Assembly: GCF_021608225.1 (NCBI RefSeq)
Contig: NZ_JAKIJS010000001.1
Coordinates: 1,240,001-1,304,000, forward strand
Direction of reading: 5' to 3'
Origin: Pseudalkalibacillus berkeleyi
Lineage (GTDB): Bacteria; Bacillota; Bacilli; Bacillales; Fictibacillaceae
DNA: 64,000 nucleotides
Positions 1-64,000 of this stretch are shown in pieces; positions within the stretch are counted from its first letter, which is position 1; each line of letters opens with the position of its first letter. The notes beneath the pieces are model-generated. The model saw only the letters and a list, made by a program, of their open reading frames with translations. It was not told the origin of the DNA and ran no database searches. The position numbers were made by a program, and so were the translations under genes.

Positions 1-4
1 ATAG

Positions 5-51
5 TTGTTATTAATGTATCAACTATAATGTTGTTGACGTTAATATATCAA
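5..51. promoter_or_regulatory. tandem 18-bp TTG-N12-CAA operator-like sites
   Basis: Two 18-bp sites, 5-22 and 34-51, both read TTG..........TATCAA. They share the 15-base direct repeat TTAAT(G/A)TATCAACTA at 11-25 and 40-54 with one mismatch, spaced 29 bp. The first also lies within the inverted repeat TAGTTG/CAACTA. They sit directly upstream of the satD start, so an operator for an off-window or unknown regulator is inferred. No family could be assigned. Confidence 0.4.
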
Positions 52-72
52 CTAATTGGTAGGGGTGTTTGT

Positions 73-768
73 ATGATATCTTGTATGTGTATTGCGGTAG
101 ATGTGAAAGATTCTCGTCGTTTAAATAAGGAACAATTACGCATTTCATTAATTAATTGCTGCAATGAAATCAATGCAGCATTTGAAAGAGACATCATCGT
201 TCCATTTGATGTTCGAAATGGGGATGAATTGTTAGGAGTGATAGATCATTTAGCGGCTGGATACAACGCCTCACAAATGATTGAAGAAAAATTGTCATCT
301 GAGAACATTTATTTATATATTGGTCTAGGAATTGGAACATTGGATACGATTGACTCTACAATCCACACAATGAATGGATCTGCTGTATTGAATGCATTTG
401 AAGCTAGAGATCGGTTTCTGAAAAAAGTACACCCTGAAGCAAAACCATGGCTGTCAGGAGAGGAGGCAAGTACGACTTTCTTCTATATAAATGGTTACCC
501 TTACCAATCGCTAAACGCTCTCCATTTTGCCATTTGTGAAAAGAAAGTAGGAAGAAGTGATAAACAAAAGGAAGTCCTCACTCTCATGGAAAGTCATCCA
601 GAAGCAACCTACGAGCAAATTGGCCAGATACTTGGTTATAAATCTCCAAAGTCCACAGTTTCATATTTATTAACACGTGCTCATTACCAAACCGTACTTG
701 CAATGGAAAATAGTCTGATTCAGTTACTCAATTATTTAGAAAATGATTGTTTGAAGGAGGATGTTTAA
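73..768 (+). CDS. SatD family protein
   Basis: A 231-residue soluble protein resembling the SatD family, named for a streptococcal acid-tolerance locus and of unknown biochemical function. The N-terminal part (CIAVDVKDSRR, then about 60-130) looks like an alpha/beta domain. The C-terminal third has a helix-turn-helix-like stretch, with EATYEQIGQILGYKSPKSTVSYLL at about residues 175-200 given here only as positions of the predicted HTH. The ATG at 73 is preferred to the ATG at 28 because of the GGGG stretch at 62-65 and because the conserved region begins there. It is followed after 2 bases by a DUF3307 membrane protein, the usual satD partner, so the two form an operon. Confidence 0.65.
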   Translation: MISCMCIAVDVKDSRRLNKEQLRISLINCCNEINAAFERDIIVPFDVRNGDELLGVIDHLAAGYNASQMIEEKLSSENIYLYIGLGIGTLDTIDSTIHTMNGSAVLNAFEARDRFLKKVHPEAKPWLSGEEASTTFFYINGYPYQSLNALHFAICEKKVGRSDKQKEVLTLMESHPEATYEQIGQILGYKSPKSTVSYLLTRAHYQTVLAMENSLIQLLNYLENDCLKEDV

Positions 769-770
769 AA

Positions 771-1661
771 ATGTTTCAACTCCTTCTTTTATTTATACTG
801 GCTCATTTTATTGCGGATTTTGTCATACAATCAAACGCAATGATTCGAATGAAAAAGACCCATCTACATAAAGGGCTATTTTTGCATATAATAACTCATT
901 TTATTCTAATGATTGGGGTTGCTTTAGTATTTATCATCTTTATTAAAAGGGATATCGGTCTAGTCATACCTGTCGGAGTTGCGATTATCCTCATTCTTAT
1001 TCTTCATTATTTAATTGATTGGACAAAGGAAATATTGAATAAAAAGAGTGGAAAGGTTGTAGTTAGTGCTTCACTTTTTATATTTGATCAATTCGTTCAT
1101 ATCATATCAATACTTTTTATTTTTCAATTGCTAGGACTAACAGCGTTCCAATATTCAGAAATGGCTGATGTCATATTGAGGTTTTTGTTTGAAGGAGTGG
1201 AGCTCTCAGATCTATCTAAACTATTTGCTATTTGTATCATAATCGTTCTGGCAACAGAAGGAGCAGGTTATTTCTTAGGTATTATTCTAAGAAATCTAGG
1301 ACCTAGTCAAACATTGAATAAAAATATGTACAGCATTACGGATGAAAAGACAGAAATAAAGACCTACTACAATGAGAAAGGAGAAGAAGTGAACGAAGTA
1401 ACAACCTTGAGGACCGACCAATTCTATCGAGATTCTCCAAAACAAATCGGTAGATATATCGGCATGATTGAACGTGTTTTAATAATGATTTTCATTGTTC
1501 AAGGCATTCCTCATGGGATGACATTTCTAATTGCAGTCAAATCATTAACTCGGTTCAAACAATTTGAAAGCAAAGCTTTTGCTGAATATTATTTAATTGG
1601 AAGTTTATTAAGTGCAACCATCGGAATTGTACTTGGATATGCCATTTTAAGAATTATATAA
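771..1661 (+). CDS. DUF3307 family membrane protein
   Basis: A 296-residue integral membrane protein. The N-terminus (LAHFIADFVIQSN, then HLHKGLFLHIITH) is characteristic of DUF3307, whose function is unknown. Roughly six to seven hydrophobic segments are visible, with a hydrophilic loop at about 205-235. The start is ATG 771, served by AAGGAGG at 754-760; an upstream in-frame TTG at 747 would include the ribosome binding site in the protein. It is translationally close-coupled to satD and followed by a strong terminator. Confidence 0.7.
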   Translation: MFQLLLLFILAHFIADFVIQSNAMIRMKKTHLHKGLFLHIITHFILMIGVALVFIIFIKRDIGLVIPVGVAIILILILHYLIDWTKEILNKKSGKVVVSASLFIFDQFVHIISILFIFQLLGLTAFQYSEMADVILRFLFEGVELSDLSKLFAICIIIVLATEGAGYFLGIILRNLGPSQTLNKNMYSITDEKTEIKTYYNEKGEEVNEVTTLRTDQFYRDSPKQIGRYIGMIERVLIMIFIVQGIPHGMTFLIAVKSLTRFKQFESKAFAEYYLIGSLLSATIGIVLGYAILRII

Positions 1662-1672
1662 GTTGTTAAAAG

Positions 1673-1717
1673 AATGACCCAAGCGCAGATTGCAATTGCG
1701 TTGAGTCATTTTTTTTA
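1673..1717 (+). terminator. Rho-independent terminator after satD-DUF3307
   Basis: AATGAC-CAA-CGCA pairs with TGCG-TTG-GTCATT, with one mismatch and one bulged G, followed by eight T. It lies between convergent genes and may serve both. Confidence 0.85.
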
Positions 1718-1721
1718 TCTA

Positions 1722-2219
1722 TTAAGCAAAAGGGGCGTTGGAGGATGAAGTTTCTGTTGATGAATGATGTTTCCATTTTCTCCAACGATCTAATCCAATT
1801 TTAGCAGCATTATAGCCTGCTACAAGGGTAATAAAACCTAAAATGACCATCAAAGGATTCTGACCTGCAGATCCAGAGAACATGTACGAGAAATTCATAA
1901 GTAAGCCCATGAGAATGGATAAGCTCGTAAACAAACCTAATATTAATCCAACGCCTACTAGAAATTCTCCCCAAGGTACTAAGATATTAATAATCGATAC
2001 ATTCGGTAAGGCAACTTGCTCTATAAAATCTGCCCACCATGGTAGTACTGCTGGGTGTTCACCTTTAGCATTCGCGAGAGCACCTTTAAGATATCCAGAT
2101 GCATCGAAAGAACCCGTTATTTTCCCCCAACTTGCACTTAACCATAAGAATCCCAAATAAATGCGAATGATTGTGAGAAGGTAACTTGCGATTGTATGAT
2201 TTCTTAATACAGACAACAT
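1722..2219 (-). CDS. DoxX family membrane protein
   Basis: A 165-residue protein with four hydrophobic segments. IIRIYLGFLWLSASWGKI near the N-terminus and PWGEFLVGVGLILGLFT in the middle are typical of the DoxX/YphA-like superfamily, small membrane proteins linked to redox or sulfur metabolism in some members. The ATG at 2219 is chosen because GGAGGTG lies just upstream, inside a longer GTG-started reading of the same frame. It is monocistronic and convergent with the satD operon. The specific substrate is unknown. Confidence 0.75.
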   Translation of the reverse strand: MLSVLRNHTIASYLLTIIRIYLGFLWLSASWGKITGSFDASGYLKGALANAKGEHPAVLPWWADFIEQVALPNVSIINILVPWGEFLVGVGLILGLFTSLSILMGLLMNFSYMFSGSAGQNPLMVILGFITLVAGYNAAKIGLDRWRKWKHHSSTETSSSNAPFA

Positions 2220-2436
2220 CTTTTTACTCACCTCCACTAATTTTTCCTTAAGGAAACTTTTTGAGTTACATGCACATTGTATTAAGGAAGAATAAACATT
2301 TCAATGGATTATGAAATAAATAGTTCGAATTGATTAATGATCTGGTGGTTATTGTAAGAACATGTTTCGGGTGTATAAATTTCTGGTTTCGTAAAAACCT
2401 ATTATTAATCTGGAGGCAATTAAAGGAGGAGTAACG

Positions 2437-2625
2437 ATGAGTCACAAGCGTAATGATCGACAAGAAGCCGTTGAAAAGACTGCGAAAAACATTAAAGATG
2501 GTGCTGATACCGCATTTGATAATGTTCAAAATGCCGTTGAGGCAACTGAAAGTGCTGCAATGAATGCAGTAGATAAAACAGCTGATGCAATTAATAAACA
2601 AATCGATAAGAATAAATATCAATAG
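2437..2625 (+). CDS. small hydrophilic alanine-rich helical protein
   Basis: A 62-residue, highly charged, alanine-rich protein beginning MSHKRNDRQEAVEKTAKN, with no cysteine or membrane segment. The repeating pattern of Ala and charged residues predicts a long amphipathic helix, as in LEA-like or stress-induced small proteins of Bacillaceae. A good AAAGGAGG lies upstream at 2424-2431. GGGTGTAT at about 2369-2376 could be part of a sigma-B-type promoter, but the -35 match is poor. It is flanked by its own terminator. Function is not known. Confidence 0.65.
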   Translation: MSHKRNDRQEAVEKTAKNIKDGADTAFDNVQNAVEATESAAMNAVDKTADAINKQIDKNKYQ

Positions 2626-2640
2626 TAAAAAGAGTGCAAA

Positions 2641-2683
2641 AAAAAGGATTGGCAGATGATTTGTTCAACGCCAATCCTTTTTT
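2641..2683. terminator. bidirectional terminator
   Basis: A perfect inverted repeat AAAGGATTGGC (2643-2653) / GCCAATCCTTT (2670-2680), with T-runs on the + side and A-runs that become T on the - side. It separates two convergent genes. Confidence 0.9.
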
Positions 2684-3061
2684 CTATTGATTTACATATT
2701 TCGCTAATGACCTTTGTACGTCATAGATACTCTTATCTTTTCTAAATTGCTTTGATAGTGGTTGTGAGTGACCTGAAATGTAAATTTTCAACTCAGCATC
2801 CATGTCGAATGTGCCCGCTGTTTCAACACTGTAGTGTGTAACACTTCGGTAGGGAATGGAATGATACTCAACCTTTTTCCCAGTTACACCTTGTTTATCG
2901 ATCAATATGAGCCTTTTATCTGTAAAAACAATTAAATCACGTATGATTTTAAATGCTTTCTCAACACGTTCTTCATCCGTAATGATTAACTCGAGATCTT
3001 TGGCAACTGCGTTTAAATCCGCTTCAGAAGCATTTCCCATTAATCCATCCAAAATTCCCAT
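2684..3061 (-). CDS. bacterial PH-domain protein (YvbH-like)
   Basis: A 125-residue soluble protein. The core from about residue 40 (DLIVFTDKRLILIDKQGVTGKKVEYHSIPYRS given only as a location) to 110 has the alternating strands and closing helix of the bacterial pleckstrin-homology (bPH) family, similar to YvbH proteins. Binding partner and role are unknown. AAAGGAGG stands 8 bases before the ATG at 3061. It lies 14 bases downstream of the proC-like gene on the same strand, so probably co-transcribed. Confidence 0.7.
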   Translation of the reverse strand: MGILDGLMGNASEADLNAVAKDLELIITDEERVEKAFKIIRDLIVFTDKRLILIDKQGVTGKKVEYHSIPYRSVTHYSVETAGTFDMDAELKIYISGHSQPLSKQFRKDKSIYDVQRSLAKYVNQ

Positions 3062-3075
3062 CTCAATTTCCTCCT

Positions 3076-3879
3076 TTAATGATTTTTTCTTGCATGATTG
3101 TTAGTCGCCACTACTGCATCTTTCAGCGTTTGCTTGAAATTCTGACCTTCTAATAAAGAGACACCAGCTGCAGTTGAACCACCAGGTGATGTCACTTGGT
3201 CCCTAAGCTCATTGGCAGGTGTACCCGTGTCCAACATGGCTGCTGATCCGCTAATCATTTTCGTCACTAGTAATTTGGCTTGTTCCTTTGAAATTCCGTA
3301 GGACGTCGCCTTTTCTTCGAGTGCCTCAGTTAATAAATATAAGAATGCCGGTGCACTACCGGTAATCGCAGTAAGATCGTGTACCTGTTCTGCGGTAAGT
3401 TCTTCGTATGAACCAATAGATTCTAGGACGTGCTTAATCAAAGTTTTGTGAAAATCACTTACATACTTTCCACATGTGAATGTTGTCATTGAACGCTGAA
3501 CTAAGGCAGCAGTATTAGGCATCAACCAACAAACTGGTGTACCTTGTGGTAATCTTTCTTCCATATATGTAGTGTCAATTCCTGCTGCCACTGTCATTAC
3601 AAGTTGATCAGAAATTGCAGTTGCTAATTCTTTGAGGATAGAATCATGCGCTTTAGGTGGAGCGGCTAATAATATTACATCTACTTCAGAAACTTTTGAG
3701 TACCATTCTCCAGTTACTTCAACTTGATATTCTGAAGCTAATCGTTGAAGTCGTTGTTGATCGGAGTGGTTAGAAACCGTAATTGATTTAAATAATGAAG
3801 CCTCTTGTTTCACTAAGCCCGCCAGAACAGCTTCAGCCATTCTCCCGGCACCAACTATTAATAATGAGTACTTCTCCAT
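3076..3879 (-). CDS. pyrroline-5-carboxylate reductase family protein
   Basis: A 267-residue NAD(P)-dependent reductase predicted to convert pyrroline-5-carboxylate to proline, or a paralogue with a related role. The Rossmann motif GAGRMAEAVLAGL is at the N-terminus. The C-terminal dimerisation domain contains the ProC signature with ITGSAPAF and QVTSPGGSTAAG. The start at 3879 (MEKYSLL) follows GAAAGGAAG; a longer reading from 3903 would place that ribosome binding site inside the coding region. Bacilli usually have several ProC paralogues (ProG, ProH, ProI); which one this is cannot be told. Confidence 0.8.
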   Translation of the reverse strand: MEKYSLLIVGAGRMAEAVLAGLVKQEASLFKSITVSNHSDQQRLQRLASEYQVEVTGEWYSKVSEVDVILLAAPPKAHDSILKELATAISDQLVMTVAAGIDTTYMEERLPQGTPVCWLMPNTAALVQRSMTTFTCGKYVSDFHKTLIKHVLESIGSYEELTAEQVHDLTAITGSAPAFLYLLTEALEEKATSYGISKEQAKLLVTKMISGSAAMLDTGTPANELRDQVTSPGGSTAAGVSLLEGQNFKQTLKDAVVATNNHARKNH

Positions 3880-4023
3880 AACAGACTTCCTTTCGTGATT
3901 CATGGTTACTTAAACCTACCAAATCTTCGTTCAAATGGAAAGGTTCTCGAATTATTTTTGTGAACTTGTAACGTAATTCAAACCACATCCGTCTTACAGA
4001 TAAAAACACGGGGGTTGTTAATA

Positions 4024-6198
4024 TTGAAAAAGTGGTGGATGTTATGTGGGCTAATTTTAATGATTGCAGTATTCTCAATAGGTTCTCTAAAACACCAGTT
4101 TCAAGTGGTCAATAATTGGGCAAAGGCTGAAGAGGTTGTATTACAAAATAAATCATGGGAAGTTCATTTTTCAAAACCAGTTAATGAAAACCATCTTTCG
4201 GACCACATCTATGTTACAAATGCAGAAGGGGAAAAGCAGCACGTTACAGTTACCATAAATGAAGACAAACGATCCATTTTGGTTCATCCGCCAAAGGAAG
4301 GATACAGTTTAAATACAGAATATTATACTCTCCACATTAGTAACTCTTTGCAAGCAGCTGATGGACAAATTTTAGCTCAAAACAGACGGCACAAATTTGT
4401 TGTTCAAGAAACATTACCTGTGATTGGTACTGAAGAGAATCTAACACAATATTTTGAACGAGCAATGAGTCAACAAAAGAACATTACGAAAGCCACAAAA
4501 GTTGACCTTCAGGATTCCTCTCAGCCTGCAATGGAAAGTGCCAGTAAATCACAAGATTCGATTGGGTCTTTTTCAAAAACAAACACTCAAGTAAAAGGGG
4601 TTGATGAAGCGGATATCGTTAAGAATGATGGTCAGTACATTTATCAAATTCATAATAAAAACATCGTAATTACCAAAGCCGTCCCTGCCGATCGGATGAA
4701 TGTGGTTTCTAAGATCTCCCTTAGAGAAAATGGTTTTACTCCAACGCAGCTATTTCTATCTGCAGATAAGCTCGTAGTCATCGGGTATGCTATCCAACCA
4801 TCTCTACACAATCATTCATCTAAACAGCGTGAAATGGATACGTTAATTAGACCTAATCATCATTTTGTACATGTAAAAGTCATCAATGTACATGACCGCA
4901 CTACTCCAATTATTGAAAGAGAAATGGAAATTGAAGGATCGTATATATCAGCACGGAGGATCAACCAAAAGATTTATCTCATTTCTCAATACCATCCACA
5001 ACATTTTCCGATGTTGAAAATTAAAGTACCAAACCAAGAACTGCGACCTCACATTAAGGATTCGGCTGTTACCAATGAAAAAAACGTAATAGACTACAGT
5101 GATATTCAATATTTTCCTGGTTCGAATGAAACGAATTTCTTAACTGTCACAGTAATCGATATTCATGATAAAAATGAACCTGCTAAAAATTCCACCTTAC
5201 TTGGTGGAGGAAATCAAATTTACATGACAAACAGCAATTTATACATTGCAGTTCATTCTTATCCAAAAGTTACTGAAACGCGAACAAGAGAAATAGCAGG
5301 ACCCAGTACGCTTATATATAAATTTTCAATAAATGATGACACCATCAAATTTATTGGTTCTACTGAAGTGGAGGGTTCAATAATCAACCAGTTTTCGATG
5401 GATGAACATGATGGGAATTTTCGAATCGCAACTACTACTCGTTTTTCACGGAATGGAAGAGGACCTTCTGCAAATCATTTGTTCATATTTAATGATTCTT
5501 TAAAATTAATTGGCAGTGTGAAAGGTCTAGCAGAAGGTGAACGTATTTATTCTGCTCGTTTCATGGGTGATCGCATCTATATTGTAACGTTTAAAGAGAT
5601 TGATCCATTGTTTGTCATTGACGCTAGTAATCCCCGTAATCCGGTAGTAAAAGGTGAACTCAAAATCCCTGGATTCAGTAACTACCTCCATCCATACGAT
5701 GAAAATCACTTAATAGGATTCGGACAACATACTGAATTAATTGACAACAAGCATGGTGAACCTTTTGTTCAAACAAATGGAATCAAAATATCTATGTTTG
5801 ATGTAACCGATATGGAAAACCCGAAAGAAAAATTCACAGAAATTATAGAAGGTAGGGGAACTTTTTCGCCTCTTAACTATGACCACAAGGCTTTATTATT
5901 TAATAAGAATAAAAACCTTTTTGCTTTTCCTGTACAGATTTATCAATCGAACAATTATGGAACAAATGAATTTGAATTCCAAGGTGCGCTTGTATATAAC
6001 CTTTCATTAGAAAGAGGATTTCATTTAAAAAGAAAAATTTCCCACTCAACGAAAGATCAGGATTACCGATCATATACGGATGATGAAATCAGAAGACTTG
6101 TCTATATCAACGATACGTTATACACAGTTTCTAATCATAAAATAACAGCTCATGAAATGGGGTCATATCAAAAAATCAGTGAGATTAAAATACATTGA
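4024..6198 (+). CDS. secreted beta-propeller domain protein
   Basis: About 724 residues. An N-terminal hydrophobic signal segment (WWMLCGLILMIAVFS) is followed by an SbsA-type Ig-like domain at about 35-115 and then a large beta-propeller domain (pfam Beta_propel type) from about residue 165, entering at TQVKGVDEADIVKNDG. It is exported and probably cell-surface attached; no enzymatic motif is visible. The start is uncertain: TTG 4024 lies 8 bases after GGGGGT, with an in-frame TTG also at 4015. It is divergent from the proC-like gene. Confidence 0.75.
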   Translation: MKKWWMLCGLILMIAVFSIGSLKHQFQVVNNWAKAEEVVLQNKSWEVHFSKPVNENHLSDHIYVTNAEGEKQHVTVTINEDKRSILVHPPKEGYSLNTEYYTLHISNSLQAADGQILAQNRRHKFVVQETLPVIGTEENLTQYFERAMSQQKNITKATKVDLQDSSQPAMESASKSQDSIGSFSKTNTQVKGVDEADIVKNDGQYIYQIHNKNIVITKAVPADRMNVVSKISLRENGFTPTQLFLSADKLVVIGYAIQPSLHNHSSKQREMDTLIRPNHHFVHVKVINVHDRTTPIIEREMEIEGSYISARRINQKIYLISQYHPQHFPMLKIKVPNQELRPHIKDSAVTNEKNVIDYSDIQYFPGSNETNFLTVTVIDIHDKNEPAKNSTLLGGGNQIYMTNSNLYIAVHSYPKVTETRTREIAGPSTLIYKFSINDDTIKFIGSTEVEGSIINQFSMDEHDGNFRIATTTRFSRNGRGPSANHLFIFNDSLKLIGSVKGLAEGERIYSARFMGDRIYIVTFKEIDPLFVIDASNPRNPVVKGELKIPGFSNYLHPYDENHLIGFGQHTELIDNKHGEPFVQTNGIKISMFDVTDMENPKEKFTEIIEGRGTFSPLNYDHKALLFNKNKNLFAFPVQIYQSNNYGTNEFEFQGALVYNLSLERGFHLKRKISHSTKDQDYRSYTDDEIRRLVYINDTLYTVSNHKITAHEMGSYQKISEIKIH

Positions 6199-6289
6199 GG
6201 TATTGATATCTGAACCTTCACACTTCACAAAATGGAAGAATACCTTTATCATATGCTTATCATTCATATGTGAGAGGTTGGAATTAAAA

Positions 6290-6709
6290 ATGAATCATCT
6301 CCAAACAATTCCCAGACCGCTAGTAAGAACAAATCAATGGTTCATCTTATTATCAGTTGTCGCTTCTTGGGTCTCAGGTCAAGTGTGGATATTAGTAATA
6401 CCATTTATTGTTGGACTGTCAAGCTTGGTTTTTAACATAAACCCTGTGATGAAGGTGGCAAGGCTCTTTCTAACGGATCATCCTTCAAGGTACGTCCAAG
6501 AAGATAAAGACCAACAACAATTTAATCAATGGATTGCAACCATCCTATTGACCATTGCTTTAATCAGTGGATTCCTAGGTGCTATGACAATTTATTTTGT
6601 CTCTAGTATATTTGTTGCTACAGCATCATTTATTGCTATTCTTGGATTTTGTATCGGATGCTTTATCAGGTATCAATGGAATCAATATCGATTCAAAAGA
6701 TCACAATAA
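6290..6709 (+). CDS. DUF4395 family membrane protein
   Basis: A 139-residue protein with four hydrophobic segments. The opening MNHLQTIPRPLVRTNQW and the arrangement of segments match DUF4395, a small membrane family of unknown function common in Bacillaceae and often near sulfur or redox genes. ATG 6290 is preceded by GAGAGG; an upstream reading overlapping the beta-propeller gene has no support. It is followed by its own terminator. Confidence 0.7.
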   Translation: MNHLQTIPRPLVRTNQWFILLSVVASWVSGQVWILVIPFIVGLSSLVFNINPVMKVARLFLTDHPSRYVQEDKDQQQFNQWIATILLTIALISGFLGAMTIYFVSSIFVATASFIAILGFCIGCFIRYQWNQYRFKRSQ

Positions 6710-6732
6710 AATTGCATAATAAAATAAATACC

Positions 6733-6776
6733 AAGAAGATTGGCCAAAGTGAATTTATGTCAATCTTCTTTTTTTT
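6733..6776 (+). terminator. Rho-independent terminator
   Basis: AAGAAGATTG (6733-6742) pairs perfectly with CAATCTTCTT (6761-6770), followed by a T-run, downstream of the DUF4395 gene. Confidence 0.88.
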
Positions 6777-6817
6777 ATGTAAAATGAAAATTGATATATA
6801 TTATTGGAGGTGGTTTC

Positions 6818-7336
6818 ATGACATTTGAAGTGAAAGAAGCAATAGAACTATTAGAACGAACCCCTAATACATTAGATGTCATGTTAAAAGGACTATCAGA
6901 ACAATGGATTCATTGTAATGAGGGAGAGGAAACTTGGAGTGCTTTTGATGTGGTTGGTCATCTCATTGACGGTGAGCGAAATGATTGGATAAAGAGGGTG
7001 GAAATTATCTGTTCAAATGATGCCCTTAAAGAATTCAAACCCTTCGATCGATTTGAACACCTAGAGCGGAACCGTCATCGGTCGCTTGAGGAATTATTAG
7101 TAGAATTTAATCAATTAAGAAAAGAGAACTTGGCACAGCTTAAATCAAAGATGAGTGAATTCAATCTGGATTGGACGGGTGTTCACCCAGCATTTGGCCA
7201 AGTAACGTTGCGACAGTTACTATCAACATGGGTCGTACATGATCTGAACCATATCTCTCAGATTGCACGTGTCATGGCTCATCGGTATAAGCATGATGTT
7301 GGACCATGGCAAGCATATTTGCGTGTTTTAAAATAG
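6818..7336 (+). CDS. DinB family protein
   Basis: A 172-residue four-helix protein of the DinB/YfiT superfamily. The putative metal-binding histidines are visible: one in VVGHLIDGER near residue 50 and two in VVHDLNHISQIARV near residue 140. Family members are metal-dependent thiol-transfer or unknown enzymes. GGAGGTGG at 6806-6813 fixes the ATG at 6818. It is a single gene with a roughly 500-base gene-free stretch after it. Confidence 0.8.
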   Translation: MTFEVKEAIELLERTPNTLDVMLKGLSEQWIHCNEGEETWSAFDVVGHLIDGERNDWIKRVEIICSNDALKEFKPFDRFEHLERNRHRSLEELLVEFNQLRKENLAQLKSKMSEFNLDWTGVHPAFGQVTLRQLLSTWVVHDLNHISQIARVMAHRYKHDVGPWQAYLRVLK

Positions 7337-7433
7337 AATCCAGACACAGCCGGGAATCGTAGTAAAACCCGATTTCATTACCCGCAAGACGTGTTCACAC
7401 ACGATACCGCTCCAGTTAAGGTCTAATCAATGG

Positions 7434-7506
7434 TTTATCTAGAAAACTGAGCATTTATCTAGAAAAAATCAATATTATCTAGAAAAACGTGAGTTTATCT
7501 CAAAAA
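7434..7506. repeat. four 20-bp tandem repeats, TTTATCTAGAAAA core
   Basis: The core (T/A)TTATCT(A/C)(G/A)AAAA recurs at 7434, 7454, 7474 and 7494, exactly 20 bp apart, while the 7 bases between cores vary. The last copy has CAAAA in place of AGAAAA. It lies in the otherwise gene-free 7337-7837 interval between dinB-like and the symporter gene; nothing else was recognised there apart from the AT-rich promoter region before 7838. Confidence 0.85.
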
Positions 7507-7837
7507 AAGCCCTTATTACTCATTAAGATCCAACAATGAATGTGAGTCGTAGGTCCTGAATCATTTCTCCAAGGGCCTACAATCCATTTACCTCCTAAAA
7601 CCTAACATGATCCTCAATATTTCTTGCTTTCTATCTACTTTTTTTAAAAAAATCATAATTAATCCCTTGAATAATAATGAATTAAATTGTTGTTATATTA
7701 GGATTTTTCGCGTTAAATCAACGTGCAAAATGCAATAATATGCAGAAAATTGTTGCAAAGCTGAAAAATTGTAATTATAATTATGTTTAAGTTAAAAATT
7801 CAGAAAAAACAAAAAATGGGTAAAGGGGCTAGGTATT

Positions 7838-9253
7838 GTGTTAGAAACCATTGTAGGATTTTTGAATCAGTATTTATGGGGGTATGTCCTCATCGCAGGA
7901 TTGCTCGGAATTGGATTGTACTTTAGTTTCGCAACGAGGTTTGTCCAGTTCAGATATCTTGGTGAAATGACTAGGGTATTATTTGAAAAATCTACAATAA
8001 CAGACGGAAAAAGCATCTCATCTTTTAAGTCGTTCTGTATTGGGGCAGCAACACGTATTGGTACAGGTAACTTAGCGGGGGTTGCGGTTGCAATCGGGCT
8101 TGGTGGACCTGGGGCGGTATTTTGGATGTGGATTGTTGCACTATTAGGTGGAGCAACAAGCTTTATCGAAAGTACTTTGGCTCAAGTGTACAAAATCAAA
8201 GACAAATCAGCTTTCCGTGGTGGACCTGCATATTACATTCAAAAAGGTCTAGGAAAAAGATGGTTAGGAATTATTTTTGCTGTATTAATTGCCTTAACAT
8301 TCGGACTTATTTTTAATTCAGTACAAAGTAACACGATTTCAGCAGCATATGAAAATGCATTCAATCTTAATGGAACTATGATTGGAATTATCATCACTGT
8401 TCTTACAGGGCTAGTTATTTTCGGAGGGGTACACCGAATTGCAAACGTATCTGCGGTAGTTGTACCAATCATGGCCGTTCTGTATATCATCCTTGCAATT
8501 GTTGTATTAGTGCTTAATGTTGGACAAATTCCAGCAATGTTTGCACTAATCGTAAAGAGTGCATTCGGTTTTGAACAAGCAATCGGTGGTGGAATTGGTG
8601 CCGCAATTATGAATGGTGTAAAACGAGGACTCTTCTCAAACGAAGCTGGTATGGGTAGTGCCCCAAACGCTGCAGCTACAGCAAGTGTTTCCCATCCTGC
8701 TAAACAAGGATTCATTCAAACACTCGGAGTATTCTTGGATACACTAATTGTTTGTTCGGCAACAGCGTTCATCATTTTGATGTCAGGCTTATACAAAACA
8801 GGAGAAGTAGCAGGAATTCAGTTGCTACAAGATTCACTTGGTGACCATGTCGGTAATGCAGCTACAATATTTATCGCAGTTGCAATCTTCTTATTCGCAT
8901 TTAGTTCAATTATCGGAAGTTACTATTATGGTGAAACGAATATTGAGTTCATTAAAGAAAGTAAACCTGCTATTTTCACATACCGTTTAGCAACAATGGC
9001 TATGGTTATGGTCGGTGCGATCTTACCATTATCATTCGTTTGGACGCTAGCAGACTTATTCATGGCGTTGATGACATTGATTAACTTAATTGCTATTGGA
9101 CTTCTTGGAAAAGTTGCATTCAAAGTACTCAAAGATTATGAGATGCAGCGAAAAGAAGGAAAGGACCCAGTATTTGACCCTGAGAAACTCGGTATTGAAA
9201 ATACTGAATGTTGGGGAGCTGAAACTAGAAGTAAGAAAGACATCGCCGGTTAA
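7838..9253 (+). CDS. alanine or amino-acid:cation symporter, AGCS family
   Basis: A 471-residue inner-membrane transporter with about 10-11 hydrophobic segments. AGCS signatures are visible: SFKSFCIGAATRIGTGNLAGVAVA near residue 65-90 and the GLFSNEAGMGSAPNAAA segment near 270. Members import alanine, glycine or glutamine with Na+ or H+. The start is GTG 7838, with AAAGGGG at 7822-7828. It is monocistronic with a strong terminator. Substrate cannot be decided from sequence alone. Confidence 0.88.
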   Translation: MLETIVGFLNQYLWGYVLIAGLLGIGLYFSFATRFVQFRYLGEMTRVLFEKSTITDGKSISSFKSFCIGAATRIGTGNLAGVAVAIGLGGPGAVFWMWIVALLGGATSFIESTLAQVYKIKDKSAFRGGPAYYIQKGLGKRWLGIIFAVLIALTFGLIFNSVQSNTISAAYENAFNLNGTMIGIIITVLTGLVIFGGVHRIANVSAVVVPIMAVLYIILAIVVLVLNVGQIPAMFALIVKSAFGFEQAIGGGIGAAIMNGVKRGLFSNEAGMGSAPNAAATASVSHPAKQGFIQTLGVFLDTLIVCSATAFIILMSGLYKTGEVAGIQLLQDSLGDHVGNAATIFIAVAIFLFAFSSIIGSYYYGETNIEFIKESKPAIFTYRLATMAMVMVGAILPLSFVWTLADLFMALMTLINLIAIGLLGKVAFKVLKDYEMQRKEGKDPVFDPEKLGIENTECWGAETRSKKDIAG

Positions 9254-9270
9254 GAATAAATAACAATTTG

Positions 9271-9307
9271 AAAGCAGGATTTCCTAGCCTAAGGAAATCC
9301 TGCTTTT
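9271..9307 (+). terminator. Rho-independent terminator of the symporter gene
   Basis: AAAGCAGGATTTCCT (9271-9285) pairs with AGGAAATCCTGCTTT, followed by T-rich sequence. Confidence 0.92.
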
Positions 9308-9519
9308 TTATGTGTGAAAAAATGAGAGGATTCATTCTTTTAAGAGAACCGTATGAAACTCGTTCTTTCTTAGTGTGATCACTAAACAGGTTTTCTTGTC
9401 GAATGGTAAGAAGTTTGCACGAAGGGGTTCCATAATTCCTCATCACACCTCATACTATTGAACAAGTACTCACTAATTCTTCTTGTACTGAGTTAATTCT
9501 ACATACGGAGGGAGCTTAC

Positions 9520-9675
9520 ATGTTGAATAATGAACCTAAGTGTATAACGATTAGACGTTGTATCAATCATCTTGAGATTTTAGGAGTTGACCCCAAAATT
9601 CGTCAACTAGTTTCCATGTATATTGAAATGGCTTATCAAGAAGGGGTAAATGAAAAAGAAACTGCATATAAATAA
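9520..9675 (+). CDS. hypothetical 51-residue protein
   Basis: A short reading frame, MLNNEPKCITIRRCINHLEI to ...ETAYK, preceded by CGGAGGGAG 7 bases before the ATG, which supports translation. It has two cysteines, a predicted helical middle and no membrane segment. It is not similar to anything I recognise. It lies between the symporter gene and another small reading frame on the same strand. Confidence 0.5.
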   Translation: MLNNEPKCITIRRCINHLEILGVDPKIRQLVSMYIEMAYQEGVNEKETAYK

Positions 9676-9793
9676 CCCTTAATCGCTTTGGATGAAATGT
9701 GTCCAAAGTTTTTTTGTGCTGTATTGCAGCTCATATTTCCTTATGTTTTTGGCGAAAATAGTCATAACTATAATTGTTAGGAGAGAATGCACT

Positions 9794-9994
9794 TTGAATT
9801 TAAAAAATGGAACAATATACGAAATTATCGACCCGAAATCACTTAATTTTAACTCTGCAGATCGTTTGAAAATTACCGCACACTTCCGTAATGTCATTTC
9901 ATTTACTTTAGGTGATCAACAAGGCTACGGTTCAATGCCAGTTCAGCATTTACGTTACTTACTCAAAAGAAATTTCCTCAAAGAAATCATATAA
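9794..9994 (+). CDS. hypothetical 66-residue protein
   Basis: Starts at TTG 9794 after TTAGGAGAG. It begins NLKNGTIYEIIDPKSLNF and has alternating strand-like segments ending in a basic helix (RYLLKRNFLKEII), suggesting a small beta-rich domain. The longer upstream reading in the same frame lacks a ribosome binding site and has unlikely composition. No family is recognised. Confidence 0.5.
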   Translation: MNLKNGTIYEIIDPKSLNFNSADRLKITAHFRNVISFTLGDQQGYGSMPVQHLRYLLKRNFLKEII

Positions 9995-10105
9995 TTTATA
10001 GCCCAACTGACTTATTATTTACAGTACGCTGAGAGATATTAGTTGAATGAAATTCAATGTGTTTAGTAAGCTAATTGTAATTGAATGAGTTGGAGTGGTC
10101 TTAAT

Positions 10106-11272
10106 ATGTGGAATCCTTATTCACCATTTATTCAAACTGAGCGGCAAAGTTCTCTTTTTAATATTACAAAAGAATTATCAAATAAAGTTGGTAAACGAGC
10201 AACTCTGACAGATCACTATGGAAAGTTTCTAGACGACAACCTTAGAGATCTTAAAGACTATAACTATCAATCACTTTCTTTACCAAAAGCATTGGGTGGA
10301 GAAAATCTTTCCTTATACGAATTCGTCCTATTACAAGAAAAGCTAGCTGAGGGTGATGCTTCAGTTGCTTTATCAATTGGATGGCATTTAGGTATTGTTA
10401 TGGAATTAAGAGATGAAGGTCTTTGGGATGAAGAAACATTTAATTGGATTGGTAAAGAAATTCATCATAATAAGAAAATCATTAATCGGGCAGCTACAGA
10501 ACCTGCTACGGGAAGTCCAACAAGAGGAGGTATACCTGAAACTACAGCTGTCAGAGACAAAACCGGTTACATACTAAATGGCAGAAAGACTTTTACGACG
10601 ATGGCAAACGTTTTAGATTATTACATCGTCTCAGCAAAAATGAATGACCTAAATGAAGTAGGGTGGTTCCTAGTCGAGAATGGACAAAATGGTGTTAAAA
10701 TTGAGGAAACATGGGATTCGTTGGGAATGAGAGGAACGGCAAGCGATGACCTGATCTTATCAGATGTCCACGTTCCACATAATCGATTAGTTGAACACAA
10801 AACACCACCTAGGAAAGGTAAAGTCCCTAAGGGATGGCTATTACATATTCCAGCATGTTATTTAGGCATAGCTATTGCTGCTAGAAACGAGGCAGTGGAA
10901 TTTGCAAAGAATTATCAACCTAATAGTCTAAATACTACCATTTCAGAGGTCGCTCATATTAAAGAGAAAATTGGAAAGATGGACCTTGCCATCCTCAACG
11001 CTCAATATTTTTTGTTTGGTGTCGCAGATAAGTGGGACAACAATCCTGAGAATCGAACAGATTTAGGACCTGACTTAGCTGCTGTGAAGACCATTGCAAC
11101 AAACAACGCGAATGAAGTTGTTGATTTAGCAATGAGAATTGTTGGTGGAAGAAGTTTAGCTAAATCCTCTAATCTCGAGAGGCACTACAGAGATGTCCGA
11201 GCTGGGTTACATAATCCTCCGATGGATGACAGTGTCCTCCATACATTAGCAAGTAGAGCAATTAATGACTAA
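10106..11272 (+). CDS. acyl-CoA dehydrogenase family protein
   Basis: A 388-residue FAD enzyme predicted to catalyse alpha,beta-dehydrogenation of an acyl-CoA or a related flavin reaction. Visible features are the N-terminal helical domain with LPKALGGENLSLYEFVLLQE, the mid beta-domain with ATEPATGSPTRGG and GRKTFTTMAN, the MRGTASDDLILSDVHVP segment, and a C-terminal helical domain ending in IVGGRSLAKSSNLERHYRDVRAG. The catalytic base is not obvious, so it may belong to the dibenzothiophene-monooxygenase-like branch. The ATG at 10106 follows GGAGTGG. Confidence 0.8.
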   Translation: MWNPYSPFIQTERQSSLFNITKELSNKVGKRATLTDHYGKFLDDNLRDLKDYNYQSLSLPKALGGENLSLYEFVLLQEKLAEGDASVALSIGWHLGIVMELRDEGLWDEETFNWIGKEIHHNKKIINRAATEPATGSPTRGGIPETTAVRDKTGYILNGRKTFTTMANVLDYYIVSAKMNDLNEVGWFLVENGQNGVKIEETWDSLGMRGTASDDLILSDVHVPHNRLVEHKTPPRKGKVPKGWLLHIPACYLGIAIAARNEAVEFAKNYQPNSLNTTISEVAHIKEKIGKMDLAILNAQYFLFGVADKWDNNPENRTDLGPDLAAVKTIATNNANEVVDLAMRIVGGRSLAKSSNLERHYRDVRAGLHNPPMDDSVLHTLASRAIND

Positions 11273-11289
11273 GATATTACCATTAAAAA

Positions 11290-11311
11290 CCCCCTTCTTG
11301 GGGGATTTTTT
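11290..11311 (+). terminator. Rho-independent terminator
   Basis: CCCCC (11290-11294) / GGGGG (11300-11304), then A and six T, directly after the acyl-CoA dehydrogenase gene. Confidence 0.9.
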
Positions 11312-11430
11312 GTGATTTGAAAAACGATTAAGAGTCATGTACAATGTACAACTGTGTATGAATTATATAGGTAAAATGAACGATTTCAATAGTACGGCAA
11401 TTATCATTCATTCGTAGGAAGGAGATCAAT

Positions 11431-11937
11431 ATGTCATTACTTGTTAGGGAACCTTTTGCAGATGAATCTAATCGTGACTTAGAAGAAATGGAAATGCAAG
11501 TATTTAGAATGCAGGATGATATAAAAAGGATTGCTAAAAAATGGGATGTCGTTGGAATAGATCATTCGAAAGAAGATAATCTTGTCATCGTCTACAAGCA
11601 TGAGGAAGAAGAACGTTGTAATATTATGATTAATGATTGTGAGTCTGCCTTCCGTGGTGTTTGGGACTTTGCCGTTCAAGCACTTTTCCCTGATCGTGAT
11701 CGAATTCATATTGGAGATATAAAAGGTCCTGAAAATAAAGGGTACGGATCGATTTGCATTGATTATTTAAAGGAGTTAGCGCAAGATAAAAACATTCCAT
11801 ATATTACAGGTGATATTTCCGAACGAGATTGGGACCACCTAGAACGGCTTATTCATTTTTATGAAAAACACAACTTCACAGTCGACGTAGACTATGAAGA
11901 AAAATGGGGCCATATTACTTGGAAACAAGGACATTAA
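11431..11937 (+). CDS. GNAT-like acetyltransferase domain protein
   Basis: A 168-residue protein. The C-terminal half has the layout of a GNAT fold: a strand DRIHIGDIKG, a turn PENKGYGSICIDYL that resembles the acetyl-CoA pyrophosphate loop, then a strand PYITGDIS and the closing FYEKHNFTV. The N-terminal 80 residues are charged and unassigned. GGAAGGAG stands 6 bases before the ATG. Substrate is unknown. Its terminator was split by the downstream IS element. Confidence 0.6.
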   Translation: MSLLVREPFADESNRDLEEMEMQVFRMQDDIKRIAKKWDVVGIDHSKEDNLVIVYKHEEEERCNIMINDCESAFRGVWDFAVQALFPDRDRIHIGDIKGPENKGYGSICIDYLKELAQDKNIPYITGDISERDWDHLERLIHFYEKHNFTVDVDYEEKWGHITWKQGH

Positions 11938-11943
11938 CCATAC

Positions 11944-11975
11944 AAGAGTTGATTTACGGAAAAAAAGCCGTAAAC
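11944..11975 (+). terminator. left part of a terminator interrupted by the IS element
   Basis: AAGAGTTGATTTACGG (11944-11959), an A-rich loop and CCGTAAA (11968-11974) form a short hairpin with no T-run. The T-run and the rest of the 3' arm (CTCGACTCTTTTTTT, about 13280-13295) lie beyond the IS. Removing the IS and one AAAC copy rebuilds a 16-bp stem followed by seven T. Confidence 0.8.
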
Positions 11976-12011
11976 TGGTCTTACCCCTGTCAAGTAGACA
12001 ATATAAAAAAA

Positions 12012-12809
12012 CTACGCTGCCAACGCGTGTCGATATTCAATCGGCGCGCGTTGCTTTAATTTCTTTTGGAAACGTCTGTAGTTATAGTGGTAAATGTAAT
12101 CCTCAATCGCTTGTCGAATCTCTTTTTCTGATTTACACTTTTCTATATACAACTTTTCTGTTTTGAGATGCGAAAAGAAGGATTCAATGCAGGCATTATC
12201 CAGGCAGTTTCCTTTGCGAGAGTGGCTGCCCTTAATGCCATATTCTTCTATTCGTGTGTTGTATGCCTGAGACGTATACTGAAAGCCTTGATCCGAATGG
12301 AGAACGGCTTCAGCTACGTCTTTTTTCTTTGTCCATAGAGCTACTGTATTTAAAACAAGTTCCAAATCATTCCGGTTAGAAAGCTGCCAGCCTACAATCT
12401 CATTGTTGAATAGATCTTGAATCACCGATAAGTAGTAGAATCGTTCACCATCTGACACATAAGTAATGTCGGTAACCATTTTTTGATTAGGTCCCTTTGC
12501 TTTAAAGTTTCTTTTTAGTCGGTTTGGATAGACGACAGACGGAGTATATCCATGTCTTTTTCTCTTTTTACGAATCACAGATTGAATTCCCATTTCCGTC
12601 ATCAGCCGATAAACTTTTTTATGATTAATGTGGTAACCACTTTCTTTTAATAAATGTGTCATAGTAGGATAGCCTGTTTCCGGGTGAAGAAAATGTATCC
12701 CCATCATATGCTTTTTGATGTCATGATCTCGGTTGGCCCTTTCTTCTCGTTTTGCTCTACCAGCTCTCCATTTGTAAAAGCTTGATGGCTGGAGGAAGGC
12801 GATCTCCAA
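12012..12809 (-). CDS. IS3-family transposase orfB (DDE integrase)
   Basis: The catalytic part of the transposase, 265 residues from the first TTG in frame. The DDE triad is visible: D in MVTDITYVSDG, D in VLHSDQGFQYTS, and E in NACIESFFSHLKTE. The frame is open further upstream (IKYETIEELRSEAPVTWLL), overlapping the end of orfA in the -1 frame. Production as an OrfAB fusion by -1 frameshifting near the A-rich CACAAAGAATAAAG is therefore likely, as known for this family. No internal damage is seen. Confidence 0.9.
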   Translation of the reverse strand: MEIAFLQPSSFYKWRAGRAKREERANRDHDIKKHMMGIHFLHPETGYPTMTHLLKESGYHINHKKVYRLMTEMGIQSVIRKKRKRHGYTPSVVYPNRLKRNFKAKGPNQKMVTDITYVSDGERFYYLSVIQDLFNNEIVGWQLSNRNDLELVLNTVALWTKKKDVAEAVLHSDQGFQYTSQAYNTRIEEYGIKGSHSRKGNCLDNACIESFFSHLKTEKLYIEKCKSEKEIRQAIEDYIYHYNYRRFQKKLKQRAPIEYRHALAA

Positions 12810-12859
12810 TAACCAGGTAACAGGAGCCTCGCTCCTTAACTCTTCAATGGTTTCATACT

Positions 12860-13228
12860 TTATTCTTTGTGTGATTTCCCCTCCATTTCTAGATTTTGAT
12901 ATTGCTTTTTTAAGTAGTCCACCTGCAATTTCAGGTAATCTCTTTCTTCTTCAATTGTTTTAAAGTTTGTGCGAGGTCTGCCTTTAAGAGGGCTTGTCCC
13001 ACTGCCACTTCGGGTATCAAACGAATCACCGTTCTTCCACTTTTTCACCCAGACTTTAAGCTGCGTACAATTTCGTATTCCCAATTCTTCCGCTAGTGCT
13101 TTGTAACTTTTAGATCCGTTAACGTATTTCATCACGGCGTCCTGCTTAAACTCGTTTGTATACGTCTGAAACCTCTGTCCTTTTTTAGCCATAGAAATAT
13201 CCCCTCTAAGTATCATTCTTTCCTCCAC
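12860..13228 (-). CDS. IS3-family transposase orfA (helix-turn-helix)
   Basis: A 122-residue DNA-binding subunit. Residues about 20-70 form the HTH (FKQDAVMKYVNGSKSYKALAEELGI region), and a C-terminal leucine-zipper-like helix ends in DYLKKQYQNLEMEGKSHKE. A later start at MAKKGQRFQ, preceded by AGAGGGG, is more likely than the first codon. It precedes orfB in the -1 frame, the standard IS3 arrangement. Confidence 0.88.
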   Translation of the reverse strand: MEERMILRGDISMAKKGQRFQTYTNEFKQDAVMKYVNGSKSYKALAEELGIRNCTQLKVWVKKWKNGDSFDTRSGSGTSPLKGRPRTNFKTIEEERDYLKLQVDYLKKQYQNLEMEGKSHKE

Positions 13229-13370
13229 AGTATCATGAAGGTTTTTTTGAATGTCTACTTAAAGGGGATAATATCAAAACTCGACTCTTTTTTTAATCCT
13301 CAAATATTTATGAAACATCATTTATGTAGAGTTTCTGAATTGTTTTTCAGAGTTCATTCGTCTAATGTAT

Positions 13371-13384
13371 TGTAAGCGCTTAAA
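13371..13384. promoter_or_regulatory. putative cre (CcpA) site overlapping the ECF sigma gene ribosome binding site
   Basis: TGTAAGCGCTTAAA matches the palindromic Bacillus cre consensus TGWAAGCGCTTWCA at 13 of 14 positions. Its last three bases overlap the AAAGGTGG ribosome binding site, so bound CcpA would block transcription close to the start. The assignment rests on sequence match only. Confidence 0.45.
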
Positions 13385-13398
13385 GGTGGTTGTTGATT

Positions 13399-13947
13399 TT
13401 GGATAACTTAATTAACCGGTACAAAATGGAACAATTGAATAAGGATGAGTTGCTACGTGAAGCTATGGATGAGTATGGGAATGAACTTACTCGGCTAGCG
13501 TATTCATATGTGCAGGATATTTCTACTGCAGAAGATATCACGCAAGATGTCTTCTTTAAATGTTACACGAAACTAGACGATTTTGAGGGGAAGTCAACTC
13601 TTAGAACTTGGTTGAATCGAATAACGATAAATAAATGCAAGGATCATCTAAAAAGTGGCTGGAAAAAATATATCCAATTCGATTTCCCTATTATGAAAAC
13701 GCCAAAAACCCATGAAACGCCTGAGAAAAAACTGAGTAAAAAAATTGAGCATGATCAAATTACCCATTATGTCTTATTGCTACCCGTTAAATATAGGGAG
13801 ATCATCATTCTCTATTATTTTCAAGAAAGATCAACTCAAGAAATTAGTCAGATATTGAAGCTTAAAGAAACTTCAGTAAGAACGAGACTAAGAAGAGCTC
13901 GGAAATTATTAGAAGAGTACTTGGATAAAAGGGATGAAGAACTATGA
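13399..13947 (+). CDS. ECF-type RNA polymerase sigma factor
   Basis: A 182-residue sigma-70 family protein with region 2 (YVQDISTAEDITQDVFFKCY; AEDITQDVF is the typical core, about residues 40-60) and region 4 (EISQILKLKETSVRTRLRRARKLL) at the C-terminus. No region 1.1 or 3 is present, so it is an extracytoplasmic-function sigma factor. TTG 13399 is chosen because AGGTGG lies 9 bases before it; an in-frame TTG at 13390 is too close. It overlaps the next gene by 4 bases (ATGA), the usual sigma/anti-sigma pairing. Confidence 0.88.
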   Translation: MDNLINRYKMEQLNKDELLREAMDEYGNELTRLAYSYVQDISTAEDITQDVFFKCYTKLDDFEGKSTLRTWLNRITINKCKDHLKSGWKKYIQFDFPIMKTPKTHETPEKKLSKKIEHDQITHYVLLLPVKYREIIILYYFQERSTQEISQILKLKETSVRTRLRRARKLLEEYLDKRDEEL

Positions 13948-14645
13948 AAAATGACTTAAAAGATTTCCGCTCTAAATCATCAATTACTCAAATCCAATTC
14001 TCTGAGGATATGAAGAGAGAGACCTTACAAAAGGTAGTTAAGAAGGAAAAAGTAAAGCCGAAGGATACATTCATGTTCAAGAAAGTATTGAGTTTTGCTA
14101 CATTATCGGTATTAATAATTATGATCGCTTTATTTGGTTATCAATCTTTAAATTCTCAAAAAGGTGCTGATCAAGAAAAGCCACAACAAATACCTGACGA
14201 GCAAAATGAAAAGGACAATGAAGAGCGAAAAGTACAAGAGAATAAACCATTAACAAACAAAAGAGCACAACAGATCCTAACTCAATTTTATCAAGACATT
14301 ACACCTGATTTAAATGAAAACAACATTGAAACAAGATATGAATCTAAATCTGAAGCGGTAGAAAAAGTACAAAAAACAACGAGTGGAGAAGTGGCGAGAA
14401 AATTAGTCGATGGATTCTATCAAGAAAAGGATGGAGTGCTCAAACCGAAGACATTTCATGGTATTAAAAAATTCAATCTAGAGAAAATGGCTTTGGAAAA
14501 GGTTAATGAAAACAAATATGTAATTGAACAACTAAGATCGAATGAATTAAATGGCACGTACGTCATCCAAGCTGCGTTTGAACAAAGTGAACAAGGATGG
14601 ATCATAACCAAATACGAGATCGAGTACCAAGAAAATCATAAATGA
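13944..14645 (+). CDS. probable anti-sigma factor, single-pass membrane protein
   Basis: A 233-residue protein with a basic cytoplasmic N-terminus of about 45 residues, one transmembrane segment (about 47-68, VLSFATLSVLIIMIALFGY) and a charged extracellular domain of about 165 residues. It is translationally coupled to the ECF sigma gene. That topology and position suggest it holds the sigma factor at the membrane and releases it on an envelope signal. No zinc-binding HxxxCxxC motif is present, so it is not a classical ZAS anti-sigma factor. The extracellular domain is not recognised. Confidence 0.65.
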   Translation: MKNDLKDFRSKSSITQIQFSEDMKRETLQKVVKKEKVKPKDTFMFKKVLSFATLSVLIIMIALFGYQSLNSQKGADQEKPQQIPDEQNEKDNEERKVQENKPLTNKRAQQILTQFYQDITPDLNENNIETRYESKSEAVEKVQKTTSGEVARKLVDGFYQEKDGVLKPKTFHGIKKFNLEKMALEKVNENKYVIEQLRSNELNGTYVIQAAFEQSEQGWIITKYEIEYQENHK

Positions 14646-14701
14646 ATTGTTATATTAACCCTAATAGCACGGGATAAACTTATTGTTAAGCTTACACTTG
14701 A

Positions 14702-14736
14702 CTGGATCTATTCAATGAATGGATCCAGATTTTTTA
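14702..14736 (+). terminator. Rho-independent terminator of the sigma/anti-sigma operon
   Basis: CTGGATCTATTCA pairs with TGAATGGATCCAG (one wobble), followed by ATTTTTT. It overlaps the last codons of the convergent amine oxidase gene. Confidence 0.85.
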
Positions 14737-16196
14737 ATATGATTTACTTCAAGCGAAACCCTGATTCCTGACTCTATTGCGCCTTGTGTCCAACCGTGGG
14801 GAACTGTTGTGTGTTCTCCTGCAAAATGAACCTTTCCTTCGGGAGCTGATAAATATGGAAATAACTCACTTTCCTGCTCAGGTTTGAATAAAGTAAACGC
14901 TCCTGCTGCATATGGATCAAGTACCCAGCTTTGCGCTTTTCCTACTTCAAATGAAGATAGAATCTCTTTTCCGTGTATTGTTGAAAGGTCTTGTAATGAT
15001 TGTTTTACTCGTTCTTCCTCAGATTTACTAACCCATATTAATGCGTCATCTTCCCATGTATAACTACCTAGAATAACGCCTGTTCTTTTTCCGAAATGGT
15101 GACTTGGATAATGTGCTAGCCGTATTGGCAAATCTGTCACCGTTTTACCTCCATAAATGCCTTGGTACTCCCAAAATCGATTGTTGAATTGCAGACCGAC
15201 TTTCGTTGACGGTACATAATGAAGCTCTCGAATCGCCTTCCATTTATTATGAGAAAAAGAATCCCTTGGGTGAACGTCAATAAATTGTAAGACCGTAAAA
15301 GGAATCGTAATAATAGCAATGTCACCACTAATTTGTGATAATTTACCTGATTGAGTATGGGTATTCGAAAATGTTACACCATTTTGGTTTTGTTCAATTT
15401 TCTTAATCTCTTCATTGAAGTGAATATTATTTTCAAGTTGAGGTAAAAAGGCTTTAGGTAATTGATCCATACCACCACTAATTTCATAATAATGCAACTC
15501 TTTGTTAAATAAAATCATATATTCACGTAGAATTTCAACAAATGATAGTTCAGGCAAACCTTCTACAACCGAAAGGACTTTAATCATTTCAATTGCACCA
15601 TCTGACAACGTCAATCCACCTGGATTATGCCTAAAAAAAGTAGATAAGGAATACCTTTCTAAATACGAGACGACAATCGGCCAATTTCTTAAAGGATTAA
15701 GGTTAATAAAATCGATGATTGGTCCCATTACCATCTGTGTTAATTCGTAATCCGTTTTACCTTTCTCACTCGGCAATACGGGATAGCCTAATCTGTCTGG
15801 ATCTTTCTTATACTGTGAATAACGTAGCTTTCTACCATTCACGTAAATGATGTCATTTGCAGTTGCATTTATAAATGCATTCGTTTGAATACCAAATTTT
15901 TTTAAGTATTCTAATACTAAGAAATGAACATGAGGAATTCTCATCGCTCCTGCTTCGAAATAATTCCCATTTGTAAAAGGTTTTCTAATAGTATAGATTC
16001 GTCCACCTACACGATTTCTTGCTTCGATAATCGATACGTGATGACCTGCTTGTTTCAATAATGATCCAGCTACTAAGCCTGACATACCTGCACCAGCAAT
16101 AATAATTCGCTTAGGTTTATTGGATGATGGCAAACCATTTTTTATATAATGAATGAGTTGTGAAGGTGTGTAATGGGGTGGCAAATAATTCATCAT
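14712..16196 (-). CDS. flavin monoamine oxidase / L-amino-acid oxidase family protein
   Basis: A 494-residue FAD enzyme. The dinucleotide-binding motif IAGAGMSGLVAGSLLKQAGHHVSI at about residues 32-55 is followed by EARNRVGGRI, the second FAD motif of this family. Near the C-terminus HFAGEHTTVPHGWTQGAIESG is the conserved flavin-contacting segment. It likely oxidises an amine or amino acid with O2, releasing H2O2 and ammonia. No signal peptide is seen. TAGGAGTGAGG precedes the double ATG at 16196/16193. Confidence 0.85.
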   Translation of the reverse strand: MMNYLPPHYTPSQLIHYIKNGLPSSNKPKRIIIAGAGMSGLVAGSLLKQAGHHVSIIEARNRVGGRIYTIRKPFTNGNYFEAGAMRIPHVHFLVLEYLKKFGIQTNAFINATANDIIYVNGRKLRYSQYKKDPDRLGYPVLPSEKGKTDYELTQMVMGPIIDFINLNPLRNWPIVVSYLERYSLSTFFRHNPGGLTLSDGAIEMIKVLSVVEGLPELSFVEILREYMILFNKELHYYEISGGMDQLPKAFLPQLENNIHFNEEIKKIEQNQNGVTFSNTHTQSGKLSQISGDIAIITIPFTVLQFIDVHPRDSFSHNKWKAIRELHYVPSTKVGLQFNNRFWEYQGIYGGKTVTDLPIRLAHYPSHHFGKRTGVILGSYTWEDDALIWVSKSEEERVKQSLQDLSTIHGKEILSSFEVGKAQSWVLDPYAAGAFTLFKPEQESELFPYLSAPEGKVHFAGEHTTVPHGWTQGAIESGIRVSLEVNHIKKSGSIH

Positions 16197-16347
16197 AAAC
16201 CCTCACTCCTATCTACCTGATTGATGGAAGTCAAATTATCTGAACCATAGTTTCATACTATTCATGAGACGTGAAAGGAATACCCGATTTGATTTATACT
16301 AAAAGTGTATAAATATAAGAGCGATTATTCGGAAGGAGGAGGTCAAC

Positions 16348-17175
16348 TTGAAAATCATTTTAAGTAGAAAAGGCTTTGATTCATCGTCGGGAGGCTTTCC
16401 GAGTCCGATATTACCAGATGGGACATTATTATCTATCCCTATTCCAGATGCTGATTCCAACATTTCGTATCATGACCTTACATACGGTGGAAAATCGTAT
16501 CTCGAAGTAATCAATTCAATTAAAGGGAAGATAAAAGTCCAAAACAGATGGATGCATCCGCAACCAAATACAAGTTGTCATTTAGATCCGGATTTACAAC
16601 AAAATACACTACCTAGAGAAAAGGGCTGGAAAGGATTATTTGGTCAAGGAGGAGCAGCACAGCGGCACCTTGATAATCAAAATGTGGATGTAGGGGACTT
16701 GTTTCTATTCTTTGGTTGGTTCAGAAAAACGGTGAGAAAAGGGAATGGGTTAACTTTCGATCCAAAGGACAAATATGGAAAACATATTATATATGGATAT
16801 TTACAAGTCGGAGATGTACTTCGAGTTGACCATTCAACCACATTACCTAAATGGATGAAGAACCATCCACATACAACTCATGAAAAAAGAAATAAGAAAG
16901 GGAACACCATTTACGTTGCATGTGATTCCTTAAGTTGGGATAAAGCACGCAGTGGGTTCGGAACATTCAACCTTCAAGAGCAAAATATTTTAACAAAAAA
17001 AGGGATGAAAAAGTCATGCTGGGATCTTCCTGAATGTTTTTATGGAAAGTCAATGAGTTACCACCAACCAGCAAGCTGGAAGGAGGATTATTTCCAGTCA
17101 GTTGCAAGAGGTCAGGAATTTGTCGTTGAAACAGATGAGCATGTACTAAATTGGGCTAAAGACTTGTTTCATTAA
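16348..17175 (+). CDS. Nmad3 (nucleotide modification associated domain 3) protein
   Basis: A 275-residue protein whose opening KIILSRKGFDSSSGGFPSP and following DGTLLSIPIPD match the Nmad3 family. That family was defined by comparative genomics around DNA-base modification systems and its activity is not known to me. Other conserved-looking elements are HLDPDL, FGQGGAAQRHL, DLFLFFGWFR and the C-terminal CWDLPECF. The start is TTG 16348 behind GGAAGGAGGAGG. It stands alone here, with no recognisable modification or restriction genes next to it. Confidence 0.75.
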   Translation: MKIILSRKGFDSSSGGFPSPILPDGTLLSIPIPDADSNISYHDLTYGGKSYLEVINSIKGKIKVQNRWMHPQPNTSCHLDPDLQQNTLPREKGWKGLFGQGGAAQRHLDNQNVDVGDLFLFFGWFRKTVRKGNGLTFDPKDKYGKHIIYGYLQVGDVLRVDHSTTLPKWMKNHPHTTHEKRNKKGNTIYVACDSLSWDKARSGFGTFNLQEQNILTKKGMKKSCWDLPECFYGKSMSYHQPASWKEDYFQSVARGQEFVVETDEHVLNWAKDLFH

Positions 17176-17615
17176 TATTCAATGATGGGTTCAACCAATA
17201 TTTCTACGTTTCCTTTGACTGCTCTTGAGATCATACATGCATGTTCTGCTTTCATAACTAATTTTTCAGCTAGTTTGTACTCCTTACTATTCGTGGTTTC
17301 TTTCAAAATGAGGTGAGGCCGATGAATAATTTTCTTATATGTAATGATTTGATTCGTCACATCCACAATCCCTTCGGATGCCATTGTTAAAGTAACTTTC
17401 TCTAATTTACTTCTTTCCATCATCGCTGCTAGAGTAATGATATAACATGTTGCTGCCGCTCCTAGAAGCATTTCATCTGGATTTGTACCTATACCAGGGC
17501 CATCCATTTCAGGTGGTATAGACACTTCCGTTTTCAACTTTTCAGTTTCAATAACTCCAACGTCATTTCTCAATCCTGGCCACTCTGCTTTTAAATAGAA
17601 ATGATGTTCTGCCAT
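17172..17615 (-). CDS. OsmC family peroxiredoxin-like protein
   Basis: A 147-residue protein. The two redox cysteines of the OsmC/Ohr fold are visible: C in GAAATCYIITLAAMMER near residue 57 and C in KAEHACMISRAVKGN near 126. Members reduce organic hydroperoxides or are of unknown function (the YhfA/SACOL1771-like branch). The initiator ATG 17615 is preceded by TAGGAGGG. Its 3' end overlaps the Nmad3 gene by 4 bases in convergent orientation. Confidence 0.85.
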   Translation of the reverse strand: MAEHHFYLKAEWPGLRNDVGVIETEKLKTEVSIPPEMDGPGIGTNPDEMLLGAAATCYIITLAAMMERSKLEKVTLTMASEGIVDVTNQIITYKKIIHRPHLILKETTNSKEYKLAEKLVMKAEHACMISRAVKGNVEILVEPIIEY

Positions 17616-17810
17616 TCTTGTCCCTCCTAAAATTTAGTTCATCTATTATTTTAGTTAGTAGTTACTTTAAGCACAAATGTTTTGTTCCATTGTGTTGAAA
17701 AGAAGACGGACTGACTAATTGTGTCAGCCAGCTCTATTTGTAATCTATCTTACTGTATAAGTACCGTATCATTGCTTTACTATGAAGTGAGGTATATTGG
17801 AGGTGTTTAT

Positions 17811-18344
17811 ATGAACACAATTCATCATGGCTTTTGGACATACTTTATTTTCCGAAAGAAGAAACACCTAGTGAAGTATTTCGTCTTCGGTAGTATTTTA
17901 CCAGATATCATTTACTACGTGATGTTCTTATTTATGGCAATTAAGAATCCTATTGAAGAGAACACTTTCGAGTTACATAGCATTGTCCACGCAATGTTTG
18001 ACCATCCGATTGTCATCGTATTAAGACAACTTGGTCATTCGGTAATCGTTTGGCTTACAATAATGATCATAACCGTCTTGATTACAAAATGGACATTGTC
18101 ACCTTGGAAAGCACTCTTATATGGTTGGCTAGGGCATATAGTCATCGATTTATTTACACACGTGAGAGACGCTGTGCCCATTTTTTATCCCCTGAATGAT
18201 GTTATTGTTCGAGGACCGATTTCTTATTGGGATCCAAACTTTTATGGACGAGAATTTAGCATCGTTCACTCAATATTTTTCTTTAGCGCAAATATCTATT
18301 TAATTTATGAGAAAATGAAAGCCAAAAAGTCGAAGGAACAATAA
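17811..18344 (+). CDS. membrane protein with conserved histidines/aspartates, YdjM/DUF457-like
   Basis: A 177-residue protein with about four hydrophobic segments. Conserved-looking acidic and histidine residues near the membrane face (GSILPDIIYY, HSIVHAMFDHP, GHIVIDLFTH) resemble the membrane-bound metal-dependent hydrolase (YdjM/DUF457) group. GGAGGTG stands 7 bases before the ATG at 17811. The reaction is unknown. It precedes the AhpD-like gene by 36 bases and could be co-transcribed with it. Confidence 0.6.
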   Translation: MNTIHHGFWTYFIFRKKKHLVKYFVFGSILPDIIYYVMFLFMAIKNPIEENTFELHSIVHAMFDHPIVIVLRQLGHSVIVWLTIMIITVLITKWTLSPWKALLYGWLGHIVIDLFTHVRDAVPIFYPLNDVIVRGPISYWDPNFYGREFSIVHSIFFFSANIYLIYEKMKAKKSKEQ

Positions 18345-18380
18345 AACATTGGTAGACTAACAATACAAGGGGGAATGTAG

Positions 18381-18905
18381 ATGACTGCTAGAATACAAGT
18401 AATTGAAAGTGATCAAGCTGAGGGAAAGATGAAGGAATTGTACGATCGTTTCAATGGTCAAATGGCAAATATTTTGAAGATCCACTCCTTAAATCCAAAA
18501 TCATTGGAAGCACATTTAGATTACTACCGTGTCATTATGTTTGGTAAATCTCCTCTTCCAAGACGACTTCGTGAAATGATTGCAACAGTCGTTTCCACAA
18601 CGAATGAATGTTTCTACTGAATAGAACATCATGGGGCGGCGCTCCATTTACTAGTTAAAGACGAAAAGTTTGTTGAACAAATAAAACGTGACTACAAATT
18701 AGCGGAATTAAACCAAAAAGAAATATCCATACTGGACTACGCTGTTAAATTGACTAAAAAACCAAGTAGTGTAAAGGATCAAGATGTGAAAGTACTGAGA
18801 GATACTGGTTGCTCAGATCAAGAGATTCTTGATATTTGTCAAATCGCATCATATTTTAATTTTGTAAATCGAATGGCAGAAGGACTTGGTGTAGAGTTAG
18901 AGTAG
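18381..18905 (+). CDS. AhpD-like (carboxymuconolactone decarboxylase family) protein with in-frame TGA at the redox cysteine; probable selenoprotein
   Basis: A conventional reading stops at the TGA at 18618-18620 after 79 codons, but the same frame stays open for 94 further codons to TAG 18903, giving 174 residues. Across the TGA the protein reads TNECFY-U-IEHHGAAL; the AhpD/CMD family has C there (CxYCxxHH). The TGA therefore replaces the second active-site cysteine, giving CxxU. A 17-nt stem-loop begins 10 nt after it. The gene starts at ATG 18381 after AAGGGGGAA. The family reduces peroxides through its CxxC pair. Pseudogenisation by a point mutation is the alternative; the two similar cases at 49-51 kb make it unlikely. 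Confidence 0.85.
18631..18647 (+). promoter_or_regulatory. candidate bacterial SECIS stem-loop
   Basis: ATGGGGC (18631-18637), loop GGC, GCTCCAT (18641-18647): a 7-bp stem including one G-T pair. It lies 10 nt after the TGA, with two G at the start of the loop 17 nt after it. These values fit the known bacterial rule of a G-containing apical loop about 16-37 nt after UGA, and the 17-nt size equals the minimal E. coli fdhF element. Confidence 0.7.
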
Positions 18906-18940
18906 AACAATGTATGTAGACATATAATAGTATCAACTTT

Positions 18941-18972
18941 GAAGAGGTTGACGATATTACGTCAACCTCTTC
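18941..18972. terminator. perfect 13-bp hairpin between convergent genes
   Basis: GAAGAGGTTGACG / CGTCAACCTCTTC with a 6-base loop. No long T-run follows on either strand, so efficiency as an intrinsic terminator is uncertain, but the position between two convergent 3' ends suggests that role. Confidence 0.6.
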
Positions 18973-19006
18973 CATTCGTTATTACCTAATTCTTACATAA
19001 TCACCC

Positions 19007-19588
19007 TTACTTTAATAACCTTTTAGCTTCTAATAAACGTTGAAATGTAGTGAATAATTCGATTGCAAAGAAAATCATAGTGATTACAGTTAAGTAATCA
19101 GTAAAGATCATCATCAGTGAAAAGAGAATAAAACCTTCTGTTCTTTCTGCTAAACCTGCTTGGTAGTAAAAAGATTTGATCCCGTTTTTTTCAGATAATG
19201 CGCCTACAGTTAAGAAAACGGTCATTGCAAAGATAATGGAAACACTTAAGAGAAGTAAAGCCCACATAGAATTCGTATATCTAAATGCAAGCCCAAGAAT
19301 TACACTTATTTCAACTAATCGATCAAATGTGATGTCTAGTAGAGTACCCCATGATGACGGTTTTGTTTTTCTAGCCATTGTACCATCAACAGCATCTATG
19401 AAACCTGAAAACCATAGAATAAACACAGCAAGGAACGTATATCCAAAGTAAATGAAAATCCCTGAAGAAACGCCTATAATAAACCCTAAAACTGTGACTT
19501 GATTAGCAGAAAGCCCTAATTTCAGGAAGAAATCCGCTGTTTTTTCAATGAATGGTTGAACATATTTTCTACCATGTGTATCAAGCAT
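19007..19588 (-). CDS. CDP-alcohol phosphatidyltransferase family protein
   Basis: A 193-residue membrane enzyme that joins a CDP-linked lipid or alcohol to a second alcohol in phospholipid-type synthesis. The catalytic motif D-x2-DG-x2-AR-x8-G-x3-D-x3-D is complete in IDAVDGTMAR through WGTLLDITFD at about residues 63-90. About five or six transmembrane segments are present. It is divergent from the ABC importer genes. E. coli ynjF, in the ynj cluster next to ynjBCD, is the same family, so the association may be functional. Confidence 0.82.
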   Translation of the reverse strand: MLDTHGRKYVQPFIEKTADFFLKLGLSANQVTVLGFIIGVSSGIFIYFGYTFLAVFILWFSGFIDAVDGTMARKTKPSSWGTLLDITFDRLVEISVILGLAFRYTNSMWALLLLSVSIIFAMTVFLTVGALSEKNGIKSFYYQAGLAERTEGFILFSLMMIFTDYLTVITMIFFAIELFTTFQRLLEAKRLLK

Positions 19589-19783
19589 TGTGTTATACCA
19601 CCTAACGATAAAGAATACTTAGATATGTACTAAGTTTAACCATTTCTGGAGAAAAGAACAGTAATGCATCTTACATCGTAAGTAAGATTGTAAGATTAAT
19701 TACATATATCATTTATGACTTTTACTATACTTACATTAGATAGGATACAACAGAAAATCAAATATCCTTTGGAGGTTATGTGT

Positions 19784-21010
19784 ATGAAGAGCAAATTAAC
19801 CATGATCATATTGACGCTTATGATCATCTTAGCTGCATGTGGAGATAAAGATCCTCAGTCAAAAGAATCACTTAACAAAGACTGGAATCAGATTGAGAAA
19901 GATGCGAATGGTTCTACTGTTAATTTATTTATGTGGGGTGGAGATAACGGTATTAATCGTTACATTGACGAATGGGTAACTCCGAAATTAAAGGAAAAGC
20001 ATAACATTACATTAAAGCGCCATCCAATGAATACAAATGAATTCATTCAAAAGTTACAAACCGAAAAGAAAGCTGGGAAAGATCGAGGGACGATCGACAT
20101 CATCTGGATTAATGGAGAGAATTTCAAAAATGCAAAAGAAAATGAATTACTCTTAGGCTCTTTCGCTTCTAAATTGCCTAATAATCAAGAATTTATTGAT
20201 CAAGATAAAGCGTTTATTAAAACAGATATGGGGACAAAAATTGATGGAATGGAGGCACCTTGGGGTAATGTACAGTTTGTCATGTGGTATGACGCAAAAA
20301 AGGTACAATCACCACCTAGAAATTTTGAGGAATTAAACAGCTTTCTCAAAAAAAATCCAGGTACATTCACATACCCTAATCCAAAAGACTTCAGTGGTAA
20401 CGCATTCCTTAGGCATTTATTATATGAAAAGACAGATAAAAATCCGAAATTAAACGAAACGTCCGATCCATCATGGCTAGATGAAAGAGATGAGGCGTTC
20501 TGGAGTTACTTACAAGAAATTACACCTAATTTATGGAGGAACGGAGAGACCTATCCTGAGTCATTATCTCAATTGGACCAAATGTATAGTAAAGGTGAAG
20601 TATGGTTTACATTTGGTTTCAATGAAGCTCGAGGGGAAGGGTTAATTAAAGATGGCGTATTTCCCAAATCCACAAAATCATATGTACTAGACGTTGGATC
20701 GATTGGAAACACACATTATTTAAGTATTCCATTTAACAGCCCGAATCCTGATGGAGCAATGACAGCTATTAATTTCATGGAATCTCCAGAAGCGCAATTG
20801 GCCAAAATGGACCCTTCAATGTGGGGGGAAGGTATGGTACTGGATCTAGAAAGTCTTCCTAGTGAATTTCAAGAAAAAACGGAAGCTCTTGATCGAGGAG
20901 ATACCGTTCTATCGACTCAAACATTAGAAGATGCTTATTTACCAGAACTTGATTCCAATTATATTGATTGGATTAAGGAGAATTGGTTAGATGAAGTTGT
21001 TCAGAAATAA
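19784..21010 (+). CDS. ABC transporter substrate-binding lipoprotein (YnjB-like)
   Basis: A 408-residue exported lipoprotein with a signal peptide ending ILAACGDK, C about residue 19 being the lipidation site. The mature part has the architecture of the extracellular solute-binding family 1 (NLFMWGGDNGINRYIDEWV at its start, AMTAINFMESPEAQ later) and resembles E. coli YnjB. The ligand is unknown. GGAGG 8 bases before ATG 19784 fixes the start over a longer reading from 19715. It is first gene of an importer operon and overlaps the permease gene by 20 bases. Confidence 0.8.
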   Translation: MKSKLTMIILTLMIILAACGDKDPQSKESLNKDWNQIEKDANGSTVNLFMWGGDNGINRYIDEWVTPKLKEKHNITLKRHPMNTNEFIQKLQTEKKAGKDRGTIDIIWINGENFKNAKENELLLGSFASKLPNNQEFIDQDKAFIKTDMGTKIDGMEAPWGNVQFVMWYDAKKVQSPPRNFEELNSFLKKNPGTFTYPNPKDFSGNAFLRHLLYEKTDKNPKLNETSDPSWLDERDEAFWSYLQEITPNLWRNGETYPESLSQLDQMYSKGEVWFTFGFNEARGEGLIKDGVFPKSTKSYVLDVGSIGNTHYLSIPFNSPNPDGAMTAINFMESPEAQLAKMDPSMWGEGMVLDLESLPSEFQEKTEALDRGDTVLSTQTLEDAYLPELDSNYIDWIKENWLDEVVQK

Positions 21011-21857
21011 GCGAATAAAACCTTATTTATTACTATTACCAGCTTTCGTATTAACAGTAGGCTTACTAGGATATGGGACATTATATGGAATGTTACAAAG
21101 CTTTCAAAAGGACCTCGAATGGTCCTTTGATGCTTATATAGAGCTCATTCATTTAAAGGCGTTTAAAACTTCCTTGATTTATAGCCTATTCATCACATTA
21201 CAATCAACACTACTTGCATTGGGAATTGGTATGGCGATCACGCATTTCCTATATCCGTATCTTCAAAAAGATAAATGGAAAGCTGTCATTTGGATCCCTA
21301 TGTTATTTCCACACTTTGCTGCTGGTTACTTGATTGTAATGATCTTTTCAGATAGTGGATGGATGTCTAGCTTGTTCATGCAAATGGGTCTTATACAGCA
21401 ACTAGACCAATTTCCCAACTTAGTAAACGATTCGAAGGGTGTAGGGATCATTCTAACCTACACTTGGAAAGAGATTCCTTTTGTTGTTCTTATGTTACTG
21501 CCTATCTACGCGCAAATGGATAGTCGTTTAAAAGACGTAGCTACTACATTAGGTGGAAATAAACTACAAGTTTTCTTATCTGCTCAGTGGCCATTTCTTT
21601 GGCCAACACTTGTTGAAATTGCATTAATATTATTTGCCTTTATTTTTGCAGCTTTTGAAGTGCCATATTTACTTGGTGTAACTTATCCTCAGATGACGCC
21701 AGTCTTGGCATTTGAATGGTTCTTTGATGGGAATTGGGATCAGAGACCCCTTGCATTTGCTTCTATGGTTATCGTTACACTATGGATCGTAGTATTGACA
21801 TCCATCTCTTATTCGTCAATTCAAAAGTATAGGCACCGTCTGATGAGAGGGAGTTAA
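20991..21857 (+). CDS. ABC transporter permease
   Basis: A 288-residue inner-membrane permease with six hydrophobic segments. The EAA loop that contacts the ATPase is visible near residue 185 (DVATTLGGNKLQVFLSAQWPFLWPTL region, with the conserved A...G pattern). It pairs with the next permease; E. coli YnjC is a single fused protein equivalent to both. AAGGAG lies 10 bases upstream, inside the preceding gene. Confidence 0.82.
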   Translation: MKLFRNKRIKPYLLLLPAFVLTVGLLGYGTLYGMLQSFQKDLEWSFDAYIELIHLKAFKTSLIYSLFITLQSTLLALGIGMAITHFLYPYLQKDKWKAVIWIPMLFPHFAAGYLIVMIFSDSGWMSSLFMQMGLIQQLDQFPNLVNDSKGVGIILTYTWKEIPFVVLMLLPIYAQMDSRLKDVATTLGGNKLQVFLSAQWPFLWPTLVEIALILFAFIFAAFEVPYLLGVTYPQMTPVLAFEWFFDGNWDQRPLAFASMVIVTLWIVVLTSISYSSIQKYRHRLMRGS

Positions 21858-21860
21858 GAT

Positions 21861-22655
21861 ATGTTAAGGAGATTATTAACCATTTTGATACTGGTCGTCT
21901 CATTAATTGTAACGGTTGGACCTGTTTTGCTCGTACTGATCCAAAGTATCTCGTTTCAATGGAGGTGGCCAGATTTATTCCCAAATGAGTTAAGACTCGA
22001 TGCTTGGTATGCAGTTTTCGCCGATCCAAGTCTCACACATGCGTTAAAATATTCCATGATTATTACTGCTTCTGTCGTGATGTTAACAATTGTCATCAGC
22101 TTGCCGGCAGCACGGGCGTTAGCGTTTGATCAGTTTAAGGGAAAGTCTTTTATAGAAACGGTACTTATGCTCCCATTACTCATCCCATTATTGTTTATAG
22201 TAATGGGAATCCATTTAAGTATGATCAGGCTTAACCTAGCAGATACACTATCTGGTGTCATACTCGTTCATTTGTTACCTACAGTACCTTATGCAATTAG
22301 GATATTAAGAACAGGATATGAAAGGATTGGCTTAAAATGGTATGAGCAGGCGACTGTCCTTGGGGCAAGCCGACTAAAACAATTCTGGACGATAACTGTT
22401 CCGCTAATAATGCCGAGTATAAGAAGTGCAATCGTATTAACGGTCGTGATTTCGTTAAGTCAATACGCATTAACAGCAATAATAGGTGGGGGTGTGGTTA
22501 CTACATTGCCGATTATTTATTATCCATATTTCAGTAGTGCCAATCAATCTATTATGGCTGCTTTCACAATGCTTTTTGCATTTCTACCCATATTATTTTG
22601 GTTCTGTATTGAATTGGTCTGCAAATCTGTTACAACAATGATCAAACAACCTTGA
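21861..22655 (+). CDS. ABC transporter permease
   Basis: A 264-residue second permease of the importer with six hydrophobic segments and an EAA-type loop near residue 165 (YEQATVLGASRLKQFWTITVPLIMPS region). GAGAGGGAG precedes the ATG, 3 bases after the previous stop, so translation is tightly coupled. Together with the preceding permease it forms the membrane channel. Confidence 0.82.
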   Translation: MLRRLLTILILVVSLIVTVGPVLLVLIQSISFQWRWPDLFPNELRLDAWYAVFADPSLTHALKYSMIITASVVMLTIVISLPAARALAFDQFKGKSFIETVLMLPLLIPLLFIVMGIHLSMIRLNLADTLSGVILVHLLPTVPYAIRILRTGYERIGLKWYEQATVLGASRLKQFWTITVPLIMPSIRSAIVLTVVISLSQYALTAIIGGGVVTTLPIIYYPYFSSANQSIMAAFTMLFAFLPILFWFCIELVCKSVTTMIKQP

Positions 22656-22673
22656 CGAAAGGAAATTAAATAT

Positions 22674-23627
22674 ATGGAGAAATTCGTTGAATTAAGAAAT
22701 ATAAGCAAACATTATCAAGAAGCAGTATCCGTCTTAGACCGAATTTCCTTATCCATTCAAAAAGGAGAAATATTAAGCATAGTAGGTCCTTCAGGGTGTG
22801 GCAAATCAACTTTGTTGAGATGTATTGCGGGTTTAGAAGAATACGAAGGTACGATCCAAATGAATGGAGATACATCAACTGAAAATAGAACAATTGTCCT
22901 TATGTTTCAAGAATCGTTGTTATTTCCACATCTAACAGTATTAGAAAACGTTACTTACGGTTTGAAGATGAAGAAAATTCCCAAGAAAGAAAGAATACAA
23001 TCAGCTCAAACTATGTTAGATAAGGTAGAGATGACTGCACATACAACAAAATATCCATATGAACTATCGGGTGGACAACAACAAAGAGTTGCATTAGCCA
23101 GGGCTTTAGTAATGAAACCAGATCTATTGTTATTGGATGAACCGTTTAGTAGCCTAGATCAATCCTTGCGATATGATCTCCGGTTGTATGTTCGCGATTT
23201 ACTCGTTTCAGAAGGCGTGACCTCACTCTTCATTACACATGATAAAGAGGAGGCATCGTTTATGGGTGATCGAATCGCTGTCATGAATAATGGGGAAATA
23301 CAACAAGTTGGACATCCTGAAGAGGTAGCTCTACGTCCAAGTAATCGGTTTGTTGCCCATTTCTTTTCAGAAGGATTGTTAGTAGAAGATGGCTTTATAT
23401 CTTCAAGGGATTTAGAGGTCTTTCAAAAGAATACGAAACACGAAATGATCAAAGTAGAAGGTAGAGTTGTTAATAAGAGCATGGAACACGGTGAACGTAT
23501 TTATCACATTCATATTCCGACAACAAATCAAACCATTACGTTGCCATCTAAACAAAAGTTCGAAGATGGTGAACCGATTTATTTACAATATTCAAAGTCA
23601 GACATCCATTATATAAATCACAACTAA
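22674..23627 (+). CDS. ABC transporter ATP-binding protein (YnjD/PotA-like)
   Basis: A 317-residue ATPase. Walker A GPSGCGKST (about 40), signature LSGGQQQRVA (about 135), Walker B LLLLDEP (about 158) and H-loop ITHDKEEA are all intact. A C-terminal regulatory domain of about 90 residues resembles the TOBE-type extension of the spermidine/iron/molybdate importers. Last structural gene of the importer; followed after 12 bases by a TVP38 gene. Confidence 0.88.
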   Translation: MEKFVELRNISKHYQEAVSVLDRISLSIQKGEILSIVGPSGCGKSTLLRCIAGLEEYEGTIQMNGDTSTENRTIVLMFQESLLFPHLTVLENVTYGLKMKKIPKKERIQSAQTMLDKVEMTAHTTKYPYELSGGQQQRVALARALVMKPDLLLLDEPFSSLDQSLRYDLRLYVRDLLVSEGVTSLFITHDKEEASFMGDRIAVMNNGEIQQVGHPEEVALRPSNRFVAHFFSEGLLVEDGFISSRDLEVFQKNTKHEMIKVEGRVVNKSMEHGERIYHIHIPTTNQTITLPSKQKFEDGEPIYLQYSKSDIHYINHN

Positions 23628-23639
23628 AGGGGAATCGTA

Positions 23640-24314
23640 ATGAAAACCTTGTTTAATTATAAATGGTTAAAATGGTTACTAATATCTGTATTTGTCGTAT
23701 TTGCCATGTGGTTTAGTACGACACAACTAAATTTAGACGCTAAAGAAATTCGAGATTGGATTATAGGATTTGGCATTTTTGCTCCAATTATATACATGCT
23801 GTTTTATACTGTACGACCACTCATATTCTTTCCAGCGTCAATTCTATCGATTACAGGTGGACTCGCATTCGGTCCACTCTTTGGGACAATCTACACTGTC
23901 CTTGGAGCAACAGCTGGTGCATTAGTCTCCTTCATTATCGCAAGGAAATTGGGAAAGAACGTTGCAAATAAGGAATGGAAAGGCCGAGGGAAAGCAATTC
24001 AATCACAATTAGAGAAAAATGGTTTCTTTTATGTACTTTTATTTAGATTCATTCCGTTGTTCAATTTTGACCTTATTAGTTACACTGCTGGTGTTTCAAA
24101 GGTACGGTTCCGAGACTTTTTTATAGGCACTTTAATTGGTATTATACCTGGCACTTTTGCCTACAATTTCCTTGGTAGCAGCTTAGTGAGTGGAGATCCG
24201 AAAATTATTCTTTTTGCAATCATTGTATTTGCAATCTTAACCGTAATACCGATGTGGGTGCGCAAGAAATGGCTCAACAAAAAAGAAGGAGTGCTTAAAG
24301 ATGAAACCGTATGA
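23640..24314 (+). CDS. TVP38/TMEM64 (DedA-like) membrane protein
   Basis: A 224-residue protein with about five hydrophobic segments. The family core is visible: RPLIFFPASILSITGGLAFGP, then FIIARKLGK, then LLFRFIPLFNFDLISYTAGVSKVRF. E. coli YdjX and YdjZ belong here. The DedA/TVP38 superfamily handles lipid or small-solute movement across the membrane, and a DedA-type protein has been linked to selenite entry in another bacterium. It overlaps the next reductase gene by 14 bases. Confidence 0.82.
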   Translation: MKTLFNYKWLKWLLISVFVVFAMWFSTTQLNLDAKEIRDWIIGFGIFAPIIYMLFYTVRPLIFFPASILSITGGLAFGPLFGTIYTVLGATAGALVSFIIARKLGKNVANKEWKGRGKAIQSQLEKNGFFYVLLFRFIPLFNFDLISYTAGVSKVRFRDFFIGTLIGIIPGTFAYNFLGSSLVSGDPKIILFAIIVFAILTVIPMWVRKKWLNKKEGVLKDETV

Positions 24315-25731
24315 TTTGATCGTAATTGGAGGCGGTGCCGGAGGGCTAACCGTTGCTGCAGGTGCTGCAAGTTTAGGCGCAAATGTAGCTTTGATAGAGA
24401 AGAATGAACGCCTTGGTGGAGATTGTCTCCATTACGGGTGTGTACCATCGAAAGCATTGATCACAAGTGCTAAAGAAGTATATACAATCAAAATGGCCTC
24501 CGAAAAATACGGCATGACTGTAAGTGGTCAACCGGATATATCTGTAGCAATGCAACGGGTACGTGAAGCGATTGAAGAAATCCAACATCATGATAGTCAT
24601 GAACGCTTTGAATCCCTCGGTGTAGACATTTTCTCAGAACGAACTGGTCGATTCATTGGTGCGAAACAGTTTGAGCTAGACAACGGGAAGATTTTGAGTG
24701 GGAAAAGATTTGTCATTGCAACAGGTTCCAGACCCTTTATTCCTCCAATTAAAGGAATTGAAGAAGTTAATTATTTGACGAATGAAACGATTTTCAACTT
24801 GAACGATCTTCCTAAAAGAATGGTCGTTATTGGTGGCGGACCGATTGGACTTGAGATGGCACAATCATTTGCCCGATTTGGTTCTGAAGTTACTGTTGTG
24901 GAAACATCAGATCGTATTTTCGGAAGAGAAGATGAAGAGCTGATTCCAATCATTAAACATGAATTAGAACAAGAACTTACATTTTCTTTTAATTCCATAG
25001 CAAAAAGTGTGCGTAATGAGAATGACCAGACAATACTCACCGTTGAGAAAGAAGGAACTGCCTTTGACATCGAAACAGATGCCATTCTTATTGCGACAGG
25101 TCGTAAGCCAAACACGGATGGCTTAGGACTAGAGGAAATTGGAGTAAAGCTTGAAAAAGGAAATGTTGTCGTTAATGAACACTTACAATCCACTGTTCCA
25201 CATATATTCGCAGTTGGAGATACGAACGGAAAGTATCCTTTTACACATGCAGCTGGAATGGAAGGAAAGCTAGTCGTCCGCAATGCCTTAATCGGTATTA
25301 AAGGTAAAATTAATTATGATAACTTACCGTGGGTCACTTACACAGATCCTGAGGTATACCACCTTGGAATGACTGAAAAAGAAGCGGTGGACAAGTATGG
25401 TAAGTCAATCAAAGTGTTTAGAGTAAAAAACAAAGAAGTAGATCGATTTGCTGCTGATCGGGATGACGTTGGACTTCTCAAAGTCATTACAACTGCAAAA
25501 GGCGAGATATTAGGCGCACATGCAGTTGGTCGTAATGCTGGGGACTGGATGCAGGAAATTGTTTTCGCGAAAACAGAAGGGCACAAGATAGGAGACATTT
25601 CAAATGTCATCCATCCATATCCAACTCACGGTGCGATCTTAGAAAATGCGGCTAACCAATTTTGGAGAGAAAAATTATTTGAAGGCGTCTTACCGAAAAT
25701 CACCGAAAAGTATATACGATTTTTCAGATAA
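24301..25731 (+). CDS. pyridine nucleotide-disulfide oxidoreductase, mercuric reductase-like
   Basis: A 476-residue FAD flavoprotein of the lipoamide dehydrogenase/MerA group. The N-terminal FAD motif GGGAGGLTVA, redox-active disulfide GGDCLHYGCVPSK (C-x4-C), NAD(P) motif VIGGGPIGLEMAQ near 175-190, ATG...ADGL-type segment and C-terminal dimer interface with HPYPTHGAILE (H...E pair) are all present. It lacks an N-terminal metal-binding domain and the C-terminal cysteine pair of true MerA, so Hg reduction is doubtful. This type is commonly linked or fused to TVP38 proteins; the substrate is unknown. Confidence 0.82.
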   Translation: MKPYDLIVIGGGAGGLTVAAGAASLGANVALIEKNERLGGDCLHYGCVPSKALITSAKEVYTIKMASEKYGMTVSGQPDISVAMQRVREAIEEIQHHDSHERFESLGVDIFSERTGRFIGAKQFELDNGKILSGKRFVIATGSRPFIPPIKGIEEVNYLTNETIFNLNDLPKRMVVIGGGPIGLEMAQSFARFGSEVTVVETSDRIFGREDEELIPIIKHELEQELTFSFNSIAKSVRNENDQTILTVEKEGTAFDIETDAILIATGRKPNTDGLGLEEIGVKLEKGNVVVNEHLQSTVPHIFAVGDTNGKYPFTHAAGMEGKLVVRNALIGIKGKINYDNLPWVTYTDPEVYHLGMTEKEAVDKYGKSIKVFRVKNKEVDRFAADRDDVGLLKVITTAKGEILGAHAVGRNAGDWMQEIVFAKTEGHKIGDISNVIHPYPTHGAILENAANQFWREKLFEGVLPKITEKYIRFFR

Positions 25732-25738
25732 CCGTAAA

Positions 25739-25777
25739 AAAACATCTGACCATAAGCAACTAAGGGTCAGATGTTTT
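25739..25777 (+). terminator. Rho-independent terminator
   Basis: AACATCTGACC (25741-25751) / GGTCAGATGTT (25765-25775), preceded by A and followed by T; ends the importer-reductase operon. Confidence 0.88.
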
Positions 25778-25817
25778 GATTATACATGGGTGTAAGGAAT
25801 GAATCATGTTTGGTAAC

Positions 25818-26495
25818 CTAGTCTAATTCTTTTTGTGCTTTTTCCGCATTAATTTTCAAAGATATAATGGATTTCTTAATAATTCCCTCTTTTTTCAATT
25901 GACTTATGATGGAACTAACCGTTTCTCGACTTGATCCTACCATGGTAGCAATATCGTGATGCGTGATTTTCACATCAATCGTTTGCCACTCCTTACTTCT
26001 TTTCCCAAATTTCTCACTTAATTTCAATAAGAGAGAAAGGACGCGATATCGTACATCTCTTAATGCAATTTGCTCACTGACTTCATAAATATCCTTTAGT
26101 CTAGCGGACAAAATCTCTATTAATTTAATCGCAAGCTTGGGGTTTTGCTCAATTAATTTTTCGAATTCTGTTTTACCAATTACGCATAGGTAAACGTCAG
26201 ACATTGCTTCTGCATAATCTTGTTCTTCTGACAATGAAAATGTAGCAGTTTCACCAAAGATATTTCCATCACCTAAAATATCCACTGTAAATTGTTTCCC
26301 ATTTTCACTCATTCTGTACAAGCGGACTTGTCCTTTTTTCAATAGATATAGTGCTTGAATATTTGTTTCTGGGGTAAAAATCGTTGTTCCCTTGTTCAAA
26401 GGTTTCATATCAGAAATTCGATCAATTTCCTCTAATTCGTTCATAGGCATTTCTTCAAATAAGTTAATTTGTGATAAATATTTAAGCTTATCCAT
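25818..26495 (-). CDS. Crp/Fnr family transcriptional regulator
   Basis: A 225-residue regulator with an N-terminal cyclic-nucleotide-type beta-barrel (about 10-125, with GDGNIFGETATFSLSEEQ in the position of the nucleotide loop), a long dimer helix and a C-terminal helix-turn-helix (HHDIATMVGSSRETVSSIISQLKKEG, given by position about 170-200). It has no N-terminal cysteine cluster, so it is not an oxygen-sensing FNR. GGAGGG precedes ATG 26495; a longer reading has no ribosome binding site. It is divergent from a glutaredoxin-like gene across a 122-base gap that contains a palindrome. Confidence 0.82.
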   Translation of the reverse strand: MDKLKYLSQINLFEEMPMNELEEIDRISDMKPLNKGTTIFTPETNIQALYLLKKGQVRLYRMSENGKQFTVDILGDGNIFGETATFSLSEEQDYAEAMSDVYLCVIGKTEFEKLIEQNPKLAIKLIEILSARLKDIYEVSEQIALRDVRYRVLSLLLKLSEKFGKRSKEWQTIDVKITHHDIATMVGSSRETVSSIISQLKKEGIIKKSIISLKINAEKAQKELD

Positions 26496-26563
26496 TTTGT
26501 TTGAACCCTCCAATATCTACTCCCATTATAAGGATTAAAGGTTTAATGGAAAGTAATATATAT

Positions 26564-26581
26564 TACATACATATCTATGTA
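26564..26581. promoter_or_regulatory. 18-bp palindrome between crp-like and glutaredoxin-like genes
   Basis: TACATA-catatc-TATGTA, centred between the two divergent starts. A candidate operator for the adjacent Crp/Fnr regulator, but AT-rich and unlike the TGTGA-N6-TCACA consensus. Confidence 0.35.
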
Positions 26582-26617
26582 TAACTTTATAGAATAAAGG
26601 TGAATAGGGGGTGTGTC

Positions 26618-26866
26618 ATGCATAATACGCCTGTGGTTTATACAATTAATAGTTGTTCGCGATGTCAGAAAGTGAAGAATTATTTAGAAGAATTAAATAT
26701 TACTTTTAATGAAAGGAATTTATCTGAAACGCCTAGGTATCATAAAGATTTGCAAGACTCGATTGGAGAAGTTTATGTTCCGATCATTATATATGGTAAC
26801 TGTATCATTAAAGGTGATCAACTGGAAGAAATTAATAAAATGATCCATTTAGAAAATGATTCTTAA
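26618..26866 (+). CDS. glutaredoxin family protein
   Basis: An 82-residue small thioredoxin-fold protein. The CxxC active site lies at the start (SCSRCQKVKNYL), followed by the alpha/beta pattern FNERNLSE and the cis-proline segment VYVPIIIYGN. The active-site cysteines are ordinary TGT codons here, unlike the TGA-bearing genes of this window. ATG 26618 follows TAGGGGG. It likely reduces disulfides or mixed thiols. Confidence 0.78.
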   Translation: MHNTPVVYTINSCSRCQKVKNYLEELNITFNERNLSETPRYHKDLQDSIGEVYVPIIIYGNCIIKGDQLEEINKMIHLENDS

Positions 26867-26930
26867 GTCGAAGTAACGATAAGTATTTGTTGATGTTTTG
26901 TCAAATATATGGAACTGTACATAAAATGAA

Positions 26931-26975
26931 CCAGGGCGTCAATCCGATTTTCTACGGATTAGCTCCCTGGCTTTT
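26931..26975 (+). terminator. terminator hairpin
   Basis: CCAGGG/CCCTGG outer stem with an inner ATCCG/CGGAT stem, followed by CTTTTC. It overlaps the end of the convergent TVP38 gene. Confidence 0.7.
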
Positions 26976-27627
26976 CGTTCATATATCTCTTTCTGAAGAA
27001 ATATCCTAATAAGGTGACAAGTCCCAAGATCAAAACGATGACAATCATCCGTTCATTAAACGTTTCTAAGTTTCTTACATCATTACCTAGAACCGTATAG
27101 GCTATCGTTGCTGGTAACATCCCGATTCCAGTGGAAATTAAGAATGTCCTAAGCTTCATCCCCGCAAGTCCTGCTCCAAAACTAATTAAATCAAAAGAAA
27201 CGATAGGGATCAATCTAGCTAATAACACAATCCAGAAGCCATATTTACCGTTCAATTGATCGATTCTATTGAGTGTGCGTGTATGTTTTACTTTCTTTTT
27301 GACGAATTCATAACCTAGTTTCTTTGCTAAATAAAAGGCAACAAGAGCTCCTAACATTGCTCCAATCCATGAAATGACAGAACCCCAAAAGATTCCAAAG
27401 AGGAGCCCGTTTGTACTCGTTACTAGAAAAGCAGGAATGGGTGCTGCGATCGCTTGAAAAACCATCAGTAAAATGCTGATTACTGGTGCAAGGATTCCCC
27501 AAGATTCTACATACCGTACAACGCGATCAATATTAGAACTTGTAAGCAAATTGATGAAATCTTCGCTTTTTAAAATGATAAATACAAGGATTAGGACAGA
27601 TGTAAGTATGATGATAAATTTTTTCAA
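26959..27627 (-). CDS. TVP38/TMEM64 (DedA-like) membrane protein, second copy
   Basis: A 222-residue membrane protein, paralogous to the one at 23640 at low identity. The family core reads IAAPIPAFLVTSTNGLLFG, FYLAKKLGYEF, then LLARLIPIVSFDLISFGAGLAGMKL. It is a single gene, convergent with the glutaredoxin-like gene. Role as for the first copy. Confidence 0.8.
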   Translation of the reverse strand: MKKFIIILTSVLILVFIILKSEDFINLLTSSNIDRVVRYVESWGILAPVISILLMVFQAIAAPIPAFLVTSTNGLLFGIFWGSVISWIGAMLGALVAFYLAKKLGYEFVKKKVKHTRTLNRIDQLNGKYGFWIVLLARLIPIVSFDLISFGAGLAGMKLRTFLISTGIGMLPATIAYTVLGNDVRNLETFNERMIVIVLILGLVTLLGYFFRKRYMNEKPGS

Positions 27628-27698
27628 TGCTAGTACTCCTAAAATATATAGTTCCTTTATTATAAGTGTTTACTGGTACTAACACGAATTTGTTGCCT

Positions 27699-28220
27699 TT
27701 ATATTATTGCGACATCAGGATCTGCTGTATTTGTTTGTTTCGGAAAGAGTAACCTTTGAACATATGGAGAACTCTGATCACCTTGATTAAAAGCTTCTGC
27801 AGTTTGACCGTAAAATGTCCTCGCTTCTTCAACTGACCGTTTGTTCGTAACGATATCGTGTACTAAATTTAAGGTCAAAATATTCATTGGTTCATTGTGA
27901 CACTTTACCGCTACCTCTCCTTTCGTTCGATCAGGATAAATACTTCCGTCAAATTCCGCTAATTCATCGTAAAATTCAATTGGGATCTTGTAACTAATGG
28001 TCTGTTGTAAGAAATCTTTATGTGGTGTTGGAAAGTCGTGTGGAACAGAGACTCTGTATAGTTTGATGTTATTCCATGGACCTCTGTGGTACCAAATAAG
28101 TGCACTTGTTGTATATTCATCTGGCATTCCGTATTTTTGAATTAATTCATAACCACTTTGACGTTGTGGCTCCGGCCAGTAACCTAACATCCTCATGACC
28201 GTATAGTAGTGCTGGTGCAT
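27699..28220 (-). CDS. conserved hypothetical protein, 173 residues
   Basis: A soluble protein beginning MHQHYYTVMRMLGYWPEPQR. The composition is polar with many aromatics (YWPEPQR, LIWYHRGPWNNIKLYRV, IPIEFYDELAEFDGSIYPDRTKGEV). ATG 28220 is supported by AAGGAGG 6 bases upstream; the longer reading to 28346 is not supported. I do not recognise the family. No signal peptide or membrane segment is seen. Confidence 0.65.
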   Translation of the reverse strand: MHQHYYTVMRMLGYWPEPQRQSGYELIQKYGMPDEYTTSALIWYHRGPWNNIKLYRVSVPHDFPTPHKDFLQQTISYKIPIEFYDELAEFDGSIYPDRTKGEVAVKCHNEPMNILTLNLVHDIVTNKRSVEEARTFYGQTAEAFNQGDQSSPYVQRLLFPKQTNTADPDVAII

Positions 28221-28464
28221 CTTGGACCTCCTTGATTGGCATGTAGTTGTTGCAGTATATGAGTTGGATTTTAGAAATGTGCGAATGCCTATATAACATT
28301 TTAATACGAGAGATTTTCTAAACAGGCATCTTCGTAAATTGACCAAGGGATCATTTCACATAAATGTGGAGGGCGTTATGAGAATATTTTGTAATTTACC
28401 TTACAGTTATTTATTTTAATTCTTTTTATAATGAAAGTAACTTATGAAAAGGGGAGTGAGTTTG

Positions 28465-28899
28465 GTGGCAGAAGTGAAAAGTGTTAATCAGGCAAATACA
28501 TTGTCGATGGGGACATCTCTAAAAGCATCTGCGATTGGTGGTGTTGTTGCTGGAATTGTTTTCGGTATCTTCATGCAAATGATGGGGAAACTGCCGATGG
28601 TAGCGATGCTTGTTGGTTCCGAAAGTGTAGCAGTTGGTTGGTTTGTACATTTAATGATTAGTGTGATTTTCGGATTAGGATTTGGCGTCATCGCATCCGG
28701 AAGAAAGAATCTCTATGGTTTAGCACTCATTTATGGAATCGTGTTGTGGGTAGTAGGACCTTTGTTACTCATGCCAACCATGCTCGGTATGGGCGTAATG
28801 ATTGGGCAAGCATTCACGGGTGCTCAGCTTATGAACCTCATGACACACGTTGGCTTCGCATTAATACTTGCATTTGTATATAGCAAAACTAATAAGTAA
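28465..28899 (+). CDS. hypothetical membrane protein, YagU-like
   Basis: A 144-residue protein with four hydrophobic segments rich in glycine, methionine and valine (AGIVFGIFMQMMGKLPMVAM, HLMISVIFGLGFGV, LLMPTMLGMGVMIG). It resembles small YagU/DUF1440-like membrane proteins, but the match is by general layout only. GTG 28465 is preferred because AAAAGGGGAG lies 8 bases before it. It shares a terminator with the convergent neighbour. Confidence 0.55.
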   Translation: MAEVKSVNQANTLSMGTSLKASAIGGVVAGIVFGIFMQMMGKLPMVAMLVGSESVAVGWFVHLMISVIFGLGFGVIASGRKNLYGLALIYGIVLWVVGPLLLMPTMLGMGVMIGQAFTGAQLMNLMTHVGFALILAFVYSKTNK

Positions 28900-28920
28900 A
28901 ACAAACCATAAATATAATAA

Positions 28921-28964
28921 GAGTGAGTGAAAAGGCAAATCAGTCTTTTCACTCACTCTTTTTT
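28921..28964. terminator. bidirectional terminator
   Basis: GAGTGAGTGAAAAG (28921-28934) / CTTTTCACTCACTC (28945-28958), perfect 14-bp stem with T-run on the + side. Confidence 0.92.
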
Positions 28965-28966
28965 AT

Positions 28967-29251
28967 TTACGAATTTTGTATTAACTTTGCGTCAAATACA
29001 AATGGTCCAAAAGGGAGGACGGATGCTAATATCCCCATCGCAGCTTTTTTAATTGACCAATTATAACTGAACTTTAAATACACAACCATCATACAGTAGA
29101 GGACAAATAAACCACCATGGATGGCTCCTACTATGCTAACCGCCATAGGATACTCGAAAAAGTATTTTAAAGGCATTGCAATACCTAGTAATAACAGAAA
29201 GGATATTCCTTCAGAAAATCCGACGATACGAAATGTTTTCAGCTTATCCAA
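28967..29251 (-). CDS. DUF3817 family membrane protein
   Basis: A 94-residue protein with three hydrophobic segments. The opening FRIVGFSEGISFLLLLGIAMPLKY and central HGGLFVLYC are typical of DUF3817 (formerly YdzA-like integral membrane proteins); E and H in these segments are conserved in the family. Function is unknown. ATG 29251 has a TAGGAGG upstream. Confidence 0.78.
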   Translation of the reverse strand: MDKLKTFRIVGFSEGISFLLLLGIAMPLKYFFEYPMAVSIVGAIHGGLFVLYCMMVVYLKFSYNWSIKKAAMGILASVLPFGPFVFDAKLIQNS

Positions 29252-29357
29252 AACGCTAACCTCCTATATTCTTGGACTCATGCATATTATAACAATTCCC
29301 CAAGGAAAGGAAAGATGCGTTTTGTATACGATTTATGACACTTGATACAGTCAAATC

Positions 29358-29840
29358 TTACTTATGTTCACTCCCGCATATCATGATTGCACTAACTTCT
29401 TGGTTTGAAATATCGTATATAGCATTATTAGTTGTGACTTCTACAAGCTGAAATGTGTAAGTCAACAAGTCATTCGAACGAGGTACATTGCAATCACAAA
29501 AGTTCGTAACTAGAGGTTCAATCGTGTTAAGCGGTGGTGCTGGTGTTGGTATTACTTCTTTACCTTTAAAAATCCACTCTTCTAATATAATCGGTTCTTC
29601 ACTTACAGGCGATGTTCGGGTCAACCGATAAGTGAGACTGATAATAGGGTTTGGTCCATTTAAGCGAAACGATATGAATTGAGAGTAGTTAAATAGAACA
29701 CATGGATTTCTCAAGCTTCCAATATCAGCAGTCACTTTTGCTAACGTTATCGGAGGATCATTTTTTGTTAGCTGTTTAGGTAGGTTCGTTTTACGTACCT
29801 GTCCACAATTTGCTTTCGCATTGGATGATTTTCTATCCAT
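29358..29840 (-). CDS. DUF4489-like protein, one domain
   Basis: A 160-residue protein containing one copy of a domain also present twice in the upstream gene. It starts NCGQVRKTNLPKQL, continues NPCVLFNYSQFI and ends FCDCN...LTYTFQLVEV. The pattern fits DUF4489, found in sporulating Firmicutes and possibly a spore-surface component; this role is inference. ATG 29840 follows GGAAGGAG and overlaps the end of the upstream gene by 8 bases, so the two are translationally coupled. Confidence 0.65.
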   Translation of the reverse strand: MDRKSSNAKANCGQVRKTNLPKQLTKNDPPITLAKVTADIGSLRNPCVLFNYSQFISFRLNGPNPIISLTYRLTRTSPVSEEPIILEEWIFKGKEVIPTPAPPLNTIEPLVTNFCDCNVPRSNDLLTYTFQLVEVTTNNAIYDISNQEVSAIMICGSEHK

Positions 29841-30855
29841 TACTTCTTCTCCTTCCTTTTGAAGGGCTTTGACTTTCATATACTTGAGCAGTCATGCTTT
29901 TTTGCGTAATGTTATAAGACGATTGGTCAGACAATTCTGCTTTCACAAGCTCAACTGTGTAAGTGTATTCATCTTCACCGTTTACGATTTGATCACAGTA
30001 ATTAAAGACAACGGGCTCTTTAATGTTCGTATCGTTTCCGAATTCTCTTAATAATGGCCATTCTCTTAACACCTTCGACCTATTATTTCTCAACGATTTC
30101 CTCACAAGTTGAAACACTAAGCTATTAAAGTCCTTTTGTCTTAAAATAGAAGTAACGAAACCGGAGAAATTGATGAGAATTGTTGTATTTGGTTTACTTT
30201 TAACTTTGACTTCCGTCAAAACAACCGGTTGATCTCTTTTTCGTAGACGTGGAGGTAGGACTGGGTTAAGTACTTTGCCACAAGTCACAAAAGGCAGCAG
30301 AGGAACAGAAGCATTCTTGTCATCAAAGTGATTAAATAACCACGGGTCTGGCTTCAATCGTTTTGAAGATTTATTCAATTGGAATTCGTCACGAATTGTT
30401 GTTGCAGTTATACTTTTATTAGTAATATTTAATTCTTGAACGATATTGGTCTCAATTAGTACGATTTCTAACCGATAAGTCACTTCTCCGTTTAAATAGG
30501 ATTGATCACAATCGCAAAAGTTCAAGACCGTCGGCTGATTCGTTTCTAAATTGATTCCCTCTAATGTTTTTGCAGATTCGAAAAGGAACTCCCATTCCTG
30601 TAGAATTTGTGTAATTTTATTTTGTGCTTCCTTTACTAGTCTATAAATGATTTTGAGTTTAGGATTTAACCCTAAAAATGAAAACTGGATGAATTCTGAA
30701 TACTTAATGAGTACACATGAATTTTTTAGATGACTAGGCTTGACACGCACTTCGGCTAATCGAATAGGCGGTTCACTTCTGTCTAACTGAGCGGGTAGAT
30801 CTGGATTAAACACTTCACCACACGTTAAGAAAGAGGATTTGTGAAATTCTTTCAT
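29833..30855 (-). CDS. DUF4489-like protein, two tandem domains
   Basis: A 340-residue protein made of two related domains of about 140-150 residues. The first starts LTCGEVFNPDLPAQL and ends FCDCDQSYLNGEVTYRLEIV; the second starts VTCGKVLNPVLPPRL and ends FNYCDQIVNGEDEYTYTVELV. It ends in a basic Arg/Ser tail. AAAGGAG stands 6 bases before ATG 30855. It is a likely spore or surface structural protein, by family context only. Confidence 0.65.
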   Translation of the reverse strand: MKEFHKSSFLTCGEVFNPDLPAQLDRSEPPIRLAEVRVKPSHLKNSCVLIKYSEFIQFSFLGLNPKLKIIYRLVKEAQNKITQILQEWEFLFESAKTLEGINLETNQPTVLNFCDCDQSYLNGEVTYRLEIVLIETNIVQELNITNKSITATTIRDEFQLNKSSKRLKPDPWLFNHFDDKNASVPLLPFVTCGKVLNPVLPPRLRKRDQPVVLTEVKVKSKPNTTILINFSGFVTSILRQKDFNSLVFQLVRKSLRNNRSKVLREWPLLREFGNDTNIKEPVVFNYCDQIVNGEDEYTYTVELVKAELSDQSSYNITQKSMTAQVYESQSPSKGRRRSNG

Positions 30856-30949
30856 AAGTTTCTCCTTTTATTTTTTTGATTCATACATACTATGCAACTG
30901 GACAAACATCGTACTGGACGGTTGTAGGACTTATTCCAAATTCAAACCC

Positions 30950-30979
30950 TTGACAAATCATCATGGTATTTACTAGTAT
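30950..30979 (+). promoter_or_regulatory. sigma-A promoter of the trp operon
   Basis: TTGACA (30950-30955), 18-bp spacer, TAGTAT (30974-30979). Transcription would begin near 30986, placing the whole TRAP leader in the transcript. Confidence 0.7.
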
Positions 30980-31003
30980 TAGTTTAAGTTTTTAGATAAT
31001 AGT

Positions 31004-31110
31004 TAGATTAGTTGAGATGAGAATGAGACGAGATTGAAAGAGTTGAGGCGAGCTAAGGTACGTTACAAATGACGATTCCTTAGGCACCTATTTGCCTATG
31101 GGATTTTTTT
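31004..31110 (+). promoter_or_regulatory. TRAP-binding leader and attenuator of the trp operon
   Basis: Eleven triplet positions at about 5-nt spacing start at 31004, 31009, 31014, 31019, 31025, 31030, 31035, 31040, 31045, 31050 and 31055. They are TAG, TAG, four GAG, a degenerate TGA, three GAG and AAG. The last lies in CTAAGG (31053-31058), which pairs with CCTTAG (31078-31083) as antiterminator. CCTTAG overlaps the terminator stem TAGGCA (31081-31086) / TGCCTA (31093-31098), followed by T-run 31104-31110. Tryptophan-loaded TRAP should block the antiterminator and stop transcription, as known for Bacillus subtilis. Confidence 0.93.
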
Positions 31111-31143
31111 ATATTTAAAACCTTCAATAAAATTAAACCTCAG

Positions 31144-31178
31144 CTCTATCAGTACTCCTCAAAAGGAGCGTGATAGAG
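31144..31178 (+). promoter_or_regulatory. strong hairpin in the trpD 5' untranslated region
   Basis: CTCTATCA (31144-31151) / TGATAGAG (31171-31178) with an inner CTCC/GGAG stem. No T-run follows. ACTCCT (31154-31159) is also complementary to AGGAGT (31264-31269), the trpD ribosome binding site, so two exclusive foldings are possible. Confidence 0.6.
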
Positions 31179-31275
31179 ATGTCTTTCCTATGCCAATCAC
31201 TTATAAAATTTATTCCACCTTGAACTTCTTTTGGTCTTCCTATGTCCTAATACAGAGATCGAAAGGAGTCTACAA

Positions 31276-32298
31276 ATGATTAAACCCCAATTACAAAGAG
31301 CTATTGATGGTGCGACATTTTCTGAAGAAGAAGCGGAATACATCATGGATCAAATTATGACTGGAAATGTAAATGAAAGTCAGCTATCAAGCTTGCTGAC
31401 CATATTAAGAATACGCGGTGAAACTGTGGATGAATTAACAGGCTTTGCGAAATCAATGAGAAGTCATGCTGTACACTTCCCTGAAAAGCTACATGATGCA
31501 GTTGATACATGCGGTACAGGTGGGGATGGTTCTAGCACATTTAATATTTCAACGGCTGCGGCTATTGTGATGTCTGCTATGGGCGTTAAAGTAGCCAAGC
31601 ATGGCAATCGATCCTTTTCTTCCAAAAGTGGAAGTGCTGATGTGTTAGAACGGTTGAACATTCCAACTCAATCTGGTGTTGAAGAAGCCATGCGAGCATT
31701 AAAGTCTCATTCAATGACCTTCTTGTTTGCACCTCTTTATCATCCAGCAATGAAACACGCCATTCAACCTCGGAAGGATATTGGCTTTAGAACGGTATTC
31801 AACATCCTGGGCCCACTTAGTAATCCAGCAGGTTGCGATCGACAATTAATTGGTGTCTACAATCAAGAGCTTGCTCAGAAAATGGCTAAGGTCGTTCAGC
31901 GGCTTGGTATTGAAAAAGCACTGATCGTTTCAGGAGCAGATGGTCTAGACGAGATGACAATCACGACAACCACAAATGTTCTGATCGTAACACCGTATTC
32001 CATTCAATCATCTGAGGTAAACCCAGTTGAAGTCGGACTAGAACTTGGATCGCTAAATGACATTCAGGTGAACTCGCCGGAAAAGAGCGCACAGCTTATA
32101 CAACAGGTTTTTCATAATGAAACAAACCGTTCTGCCAAAAACATTGTAATCTTGAACGCAGCGGCAGGTCTCATTGCGGCAGGACGTTCCGAATCGTTTG
32201 AGAAGGCTGTCCCTATCGTTAAAGAAGCCTTGGAAACAGGTCTTGTCCTGAATCATTACCTTAGTATGAAGGGGAAAAAGGAGAGATCTTATGCTTAA
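31276..32298 (+). CDS. trpD: anthranilate phosphoribosyltransferase
   Basis: A 340-residue enzyme joining anthranilate to PRPP, second step of tryptophan synthesis. The PRPP-binding segment DTCGTGGDGSSTFNIST (about 77-93) and KHGNRSFSSKSGSAD are intact. ATG 31276 is fixed by AAAGGAG at 31262-31268. It is the first gene of the operon here; in Bacillus subtilis trpE would come first. It overlaps trpC by 8 bases. Controlled by the TRAP attenuator upstream. Confidence 0.95.
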   Translation: MIKPQLQRAIDGATFSEEEAEYIMDQIMTGNVNESQLSSLLTILRIRGETVDELTGFAKSMRSHAVHFPEKLHDAVDTCGTGGDGSSTFNISTAAAIVMSAMGVKVAKHGNRSFSSKSGSADVLERLNIPTQSGVEEAMRALKSHSMTFLFAPLYHPAMKHAIQPRKDIGFRTVFNILGPLSNPAGCDRQLIGVYNQELAQKMAKVVQRLGIEKALIVSGADGLDEMTITTTTNVLIVTPYSIQSSEVNPVEVGLELGSLNDIQVNSPEKSAQLIQQVFHNETNRSAKNIVILNAAAGLIAAGRSESFEKAVPIVKEALETGLVLNHYLSMKGKKERSYA

Positions 32299-33052
32299 CA
32301 GAATCGTTGAAACAAAGATAGAAGAGTTAAAATCTTATCCAAAATCTTTTAATACATTTGAATTCGAAGCACGCTCATTGAGCCAAGCCATCCTGCGATC
32401 AAACAATGATATTGGACTGATTTCTGAGGTGAAGAAAGCTTCTCCATCAAAAGGCGTGATCACAGAGGACTTTGACCCAACTCGTATTGCTGAAAGTTAT
32501 GAAAAGGCTGGAGCAGATGCTATTTCTGTTTTAACAGACCGAGAATACTTCTTAGGGGCTCCTGATTATTTAACTCAAATTAGAAAATCAGTAGGTATTC
32601 CAATATTGAGAAAGGATTTCATCATTGATCCTATTCAAGTCATAGAAAGTCGGGCAATTGGTGCTGATGCGATCTTGTTAATCCAAGCCATTCTTGAACC
32701 AAACCAAGCCAATGAGCTGTTTTCATGTGCAAAAGAGCAAGGACTCGAGGTCTTATTAGAGGTTCACTCTTTAAAGGAATTAGAAATAGCATTACAAAAT
32801 TTCACGCCTAATTTATTAGGCATTAATAATAGAGATTTAAACACGTTCAAAACAAGTGTGAGCCATACAACTGAAATTGCTAAACATGTGCCGGTAAATA
32901 TCCCTTTCATCAGTGAAAGTGGGATTGTCACACGCGAGGATGTTACTGAGGTACAGTCTGCAGGAGCAAAAGGCATATTAGTTGGTGAAACGCTAATGCG
33001 TTCAAAATCAATTAAGCAAAGTATTGCCCAGTTAGTTGGTACGGAATCGTGA
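32291..33052 (+). CDS. trpC: indole-3-glycerol phosphate synthase
   Basis: A 253-residue TIM-barrel enzyme forming indole-glycerol phosphate. Catalytic and phosphate-binding elements are in order: EVKKASPSKG (about 47-56), RKDFI (about 107), LLEVHS (about 155), GINNRDL (about 177), SESGI (about 207) and GETLMRS at the end. Its stop overlaps the trpF GTG (GTGA), giving coupled translation. Confidence 0.95.
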   Translation: MLNRIVETKIEELKSYPKSFNTFEFEARSLSQAILRSNNDIGLISEVKKASPSKGVITEDFDPTRIAESYEKAGADAISVLTDREYFLGAPDYLTQIRKSVGIPILRKDFIIDPIQVIESRAIGADAILLIQAILEPNQANELFSCAKEQGLEVLLEVHSLKELEIALQNFTPNLLGINNRDLNTFKTSVSHTTEIAKHVPVNIPFISESGIVTREDVTEVQSAGAKGILVGETLMRSKSIKQSIAQLVGTES

Positions 33053-33696
33053 CTCAACTCAAACTATGTGGCATACGCTCAAAACAAGACTATGACCTAG
33101 TCAGCCAGTATTCAGAAGTCGATTATATCGGATTTATATTTGCTGAAAGTAAGAGACAGGTGAAACCTGAAATCGTGAAGCAATGGATTAATGAAGATTC
33201 ACCTGCTTCCCATGTCGGTATTTTTGTGAATCCGAGCATTGAAGAAGTACTTGAAACAATTGACTTTGCACCCATAGATATCATTCAGTTACATGGAAAT
33301 GAGAGCACTTCTTTCTTACACGAACTTAAATCGAAAACGAACATTGAAATTTGGAAAGCTCTACCTCATACACCGGAAACGATCGGCAAGATGGACAACT
33401 ATGTCGACACCGTGGATGGGTTTGTTATAGATACAAAAGTACAAGGTCAATGGGGAGGTACTGGAATTAGGTTCGACTGGGACGCAATACCAACATACGT
33501 CCGATATTCACAAAGGATGAATATAAAATGCTTAATTGCAGGTGGGATAAACCCAAGTAATGTCGAAGAATGTCTCTCCTATAAACCTATTGGCATCGAC
33601 CTTTCAAGTGGTATAGAAACGAATGAAAATAAAGATAGAGAAAAAATGAACGGTTTAATAGAAAGGATGAATCAATATGAACACAGTATATCCTGA
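33049..33696 (+). CDS. trpF: phosphoribosylanthranilate isomerase
   Basis: A 215-residue TIM-barrel isomerase for the Amadori rearrangement step. The catalytic cysteine is in KLCGIR near residue 6 and the catalytic aspartate in [13 protein letters not shown] near 125; AGGINPSNV and the closing SSGIE form the phosphate site. The start is GTG 33049 inside the trpC stop. It overlaps trpB by 20 bases. Confidence 0.95.
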
Positions 33697-34879
33697 TGAA
33701 AAAGGACGATTCGGTCAATTTGGTGGTCGTTACGTACCTGAAACACTTATGTTCGCACTTGAGGAATTGGAAATTGCCTTCACAGATGCGATGAATGACC
33801 CAGCCTTTCAAACAGAGCTTAACCATGAATTGAGTCATTACTCTGGACGACCTACACCGTTAACGTACGCTGAAAATACGACGAGGCGTTTCGGTGGTGC
33901 AAAGATTCACCTCAAGCGTGAGGATCTAAATCATACTGGCGCACACAAAATAAACAATGCAATCGGGCAAGTATTACTTGCGAAGAGAATGGGAAAATCA
34001 AAGGTCGTTGCTGAAACAGGAGCGGGACAACATGGTGTTGCTGTTGCCACTGCATGTGCTCGTTATGGATTGTCTTGTAAGGTTTTCATGGGAGAAGAAG
34101 ATATTGAACGACAATCACTCAATGTTTTTCGAATGAAATTATTAGGAGCAGAAGTCGTTTCTGTTGAGAGTGGCAGTAAAACTTTGAAGGATGCGACGAA
34201 TGAAGCCATTCGTTACTGGGCTGGAGAAGTCCAAGATACATTCTATTGTATAGGTTCAGTTGTAGGTCCTCATCCATACCCAAGAATTGTTAGGGACTTA
34301 CAACGCGTAATAGGTATAGAAACGAAGAAACAACACAAAGAGATACAAGGTAAACTACCCGATGCTGCAATTGCTTGTGTGGGTGGTGGCAGCAACGCAA
34401 TGGGAATGTTTCACCCGTTTCTAGAAGATGAAGTCGAATTAATTGGGGTAGAAGCAGGTGGCCTTGGAGTAGATACAGGAAAGCATGCAGCTTCAATCAC
34501 TACGGGATCAGTAGGTGTCATCCATGGATCGATGACGTTCCTTAATCAAGATGACTTCGGTCAAATCATAGAGCCGTATTCTATTTCAGCTGGTCTTGAT
34601 TACCCTGGAGTAGGTCCCGAACACGCATCATTAGCAGATTCCAAGAGGGTCACATACAAAACGATTACAGATGCAGAAGCACTAGAAGCCCTTAAAATCC
34701 TTTCAGAGGATGAAGGGATCCTTCCAGCAATAGAAAGTGCACACGCTCTTGCACAAGCATTTAAGGAAGCTGCCTCAAAACCTGAAAGTGAATCTATTGT
34801 TGTTTGCCTTTCTGGTCGTGGCGACAAAGATGTTTCGACCCTTATGAATGTAATTGAGGAGGGAGATCGAAATGAATAA
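33677..34879 (+). CDS. trpB: tryptophan synthase beta chain
   Basis: A 400-residue PLP enzyme condensing indole with serine. The PLP lysine is in [13 protein letters not shown] (about residue 87), the phosphate-binding loop is [10 protein letters not shown] (about 232-241) and the C-terminal PLP contact is SGRGDKD. Full length for the family. GAAAGGATG lies upstream inside trpF. It forms an alpha2beta2 complex with the trpA product. Confidence 0.96.
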
Positions 34880-35672
34880 ACGATTCCAAGCCTTACAAAC
34901 AGAGACAAAACCTTTATTTATACCGTTTATCATGGCAGGAGACCCAACTCCAGAAGATACAATTGAAACAGCATTAATCTTACAAGAGGAAGGCGCTAAC
35001 GTCCTAGAGCTAGGTATCCCTTATTCTGATCCTCTTGCGGACGGTCCAGTTATCCAAGAGGCTGCAAAAAGAGCGAAAGGAATGAATATTAGTAAGGCAA
35101 TGGAACTCGTCGGGAAAATGAGACAACAGGGTTTAGAGATACCTGTACTCATTTTCACATATATCAACCCATTCCTTAGGTTAGGGGAAGACGAGTTTTT
35201 CAATCTAGCTAAGCAACACGATGTAGACGGATTATTAATACCGGACTTACCTTTTGAAGAAAGCGAACAGATCAGGGCGCGTTGTAAGATGAGTGGAATT
35301 AGCTATATTTCATTAGTCGCACCAACAACATCCCCTAAGAGATTAGAAACAATTTCACAGGATGCTCAAGGATTTCTCTACTGTGTTTCATCCTTAGGTG
35401 TTACAGGTGAACGTTCCGATTTTCATCCGGAAACGAAGCGATTATTGAAGGAAGCTAAATCATACTCTAGTGTACCTGTGGCATTAGGCTTTGGGATCTC
35501 AACTCGTCAACAATTTATAGATGTAGGTGAAGTGTGTGATGGGGTCATTATTGGGAGCTCTCTCATTAGAAAGTCGCATGAGCTTCGAAATGAGGAACCA
35601 GAAAATTATAAGAACGCATTTAAGTCTTACTTGTCTTCACTCGTTAAAGGTGAGCAACATATCAACAGTTAA
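34872..35672 (+). CDS. trpA: tryptophan synthase alpha chain
   Basis: A 266-residue TIM barrel that cleaves indole-glycerol phosphate and passes indole to TrpB. The catalytic Glu and Asp are in [15 protein letters not shown] at about 47-60; SLVAPTTS and LGFGIST follow as usual. ATG 34872 after GAGGGAG is preferred to an in-frame upstream start at 34854 within trpB; the overlap with trpB is 8 bases. Its 3' end overlaps the next aldolase gene by 23 bases. Confidence 0.94.
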
Positions 35673-36621
35673 ACCACAAATCATAGATTGTACAATCCGC
35701 GATGGCGGATTGGTCAATCTATGGAATTTCAGCTTAGAATTCGTAAATAAACTCTATAATGCACTAAACGAAGCTGGAGTAGAATATATGGAGATTGGAT
35801 ATAAAAATGCAAAAGATCTTGTAAATCATGATGATGCAGGACCTTGGCGTTTTTGTGAAGAATCAATCATCAGGTCAGCGGTACCTACGAAGAAGGAAAC
35901 AAAACTATCTGTAATGGTAGATATAGGGAGATTCCGTTTAGGTGATTTCCTCAAACAAAAGGAAAGTCATATTGATATGGTTCGGGTTGCTTGTTATGAA
36001 TCTCAAATGAAAGAAGCCATTGGAGCAGTTAATGAATTTCATAAATTGGGTTATGAAACTTGCTTGAATATTATGGCCATATCAACAACTAATCTGAGTC
36101 ATTTAAAAGATGAGTTAAATCAAATCAATGAAAGCTATGTAGATACTGTCTATATTGTTGATTCTTTCGGGAGTTTATATATGGATGATATCAGTTTGAT
36201 CAGTTCAGTTTATCAGGAGTACTTACCCACTAAACAGATCGGTATTCATGCCCACAATAATTTGCAACTTGCATTTGCCAATACTATTACTGGTCATCAG
36301 TCAGGATGTTCTCTGTTAGACAGTACTGTTAATGGGATGGGTCGTGCTGCAGGAAATTGTCCGACCGAGCTTCTAATTGGATACTTAAAGCCTGACTATA
36401 AATTAGCACCTATTTTTAAAGCCATTGAGGAACTTTTGATACCGTTAAAAGAAACAGAAGAGTGGGGCTATCAAGTTCCATATGCAATTTCGGGTCAATT
36501 GAATGAACATCCAAGAGAAGCGATTACACTTCGCAATAGTGAAAAGAAAGATCGGTATGTATCGTTTTATGAGAAAAGAACTGCAAGTAATAAAATAGAA
36601 TGTCATGCAGTTAATAGTTGA
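35650..36621 (+). CDS. HMGL/DmpG-type aldolase-domain protein inside the trp locus
   Basis: A 323-residue TIM-barrel protein of the pyruvate carboxyltransferase superfamily, which includes HMG-CoA lyase, homocitrate synthase and 4-hydroxy-2-oxovalerate aldolase. The metal-site elements are DCTIRDGGL near the start and GIHAHNNLQLAFANT (HxH) near 200; GMGRAAGNCPTEL follows. The likely start is GTG 35650 behind a weak TAAAGG, overlapping trpA. It is not a known tryptophan enzyme; its place in a TRAP-controlled unit suggests a related aromatic or chorismate-derived role, which is inference. Confidence 0.75.
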   Translation: MSNISTVKPQIIDCTIRDGGLVNLWNFSLEFVNKLYNALNEAGVEYMEIGYKNAKDLVNHDDAGPWRFCEESIIRSAVPTKKETKLSVMVDIGRFRLGDFLKQKESHIDMVRVACYESQMKEAIGAVNEFHKLGYETCLNIMAISTTNLSHLKDELNQINESYVDTVYIVDSFGSLYMDDISLISSVYQEYLPTKQIGIHAHNNLQLAFANTITGHQSGCSLLDSTVNGMGRAAGNCPTELLIGYLKPDYKLAPIFKAIEELLIPLKETEEWGYQVPYAISGQLNEHPREAITLRNSEKKDRYVSFYEKRTASNKIECHAVNS

Positions 36622-36696
36622 GACAGAGTAGAGTAGAGACAGGTATAAGATGAGTTTAGAAAACCTCCTTATATATCCTCGTCTCCATTGAGGAGG
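36615..36696 (+). promoter_or_regulatory. second TRAP-like triplet array and ribosome-site hairpin before trpEG
   Basis: NAG triplets occur at 36615 (TAG), 36620, 36626, 36631 and 36636 (all GAG), 36640 (CAG), 36647 (AAG), 36652 (GAG) and 36657 (TAG), about 5-6 nt apart. Then CCTCCT (36664-36669) is complementary to AGGAGG (36691-36696), the trpEG ribosome binding site; CTCC (36683-36686) also pairs with it. The array abuts the anti-ribosome-site strand, so translational control by TRAP is likely; direction of the effect is inferred by analogy with trpE and trpG of B. subtilis. Confidence 0.8.
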
Positions 36697-36701
36697 ACAC
36701 G

Positions 36702-38879
36702 ATGCAAAACCTAAACCAATTAATGAATGATCAAGTTAACACGGAGTACGTGAGTACCGGTGGAATTGAAATATATAGAACAAAGAAAATGATTGATGGA
36801 AACACTGCAACTGATCACATTCGACAGCACATTGACCATTGTAGAGGAGCACTATATTCGAGTCGGTACGAATATCCTGGTCGATATTCGAGATGGGATG
36901 TTGGTTTCATACACCCGCCATTAGTCATTCTTGCAAAAGAAAGACAGTTTACATTTGAATCATTAAACGCACGAGGTGATATTCTCATAACAGCCATTTA
37001 TGATTATTTATCAGGACATCCAGATATTGATTCATTGGAACTTATTGATTCTAAAATGAACGGAGAAATCATCCAATCAAATACTGTTTTTCCTGAAGAG
37101 GAGCGAAGTCAACAACCCTCCATATTCACAGTGATTCGAGCAGTGAGAAGTTTATTTGAATCAGAAGAGGACTCTTTTTTAGGACTGTATGGTGCTTTCG
37201 GATATGATTTAATTTTACAATTCGAATCTATAGAAAAAACGCTTGAAAGAGATAATGAATCATCAGATTTAGTCTTATATTTACCAGATGAAATTGTCGT
37301 AGTCGATCATCAAGCCAATCAAGCATATCAATTATCGTATGATTTCCGATACAAACAAAAACATACGAAACCGTATGAAAGATTGACTGATGAAATGAAG
37401 AGAGATTATACCTCTCCTTCTACAATCAAAAAATACGAACCTGGTAGGTATACGAATCTCGTTCACCAAGCCCGCAATGAATTTAAAGCAGGGAATATGT
37501 TCGAAGTTGTACCATCGCAGACATTGTATGAGTCGTGTGTATCACAGCCCTCAGAGGTCTTTGATCGATTACAAGAAATTAACCCAAGTCCATATGGGTT
37601 CATTATAAATCTAGGAGATGAACATTTAGTAGGTTCTTCTCCTGAGATGTATGTGAGAGTTGAAGGTACTCGGGTTGAAACGTGTCCCATATCTGGAACA
37701 ATAAAACGTGGATCTAATGCAATAGAAGATGCTGAACAAATCCGTAAACTTCTCAATTCAAAAAAAGATGAAGAAGAACTTACTATGTGTACAGATGTAG
37801 ATCGAAATGATAAATCACGAATTTGTATTCCTGGATCTGTTAATGTTGTTGGAAGAAGACAGATCGAAATGTACTCCCATCTTATTCATACGGTTGATCA
37901 CGTTGAGGGATATTTGAGGCCAGAGTATGATGCACTTGACGCTTTTCTGACTCATATGTGGGCTGTTACAGTGACAGGTGCTCCGAAAAAGGCTGCGATT
38001 AAATGGATTGAAGATCATGAGGACACCCCTCGGGGGTGGTACGGAGGAGCTGTAGGTTGGTACAGCTTCAATGGAGATCTAAACACTGGACTCACATTGA
38101 GAACAATCCGTTTAAAAGAAGACGTCGCAGAGGTCAGGGTTGGTGCTACGCTTCTATATGATTCAATCCCAGAAGATGAAGAAGAAGAGACATTAACGAA
38201 AGCAGCAGGTCTTCGAAAGGCAATATTAGAGACCGATGTGAAGAGTGAACAAAACACACTCAACAAAGTTGGAATAAATAAGAAAATCTTAATCGTTGAT
38301 CATGAGGATTCATTCGTCCATACGCTAGGGAATTACTTTAAACAAACCGGCGCGAATGTCATCACCATGAGAGCAGAAGGAGCAAAGAAATCGTTAATAA
38401 AGGAGAGATATGACCTAGTCGTACTATCACCAGGACCGGGTAGACCTGAACAGTTTGGAATGAATCAAATTATTGAGCTAGCCCTTCGAAAAGAGATTCC
38501 TATGTTCGGTGTTTGTTTAGGCTTCCAAGGAATCGTTGAGTATTTCGACGGACAATTAGGCTTACTGGACTATCCACAACATGGTAAAACAACAGAAATT
38601 ACACAAAATGAAGAGAATCAATTATTCAATGGACTCCCTGAAAAATTTAGTGCAAGCCGATACCATTCTATTTATGCTGAAACAATCCCAGATTCACTTG
38701 TCATTACAGGTATGTCTCACGATCAGATCGTCATGGCAGTTGAACATGAAGACCACCCTATATATGGCGTGCAGTTTCATCCTGAATCTATTGTAAGTTC
38801 CAAAAACAACATAGGACTACAAATCATTTTCAACGTCATGAATGCAATTGAAACCAACTCTAAAAAAATTAAAGTTTAA
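36702..38879 (+). CDS. trpEG: fused anthranilate synthase TrpE-TrpG
   Basis: A 725-residue bifunctional enzyme. Residues 1-510 are TrpE-like, with GALYSSRYEYPGRYSRWDVGF near 50, ETCPISGTIKRG near 325 and the ELTMCTDVDRND and GAPKKAA motifs. Residues 525-725 form a class I glutamine amidotransferase with nucleophile C in MFGVCLGFQGI and H, E in GVQFHPES. The fusion and the YEYPGRY segment are typical of alpha-proteobacteria; Bacillus normally has separate trpE and trpG (pabA). It therefore converts chorismate plus glutamine to anthranilate and fills the gap left by the absent trpE. Transfer is likely. Confidence 0.92.
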   Translation: MQNLNQLMNDQVNTEYVSTGGIEIYRTKKMIDGNTATDHIRQHIDHCRGALYSSRYEYPGRYSRWDVGFIHPPLVILAKERQFTFESLNARGDILITAIYDYLSGHPDIDSLELIDSKMNGEIIQSNTVFPEEERSQQPSIFTVIRAVRSLFESEEDSFLGLYGAFGYDLILQFESIEKTLERDNESSDLVLYLPDEIVVVDHQANQAYQLSYDFRYKQKHTKPYERLTDEMKRDYTSPSTIKKYEPGRYTNLVHQARNEFKAGNMFEVVPSQTLYESCVSQPSEVFDRLQEINPSPYGFIINLGDEHLVGSSPEMYVRVEGTRVETCPISGTIKRGSNAIEDAEQIRKLLNSKKDEEELTMCTDVDRNDKSRICIPGSVNVVGRRQIEMYSHLIHTVDHVEGYLRPEYDALDAFLTHMWAVTVTGAPKKAAIKWIEDHEDTPRGWYGGAVGWYSFNGDLNTGLTLRTIRLKEDVAEVRVGATLLYDSIPEDEEEETLTKAAGLRKAILETDVKSEQNTLNKVGINKKILIVDHEDSFVHTLGNYFKQTGANVITMRAEGAKKSLIKERYDLVVLSPGPGRPEQFGMNQIIELALRKEIPMFGVCLGFQGIVEYFDGQLGLLDYPQHGKTTEITQNEENQLFNGLPEKFSASRYHSIYAETIPDSLVITGMSHDQIVMAVEHEDHPIYGVQFHPESIVSSKNNIGLQIIFNVMNAIETNSKKIKV

Positions 38880-38888
38880 TGTATTTGA

Positions 38889-38927
38889 AAGGATGGCTCA
38901 GGACTTTTAGGGTCATCCTTATTTCAA
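38889..38927 (+). terminator. weak terminator after trpEG
   Basis: AAGGATG / CATCCTT 7-bp stem with a long loop and a short AT-rich tail. Confidence 0.5.
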
Positions 38928-39032
38928 TTAAAACTACAACTATGCATATAAATCAATCATATTAAGAGGATTAATGTGATCTTTATAGAATTTTTATGAA
39001 AGCGAGATGATTACCGAATAGGAGGATGAAGT

Positions 39033-39278
39033 ATGAAGAAAGGACTCATTTCTATCATTACCGGCATCATTTTAGGAGGACTCATTTCTTATTTCATGTT
39101 AGATAACTCAGGCTGGACTTATTTATATTCTGACGGAAATGCCGGCAAAACGGTCAATGAAATAGACATAGACTTGTTGTTTGATAGCTTGCTGATCATC
39201 GGAGGTTTGTCATCGTTTATTTATGTAGTGTGGTCAATGGTTGAAAAGAGTATAGAAAGAAGGTCGATTAAATCCTAA
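39033..39278 (+). CDS. small membrane protein, 81 residues
   Basis: Two hydrophobic segments (about 4-22, GLISIITGIILGGLISYFM, and about 50-68, LLFDSLLIIGGLSSFIYVVW) flank a polar loop, with a basic tail. TAGGAGG stands 7 bases before the ATG. No family is recognised. It precedes an amidohydrolase gene by 28 bases and could be its operon partner. Confidence 0.6.
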   Translation: MKKGLISIITGIILGGLISYFMLDNSGWTYLYSDGNAGKTVNEIDIDLLFDSLLIIGGLSSFIYVVWSMVEKSIERRSIKS

Positions 39279-39306
39279 TAATCTTCTTGAATTATGGGGA
39301 GTAAGT

Positions 39307-40440
39307 ATGAAGAGATTTCTTTTTTTTATTTTCATTGGTTTTGCTGTACTCATATACATCGTTACAATTAAAGGGAGTCATATTCAAATCCAATCAGATC
39401 TACAATATAACCCCGATTCTGAAATGATAAACAAAGTTAATGCAATGAGAGAATCTAATGATGGAAATGATCCTCTTTATGTAATCTATAATGAACTTCC
39501 AGTTATTGATATACATAATCATGATGCAAGTCTATTAGATACTACTGAAAAACGAACAAATGAACACGCTAGGTCTTTAATAGAAATTTGGGAGAAATTT
39601 GGCATTGATCGGACTGTCCTTTTCGGTAATGTTTCTGAACCAAGTGCCGTCCAAACTGACAAATTATCATGGAAATACTACGAAGAGTATCCAAACCTCA
39701 TTTATCCTTCATTTGCGGGAATTCCATTGGATGAAAAACAAAACGGTGCAAAGATCGTTAAGGAAAAACTAGAACGAGGCTATATGAATATGGGTGAAAT
39801 TTATGTAGCATCAACTTTCTCAAACAATACAAATCTTAGTTGGAAAGGTGAACATCCTTATTGGGGTGAATTACCTGAAATTTATGAAGTGACAGCGGAA
39901 TATAAAGTACCTATTTTACTTCATATTGATCCTCCTAGGGGAAAGAACATTACTTACTTAAAAAAGGCGCTTATGAATCATCCAGATACCATTTTCATCT
40001 TCGCCCATGGAAATGTATACAACACGCCATCGAATATGAAAGCACTACTTAAACAACATGACAATGTTTATTTTGATTTTTTCCCAGGATTTACTGCTTA
40101 TCATCCTAAGAGCAAACACAGTTTACTTGATTTCGTCCCATTAATAGAAGCTTATCCAGATCGATTCTTCGTTGGATCAGATTCAGGATATGAAATTGGT
40201 TTAGAAAAGTCATACCTAGCAATTTATGAATTAATAGACTTGCTAACTCCTGAAACAGCAGTGAAAGTAGCGTACCAAAATTATGAGCGATTCATTGAAC
40301 AACAACCACCAACTTCGTATCAAAAAATGAAAATAAAAGAATTAACAACCCAATTGAAACTCAAAACCAAAAGTTATCGATTGAATAAAAGACGTGCAAA
40401 TGAACTAATATTTAAGCTTACAAAAGAAGTAGGACATTAA
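39307..40440 (+). CDS. membrane-anchored amidohydrolase family protein
   Basis: A 377-residue protein with an N-terminal transmembrane anchor (about 3-22) and an outward-facing TIM-barrel of the amidohydrolase-2 type. Metal-site residues appear in order: HxH in VIDIHNHDA (about 72), H in PILLHIDPP (about 208), H in IFAHGNVYN (about 240) and D in FVGSDSGYE (about 296). The substrate is unknown. GGGGAG precedes the ATG. The C-terminal 40 residues are basic and helical. Confidence 0.7.
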   Translation: MKRFLFFIFIGFAVLIYIVTIKGSHIQIQSDLQYNPDSEMINKVNAMRESNDGNDPLYVIYNELPVIDIHNHDASLLDTTEKRTNEHARSLIEIWEKFGIDRTVLFGNVSEPSAVQTDKLSWKYYEEYPNLIYPSFAGIPLDEKQNGAKIVKEKLERGYMNMGEIYVASTFSNNTNLSWKGEHPYWGELPEIYEVTAEYKVPILLHIDPPRGKNITYLKKALMNHPDTIFIFAHGNVYNTPSNMKALLKQHDNVYFDFFPGFTAYHPKSKHSLLDFVPLIEAYPDRFFVGSDSGYEIGLEKSYLAIYELIDLLTPETAVKVAYQNYERFIEQQPPTSYQKMKIKELTTQLKLKTKSYRLNKRRANELIFKLTKEVGH

Positions 40441-40551
40441 ACTTGTTTTGGTAAAATCACATTAAATTCACGTTTGTTACAATTGGCATAACACTCATTA
40501 TAGCGTCCTTATTATATAAGAACAACAATACATAAAGGAAGGTCTCATGTT

Positions 40552-40887
40552 TTGAAACCATTTACAGAAAACGTTGTGAAAATCATCAGTAGTATTCCTG
40601 CTGGTCGAGTGATGACTTATGGTCAGATTGCTAAGCTTGCTGGCAGCCCTAGAGGTGCTCGTCAAGTTGTGAGAGTCCTCCATACGATGAGTCAAGCACA
40701 TCAATTACCTTGGCACAGGGTCATTAATTCAAAAGGCGCAATATCTATAAAAGATGATCAACAAAATGATATTCAAAGGAAACTGTTGCAAAAAGAAGGG
40801 ATCATAGTTGATACGTCTAACACAATTGACCTTAACACATATCAACATCATCCAAATGAAATAGATGATGATGTTAACCTCATATAA
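40552..40887 (+). CDS. alkyltransferase-like protein (ATL)
   Basis: A 111-residue homologue of the C-terminal domain of O6-alkylguanine-DNA alkyltransferase. The active-site motif PCHRV reads PWHRVINSKG, with Trp in place of the acceptor Cys, which defines the non-catalytic ATL group that marks alkylated bases for excision repair. The HTH with YGQIAKLAGSPRGARQVV is intact. The start is TTG 40552 because an ATG just upstream runs into a stop. Confidence 0.85.
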   Translation: MKPFTENVVKIISSIPAGRVMTYGQIAKLAGSPRGARQVVRVLHTMSQAHQLPWHRVINSKGAISIKDDQQNDIQRKLLQKEGIIVDTSNTIDLNTYQHHPNEIDDDVNLI

Positions 40888-41005
40888 TTAATGAGGACAT
40901 ATTCTTATTAGATTAGGCAATTAGACCAATTTATCTGATAGGATGTTTTAGGTTTCTTTAAATCGTGAAGAGATTTGTAACAAATTCTTTGCGAGGGGGA
41001 GACCG

Positions 41006-41617
41006 ATGAAACGTTGGATGGTTTACACCGTTTTATTCATTGTTTTACTTGCTTTAGTTGCTTGTAGTTCAGAAGAAAGCAAAGAGTCAAAATCCGATAA
41101 TGGTGAAGAAAACCCTACCTTAAGCGGTAATGAACATGAGGGAAATACGAAAGACCAAGTTGTACCACTTTCCATCACACTAAAAAATAATAAAGGCGAA
41201 AAGATAGGTACTGCTGACTTCGAACAACAATTTGAAGGCGTTAAAATTACAGTTAAGGCTTCCAATCTGACTCCAGGGGAACATGGTTTCCACATTCATG
41301 AAAAGGGTGCATGTAAGGAACCGGACTTCAAATCAGCCGGGGGTCATTTTAATCCGACAGATGCTAGTCACGGTACAGATCATGATAAAGGTCCTCATGC
41401 TGGTGACCTGCCGAACTTGAATGTTAACGATGATGGAATGGTTCAAGAGGAAGTATTAGCAGAAAAAGTTACTTTAAAAAGCGGTGAAGCAAATTCTCTC
41501 ATTAATGAACAAGGAACTGCCCTTGTCATTCATGAAGGTGAGGATGATAAGACATCCCAACCTTCGGGTGATGCAGGGAAGAGGGTTTCATGTGGTGTCA
41601 TAAGTGAACAACAGTAA
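41006..41617 (+). CDS. Cu/Zn superoxide dismutase-like lipoprotein
   Basis: A 203-residue exported lipoprotein (signal peptide ending ALVACSSEE, C about residue 20), followed by an acidic linker and a SOD_Cu domain. Copper and zinc ligands are visible: HIH in HGFHIHEKGAC, H in AGGHFNPT, H..H..D in HGTDHDKGPHAGDLPN, and H in LVIHEGEDD; the disulfide partner is RVSCGVI. It resembles YojM of Bacillus subtilis, but unlike some Bacillus homologues the ligands look complete. Confidence 0.85.
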   Translation: MKRWMVYTVLFIVLLALVACSSEESKESKSDNGEENPTLSGNEHEGNTKDQVVPLSITLKNNKGEKIGTADFEQQFEGVKITVKASNLTPGEHGFHIHEKGACKEPDFKSAGGHFNPTDASHGTDHDKGPHAGDLPNLNVNDDGMVQEEVLAEKVTLKSGEANSLINEQGTALVIHEGEDDKTSQPSGDAGKRVSCGVISEQQ

Positions 41618-41625
41618 ATACGACT

Positions 41626-41663
41626 AACGCTCCAGGTCTGTAACATTTCTGGAGCGTTTATTT
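41626..41663 (+). terminator. Rho-independent terminator
   Basis: AACGCTCCAG (41626-41635) / CTGGAGCGTT (41649-41658), then TATTTAA. Confidence 0.82.
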
Positions 41664-41751
41664 AATATCAAAGGACATATTAATGAAACTGGATACATAC
41701 AATGGCATGACTCACCTTTTTTCACATTTTAATGGAAAGGGGGTTAGGAGC

Positions 41752-41940
41752 ATGCAGGGAAATATTTTCACTTACTTTGCCGCAATGTTCGCAGGATATT
41801 TGTTAGTGCAAGTGTCTTTGGCTGATTCGTTTTTATCAAGTATTGATTCTGCAGTTGATATCATTGGTATCATAACCGTTATTGTATTTGCAGCTGTTCT
41901 AATATTTAAAGGCGTAAAACAATTGATTCACAAATCTTAA
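41752..41940 (+). CDS. small membrane protein, 62 residues
   Basis: MQGNIFTYFAAMFAGYLLVQ opens the protein; two hydrophobic segments cover most of it, ending in a basic KGVKQLIHKS tail. ATG 41752 follows AAAGGGGG at 41738-41745. The reading from 41683 has no ribosome binding site. No family is recognised. Confidence 0.5.
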   Translation: MQGNIFTYFAAMFAGYLLVQVSLADSFLSSIDSAVDIIGIITVIVFAAVLIFKGVKQLIHKS

Positions 41941-41944
41941 CTGT

Positions 41945-41983
41945 AGGCGAGTGGCCCATGAGCGAGTGGGTCACTCGCCTTTT
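41945..41983 (+). terminator. Rho-independent terminator
   Basis: AGGCGAGTG (41945-41953) / CACTCGCCT (41972-41980), then TTTC. Confidence 0.82.
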
Positions 41984-42130
41984 CAAATCGTAGTGAAGTC
42001 ATTTATTAAGAATAAGTTTCTAAGACCCCGCCTAATCAAATAGGACCTATCATGTGTACATTCATTGTTTGACAGTTACAATAACGATATAACGAATATA
42101 ATTGTCAGAAAAGAATTGAGGAGAACAAGC

Positions 42131-42892
42131 ATGTGTGTCTTATATTTCGCTTACAAAGTACACCCTAAATATCCATTAATCTTAGCAGCTAATCGTGATG
42201 AATTCTATGAACGACCAACAGCTCCTATCCATTTTTGGGAAGATCATCCTGACATTTTAGCTGGTCGTGACTTACGGGAGAAAGGGACATGGATGGGAGT
42301 TAATACACAAGGTCGTATCGCAGCATTAACGAACTTCCGAGATCCAAATGAGTGGACTAACCATAAAATTTCAAGAGGAAAAATTGTTAGGGAATTTTTG
42401 AACAGTGAAATCGATCCATTCACCTTTCTAAAACAATTACAATCAACACGCTCTGATTACCGCGGCTTCAACATCATTGTTGGAACTACCCAAGGGCTTT
42501 ATTACTATTCAAATGTCCAAAATGAAATTACAGAAATCGTCCCTGGCATTCACGGTCTCAGTAACCATTTCCTAAATACAACATGGCCAAAAGTCGAAAA
42601 GGGAAAGCATGACATGTCCTTATGTATAGCCAAAGAATCTCCGATAGATCATGAATGTTTATTCGAAATCCTTGCTAATCGTGATCGTCCTGAGATTCAG
42701 CACCTACCAAACACAGGAATTGGTCTAGAGTGGGAAGAGAAACTATCATCTATTTTTATTGATACAAATACTTATGGTACTCGTTCTTCTTCAGTATTGA
42801 CTATGAGTTCAGAAGATCATGTAGATTTCGTTGAAAAAAGTATAATTGATGGTAAAGTAAATAATACTCATTTTTCATTTTCAATAAAGTAA
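42131..42892 (+). CDS. NRDE family protein (TANGO2-like)
   Basis: A 253-residue cytoplasmic protein of the NRDE family, named for the AANRDEFYERPTAP motif present at about residues 22-35. The N-terminal MCVLYFAY, with Cys at position 2, is the conserved start. Members relate to eukaryotic TANGO2 and have been linked to haem and acyl-CoA handling; the bacterial role is unclear. AGGAG precedes the ATG at 42131. Confidence 0.85.
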   Translation: MCVLYFAYKVHPKYPLILAANRDEFYERPTAPIHFWEDHPDILAGRDLREKGTWMGVNTQGRIAALTNFRDPNEWTNHKISRGKIVREFLNSEIDPFTFLKQLQSTRSDYRGFNIIVGTTQGLYYYSNVQNEITEIVPGIHGLSNHFLNTTWPKVEKGKHDMSLCIAKESPIDHECLFEILANRDRPEIQHLPNTGIGLEWEEKLSSIFIDTNTYGTRSSSVLTMSSEDHVDFVEKSIIDGKVNNTHFSFSIK

Positions 42893-42970
42893 ACAAAGGA
42901 TCGTACATGTATATCCCTCTATTGACATACATAAGTAAGAAAGGATTCATCGTCAGGAGGGAAATTTCTG

Positions 42971-44554
42971 ATGAAACTAACGCCATTTATTAATGCTCTT
43001 CCCTTACCTAAAGTCCTTAAGCCATTGTTTATAAAAAATGGTATCGCATATTATGAAGTGAAAATGAAACAAGTCTATCAAAAACTCCATAAAGAATTGC
43101 CTGAAACCGTTGTTTGGGGCTATCAAGGTACCTTCCCCGGACCGACTATAGAAGTAAGAAAGAATGATGCCATCTTCGTAAAGTGGATAAACAAACTTCC
43201 ACAACAATCTATATTACCCTTAGATCATACCGTTCATGGTGCAGGTTCTGACGTTCCAGATGTTCGTACAGTTGTGCATTTACACGGTGCACGAGTTCGT
43301 CCGGAAAGTGATGGATACCCAGATGCATGGTTCACTAAAGATTTCCATCAAGTAGGTCCGTTCTTCACTACAGAAACTTATGAGTATCCAAACAACATGG
43401 AAAGTACAATGCTTTGGTATCATGATCACGCGATCGGGATTACAAGATTAAATATCTATGCAGGACTAGCCGGGTTATATGTGATAAGAGACAAAAATGA
43501 GGAAAAGCTCAATATTCCAAAAGGTGAGTATGAGATTCCTTTACTCATACAGGATCGTTCATTTAATCCTGATGGGACACTGTATTATCCAGCAAAACCA
43601 GACGATGAAAAGACAACAATTTACCCTTCGGTTGTTCCAGAGTTTTTTGGCGAAACCATCCTAGTCAATGGAATGGTTTGGCCCTATTTACAAGTTGAAC
43701 CCAGAAAATATCGTTTGCGATTTGTGAATGGATCTAACTCAAGGTTTTACAGGGTATCACTCAGCACCAATCAATCTTTCTATCAAATTGGCACAGACGG
43801 TGGCTTCATTGAACATCCGGTTGAAGTCAAAGATTTCTTACTTTCACCAGGTGAAAGGATAGATGTGATTGTTGACTTTTCTACCTTTAAAGACAAAACC
43901 ATAATAATGGAAAATCGAGCTCCTACCCCTTTTCCGGATGGTCGCAGTCCAGACCCTAACACGACTGGTCGGATAATGGCATTCAAGGTTACAAAACGTC
44001 TGAAACAAAAAGACTTAACCATCATTCCATATCAATTAAACAAAATTAAGTTTTACAAAGAGAATCAATCATCTAGAACAAGATACTTATCGCTAATTCA
44101 TACGAAAGATCAATACAGTAGACCACTAATGTTATTAGATGATTTGCGATGGGATGATCCGATTACCGAAAACCCTAAGCTAGGTTCAATTGAAATTTGG
44201 AGTTTAATCAACATTTCTGATGATACTCACCCTATACACTTGCATCTCATACAATTTCAAATCCTAGATCGTCAACCTTTTGATGTTGAACATTTCAATG
44301 AGACCGGCGAAATTAAATATTCAGGCGAGAAGAGGGGACCGGAAATCACCGAGAGTGGATGGAAGGATATTGCGAATTCTCACCCAGGCGAAGTCACACG
44401 TATTATTGGTAAATTCAAACCCTATACCGGACGTTATGTTTGGCATTGTCACATGTTAGAGCACGAAGATCAAGAAATGATGAGACCTTATGAAGTCATC
44501 CAAAGGGACCGTTTCTTCAAAAGGCTTTTCCGTAAAATTCGCAAAAAGGAGTAG
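42971..44554 (+). CDS. CotA-like multicopper oxidase (spore coat laccase family)
   Basis: A 527-residue three-domain multicopper oxidase. All four copper motifs are intact: VHLHGARV (about 105), WYHDHAIGIT (about 150), HPIHLHLIQF (about 420) and VWHCHMLEHEDQEMM (about 490). It lacks a signal peptide, as does CotA of Bacillus subtilis, the outer spore-coat laccase/bilirubin oxidase. TCAGGAGGG stands 9 bases before the ATG. Confidence 0.88.
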   Translation: MKLTPFINALPLPKVLKPLFIKNGIAYYEVKMKQVYQKLHKELPETVVWGYQGTFPGPTIEVRKNDAIFVKWINKLPQQSILPLDHTVHGAGSDVPDVRTVVHLHGARVRPESDGYPDAWFTKDFHQVGPFFTTETYEYPNNMESTMLWYHDHAIGITRLNIYAGLAGLYVIRDKNEEKLNIPKGEYEIPLLIQDRSFNPDGTLYYPAKPDDEKTTIYPSVVPEFFGETILVNGMVWPYLQVEPRKYRLRFVNGSNSRFYRVSLSTNQSFYQIGTDGGFIEHPVEVKDFLLSPGERIDVIVDFSTFKDKTIIMENRAPTPFPDGRSPDPNTTGRIMAFKVTKRLKQKDLTIIPYQLNKIKFYKENQSSRTRYLSLIHTKDQYSRPLMLLDDLRWDDPITENPKLGSIEIWSLINISDDTHPIHLHLIQFQILDRQPFDVEHFNETGEIKYSGEKRGPEITESGWKDIANSHPGEVTRIIGKFKPYTGRYVWHCHMLEHEDQEMMRPYEVIQRDRFFKRLFRKIRKKE

Positions 44555-44827
44555 AGAGTCACCAATTTACCATCATCATCTATTTCATTTACATCCAAAA
44601 TTTATCAATAAATGTTTGAATTTTTCAAATTTTATAATAAAATAGAATTATAATGTTTAATAAAAAACCAGCTCTACACAAAACACTAGTGAATCAACCA
44701 CTTTCTAGCCTTCTACTTTTTATCCCTATCTGAAAGTCAGCATCAGACTTTACATCCCTTAATATAGTTAAAAGTAATTAGACAAATTTAAACTTGCACG
44801 ATTTTCGTAGAAAAGGAGAGGTGTCCA

Positions 44828-45658
44828 ATGCTACATATCGTCGCTTGCATTAAGCAAGTGCCTGATACGAAAATCATCAAGATGAATCCCAAAACAAATA
44901 CAATGGATCGGGCAAGTGCGCCAGCGATTTTGAACCCTTATGATGCACATGCCGTTGAAGAAGCAGTAAGAATTAAGAACCGTTATGGAGGGACTGTTTC
45001 TGTATTGACGATGGGCCCGCCACCAGCCGTAAAGGCCATCAAAAAGTGCATTGAAATTGGCGCTGATGAAGGCTATATGATTTCAGATCGAAAATTCGCA
45101 GGTGCAGATACCTTAGCCACTAGTTATGCACTGACGAAGGCGATTGATAAAATCGCGAAAATACAGCCCGTGGACCTCATCATATGTGGAAAGATGACAA
45201 TAGATGGTGATACTGGTCAAGTAGGTCCGGGAATCGCTCGTCGCTTAGATATCCCGCCACTGACATCCGTTAAGAAAGTCGAAGAAGTAAATAAGGATCA
45301 AGGATATGTCGTGGTACATCGTAAAATTGAAGATGGACATGAAGTCATTCAATCTAGCTTGCCTTGTCTGATGTCTGTTGAAAAGGAAATCAATGAAGTG
45401 CCTTATTCTTCATTCCCGAATATGCTCAATGCTGCACGATATCAGCCAGTCATTTGGTCCGTTGATGATTTAGAGGACATTGACATTAAACAATTAGGTT
45501 TAAAAGGCTCACCTACAATTGTTGCAAAAGTATGGGCTCCCCCAAAACCAGAAGGCGGAACAATGTTCGAAGGAAATCCGAAAGAACAAGTCGAGCAATT
45601 ACTTTCGGTCGTTCTAGAAAAGAAAGAACTCTTTCATACTAAGGGGGGATCCGAGTGA
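44828..45658 (+). CDS. fixA: electron transfer flavoprotein beta subunit, FixA-like
   Basis: A 276-residue subunit. It opens LHIVACIKQVPDTKIIKMN and contains DADTGQVGPG-type AMP/FAD segment (DGDTGQVGPGIARRLDIP, about 120) and the C-terminal WAPPKPEGG. Together with the next three genes it forms an ETF:quinone oxidoreductase set with ferredoxin partner. AAAGGAG precedes the ATG, and the stop overlaps the etfA-like GTG by 4 bases. Confidence 0.85.
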   Translation: MLHIVACIKQVPDTKIIKMNPKTNTMDRASAPAILNPYDAHAVEEAVRIKNRYGGTVSVLTMGPPPAVKAIKKCIEIGADEGYMISDRKFAGADTLATSYALTKAIDKIAKIQPVDLIICGKMTIDGDTGQVGPGIARRLDIPPLTSVKKVEEVNKDQGYVVVHRKIEDGHEVIQSSLPCLMSVEKEINEVPYSSFPNMLNAARYQPVIWSVDDLEDIDIKQLGLKGSPTIVAKVWAPPKPEGGTMFEGNPKEQVEQLLSVVLEKKELFHTKGGSE

Positions 45659-46689
45659 ATTTTGAAGAATATAGTGGCGTTTGGGTTTTCATTGAAGAGA
45701 ATGAAGGCAATATCGCACAAGTTTCTTTAGAATTGCTTGGTGCAGGTAGACGTCTTGCAGATAAACGAGGTGTAGACCTTTGTGGTGTCATAATCGGAAA
45801 TGGTGTTACTTTATTATCTGAAACGGTATTCGAGTATGGTGCCGATGTTGTCTATGTTTACGATCAAGAGATCTTCACACATTATCGAACCGAGTCATTT
45901 ATGAAAGCACTTCTTCATTGTAGTGAAAAGTATAAGCCTGAAATTATTTTATATGGTGCGACATCTACAGGAAAAGATTTAGCTAGTGCTGTTGCCACAG
46001 ATCTTCCGACAGGTCTAACTGCAGATACGACCGAGTTAGATGTTGAAGAAGATACAGGCCTTCTACTTGCTAGTCGACCAGCCTTTGGTGGGAACATTAT
46101 GGCGACTATATTATGTAAAAAATATAGACCTCAAATGGCAACGGTTAGGCCTAAAGTTATGAAAGCATTATCACCTGAACCAGGCCGTACAGGAAAGTTA
46201 GTTGAGGAAACGATTGACGTAAAAGAAGAAGATATTAGGACTAAGGTATTAGAAATCGTCAAATCAACTACAAAAAAAGTAAGGATTGATGAAGCTGATA
46301 TTGTAGTGGCGGGTGGAAAAGGTTTAGGTAATGCAGATGGGTTTCAGCTCATCCATCAACTAGCTCAAGCACTTGGTGGTGCAGTTGGAGCTAGCCGAGA
46401 TGTTGTAGAGGCTGGCTGGGTAGAACACCCCCATCAAGTCGGCCAAACAGGTGTAACAGTTACACCTAAAATATACTTCGCAATCGGAATATCTGGTGCG
46501 ATTCAACATTTAGTTGGAATGAAAAATTCTGGCTTGATCATCGCTATCAATAAAGACCCTGATGCTGCAATTTTTGAAGCCAGTCATTATGGGATTGTTG
46601 GAGATGCATTTGAAATCGTTCCTTTACTTATACAAGAGTTCAGTAAAGCATTTGCTGAAGAGGAGGTCGATCATGTCCGAGAGGTTTGA
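45655..46689 (+). CDS. fixB: electron transfer flavoprotein alpha subunit, FixB-like
   Basis: A 344-residue subunit. The FAD-binding C-terminal domain reads VVAGGKGLGNADGFQLIHQLAQALGGAVGASRDVVEAGW, with GQTGVTVTPKIYFAIGISGAIQH and INKDPDAAIF following; these segments (from about 220 to 310) are hallmarks of ETF-alpha. The start is GTG 45655 after AAGGGGGG. Overlaps the fixC-like gene by 17 bases. Confidence 0.86.
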   Translation: MNFEEYSGVWVFIEENEGNIAQVSLELLGAGRRLADKRGVDLCGVIIGNGVTLLSETVFEYGADVVYVYDQEIFTHYRTESFMKALLHCSEKYKPEIILYGATSTGKDLASAVATDLPTGLTADTTELDVEEDTGLLLASRPAFGGNIMATILCKKYRPQMATVRPKVMKALSPEPGRTGKLVEETIDVKEEDIRTKVLEIVKSTTKKVRIDEADIVVAGGKGLGNADGFQLIHQLAQALGGAVGASRDVVEAGWVEHPHQVGQTGVTVTPKIYFAIGISGAIQHLVGMKNSGLIIAINKDPDAAIFEASHYGIVGDAFEIVPLLIQEFSKAFAEEEVDHVREV

Positions 46690-47968
46690 TTGTATCATTG
46701 TAGGTGCTGGTCCAGCTGGAATATCTTGTGCGTATGAACTCGGTAAAGGAGGTGCGAAAGTACTTCTCTTAGAGCGTGGGGAATATCCCGGGTCTAAAAA
46801 CGTCATGGGAGGCGTACTGTACCGACAAATGATGGAGGATGTCATTCCTGACTTTTATAAAGAAGCACCACTAGAGCGTCCCATTGTTGAACAGCGTTTT
46901 ATGATGATGGATAAAGAATCAGCAGTTACATTTGGCTATAAAGGGATGGAATGGGGAAAAGAGCCTTTCAACAACTTTACCGTCCTACGAGCAAAATTCG
47001 ATCAATGGTTTGCTTCGAAAGCTGTAGAGCAAGGTGCAGTGCTTGTGAATGAAACAGTAGTTACCGAATGTATCGTTGAAAACGGAAAGGTCGTAGGGGT
47101 CCGAACGGACAGACCAGACGGTGATGTATACGCTGATGTTGTGGTATTAGCAGATGGTGTCAACTCACTTCTTGCAAAATCACTTGGTTTCCATAAAGAG
47201 TATCGACCTGATGAAGTTGCACTAGCAACAATGGAAATCATTAAACTTGATAAAAAAATCATTGAAGATCGTTTCAATTTAGAACCTGATCAAGGCTGTA
47301 CGATCGAATTGTTCGGCGATGCAACCAAAGGTATTCTTGGGACAGGGTTCTTATATACAAACAAGGGTTCACTGAGCATAGGTGTAGGTACTCTGCTATC
47401 AGGTTTAATCAAGCACAAAATACGCCCACATGAATTGCTCGACTATGTGAAGAACCATCCAATGATTCGTCCTTACTTGCAAGGCGGAGAACAACAGGAA
47501 TATCTTGCCCACCTTATTCCTGAAGGTGGATACAAATCGATGGGTAAAGTAGTTGGCAACGGGGTCATCGTTGTAGGAGATGCCGCGCAACTTGTCAATG
47601 CGATTCATCGAGAAGGTTCGAATTTAGCGATGACCTCAGGTAGGTTTGCAGCTGAAGCTGTATTAAATGCGATGGAGATGGAAGATTTTACTGAATCTAC
47701 ACTAGACCAGTACCGGATCAAACTAATGGATAGTTTTGTTGGCCAGGATATGAAGAAGTATAAAGATTCTACACATCACTTTGATAAATTTCCACAATAT
47801 TTCGGTGATTATATTCCAATGATGAACCAAGCTGCTAGTCAAATGTTTACGGTAGACGGAAAATCAAAATGGGAAAAGCAAAAAAAGATCTGGAAAGACA
47901 TCGGAACGCCACGGGAAAAAATCAAAATTGCTCGAGACATGTATCGAGCATGGAAGGTGATGAAATAA
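46673..47968 (+). CDS. fixC: FixC-like FAD-dependent ETF:quinone oxidoreductase
   Basis: A 431-residue flavoprotein. The N-terminal VGAGPAGISCAYELGKGGAKVLLLER motif (about 9-33) binds FAD; GYKSMGKVVGNGVIVVGDAAQLVNAIHREGSNLAM near 300 is the second FAD and quinone-site segment. ATG 46673 follows GAGGAGG inside the fixB 3' end. The complex links a flavin-bifurcating ETF to the quinone pool. Confidence 0.87.
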   Translation: MSERFDCIIVGAGPAGISCAYELGKGGAKVLLLERGEYPGSKNVMGGVLYRQMMEDVIPDFYKEAPLERPIVEQRFMMMDKESAVTFGYKGMEWGKEPFNNFTVLRAKFDQWFASKAVEQGAVLVNETVVTECIVENGKVVGVRTDRPDGDVYADVVVLADGVNSLLAKSLGFHKEYRPDEVALATMEIIKLDKKIIEDRFNLEPDQGCTIELFGDATKGILGTGFLYTNKGSLSIGVGTLLSGLIKHKIRPHELLDYVKNHPMIRPYLQGGEQQEYLAHLIPEGGYKSMGKVVGNGVIVVGDAAQLVNAIHREGSNLAMTSGRFAAEAVLNAMEMEDFTESTLDQYRIKLMDSFVGQDMKKYKDSTHHFDKFPQYFGDYIPMMNQAASQMFTVDGKSKWEKQKKIWKDIGTPREKIKIARDMYRAWKVMK

Positions 47969-48264
47969 TGAATGAGGGGAAGAAGCCGCAATCAATAGAA
48001 GAAAAACAATACTTAGTTCGTTTTAATGCAGATACGAAATCTCATTTACATGTAAAGAATCCTGAAATTTGTTTGACAGATTGTCCAGATAAAATTTGTA
48101 CGTTATTCTGTCCTGCAGAAATTTACAAGTGGGAAGATATCCGGATGCACATTGGATATGAGGGTTGTCATGAATGTGGCAGCTGTCGGATTGGATGCCC
48201 ACACGAAAACATTGATTGGGTTTATCCAAAAGGCGGGCACGGCATCCTGTTTAGATTAGGTTAA
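47968..48264 (+). CDS. fixX: FixX-like ferredoxin partner
   Basis: A 98-residue ferredoxin-like protein. The cysteines lie in CLTDCPDKICTLFCPAEIY and YEGCHECGSCRIGCP, giving one [4Fe-4S] binding set (CxxCxxxxCP-type) as in FixX. The ATG overlaps the fixC TAA (TAATG). It transfers electrons between FixABC modules and quinone oxidoreductase. It closes the operon before a strong terminator. Confidence 0.85.
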   Translation: MNEGKKPQSIEEKQYLVRFNADTKSHLHVKNPEICLTDCPDKICTLFCPAEIYKWEDIRMHIGYEGCHECGSCRIGCPHENIDWVYPKGGHGILFRLG

Positions 48265-48300
48265 TCGGCAAGAAGAGATACGAATCACATTAGGCATAAT

Positions 48301-48357
48301 CAAGGGGCTGTGATAAAGTCAGTGAAAACTGACTTTATGACAACCCCTTGTTTTTTC
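48301..48357 (+). terminator. strong terminator of the fixABCX-like operon
   Basis: CAAGGGG...GTGATAAAGTCAGT / ACTGACTTTATGAC...CCCCTTG, followed by TTTTTT. Confidence 0.93.
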
Positions 48358-48446
48358 ATTCAATACATGAATGATATGTATCTTTGTACATTATTTCACA
48401 AATATGCACAAAAAGAGGAGAAGATATCTATACTTCTATCTCTCTT

Positions 48447-48773
48447 TTATTTAACAACTGTAAACAACTGATCTTCTTTTGCTTTTTTCTCTAACTCGCT
48501 CGTATAATCAATCGCCTTATGAATGGAGGTAAAGCTATCAGATACATAGTAGGGTAGTTTATAATCGAATCCACCACAATCCTTTGAAGGATAAATGATA
48601 ACATTCCATTGGTATGCACCAGTGTTTTTATCCATCTCGTTACCCTCAAGCGCAATCAACCAGTGGGTACACGTATCACAATCCGATTGTTCTTTAACAG
48701 ATGCACGATCTGCATCGCCTATCATTATCAAAGCTCTTTGATAAAACTCACCGTAATTTGGGGCATTTCTCAT
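48447..48773 (-). CDS. hypothetical protein, 108 residues, probably sporulation-expressed
   Basis: A soluble protein beginning MRNAPNYGEFYQRALIMIGD and carrying a CDTC pair near residue 32 and KDCGG near 65. The ATG at 48773 lies 8 bases after GGGAG; an alternative ATG two codons upstream is too close to it. GTACATATATT upstream resembles a sigma-K -10 element found before neighbouring spore genes. I do not recognise the family. Confidence 0.6.
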   Translation of the reverse strand: MRNAPNYGEFYQRALIMIGDADRASVKEQSDCDTCTHWLIALEGNEMDKNTGAYQWNVIIYPSKDCGGFDYKLPYYVSDSFTSIHKAIDYTSELEKKAKEDQLFTVVK

Positions 48774-48820
48774 AGGCATCACTCCCTTTATTACTTAATG
48801 ACATAAAAGTGTCTTATTCC

Positions 48821-48831
48821 AATATATGTAC
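48821..48831 (-). promoter_or_regulatory. sigma-K-like -10 element
   Basis: GTACATATATT on the minus strand, about 48 bases before the start at 48773. The CATATATT(G) core fits the sigma-K -10 consensus CATANNNTA in most positions. A clean -35 AC at 16-17 bp is not evident. Confidence 0.4.
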
Positions 48832-48880
48832 GACCTGATTAAATGATCATCAAAATTGTTGTAATTTCCTAATAAAAAAA

Positions 48881-48904
48881 TGAGATTGACATACGTCAAC
48901 CTCA
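48881..48904 (-). terminator. Rho-independent terminator of the yjcZ-type gene
   Basis: On the minus strand TGAGGTTGAC-gtat-GTCAATCTCA is followed by TTTTTTT. Confidence 0.85.
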
Positions 48905-48919
48905 TTACAAGACAATTTT

Positions 48920-49063
48920 CTAATACCAGAAACCGCCGCCACAACCTCTTCTACGACGATTGTTGCCACCGTAACCAGCCGCTCCTACGATAATTAACAA
49001 AATAAACAATACTAGGATCAAGGCAAAATATTTTCCGCCTACGCCACCAATTGCTTCACTCAC
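48920..49063 (-). CDS. YjcZ family sporulation protein
   Basis: A 47-residue mini-protein: GTG start after GGAGG, SEAIGGVGGKYFALILVLFI-type hydrophobic helix, then a basic and glycine-rich tail with NNRRRRGCGGGFWY. This is the YjcZ/YhaQ-like family of Bacillaceae sporulation membrane peptides. The preceding GTACATATATTA fits a sigma-K -10 element. Confidence 0.85.
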   Translation of the reverse strand: MSEAIGGVGGKYFALILVLFILLIIVGAAGYGGNNRRRRGCGGGFWY

Positions 49064-49085
49064 ATTAATAACCTCCTTTCCTTTC

Positions 49086-49097
49086 TAATATATGTAC
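49086..49097 (-). promoter_or_regulatory. sigma-K-like -10 element of the yjcZ-type gene
   Basis: GTACATATATTA on the minus strand, about 30 bases before the GTG start. CATATATTA matches CATANNNTA fully. Confidence 0.5.
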
Positions 49098-49204
49098 AAG
49101 CACCATTAAAGGGACAGGCATTCGAGTAGGAAATAGGAAAATAGGCAATATGTTTTTATTCAAACGCCAAACCCCTTATAATTTTGGAAAGGAGTGATAA
49201 AAAG

Positions 49205-49966
49205 ATGTTGCTAGAAAAATTACCTGAAGTTCAACTGCAAGATCTAAATGGAAATCCTTATTCGACTAACCAGTTAAAAGGAAAGAAAGCCTTAATTTTC
49301 ATGTGGGCTTCCTGGTGAAGATGTCGTGAGCAACTGCCTGGATGGCAGGAATTTTATGAAAACGTCGCAAATGAAGATTTTGAAATTCTTTCTGTAGCGG
49401 TAGACCTTCAAGGACCCGAAGTAGTAAAACCTTATGTAGGAGAAACCTCTTTCAAAACCGTTGTAGACAGCGAAAATAAGTTAAGTAGTCTATTTAATTT
49501 CAAAATTGTACCTAACGGCATATTTGTCGATAAAGACGGAACAATAAGGTTAATTAAGCAAGGGTTTAAGGTTACTGATGAAACACATACCTCAGCGGTA
49601 CAACAATTGATCAATAGTGAGGCGGATCGTATCGAGCTTGATGATCCTTATTATTCACCATCCACAGAAGTGGAGAAAGTACAAGTACAATTAGCCGAAA
49701 CCAAATTCAAGCTTGGGATGCAATATTTGAATAATGCAAACAAAGACGAAGCATTGAAAGAATTAGATGAGGCGATCAAACTTGATCCAGACAATTTCCT
49801 GATTCGAAAACAAAGATGGTATATACGTTATCCTGAAAAGTTTAACGGGACCATCGATACAGATTGGCAACAAGCGCTTCTGAAGCAGGAAAAGGAAGAT
49901 GAAGCCAAAGCGCGTGGTGACCTTGAATGTGGACCCGATGGTTGTGAAATACCAGGTACAAACTAA
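49205..49966 (+). CDS. TlpA/thioredoxin-like protein with in-frame TGA at the active site and a TPR-like C-terminus; probable selenoprotein
   Basis: Reading from ATG 49205, well placed after GGAAAGGAG, the frame meets TGA at 49316 (codon 38) and then stays open to TAA 49964, giving 253 residues. The context reads FMWASW-U-RCREQLPGW: thioredoxin-like proteins have Cys directly after this Trp, so the TGA gives a UxC active site. Residues about 1-140 are a TlpA/ResA-like fold (FEILSVAVDLQG, IVPNGIFVDKDGTIR). Residues about 160-215 look like a TPR pair (NNANKDEALKELDEAIKLDP), and the protein ends with a CGPDGC pair. No signal peptide is present. A stem-loop follows the TGA by 15 nt. It is 31 bases upstream of the DUF3179-like selenoprotein gene. 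Confidence 0.87.
49334..49348 (+). promoter_or_regulatory. candidate bacterial SECIS stem-loop
   Basis: CTGCC (49334-49338), loop TGGAT, GGCAG (49344-49348): perfect 5-bp stem beginning 15 nt after the TGA, with GG in the loop 21-22 nt after it. Same spacing, stem length and near-identical loop as the element in the next gene. Confidence 0.72.
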
Positions 49967-49997
49967 ACGTCAGAGTAGCAATCTGGAGGAGAATATC

Positions 49998-50855
49998 TTG
50001 GAAGAGCAACAATTTGATCGAAGTAGGGCGACATTGAAGAAGAAGGATTTGTTCACCCGATTCAATGTCAAAGACCATAAACATGTAAAAGACATTGAAA
50101 AGAGTAGTTTGAAATCGGATGACGAAATATTAGTAATTGAACGATTAGGGAAAAGACTTGCGTTCTCAATGAAGCAAATGGCTTACCACCACGTTGCTCA
50201 AGGGGAACTTTCAAATGAACCATACATTGTCAATTTCTGAGTCGTTTGCCATAGTGGAACTGGGATGGTTCCTATTGTGAATGGGAAAGTACATCATTTT
50301 GGTCCAAGAGGACTATACGACGGAATGGTATTAATAAGTGACGATGAAACCAATTCCTATTGGAATCATGTTACAGGTGAGTGTGTCTACGGAGAATTAG
50401 AAGGGGAACGGTTACAAACGTTTCCGATTGAACATACAACTGTTAAAGCTGCAATGAACAAATACAAAGATCTGAAGATCGCACTATTTAATCCTTCCAT
50501 CAAGATGAAGCTTCTTTCATTCGTTATGACTCGAGGTAAGAAAAAGAGTTTCTTACCTCCTGGTTTCGAGCAAACGATGGGTGTTCTGGATGATCGCCTA
50601 CCTAAAATGTCAAGTGGACTAGGCGTTATTTTAGGTGAACATCAACGATTTTATCCTGTCGATACGGTAAAAAGTAAGGGTGGGACGATTTACGATTCAA
50701 TACACGGTAGAACCGTTACGGTTCAGTTGAATCCCGATGCTGGAGTCCCTCAAGCGACCTTCACCGACAACCAGGTAGAAAAACCGATGCAGCTATTTAC
50801 GAGATGGTATGGCTTTAGCTTAACCTATCCTAATTGCGAAGTATACGATGGATAA
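49998..50855 (+). CDS. DUF3179-like protein with in-frame TGA at a CxxC position; probable selenoprotein
   Basis: A 285-residue reading from TTG 49998, 8 bases after CTGGAGGAG. It contains TGA at 50238-50240 (codon 81) and continues open to TAA 50853. Across the TGA it reads EPYIVNF-U-VVCHSGTGMVP, where DUF3179 proteins have a CxxC motif, so UxxC is formed. The downstream part (GKVHHFGPRGLYDG, DDETNSYWNHVTGE, GELEGERLQTFP) follows the DUF3179 pattern closely. Function of the family is not established. It is in an operon with the TGA-bearing thioredoxin-like gene, suggesting that the two interact. Confidence 0.84.
50256..50272 (+). promoter_or_regulatory. candidate bacterial SECIS stem-loop
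   Basis: GGAAC (50256-50260), loop TGGGATG, GTTCC (50268-50272): perfect 5-bp stem beginning 15 nt after the TGA, with GGG in the loop 22-24 nt after it. Confidence 0.72.
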
Positions 50856-50864
50856 GACATATGT

Positions 50865-50899
50865 AATGAGAGGACTCTTTACCCTGAGTTCCTCTCATT
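50865..50899. terminator. hairpin terminator between convergent genes
   Basis: AATGAGAGGA (50865-50874) / TCCTCTCATT (50890-50899), perfect 10-bp stem. It ends the selenoprotein pair and faces the phospholipase-like gene. Confidence 0.75.
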
Positions 50900-50903
50900 C
50901 TTA

Positions 50904-51179
50904 TTACCTTAAGAAAAACGTTTTGATCTTCATAAAGTTATATAATAACCTTGCATGTCGTGCTTCTTCAGAGTCATACTGCATTTCTTCACGTAAGCGT
51001 TCCATAAATGCTAAGTCACACTCTAAACACGGTCCATGAAAGTCATAACACTCATCATGTGCTTTACATGCTGCATCAACATCATTTATTGGAAAACCAG
51101 GACCACTACACCCGGGACCACACCACTTATAGCCTGGAAAAATGCAAAAACCTCTTTTTGTTCTTCCGCCCACGAACAT
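50904..51179 (-). CDS. small secretory-phospholipase-A2-like protein
   Basis: A 91-residue protein with eight cysteines. CGPGCSGPGFPINDVDAACKAHDECYD (about 20-46) contains the calcium-loop-like glycine segment and the DAAC..HDECYD motif of the phospholipase A2 superfamily, with catalytic His-Asp. No signal peptide is present, so release would be with the spore or mother cell. AGGGAGG precedes the ATG. It lies among late-sporulation genes. Confidence 0.7.
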   Translation of the reverse strand: MFVGGRTKRGFCIFPGYKWCGPGCSGPGFPINDVDAACKAHDECYDFHGPCLECDLAFMERLREEMQYDSEEARHARLLYNFMKIKTFFLR

Positions 51180-51324
51180 TAACCTCCCTACTCAAGCATG
51201 TGTACAAGCTTTGTTGTTACTAGATTATGCTTTACCTCGTATGTAAGTTTGTTCGTATACCCAAATGAAATCAAAGAATCCAATCTAAATGAAAAATGTG
51301 CACATCACATGAATACTTGTCCAA

Positions 51325-51350
51325 ACACATTTCTTAATGGTACATAAAAT
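51325..51350 (+). promoter_or_regulatory. sigma-K-like promoter of the 51401 mini-gene
   Basis: AC (51325-51326), 16 bp, CATAAAAT (51343-51350), a good match to the sigma-K consensus AC-N16/17-CATANNNTA. It lies about 55 bases before the start. Confidence 0.45.
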
Positions 51351-51400
51351 GATAGTGAGAAGTATTCCTTCTTAATCTTTTTGAGAAAGGAGTTTTTTAC

Positions 51401-51493
51401 TTGTCATATTCAAATAATGGATCAGGGTTCATTCTAATACTAGTATTGTATATTCTACTTGTTATCGTAGGTGTCAGCTTCGTAAAGTGGTAA
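51401..51493 (+). CDS. YjcZ-like mini-protein, 30 residues
   Basis: TTG start 9 bases after GAAAGGAG. Translated as MSYSNNGSGFILILVLYILL, then VIVGVSFVKW: the single hydrophobic helix and short glycine-containing head are those of the YjcZ sporulation peptides. It is the smallest gene of the window. Confidence 0.72.
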   Translation: MSYSNNGSGFILILVLYILLVIVGVSFVKW

Positions 51494-51523
51494 ACCCATT
51501 AACTCTTAGATAATCGTTAACGA

Positions 51524-51556
51524 AGGTCACAACTGTATTTTAGTTGTGGTCTTTTC
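51524..51556 (+). terminator. terminator of the 51401 mini-gene
   Basis: CACAACT (51528-51534) / AGTTGTG (51542-51548), then GTCTTTT. Confidence 0.7.
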
Positions 51557-51662
51557 AACGATCGTCAGAAAGGAGGATTAACTATAATATTCAAATACAT
51601 ATAGGGAGATTCCCTCGCCAATCTTTGACGTGAAAATCTCCTTAAATATTCAGTATGACAGA

Positions 51663-51806
51663 CTAGTATCCATATCCCCCGTGGCCATAACCGTCGTCAC
51701 AGCAATATCCACTCATTGCTGTTGCTCCAATGATAATCAACAAGATAAAGAGTACAACAATTAAAGCAAATCCACCGCCATATTTATATCCTCCACCATC
51801 ACTCAT
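51663..51806 (-). CDS. YjcZ family sporulation protein
   Basis: A 47-residue mini-protein opening [20 protein letters not shown], with a single helix and a cysteine, glycine and tyrosine-rich tail ([15 protein letters not shown]). GGGAGGT precedes the ATG at 51806. The longer reading to 51941 has no ribosome binding site. The GTACATATATT element lies 34 bases upstream. Confidence 0.85.
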
Positions 51807-51839
51807 TTCAATTACCTCCCAAATATGAATTACCTTAGC

Positions 51840-51850
51840 AATATATGTAC
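51840..51850 (-). promoter_or_regulatory. sigma-K-like -10 element of the second yjcZ-type gene
   Basis: GTACATATATT on the minus strand; an AC dinucleotide lies 15 bp before CATA. Confidence 0.45.
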
Positions 51851-51926
51851 CAGGAATATAAAGTGAACAGTTTATACAAAGAATCTTGTAAATTAGGCAT
51901 TTGTGCAATTTGTCCGTAAAATAGGA

Positions 51927-51965
51927 AAGAAGGATCTGCACGACAAAGCAGATCCTTCTTTTTTT
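51927..51965. terminator. terminator of the Rieske gene, bidirectional
   Basis: AAGAAGGATCTGC (51927-51939) / GCAGATCCTTCTT (51948-51960), perfect 13-bp stem, T-run on the + side and T-rich on the - side. Confidence 0.88.
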
Positions 51966-51974
51966 CTGTTATCA

Positions 51975-53735
51975 TCATTCCTCTTCGAATAACTTTTCTC
52001 CTTTATACAATCTCATCGCAATCGTTGCTAAATGTGGCATTTCCCTTGCTGTTGGTGCGTGTCCTGCAAGATAACGTGTAACCGCTACAATGATTGACTC
52101 TTGCGCTCGTTTGGCAATTTCCGAATCCTCCTGTATCCAATAATCATGTTCGATCATAGCTGCTTCATACATTTGGAAAGAATGAAATTCTGCGTCCTCT
52201 CGTAACAAAGCAAACCCTAAAGTATTAAATAAGCTAGATTTGTCACCATCATTCGCTAAGTAGGATACAACCCAATCTGCCGCATCACTTACTCGATGCT
52301 GTTGATCTAACAATTCTAGTAAATAGGAGGGAGACAAATTCTCATCCTTTATACAAGGCTTTGGTTTTCGTGCTTTTGGCATATTTAAGAATCTATCAAG
52401 GTAAACAGTCATGGCACTGTGAAAAACGGCTCTAGTCAGTTCCACTGTCGTAGATCGGAGTAATGATTGGTGAACTGCATGCGCATGTGTAAATGTATGA
52501 AGCACCGTGATCCAATCACTGAAATCATTCTGCATATGGAATTGAGAGATTCTTTCTGCAGCTGCAAGTGTCACAAGTTGGGCAAGTCGAGCAGGGGATA
52601 CACCTTCTCGTAAAGCTTGATACATAACACTTACGGTTTCTTCAGGAACTCCATTTAATATTTGATTTACAAGCGCATGCTCATCTACATTCGTTCCAAC
52701 TTTAGAACCTTTAATAACATCCGATAAATTTTCAAATACATTGTTTAACGGTTCTACTAGATTGACTGGGGACTGCCAACTATGAGATTCTTCACTACGA
52801 GTAACATCAGCAATTCCCGGTAAAAGTGATGTTAATACATATGGACGGACATGGTCACCAACATGATCCAAAATTTCAAAGGCTTTATTGTGGAAGTCCA
52901 ATGAGTGTCCAGCATTTACATAAAAATGATCCGTGACAGCTGCTAACATCATATTTGCAAGTTCCTCATTCGACCATCCTTGTTCTATAGCAGTCAAAAG
53001 GATACGCTCTGCACCTTGCTGATCTCGAACCTCAAAGCAATGACGGTACCATTTTTGTAATTGTTCCTTTGAATGATTTTTACCTGAATCTAATTGTGGA
53101 AGAGCACCTAATAAGAAGCGTGTGCCCATTCCGGAACTTTCTCTAGCTACATGAACTAATCCTTGGTAAAGTGCGAGTATTTGTCCGGTTCTATCTAACT
53201 TGGGCAAAACATTCGTCATTGCAGTGAGAATCGTTAAACCAGAACGCCACCCACTTTGGCGATGCTTCGTACCAAACTCTACACCTACTGAGACAATTTG
53301 TTGAGGAGAGACTCCTGCTTCAATTAACCCAACTACCGCTTTACCTATGACTAAACTTAAGCTTTGCTCCAAGCCTTCACGTAGCCTTTGCTGTAATTTT
53401 TGGATCGTCGTTTTATTATGGGGGATAGGCGATACAAATACTTCATCTTTATCAATATGGACGGGATATGTAGGTACATCATCAGCCCAAGGATCTAATG
53501 TTCCACCGCTTTTGACATCAAAGCGAGCATGGTGCCAATGACAAGTTAAAATCCCATCACAAAGACTGCCCTGATGTAAAGGAAAGCCCATGTGAGGACA
53601 ACGATTATCGACCGCATGGACTTCACCATCATGTGCGAACACTGCAATAGCATGGCTATCCCCTTTAACAATTTTTGCCCCTTCATTTTCCAATGATTCA
53701 AGTGTACCAACATGAATATGATTCAGCTCACTCAA
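51975..53735 (-). CDS. Rieske [2Fe-2S] domain protein with a large helical C-terminus
   Basis: A 586-residue protein. Residues 1-105 are a Rieske ferredoxin domain with cluster ligands in NRCPHMGFPLHQG (CxH) and LTCHWHHARFD (CxxH). Residues 110-586 are largely helical and unassigned, with the look of a HEAT- or four-helix-repeat scaffold, rich in histidines and acidic residues. This is not a ring-hydroxylating oxygenase, as the usual 2-His-1-carboxylate domain is not seen. TTG 53735 follows AAAGGAGG. The substrate is unknown. Confidence 0.75.
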   Translation of the reverse strand: MSELNHIHVGTLESLENEGAKIVKGDSHAIAVFAHDGEVHAVDNRCPHMGFPLHQGSLCDGILTCHWHHARFDVKSGGTLDPWADDVPTYPVHIDKDEVFVSPIPHNKTTIQKLQQRLREGLEQSLSLVIGKAVVGLIEAGVSPQQIVSVGVEFGTKHRQSGWRSGLTILTAMTNVLPKLDRTGQILALYQGLVHVARESSGMGTRFLLGALPQLDSGKNHSKEQLQKWYRHCFEVRDQQGAERILLTAIEQGWSNEELANMMLAAVTDHFYVNAGHSLDFHNKAFEILDHVGDHVRPYVLTSLLPGIADVTRSEESHSWQSPVNLVEPLNNVFENLSDVIKGSKVGTNVDEHALVNQILNGVPEETVSVMYQALREGVSPARLAQLVTLAAAERISQFHMQNDFSDWITVLHTFTHAHAVHQSLLRSTTVELTRAVFHSAMTVYLDRFLNMPKARKPKPCIKDENLSPSYLLELLDQQHRVSDAADWVVSYLANDGDKSSLFNTLGFALLREDAEFHSFQMYEAAMIEHDYWIQEDSEIAKRAQESIIVAVTRYLAGHAPTAREMPHLATIAMRLYKGEKLFEEE

Positions 53736-53910
53736 TTGAGATACCTCCTTTATTTTCTTACTTATAGTTTACTTTAACGGTTTGTAATCTAAATCCTTCA
53801 TAAGATGAAACTTTCTCTACTTCTAAAGACTGATTCTTGCGTTTCCAATTAATGTATAACAAGGCATGATCATGGAATGCTAACAGAAACAAACCGCAGG
53901 AGCGTTTTCA

Positions 53911-55431
53911 ATGAGCTATCGTAAAAAAGTGAAGAGAAACAATATATCGAGACAATCAGGAAATAATGAACACGCTCCATTCATTCATGAAAAATTAGCT
54001 GACAATATCGATGAGATTCATCACATACTTGGGAACAGTTCTGATTTACAAATTAAAGTTTTCCAAATTGATCCTTCAAATTCGGTTCATGCTAGTTTGG
54101 TTTATTTAAAAGGCTTATCAGAAGAACAGTCCATAGATGATTTCATTGCCACTATTGCTTTACGTAACCAAACAAATATTAAAGAACATTTAGATCAGCT
54201 TCCAATTGGTGACTTAGAGAAGAGTTCTGATTGGGGTTCAGTTATACAATCAATCTTATCTGGTGACCTTGTTTTATTAATAGATGGGATAGACAACGGG
54301 TTTATTTTAGAAACTGACAAACAAAATTTCAGAAGTGTAGAAGAATCTAAGGCTGAACCAGTAGTACGAGGACCGAAGGAATCGTTCACTGAAACACTCG
54401 AAGTAAATGTAGCCATGATACGTAGGAAACTTAAAGACCCAAATCTTCAAATTAAATCTACAAAAATTGGTCGTTCAACCAATACTGATGTTGCTGTATT
54501 ACACCTTAAAGGAATCGCTAATGAAAAAATTGTCCAGGAGGTAAATGATCGGTTAGATCAAATTGATATTGATGGAATTTTCGAAAGCGGAAATATAGAG
54601 GAATTGATTGAAGACAAGACTTTTACGCCTTTCCCGACTATGTTCAATTCAGAAAAACCAGATGTAATCGCTGCGGGTCTACTAGAAGGAAAAATCGCAA
54701 TTATAATAGACGGAACTCCATTTGTACTATTAGTTCCGGCATTATTCATCCAGTTCTTTCAATCAGCTGAAGATTACTACCAAAGATGGGATATTTCTAG
54801 CTTGCTTAGATTACTTAGAGTTTTCAGCTTTTTCATCTCACTATTGGGGCCAGCATTTTATATAGCACTCACGACCTTCCACCATGAGATGCTACCAACG
54901 AATTTATTAATCAGTCTGGCAGCCCAAAGAGAAGGCATACCATTTCCAGCCATATTTGAAGCAATACTGATGGAAGTGACTTTAGAAATTTTGCGAGAAG
55001 CAGGAATACGTCTCCCAGTAGCAGTAGGACAAACCATCTCAATAGTCGGTGCGCTCGTAATAGGTCAAGCTGCGGTAGAAGCTGGCTTCGTTTCACCAGC
55101 AATGGTAATCGTTGTTTCTATAACTGCTATATCTAACTTTATTATCCCGTCTTACAATTTAGCGATATCCATCCGAATTCTTAGGTTTTTGTTTATGTTG
55201 AGTGCAGCTACTTTCGGCTTATATGGAATAGCACTTGGTTTATTTGCTTTATCGCTACACTTATGTAGTCTTCGTTCATTTGGCGTTCCTTACATGTCAC
55301 CACTCGCGCCTTATAATAACCAGGACCAGAAAGATTCATTAATCAGAATGCCACAAAATTATTTGTTTACACGACCGAAACTCATTCAACAAAATAATAC
55401 CGTGCGCCAAAATGCAAAGTCATCTAAGTAA
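53911..55431 (+). CDS. GerA family spore germination protein (subunit A)
   Basis: A 506-residue membrane subunit of a nutrient germinant receptor. A soluble N-terminal part of about 270 residues (GVD-type, with DLVLLIDG) is followed by membrane segments, with the conserved LLTFHHEMLPTNLLISLAAQREGIPFP segment at about 325-350 and ILREAGIRLPVAVGQTISIVGALVIGQAAVEAG next. GCAGGAG precedes the ATG. It forms an operon with the C, D-like and B subunit genes that follow. Confidence 0.9.
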   Translation: MSYRKKVKRNNISRQSGNNEHAPFIHEKLADNIDEIHHILGNSSDLQIKVFQIDPSNSVHASLVYLKGLSEEQSIDDFIATIALRNQTNIKEHLDQLPIGDLEKSSDWGSVIQSILSGDLVLLIDGIDNGFILETDKQNFRSVEESKAEPVVRGPKESFTETLEVNVAMIRRKLKDPNLQIKSTKIGRSTNTDVAVLHLKGIANEKIVQEVNDRLDQIDIDGIFESGNIEELIEDKTFTPFPTMFNSEKPDVIAAGLLEGKIAIIIDGTPFVLLVPALFIQFFQSAEDYYQRWDISSLLRLLRVFSFFISLLGPAFYIALTTFHHEMLPTNLLISLAAQREGIPFPAIFEAILMEVTLEILREAGIRLPVAVGQTISIVGALVIGQAAVEAGFVSPAMVIVVSITAISNFIIPSYNLAISIRILRFLFMLSAATFGLYGIALGLFALSLHLCSLRSFGVPYMSPLAPYNNQDQKDSLIRMPQNYLFTRPKLIQQNNTVRQNAKSSK

Positions 55432-55443
55432 GGGTGATCTCAT

Positions 55444-56643
55444 TTGAAATCTGTAACTTTACTCATCATACTCTGCACATCATGCCTACTTTTAAGTGGG
55501 TGTTGGAATAGCAGGGAATTGAATGAAATAGGAATCGCGGTTGGGTTAGGGATTGATAAAACAGATGATGGACAAATATTACTAACTGTCCAATTAGTCA
55601 ATCCTTCTGAAATTTCCTCTAAACAGAGCAGTGGGACAAGGGCGCCCATTGTCACCTATCAAGAAAAGGGGGATTCCGTATTTGAAGCATTACGAAGAAT
55701 GACCAAAACCGTTCCACGTAAGACCTTTTTCCCACACTTAAGGATGCTCGTCATTGGTGAAAATGTAGCGAAAGAGGGCATGGCGTCTTCCTTAGATCTT
55801 TTAGAACGTGACCAAGAATTCCGTCCGGATTTTTATGTCGTGATTGCACAGGAACATGAAGCACAAGAGATTCTTGAATTATTGGTTCCAGTAGAGAAAA
55901 TAACTGCTCAGAATTTGTTTACTAAACTTGAAACATCTTCTAAAGTTTGGGCACCTACTGTTGCACTTACTTTTGGGAATTTGCTTAACGAGTTCACAAG
56001 TGAAGGCAAACATCCTGTTCTTAGCGGCGTTCACATTCTAGGAGATCAACAAAGTGGGAAGGGGGTGGAAGATTTGCAATCTGTTGACCCATCTACACGA
56101 TTGAAGTATGAAAACTTAGCCGTATTTAAGGGAGATCAACTGAAAGGCTGGTTAAATGAATCCGAAAGCAAAGGTTATAATTACATTACCGGTAATGTGA
56201 AAAGTACAATTGTAAACATTCCATGTAAAGATGACAGTAGCATTTCAATAGAAATATTAAGAACAAAATCTAAAATCAAGAGTGATCTTAACAAAAATCA
56301 ACCTGCGATTGATATAAAGTTAAAAGCAACAGGAAACGTGGGAGAAGTAGAATGTCCGATTGATTTACAAAAATCCGACACGATAAAAAAATTAGAAAAA
56401 CAAACCGAGAAAGATATAAAAAAACAAATGCAGAATTCTCTTAAAGTTGCACAGGACACATTTCAGTTAGACATATTCGGCTTCGGCGAAGAGTTCCATC
56501 GAAAGGAACCAAAGTATTGGGCCACTGTAAAGTCAGATTGGGATCAAACGTTCACAGACTTACCTGTACGTATAGAGGTCGATGTTCAAATTCGACAAAC
56601 GGGTAGGAGAAGCAATTCATACATTAATAATTTAAAGGAGTAA
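55444..56643 (+). CDS. Ger(x)C family germination lipoprotein (subunit C)
   Basis: A 399-residue lipoprotein with signal peptide SCLLLSGCWNSRELNEIG, C about residue 19 being the lipid-modified residue; the CWNSRELNE start is typical of GerAC/GerKC. The following domain GIDKTDDGQILLTVQLVNPSE is the conserved N-terminal part. The start is TTG 55444 behind AAGGGTGA. It anchors the receptor in the spore inner membrane. Confidence 0.9.
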   Translation: MKSVTLLIILCTSCLLLSGCWNSRELNEIGIAVGLGIDKTDDGQILLTVQLVNPSEISSKQSSGTRAPIVTYQEKGDSVFEALRRMTKTVPRKTFFPHLRMLVIGENVAKEGMASSLDLLERDQEFRPDFYVVIAQEHEAQEILELLVPVEKITAQNLFTKLETSSKVWAPTVALTFGNLLNEFTSEGKHPVLSGVHILGDQQSGKGVEDLQSVDPSTRLKYENLAVFKGDQLKGWLNESESKGYNYITGNVKSTIVNIPCKDDSSISIEILRTKSKIKSDLNKNQPAIDIKLKATGNVGEVECPIDLQKSDTIKKLEKQTEKDIKKQMQNSLKVAQDTFQLDIFGFGEEFHRKEPKYWATVKSDWDQTFTDLPVRIEVDVQIRQTGRRSNSYINNLKE

Positions 56644-56649
56644 TCTTGC

Positions 56650-56883
56650 ATGTGGACAATACTAGGGATTTCGCTCGTGTTATTTCTAATTGTAGGAATG
56701 GATGGAATTCCACTATGGAAGAAGAAAGATAGGAAAGGACTCATTGTGTTTATTTCAGTGTTAAGTATTGGGGCTAGTCTTCTGTTATACCAAAGTGTTG
56801 GGTTCACCATCCCAACACCACTACATTGGATTAAAACGATTCTATATCCAATCACGGAATCGTTTTACCCATTATTCAAATAA
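56650..56883 (+). CDS. small two-helix protein, candidate germinant-receptor D subunit
   Basis: A 77-residue protein with two transmembrane segments (about 3-18, ILGISLVLFLIVGM, and 28-48) joined by a basic loop. It lies between the C and B subunit genes, 6 bases after the former. Some Bacillus germination operons encode such 2-TM D subunits that modulate receptor activity. The role is inferred from location and topology. TAAAGGAG precedes the ATG. Confidence 0.7.
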   Translation: MWTILGISLVLFLIVGMDGIPLWKKKDRKGLIVFISVLSIGASLLLYQSVGFTIPTPLHWIKTILYPITESFYPLFK

Positions 56884-56898
56884 GGAAGGAGTAAGGAT

Positions 56899-57996
56899 AT
56901 GATTGAGAAGGGGAAAATAAGCGTTCGTCAGTTTACGATACTAGTTCTCTTTTATACAATCGGAACAACCATTCTGGTCATTCCATCTATCCTTACTTCA
57001 AACGCAAAGCAGGATGTCTGGATTGGTGGACTAGTCGGATTATGTTTTGGAGCTTTGGTTATTCCTTTATACTTCGGTCTTGCAAAAAAATATCCAAGTA
57101 AGAATTTCGCTCAAATTCTTGAAATTACATTAGGTAAGTGGGTAGGGAAATCATGTTCTATCCTTTACTTTTTCACATTTGTATTATTACTTTGTGTATT
57201 TGTATTGAGAGATATTGGTGACTTTATGGTGACAGTCATGATGGTTGAGACACCGATACAAGCTATACATATTTCATTTCTTATCGTGGTCATTTTTTCT
57301 GTCCGCTTAGGCCTTGAAGCTTTTGCTCGAGCTGCAGAACTGTTCCTTCCTTGGGTCATTTTACTATACATCGTTTTAGTTTTTACAATTGCACCTCAAA
57401 TTGATTTGCGATTTGCTCAACCGGTATTAGAGCAAGGGGTCAAGCCTGTACTGTTGGCTGGTTTCTCTTTTCTGACGTTCCCTTTTTTAGAACTCGTGAT
57501 CTTCTTGATGATCATCCCCTATGTAAATATCCCTAATAAGACCGGACGTGGATTATTCATCGGAATAACATTTGGTGGAGTTAGTTTGATTATCATATCA
57601 ATGCTCTCCATACTTGTGGTTGGCGTTGAAGAGACCTCTGAAAGCATTTACTCTAGTTATGACCTAGCCAAACAAATTAATATAGGCGGGATCTTCCAAA
57701 GGGTGGAAGCAATGATGGCTTTTATTTGGTTTACAACTGTGTTTATGAAGCTTACGATTTTGACATATGTCGCGTCTCTAGGACTGGCCCAAACGTTCGG
57801 AATAGATGATTACAAAATTCTCACGTTACCTTTAGGCCTACTCATGTATGTTCTATCTATTAATATATTTCCAAACGTTGCGTTCTTAATTGAATTTACT
57901 GAAACAATGCAAATTTATGTCTTACTATATGGATTTGTTCTCCCATTGTTTTTATGGTTCATATCACTCATCCGGAAAGACACTTCAGCTCTGTAA
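56899..57996 (+). CDS. GerAB/ArcD-like germination permease (subunit B)
   Basis: A 365-residue membrane protein with ten hydrophobic segments, of the amino-acid permease-like GerAB/GerKB family. GKISVRQFTILVLFYTIGTTILVIPS at its start and PFLELVIFLMIIPYVN in the middle are typical. It probably senses the germinant. AAGGAAGGAG precedes the ATG. Operon order here is A, C, D-like, B, rather than the commoner A-B-C. Confidence 0.9.
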   Translation: MIEKGKISVRQFTILVLFYTIGTTILVIPSILTSNAKQDVWIGGLVGLCFGALVIPLYFGLAKKYPSKNFAQILEITLGKWVGKSCSILYFFTFVLLLCVFVLRDIGDFMVTVMMVETPIQAIHISFLIVVIFSVRLGLEAFARAAELFLPWVILLYIVLVFTIAPQIDLRFAQPVLEQGVKPVLLAGFSFLTFPFLELVIFLMIIPYVNIPNKTGRGLFIGITFGGVSLIIISMLSILVVGVEETSESIYSSYDLAKQINIGGIFQRVEAMMAFIWFTTVFMKLTILTYVASLGLAQTFGIDDYKILTLPLGLLMYVLSINIFPNVAFLIEFTETMQIYVLLYGFVLPLFLWFISLIRKDTSAL

Positions 57997-58004
57997 AATA
58001 TTCA

Positions 58005-59069
58005 TTACCTACGTTGGAAAAAGGCTTTATTAGTCAATACTGCCAAACTTAGTTTTTCAAGAGATTTACAATAATGATGTTCAATACTTCCGTTCACTTC
58101 TTTAGAGATTGGTTGCAGTTCATCATTTATATCCATGTCTTTAAACCAATCTTCATAGCCTGGTGCATCATGAATGATGTCTGGCCATGCATATTTTAAT
58201 TGGGGACTAAATAGCTTAGATACACCTTCCTTCAAATTGCAATCTTGTATGTGAGGATTATAGATTCTTCCTGGAAACGATTCAGACACGTCATTGAATA
58301 TGTGAGGCCAATAATCCTTCCGAGATCCTGTATGCCTTTGTTCCAATGCCCAGTAATAAACGTTGTTTAAATGTTTAGGTTGATGAAACAATATAGAATA
58401 TAACTTCTTCCCAATCTTAATTCGCTCTTGGATTCGTTCGAAGTTGTGTACAACTTGACCATATAAATCACAATGACCATTGGAAGAGAAAATAGATGGG
58501 AATAGAATAACGTTCAAGTTAAACCATTCCTGCAAAGTAAATGCCGGTTTGTTCATAACCTTGTTCTGATAGTAATCATTTTGGATGATTCTTGATTCAA
58601 TATACATTTGTTCATTAATAATTAACCCCATTGTTAGTCGTGCTGAATCACCTGCATCCCAAAATTGCATCCAAATATTCTCCATAAATTGTGATATATG
58701 TATATGCGGTAACAAGAAGAACATTGGCTGTTCTCGATGCTTGCTCAATTCATAAAGTAACAATTGTGGGTAGGCGTCTTGAAAAATCAACCAATTACCT
58801 CGCTCAAGCCACATAAACAGGTCTTTACGCTCCTTTTCTGACAATAACCTAGGCAGGAATTCCCCTTTTAAATCTGTCATGTTCCAACCAGCATTTCTTG
58901 AAACCATATGAGCTAGAAACGCCCAGTGAATTTCTCTATTATTGTTATAAAAATGCAAATAAGCCATTGTTCGCGTGACATTATTGGTGTTAAAGTGTTC
59001 GGTCTGTTCCTTTATTCTCTTAATGATTTCTACATGCTCCTTATTTAAGGTCACTTTATCCCTAGACAT
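58005..59069 (-). CDS. DUF2515 family protein (YppC-like)
   Basis: A 354-residue soluble protein. The start (KEQTEHFNTNNVTRTMAYLHFY, then HWAFLAHMVSRNAGWNMTDL) is that of the DUF2515/YppC family restricted mostly to Bacillales, of unknown function. AAAGGAG stands 10 bases before the ATG. It is divergent from sqhC and convergent with the ger operon. Confidence 0.82.
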   Translation of the reverse strand: MSRDKVTLNKEHVEIIKRIKEQTEHFNTNNVTRTMAYLHFYNNNREIHWAFLAHMVSRNAGWNMTDLKGEFLPRLLSEKERKDLFMWLERGNWLIFQDAYPQLLLYELSKHREQPMFFLLPHIHISQFMENIWMQFWDAGDSARLTMGLIINEQMYIESRIIQNDYYQNKVMNKPAFTLQEWFNLNVILFPSIFSSNGHCDLYGQVVHNFERIQERIKIGKKLYSILFHQPKHLNNVYYWALEQRHTGSRKDYWPHIFNDVSESFPGRIYNPHIQDCNLKEGVSKLFSPQLKYAWPDIIHDAPGYEDWFKDMDINDELQPISKEVNGSIEHHYCKSLEKLSLAVLTNKAFFQRR

Positions 59070-59142
59070 ACATAACCACTCCTTTCCACGTCTTCAATGT
59101 AGGACTTTTGAATATGTATGTTGAGGGGAGGTTGATTCGTTT

Positions 59143-61023
59143 ATGGAATCTGTTGATCGAGAAATACAGAGGATTGTTTCTGTGCTAATGAGGAGTCAAA
59201 CATATGACGGATCGTGGAAGTACGCATTTGAGACAGGTATCATTACTGATGCGTATACCATCATATTATTAAGAATGCTTAACATAAATGACGAGCAATT
59301 CATTCAATCATTAAAGAACCGTATTTTACACAAACAAACAAATGAAGGTGTCTGGAAATTATTTAGAGACCAACCAAAAGGAGATTTATCATCTACAATT
59401 GTAGCCTACAATGCTTTATTGTTTTCAGGGTATATCTCACAAAATGACGACTGTCTTAAGAATGCACGTGCGTTTATCATTGAAGAAGGTGGCATTGATA
59501 AAGCAGAAACCTTCACGAAAATACTATTAGCCATCACTGGTCAATATGATTGGTCTGGCATTATACAAATCCCTATAGAAATTATGCTCTTTTCTCAGAA
59601 AGCCCCGTTATCGTTTTATGATTTTTCAGTATTCGGTCGTGCGAATATAGCTCCCATTCTCATCCTTCAACATATGAAATATCAAAAGAAAATGAGCATG
59701 ACACCTGATTTGACGCATTTGTTTGTAGAAGATCCAAGTCCGCGGGAAGACTGTATGAAAGCAGAGTGGAGAAATGTAATATCAATTTTCCAAACCCAAT
59801 TAGAGAAAATGAAAGATACACCGAAAAAGCTCAAGAGCAGAAGCTTACGAGCAGCTGAACAATATATATTGAAAAGAATTGAACCAGATGGAACGCTTTT
59901 AAGCTACTACAGTGCAACTTTTTTCATGATTGTGGCATTCCTTGCACTAGAATATCCGGTGAACCATCCATTAATCAATAAGGCGATCAAAGGGATATTT
60001 AGTATGTCTCAAATGGTTGAAGGGACAACACATATGCAGTACACAACTGCAAATGTGTGGAATACGTCACTCATTAGTGACACGATGCAATTGGCAGGTA
60101 TTCCTTATTCGAATCCATCCATTGCTCATGCTAATCAGTACCTACTGTCCAAGCAACATTCCTTGTTTGGTGATTGGGTATTGAAAAACCCCACAAATAT
60201 GCCTGGTGGATGGGGATTCTCAAACATTAATACAATCAATCCTGATGTAGATGATACGACAGCTAGTCTTCGCGCAATCCGTTCATTAACAGCAGATAAC
60301 CCACTTTACCAAAGTGCTTGGAAGCGGGGGCTTAAGTGGGTCCTATCCATGCAAAACAAGGATGGAGGATGGCCAGCATTTGAAAGAGGCGTCAATAAAA
60401 AGTGGTTAGCACTTACTCCCGTCCAAGGTGCCGAATACTTATTGTTGGATCCTTCTACAGCTGATTTAACCGGAAGAACCCTTGAATTTTTGGGCAATTA
60501 TACACATTTAAACAAGAATCATCCTTCCATGAAGAAAGGACTAAAATGGTTAGTTGAACATCAAAGAGATGATGGCTCGTGGTATGGAAGGTGGGGGATT
60601 TGTTATATATATGGGACGTGGGCAGCATTAACAGGTATGAATGCGTGTGGTAGGGGGTTAGAGGACCCTAACGTACAACGTGCAGTCCAGTGGTTACAGT
60701 CCATCCAGAACGAAGACGGGGGCTGGGGTGAATCGTGTAATAGTGATATTCAGAGAAAATACGTACCCCTTGGCGAGAGTACTTTGACACACACTGCTTG
60801 GGCTGTCGATGCGCTTGTAGCGGTTTCGGATCAACCGACTAAAGAAATCAATCGTGGAATTCAATTTCTCACTTCACAAGGTGCAAATAATGATTGGACA
60901 GAGTTGTATCCAAAAGGGCAAGGTATGGCAGCTGGATTTTATATCCATTATGAAAGCTATCGATACATTTGGCCATTGATGGCATTGAGTCATTACAAAA
61001 ACAAGTATGACGATATTAAATAG
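59143..61023 (+). CDS. sqhC: squalene-hopene/tetraprenyl-beta-curcumene cyclase (sporulenol synthase)
   Basis: A 626-residue terpene cyclase. The acid motif DxDD is present in NPDVDDTTASLRAIR near residue 370. Multiple QW repeats are visible: QNKDGGWPAF, QRDDGSWYGRWG, QNEDGGWGESC. In Bacillus subtilis the enzyme makes the C35 spore lipid sporulenol. GGGGAGG precedes the ATG. Its 3' end overlaps the convergent next gene by 8 bases. Confidence 0.92.
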   Translation: MESVDREIQRIVSVLMRSQTYDGSWKYAFETGIITDAYTIILLRMLNINDEQFIQSLKNRILHKQTNEGVWKLFRDQPKGDLSSTIVAYNALLFSGYISQNDDCLKNARAFIIEEGGIDKAETFTKILLAITGQYDWSGIIQIPIEIMLFSQKAPLSFYDFSVFGRANIAPILILQHMKYQKKMSMTPDLTHLFVEDPSPREDCMKAEWRNVISIFQTQLEKMKDTPKKLKSRSLRAAEQYILKRIEPDGTLLSYYSATFFMIVAFLALEYPVNHPLINKAIKGIFSMSQMVEGTTHMQYTTANVWNTSLISDTMQLAGIPYSNPSIAHANQYLLSKQHSLFGDWVLKNPTNMPGGWGFSNINTINPDVDDTTASLRAIRSLTADNPLYQSAWKRGLKWVLSMQNKDGGWPAFERGVNKKWLALTPVQGAEYLLLDPSTADLTGRTLEFLGNYTHLNKNHPSMKKGLKWLVEHQRDDGSWYGRWGICYIYGTWAALTGMNACGRGLEDPNVQRAVQWLQSIQNEDGGWGESCNSDIQRKYVPLGESTLTHTAWAVDALVAVSDQPTKEINRGIQFLTSQGANNDWTELYPKGQGMAAGFYIHYESYRYIWPLMALSHYKNKYDDIK

Positions 61024-61615
61024 ACGATAACCATACACCATTTGGATCCTTTGAGTTTTGAACTTTGATACCCGTCATCCTCACATTGGTAATTGAAGGT
61101 ATAGCACCTTTCTTTGACTCGAGTACATCTGGGTTTAGTGAAAAAATCTTGTAAAAAGTATCATCTAATTCCATCTCTTTTGTTTGAACTTTCATATTTT
61201 CTATAATTGTAAGGTCAGAGGCTTCTAATACGTCTGGATGTGTTTGCAGTTCTACTCTGAATCCATAAGGCGTTGAGATGAATGTTCTTCTTTCACCAAT
61301 GTTAACATCCCATCCAATCGCATCAACCTTACGGCAAATTTGGTCGTGTTCCTTATCCGTCTTTATCAATCCTATATGATCGAACATGACCTTCTTCCCG
61401 TAACCAAAGGTAATATTCACATTACCTTTTCTCATTTCTATGATTCGAAATAGAATGCCTTTCTCCCTGAAATCATCCCAAGAGAGTGGTGGATCAAAAG
61501 ACTGGAAATTGCCTTCGAATTTTCCTAGCCTTTGATAAACTTCAAACCCTTGGCTTTCATAATACCTTTCTGTTTCCTCTAAAAATGGCGTCCAGTAATG
61601 GTAATGAAACAGCAT
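61016..61615 (-). CDS. hypothetical VOC/glyoxalase-like protein
   Basis: A 199-residue protein beginning MLFHYHYWTPFLEETERYYE. HYHYWTPFLEETERYYESQGF resembles the first strand-helix of a VOC fold; VMFDHIGLIKTDKEHDQIC and STPYGFRVELQTHP recall the second half with a H...E metal pair. Assignment is tentative. GGAGG precedes the ATG. It is next to sqhC in several features but nothing links it functionally. Confidence 0.55.
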   Translation of the reverse strand: MLFHYHYWTPFLEETERYYESQGFEVYQRLGKFEGNFQSFDPPLSWDDFREKGILFRIIEMRKGNVNITFGYGKKVMFDHIGLIKTDKEHDQICRKVDAIGWDVNIGERRTFISTPYGFRVELQTHPDVLEASDLTIIENMKVQTKEMELDDTFYKIFSLNPDVLESKKGAIPSITNVRMTGIKVQNSKDPNGVWLSSI

Positions 61616-61765
61616 AGCGACCTCCTTGAATGATGTTTTAATTCCATTCTATCAAAGTTAAATTTTTACAACAAATCTAACATTCTTTCAAACTGGATTA
61701 CAAAAAAGGTTGCTTTATTACCGGGAGTGTAGTGTATAATCATAACTAGGAAAAATTTCATACAT

Positions 61766-61940
61766 ACGAGAATTGGTGTCTTTATCATTAAAGACTTAAT
61801 AGGGAAGTTGGTGAAAGTCCAACGCGGTCCCGCCACTGTAATTGGGAGTGATTTGCAAATAGCCACTGTACTACTTATGTACGGGAAGGCGCAGATTACA
61901 ATGACCAAAAGCCAGGAGACCTGCCAGTTCTGTAAGCACT
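61766..61940 (+). ncRNA. cobalamin (B12) riboswitch
   Basis: The conserved elements appear in order: GGTG (61774), AATAGGGAA (61798), TGAAAGTCCAACGCGGTCCC, GCCACTGTAA, and the B12 box AAGCCAGGAGACCTGCC (61911). It lies upstream of btuF and presumably represses the operon when adenosylcobalamin is plentiful. A short open frame at 61808-61990 crosses it and is rejected. Confidence 0.95.
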
Positions 61941-62008
61941 TACAAACCTACGCGGATAGGAAGGTGTGTCACGTGATTTTCGATTGTTAATTTCGGAGAC
62001 TCAAGCGG

Positions 62009-62042
62009 CATCTTCATGTTCTATCGTGGAGATGTTTTTTAT
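62009..62042 (+). terminator. expression-platform terminator of the B12 riboswitch
   Basis: CATCTTCATG (62009-62018) / CGTGGAGATG (62025-62034), 10-bp stem with two wobbles, then TTTTTT. It likely forms when B12 is bound. Confidence 0.85.
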
Positions 62043-62092
62043 TTGCTTCAATGTATCAAACGTTTCTATTATTCAATCAGGAGGCTTTTTTG

Positions 62093-63064
62093 ATGAAAAA
62101 ATTATTATCTTTACTCTTCGCAGTTTTATTAACAATTAGTGGACTTGCCGGTTGTAGCGACCAATCAGCCAAACAGGAAGAAAACCAATCGAGCGATCAG
62201 TCAGCGCAACCAACTGATGAAAATGCTTTTCCCGTAACCATTACCGATGCTCTTGATCATGAGGTGACGATAGAAGAAACACCTAAAAGAATCGTATCTC
62301 TCATCCCAAGTAACACAGAAGTTATCTACGAACTAGGTCTAGAGAAAGAAATTGTTGGTGTATCTGATTTTGACAATTACCCAAAGGAAGTCAGCGACAA
62401 GGAAAAAGTCGGCGGTCAAGAAATTAACGTTGAGAAAATAATCTCATTAAATCCTGACCTTGTACTCGCGCACGAGTCCGGGGCTCAACTTGCATCTGAG
62501 GCACTTCAACAGTTGAGAGACTCGGGGATTGCAGTCATTGTGGTGAACGAGGCAGCTAATTTCGAAGAAGTGTATGATTCAATAACCATGATAGGGAAAG
62601 CAACCGGTAAAGCTGATAAGGCTTCTGAAACAATCAATGACATGAAAAAACAAGTTGAGGAAGTAAAAAAGAAGGTTGCTGAGGTAGACGAACAAAAGTC
62701 AGTCTTCGTCGAAGTTTCACCTGAACCTGAGATTTATACACCAGGTAAAAATACATTCATGCATGAAATGCTACAAATCATAAATGCAATAAATGCTTCA
62801 GCAGACATTGATGGATGGGCGAAAATTGATCAAGAAACGATTATTGATAAGAATCCGGATGTCATTATTACGACTTACGGGTACTACACTGAGAATCCAA
62901 AGCAACAAGTGTTAAATAGAGAAGGATGGAGCAAGGTTACAGCAGTAGAAAGTGACCAAGTACATGATGTACATTCTGACTTAGTGACTCGATCTGGTCC
63001 AAGACTAGTAGAAGGAGTAGAGCAGCTTGCGAAAGCCGTCTATCCTGAAGTATTTAGCGAATAA
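62093..63064 (+). CDS. btuF: cobalamin ABC transporter substrate-binding lipoprotein
   Basis: A 323-residue periplasmic-type binding protein on the cell surface. The signal peptide ends LAGCSDQ (C about residue 20). The helical-backbone class III fold is recognisable: TPKRIVSLIPSNTEVIYELGL, then NPDLVLAHESG and NPDVIITTYG. Specificity for cobalamin is supported by the riboswitch upstream. ATG 62093 follows AGGAGG. It overlaps the permease gene by 38 bases. Confidence 0.9.
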   Translation: MKKLLSLLFAVLLTISGLAGCSDQSAKQEENQSSDQSAQPTDENAFPVTITDALDHEVTIEETPKRIVSLIPSNTEVIYELGLEKEIVGVSDFDNYPKEVSDKEKVGGQEINVEKIISLNPDLVLAHESGAQLASEALQQLRDSGIAVIVVNEAANFEEVYDSITMIGKATGKADKASETINDMKKQVEEVKKKVAEVDEQKSVFVEVSPEPEIYTPGKNTFMHEMLQIINAINASADIDGWAKIDQETIIDKNPDVIITTYGYYTENPKQQVLNREGWSKVTAVESDQVHDVHSDLVTRSGPRLVEGVEQLAKAVYPEVFSE

Positions 63065-64000
63065 TCGTAGTTTTGCTTATGGAATAAGTACGCTGTTTCT
63101 ACTACTCAGTTTATTACTCGGCATATCGATCGGTACGGTCCAAGTGCCGTTTATGAGTACAATCCTCATTGTAGGTCATGAAATACTTCCAATTATTAAT
63201 ATGAATTCAGTTGACCCTATGCATACGAATATTGTTCTCAATGTTCGTTTACCAAGGGTCATCCTAGCAAGTCTCGTTGGAGCAGCTCTCGCTATTGCAG
63301 GAGCTGCTTTCCAAGGCTTATTACGTAATCCGCTAGCTGACCCTTATACGCTGGGTGTTTCATCAGGGGCTTCTGTAGGAGCTGTCATAACATTATTCTT
63401 CCAATTATCCATTCCGTTTGTCGGCTCATTCACATTGCCATTAATGAGCATACTATTTTCATTTGTAACCATCTTCATCGTACTTAATTTTGCTCGAAAG
63501 ATTGAAAAGTCAATGAGAGTGGAGACGATCATTCTGACCGGGATCATTTTCAGCTCATTTCTAAGTGCAATTATTTCATTAATGATTGCGCTAACTGGTG
63601 ATGAACTCAGACAAATAATTGGTTGGCTTCTCGGAAGTGTTTCGATGAGGGGTTGGGTTTATATCAAAATTATTATGCCATTCTTGCTCATTGGATCCGC
63701 GATCTTATTATTCAATGCTAAAGAACTTAACGCGATGTCATTTGGTGAAGAGAAAGCACATCACCTAGGTGTCAACGTCCACAGAAGAAAAATGCTCGTA
63801 TTAACTGCAGGTTCCATATTAACAGGTTCTGCTGTTGCCGTATCAGGGACAATTGCATTTGTAGGGCTAGTGATCCCACATCTAACGCGTTTACTTTGGG
63901 GGCCAAATCATATACATTTACTCCCATTATCTATTTTGACCGGTAGTGGATTTCTTGTTCTTGCGGATCTTGTTGCGAGGACGATCATTTCACCAACCGA
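63027..64000 (+). CDS. btuC: cobalamin ABC transporter permease, truncated by the window end
   Basis: At least 324 residues of a FecCD/BtuC-type permease running off the window. LPRVILASLVGAALAIAGAAFQGLLRNPLADPYTLGVSSGA is the family signature (about 70-110) and GTIAFVGLVIPHLTRLLWGPNH the C-terminal one. The start is TTG 63027, 9 bases after GAAGGAG, within btuF, so translation is coupled. The remaining part, and a btuD ATPase gene, should follow outside. Confidence 0.85.
   Translation, partial: MRKPSILKYLANNRSFAYGISTLFLLLSLLLGISIGTVQVPFMSTILIVGHEILPIINMNSVDPMHTNIVLNVRLPRVILASLVGAALAIAGAAFQGLLRNPLADPYTLGVSSGASVGAVITLFFQLSIPFVGSFTLPLMSILFSFVTIFIVLNFARKIEKSMRVETIILTGIIFSSFLSAIISLMIALTGDELRQIIGWLLGSVSMRGWVYIKIIMPFLLIGSAILLFNAKELNAMSFGEEKAHHLGVNVHRRKMLVLTAGSILTGSAVAVSGTIAFVGLVIPHLTRLLWGPNHIHLLPLSILTGSGFLVLADLVARTIISPT

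Follow-up and report, generated by a model that had tools for sequence, protein, structure and literature searches.

Three in-frame TGA codons at redox-cysteine positions of Pseudalkalibacillus berkeleyi genes very probably encode selenocysteine

A 64 kb stretch of the Pseudalkalibacillus berkeleyi genome, here called the window, raises the question of why three of its genes each carry an in-frame TGA codon where a redox cysteine would be expected. An AhpD-like, peroxidase-related gene (18381 to 18905, + strand, 174 amino acids) has its TGA at 18618 to 18620 (+), giving selenocysteine (Sec, U) as residue 80 in the motif CFYU. The other two genes lie close together: a TlpA/ResA-like gene (49205 to 49966, +, 253 amino acids) with TGA at 49316 to 49318 (+; residue 38, WASWURC), and a DUF3179 gene (49998 to 50855, +, 285 amino acids) with TGA at 50238 to 50240 (+; residue 81, FUVVCHSG). 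These positions agree with what an earlier note on the whole 64 kb window had claimed. The motif of the TlpA-like protein is URC, one residue shorter than UxxC. From sequence comparison, we conclude with high confidence that all three genes encode selenoproteins. Computation reveals the genes for the Sec machinery, conservation of the TGA codons, hairpins after them, constraint on both sides of them and exchange between Sec and Cys; actual Sec insertion at the three UGAs we infer from these observations.

Delivery of Sec to UGA by SelB and a hairpin is established in E. coli-type systems. By such a route, selenophosphate would be supplied by SelD, Ser-tRNA(Sec) would be converted to Sec-tRNA(Sec) by SelA, and SelB on a hairpin just 3′ of each UGA would bring Sec-tRNA(Sec) to the codon, where Sec delivery would replace termination by release factor 2. 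The products would be thiol oxidoreductases in which one redox Cys is replaced by Sec, with the redox pairs C-x-x-U (AhpD-like), U-R-C (TlpA-like) and U-x-x-C (DUF3179). Their enzyme activities, and any partnership between the TlpA-like and DUF3179 proteins, are likewise what we infer.

The earlier note had made its reading hinge on the presence of tRNA-Sec and SelB in the strain. Both are indeed present above their cut-offs, as are SelA and SelD. The tRNA-Sec gene scores 59.9 bits with RF01852 (Rfam cut-off 47) and is called SeC (tca) by ARAGORN, and the 646-amino-acid SelB scores 352.8 bits with TIGR00475 (cut-off 242.25). SelA (TIGR00474, 556 bits) and SelD (TIGR00476, 413.9 bits, one in-frame TGA) also exceed their cut-offs, and selC, selB, selD and selA are clustered together, 136-146 kb away from the window. 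Among 14 control genomes, the cut-offs were reached by tRNA-Sec in five, SelB in two, SelA in one and SelD in two. Therefore, tRNA-Sec discriminates least among these matches and is not decisive by itself.

SelA and SelD extend across the family that includes Fictibacillus (NCBI name Fictibacillaceae), with SelA in 32 of 34 genomes and, in the same 32, a SelD above cut-off with one TGA. The SelD TGA lies in the context GGUGCK in all 30 SelD loci examined, and a search of roughly 1.5 kb around selD for one fixed motif placed SelW beside it in at least seven of these 30. The two genomes without SelA (G029 and G022) are also without Sec-AhpD and Sec-TlpA, but this co-absence says little because most genomes with SelA lack both as well.

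Membership of the AhpD-like protein in TIGR01926 is clear (142.9 bits, cut-off 81.8), and it carries the CxxU form of the motif (CFYU), the TGA falling, in the alignments with the two solved homologues listed, on the second of the CxxC cysteines. TGA occupies this position in 10 of 10 aligned sequences, its own included. Four other family genomes carry the same TGA at 68-83% identity, and so does a homologue from a Chloroflexi MAG that lies outside this alignment. AhpD matches, weak or partial ones included, occur in 9 of the 34 family genomes, that of G027 being a fragment covering residues 112-174 only. A class-wide search matched 5 of 398 genomes at E ≤ 1e-20, own genome included; none of the four other matches has a TGA, and three read CxxC.

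The TlpA-like protein combines a thioredoxin domain (AhpC-TSA, 6e-14, over cut-off) with a TPR-like region (TPR_2, 1.8e-5, just under cut-off) and ends in a CGPxGC pair; in appearance it is a selenoprotein of the TlpA/ResA type. AAAGGAG precedes its ATG start at 49205, translation could also begin farther upstream at a TTG (49184), and no signal peptide is visible by eye. The mean pLDDT of its structure prediction is 47.4, too low to support any structural claim. The TGA, which aligns with the first active-site Cys in the two solved homologues listed, is present in all six aligned sequences (own included), and five other genomes of the genus carry it at 62-77% identity. We do not assign this protein to the equivalog of NF041054, its nearest selenoprotein model, since its score of 132.5 bits falls short of the cut-off (300) and it reads URC instead of UGC.

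These alignments bear on the suspicion that the three TGAs are sequencing errors or recent nonsense mutations that have made pseudogenes of redox genes. Such an origin would account for an in-frame TGA in each gene, and the DUF3179 gene, found in 1 of the 34 genomes, is the only one of its kind in its family. However, the same TGA is carried by other genomes whose proteins are 62-83% identical and by named records of other genera, eight of 20 DUF3179 homologues have TGA where the rest have Cys, and amino-acid change is restrained past the TGA. Because divergent relatives carry the same codon, sequencing error and pseudogene formation, the latter already called very hard to reconcile with three such hits in the earlier note, are excluded for AhpD and TlpA and stand refuted by these sequence comparisons. 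For the three genes together, we regard this explanation as extremely improbable.

Evidence for the DUF3179 codon comes from farther away. The protein matches PF11376 (3.9e-24, 86 bits, cut-off 27) with Sec at the Cys column, and its TTG start follows GGAGGAG 31 nt past the TlpA stop; the two genes are probably co-transcribed. At E ≤ 0.001, none of the 33 other genomes of the family has a DUF3179 match, and no relative emerged when genome contigs were scanned with this one protein. Since the genus offers no match, the case for this TGA rests on 20 full-length homologues, 41-51% identical, from nine genomes of one other family. Eight of these are Sec forms and 12 are Cys forms, such that a single alignment column holds TGA in 9 of 21 sequences (own included) and TGC or TGT in 12 of 21. 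Against sequencing error or a pseudogene, the support at this site is the same TGA in homologues from that other family. Sec and Cys copies adjoin in another Bacilli genome. In P. berkeleyi, the gene is placed between TlpA and a phospholipase A2-like gene; in G031 and G028, TlpA is followed by that gene without DUF3179.

Each of the three TGAs is followed by a bSECIS-like hairpin beginning 10, 15 and 15 nt past the codon, as had been noted. They are formed by ATGGGGC-GGC-GCTCCAT in the AhpD-like gene (18631 to 18647, +, loop 17 nt past the UGA), CTGCC-TGGAT-GGCAG in the TlpA-like gene (49334 to 49348, +, loop 20 nt past) and GGAACT-GGGAT-GGTTCC in the DUF3179 gene (50256 to 50272, +, loop 21 nt past). 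These stems are longer than those described earlier, which they overlap and which had wider loops. In passages of PMC13188914 that concern bSECIS elements, G occupies loop position 1 or 2, often followed by G or U, and the loop lies 16-37 nt from the UGA in most elements. SelB binding to the present hairpins is putative.

A hairpin alone means little, because on the two strands of the window 693 of 2908 TGA trinucleotides are followed by one of the same geometry when GG in the loop is not demanded. With GG, the number is 64 of 2908, and our own coding of the published rule accepts 164 of 2908. All three sites fit both the rule and the GG geometry, although that geometry had been fixed after the sites were seen. 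The rule (a small apical loop with G at position 1 or 2, 16-37 nt from the UGA) also fits 7 of 7 Sec genes accepted in the P. berkeleyi genome, compared with those 164 of 2908 background TGAs. For DUF3179, the best-scoring hairpin that fits is another one, with its loop 36 nt past the UGA; the hairpin at 50256 fits too.

In each of the three genes, the windows under the strongest synonymous constraint coincide with the hairpin or adjoin it. At conserved residues of AhpD, the identical-codon rate is 0.91 in codons +3 to +10 and 0.45 elsewhere, and the five best of 166 eight-codon windows begin at codons -1 to +3 relative to the TGA. The corresponding rates for TlpA are 0.93 in codons +5 to +11 and 0.43 elsewhere, with the best of 240 windows beginning at codon +5. 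DUF3179 provides its own comparison: the rate in codons +5 to +10 is 0.73 (0.41 outside) for TGA forms and 0.37 (0.42 outside) for Cys forms. All nine TGA forms keep all six hairpin pairs, as do two of the 12 Cys forms; the other 10 Cys forms have lost pairs.

Protein-level constraint addresses another possibility, namely that the UGAs are selenium-dependent switches with a functional short product, or that Sec insertion is rare and truncation the main outcome. UGA recoding does compete with release factor 2, and a passage in PMC4513850 gives an efficiency of 30-40% in vivo for Sec-UGA. Against this idea, in none of the 13 pairwise comparisons for the three genes does pN exceed about half of pS, whether before or past the TGA. 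In AhpD, pN is higher past the TGA (0.12-0.24) than before it (0.06-0.21) in four of four comparisons and stays well below pS. Because clear amino-acid constraint persists past the UGA, the full-length protein is what selection keeps, and we consider a switch or predominant truncation very unlikely.

A further alternative is that TGA has been reassigned in this organism or is generally read through, for example as Trp, which would explain why several genes are interrupted by it. However, TGA terminates 12 of 48 hand-picked window ORFs, in keeping with the earlier exclusion of a changed code, and in two cases inspected a TGA that G028 shares is the stop between neighbouring genes. The accepted in-frame TGAs also fall in Cys columns, each followed by a hairpin, and tRNA-Sec is present. 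The termination pattern refutes reassignment, to which we assign a negligible probability.

A conserved-TGA scan by comparison with G028, covering 416 kb of the 3.50 Mb genome and limited to genes that have a G028 homologue there and are not cut by stretch ends, passed 37 TGA sites against 27 TAA and 11 TAG controls. Since the scan is not clean by itself, family matches decided which sites were real, and six of the 37 were accepted: SelD, SelW, glutaredoxin, AhpD, TlpA and PCYCGC. Beyond the genes already described, the scan thus yielded three more, for a SelW-like protein, a glutaredoxin and a lipoprotein with PCYCGC, and the TGA of all three is conserved in G028. By sequence, the genome would therefore encode at least seven selenoproteins, SelD included. 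Six of the other 31 sites were inspected as ORFs; two were adjacent-gene junctions and four had no sign of a gene by eye. The remaining 25, among which a selenoprotein is possible, were set aside without ORF inspection because most show an antisense-looking codon pattern. Unfiltered TGA scans were too noisy.

The predicted DUF3179 structure is confident (90.5). Compared with solved structures, it has 759 matches at E ≤ 10 and none at E ≤ 0.001; the only high-probability match among the 50 listed is a local one to the Rieske-like NirD 3c0d (probability 0.95, E 0.095, 85 columns). When the sequences of solved structures were searched with a profile, a single weak and unrelated match came up (E 0.73), so the Rieske idea stays a lead. 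A broader proposal would make the whole family a selenoprotein-rich group of aerobic, spore-former-type Bacilli without a Sec formate dehydrogenase. In it, a horizontally gained DUF3179 would form a two-selenoprotein relay with the TlpA-TPR-CGPxGC protein, and DUF3179 would be a duplicated Rieske-like fold whose U-x-x-C replaces the iron-sulphur site. Taken jointly, these suggestions are speculative and unlikely all to hold.

Gene callers that stop at TGA will label such genes truncated or pseudogenes. According to the portion of a recent review that treats the matter (PMC13188914), selenoproteins are rarely retained by aerobic bacteria. If the present bacteria are aerobic, a family with SelA and Sec-SelD in 32 of 34 genomes, one member of which has seven or more selenoproteins, would make a useful counter-example. 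Orthologues across the genus, and the adjoining Sec and Cys copies of DUF3179, provide ready-made comparisons for asking what Sec contributes and how SECIS elements are gained and lost.

The mechanism and the families are already known. The "probable unreported selenoproteome" of the earlier note holds for this lineage in the literature searched but not more widely: a table of Bacillales selenoproteins dates from 2006 (PMC1794560), and the relevant part of PMC13188914 catalogues the families as including selenoproteins. What may be new is that the trait spans the whole family of Fictibacillus and its relatives, and that DUF3179 has come to lie next to TlpA. As in the E. coli-type SelB/SECIS system, selA, selB, selC and selD are present, and UGA is followed by a coding-region hairpin with loop G then G or U. 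In contrast to that system, the cluster here also contains genes for SelW, a PhnD/E/C-type ABC transporter and a GT4 glycosyltransferase, and no full-length formate dehydrogenase with TGA appears among the matches for eight genus genomes. Three of these eight reach the TIGR01591 cut-off, all without stops; G027 has one partial match (positions 6-319) with two TGAs, and the matches in P. berkeleyi itself are all below cut-off and without stops. The TlpA-like protein shares the WAxxU-x-C active site in a ResA-like domain with the UGC-containing TlpA of NF041054 (WAxxUGC), but has URC, a TPR-like region and the C-terminal CGPxGC. Table 1 of PMC13188914 lists both an AhpD-like selenoprotein (TIGR01926, CxxU) and a DUF3179 selenoprotein (PF11376, UxxC/T). 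The AhpD-like protein agrees with the former in family score and CFYU motif and differs in host lineage, whereas the DUF3179 protein agrees with the latter in its PF11376 match and UxxC and differs in being the sole match among 34 family genomes, with TlpA and a phospholipase A2-like gene as its neighbours.

Three in-frame TGA codons in the window, each followed by a hairpin, had been proposed in an earlier note to encode selenocysteine (Sec), and both codons and hairpins are found in the window sequence at the positions reported there. Reading through the TGA at 18618 yields an AhpD-like protein of 174 amino acids (TIGR01926, 142.9 bits versus a cut-off of 81.8). The TGA at 49316 lies in a 253-residue frame counted from the ATG at 49205, which encodes a thioredoxin domain resembling TlpA/ResA and, C-terminal to it, a TPR-like region (TPR_2 at 25 bits, slightly under the cut-off of 27), and the TGA at 50238 lies in a 285-residue DUF3179 frame (PF11376, 86 bits) counted from the TTG at 49998. 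Among the alignments listed, the AhpD TGA corresponds to the second Cys of the CxxC motif in two solved homologues, and the TlpA TGA to the first Cys of the TlpA-type active site in two others. Because one residue is missing, the TlpA-like protein carries U-R-C (U, Sec) in place of C-x-x-C.

The check named in that note was a search for tRNA-Sec and the sel genes, and tRNA-Sec, SelB, SelA and SelD are all present in the genome that contains the window (G000; 3,496,200 bases, 8 contigs). The tRNA scores above the Rfam cut-off and is also called by ARAGORN, and SelD itself bears one in-frame TGA. All four components cluster at C1:1.094-1.104 Mb, 136-146 kb before the window. Among 14 well-known control genomes, the same searches exceeded the cut-off for tRNA-Sec in five, SelB in two, SelA in one and SelD in two. 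The cluster also contains a resolvase-type recombinase and, between selB and selD/selA (excised locus L021:9545-12992), a glycosyltransferase of family 4 together with an ABC transporter of the PhnD/PhnE/PhnC type. The leading NCBIfam models for the glycosyltransferase, including SenB, all fall under their cut-offs, and the binding protein of the transporter resembles a putative selenate-binding family with a score under that cut-off; these genes may take part in selenium import or in a small-molecule step involving selenium.

Sequence constraint around the TGA codons was examined by comparing the rate of identical codons, among residue-conserved codon pairs, over the hairpin with that over the rest of each gene. 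With hairpin codon ranges that we chose from the hairpin positions, the rates are 0.91 versus 0.45 for AhpD (10 sequences), 0.93 versus 0.43 for TlpA (6 sequences) and 0.73 versus 0.41 for DUF3179 genes with TGA (9 sequences), whereas the corresponding region of Cys-containing DUF3179 genes (12 sequences) gives 0.37 versus 0.42. A scan that requires no such ranges agrees, as the best eight-codon windows lie on or beside the hairpin in AhpD (of 166), TlpA (of 240) and Sec-DUF3179 (of 280), but elsewhere in Cys-DUF3179 (of 282). Likewise, the DUF3179 stem is completely paired in all nine TGA forms versus two of the 12 Cys forms. In 13 pairwise comparisons (four AhpD, five TlpA, four DUF3179), pN is 0.06-0.40 and pS, which is close to saturation in most of them, is 0.61-0.93. 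On each side of the TGA, pN is at most about half of pS, with constraint in AhpD somewhat weaker 3′ of the TGA than 5′. The three genes almost certainly encode genuine selenoproteins, made by the known SelB/SECIS route.

Additional selenoproteins were sought by scanning 416 kb of G000 against 436 kb of a relative, G028, for aligned TGA codons. A codon-position filter passed 37 TGA sites, but it is no proof alone because 27 TAA and 11 TAG control sites also passed, and selenoproteins were therefore selected from the 37 by family matches. These comprise SelD, SelW/Rdx, a glutaredoxin and a PCYCGC lipoprotein, plus AhpD and TlpA. The SelW/Rdx gene (CMQU; L021:14214-14459, G000:C1:1102214-1102459, forward strand; PF10262 1.6e-22, TIGR02174 above cut-off) lies between the divergent selD and selA, and SelW with TGA also adjoins selD in the six other SelD loci of the genus examined. 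The glutaredoxin-like gene (SUPPC; L156:14309-14551, G000:C1:1180348, forward strand; TIGR02196, 99.1 bits, cut-off 88.55) has the hairpin GTGAAAGA-GTT-TCTTTCAC past its TGA, which is present in G028 too. The PCYCGC/CYCXC lipoprotein gene (TGA in GLGUGIC; L160:8077-8529, G000:C1:1312386, forward strand) matches PF13798 above cut-off (96.5 bits) and NF041379 at 72 bits, under the cut-off of 90. For each of these three genes, the TGA and similar downstream sequence are kept in G028. With DUF3179 and SelD counted, G000 encodes at least seven predicted selenoproteins, a lower bound because the scan covered about 12% of the genome and 25 of the passing sites were set aside before individual inspection. 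All seven genes satisfy the rule for bacterial SECIS elements as we coded it. The predicted elements of SelD, SelW and glutaredoxin carry a three-base loop starting with GU (GUG or GUU), in contrast to the GG loops of the three elements in the window. No full-length formate dehydrogenase with TGA was found among eight genomes of the genus; one partial match in G027 carries two TGAs. The lineage is presumed to be aerobic, like Fictibacillus. One open reading frame in the scanned DNA has a CydA-like GRQPW motif, an assignment by motif rather than by family search.

SelA exceeds the cut-off in 32 of the 34 family genomes, and SelD in the same 32 with one TGA in each; G029 and G022 have neither. 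NCBI taxonomy places Fictibacillus in Fictibacillaceae. By identical AhpD sequences, G007 is the record Fictibacillus nanhaiensis DP2N0-2, G031 is Rossellomorea aquimaris EaN35-1 and G033 is Bacillus sp. Marseille-Q3570. A full-length, close AhpD with TGA occurs in five of the 34 genomes, G000 included, and any AhpD match in nine. The protein is also found in nine sequence records of genome contigs, three of which repeat G031, G033 and G007, and all nine have the TGA, including a Chloroflexi MAG at 43% identity. Further, longer AhpD-related genes in G028 (L033, G028:C1:3338098-3338562) and G007 (L035, G007:C1:946070-946510) each have one TGA in NECFYUT, which by motif alone resembles the NF041238 AhpD_rel_CFYUT family. 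The full TlpA-like gene with TGA occurs in six of the 34 genomes. G008 and G003 match the C-terminal part only (residues 158-252; L043 and L044), as a 115-amino-acid open frame without the thioredoxin domain, and the remaining matches are more distant thioredoxin-type proteins.

DUF3179 has a match in one of the 34 family genomes and in 10 of 398 genomes of the class, the other nine all belonging to one other family. Among 21 aligned full-length sequences (three short fragments left out), the Sec column holds TGA in nine, our own included, and a Cys codon in 12; one genome carries Sec and Cys copies in tandem (G103:C2:127067-129949). In G031 and G028, TlpA is followed, without DUF3179 in between, by the short gene, rich in Cys codons and encoding a phospholipase A2-like domain (PF08398), that adjoins DUF3179 in the window (50904-51179, reverse strand). 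The simplest reading is that DUF3179 was gained here through horizontal transfer, hairpin included; repeated loss elsewhere is a less simple but possible alternative. DUF3179 probably shares a single transcript with TlpA, judging from the spacing, because its TTG start, preceded by GGAGGAG, lies 31 nt past the TlpA stop. The predicted DUF3179 model has two halves with strands and helices in similar order, as judged by eye, and one local Foldseek match, to Rieske-like NirD, offers only a lead toward a possible Rieske-like relation. Upstream of TlpA, four genes (window 44828-48264) resemble a FixABCX-type electron-transfer set; Pfam identifies the third as an FAD oxidoreductase and the fourth as Fer4_ETF_QO, and the first two are presumed from their position.

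The proposal of an unreported selenoproteome holds, within our searches, for the lineage and not for the protein families. Among the open-access papers listed, we found none on this lineage and nothing on selenocysteine in Bacillus sp. SG-1, and the portion of PMC1794560 that concerns Firmicutes/Bacillales gives three selenoproteins from three families. By contrast, the families are already catalogued in Table 1 of PMC13188914, which includes SelD, SelW-like, glutaredoxin and AhpD-like TIGR01926 (CxxU) proteins, as well as UGC-containing TlpA, DUF3179 (UxxC/T) and CYCXC (PF13798). The families are known, and the lineage appears undescribed as a bearer of selenoproteins within our open-access searches.
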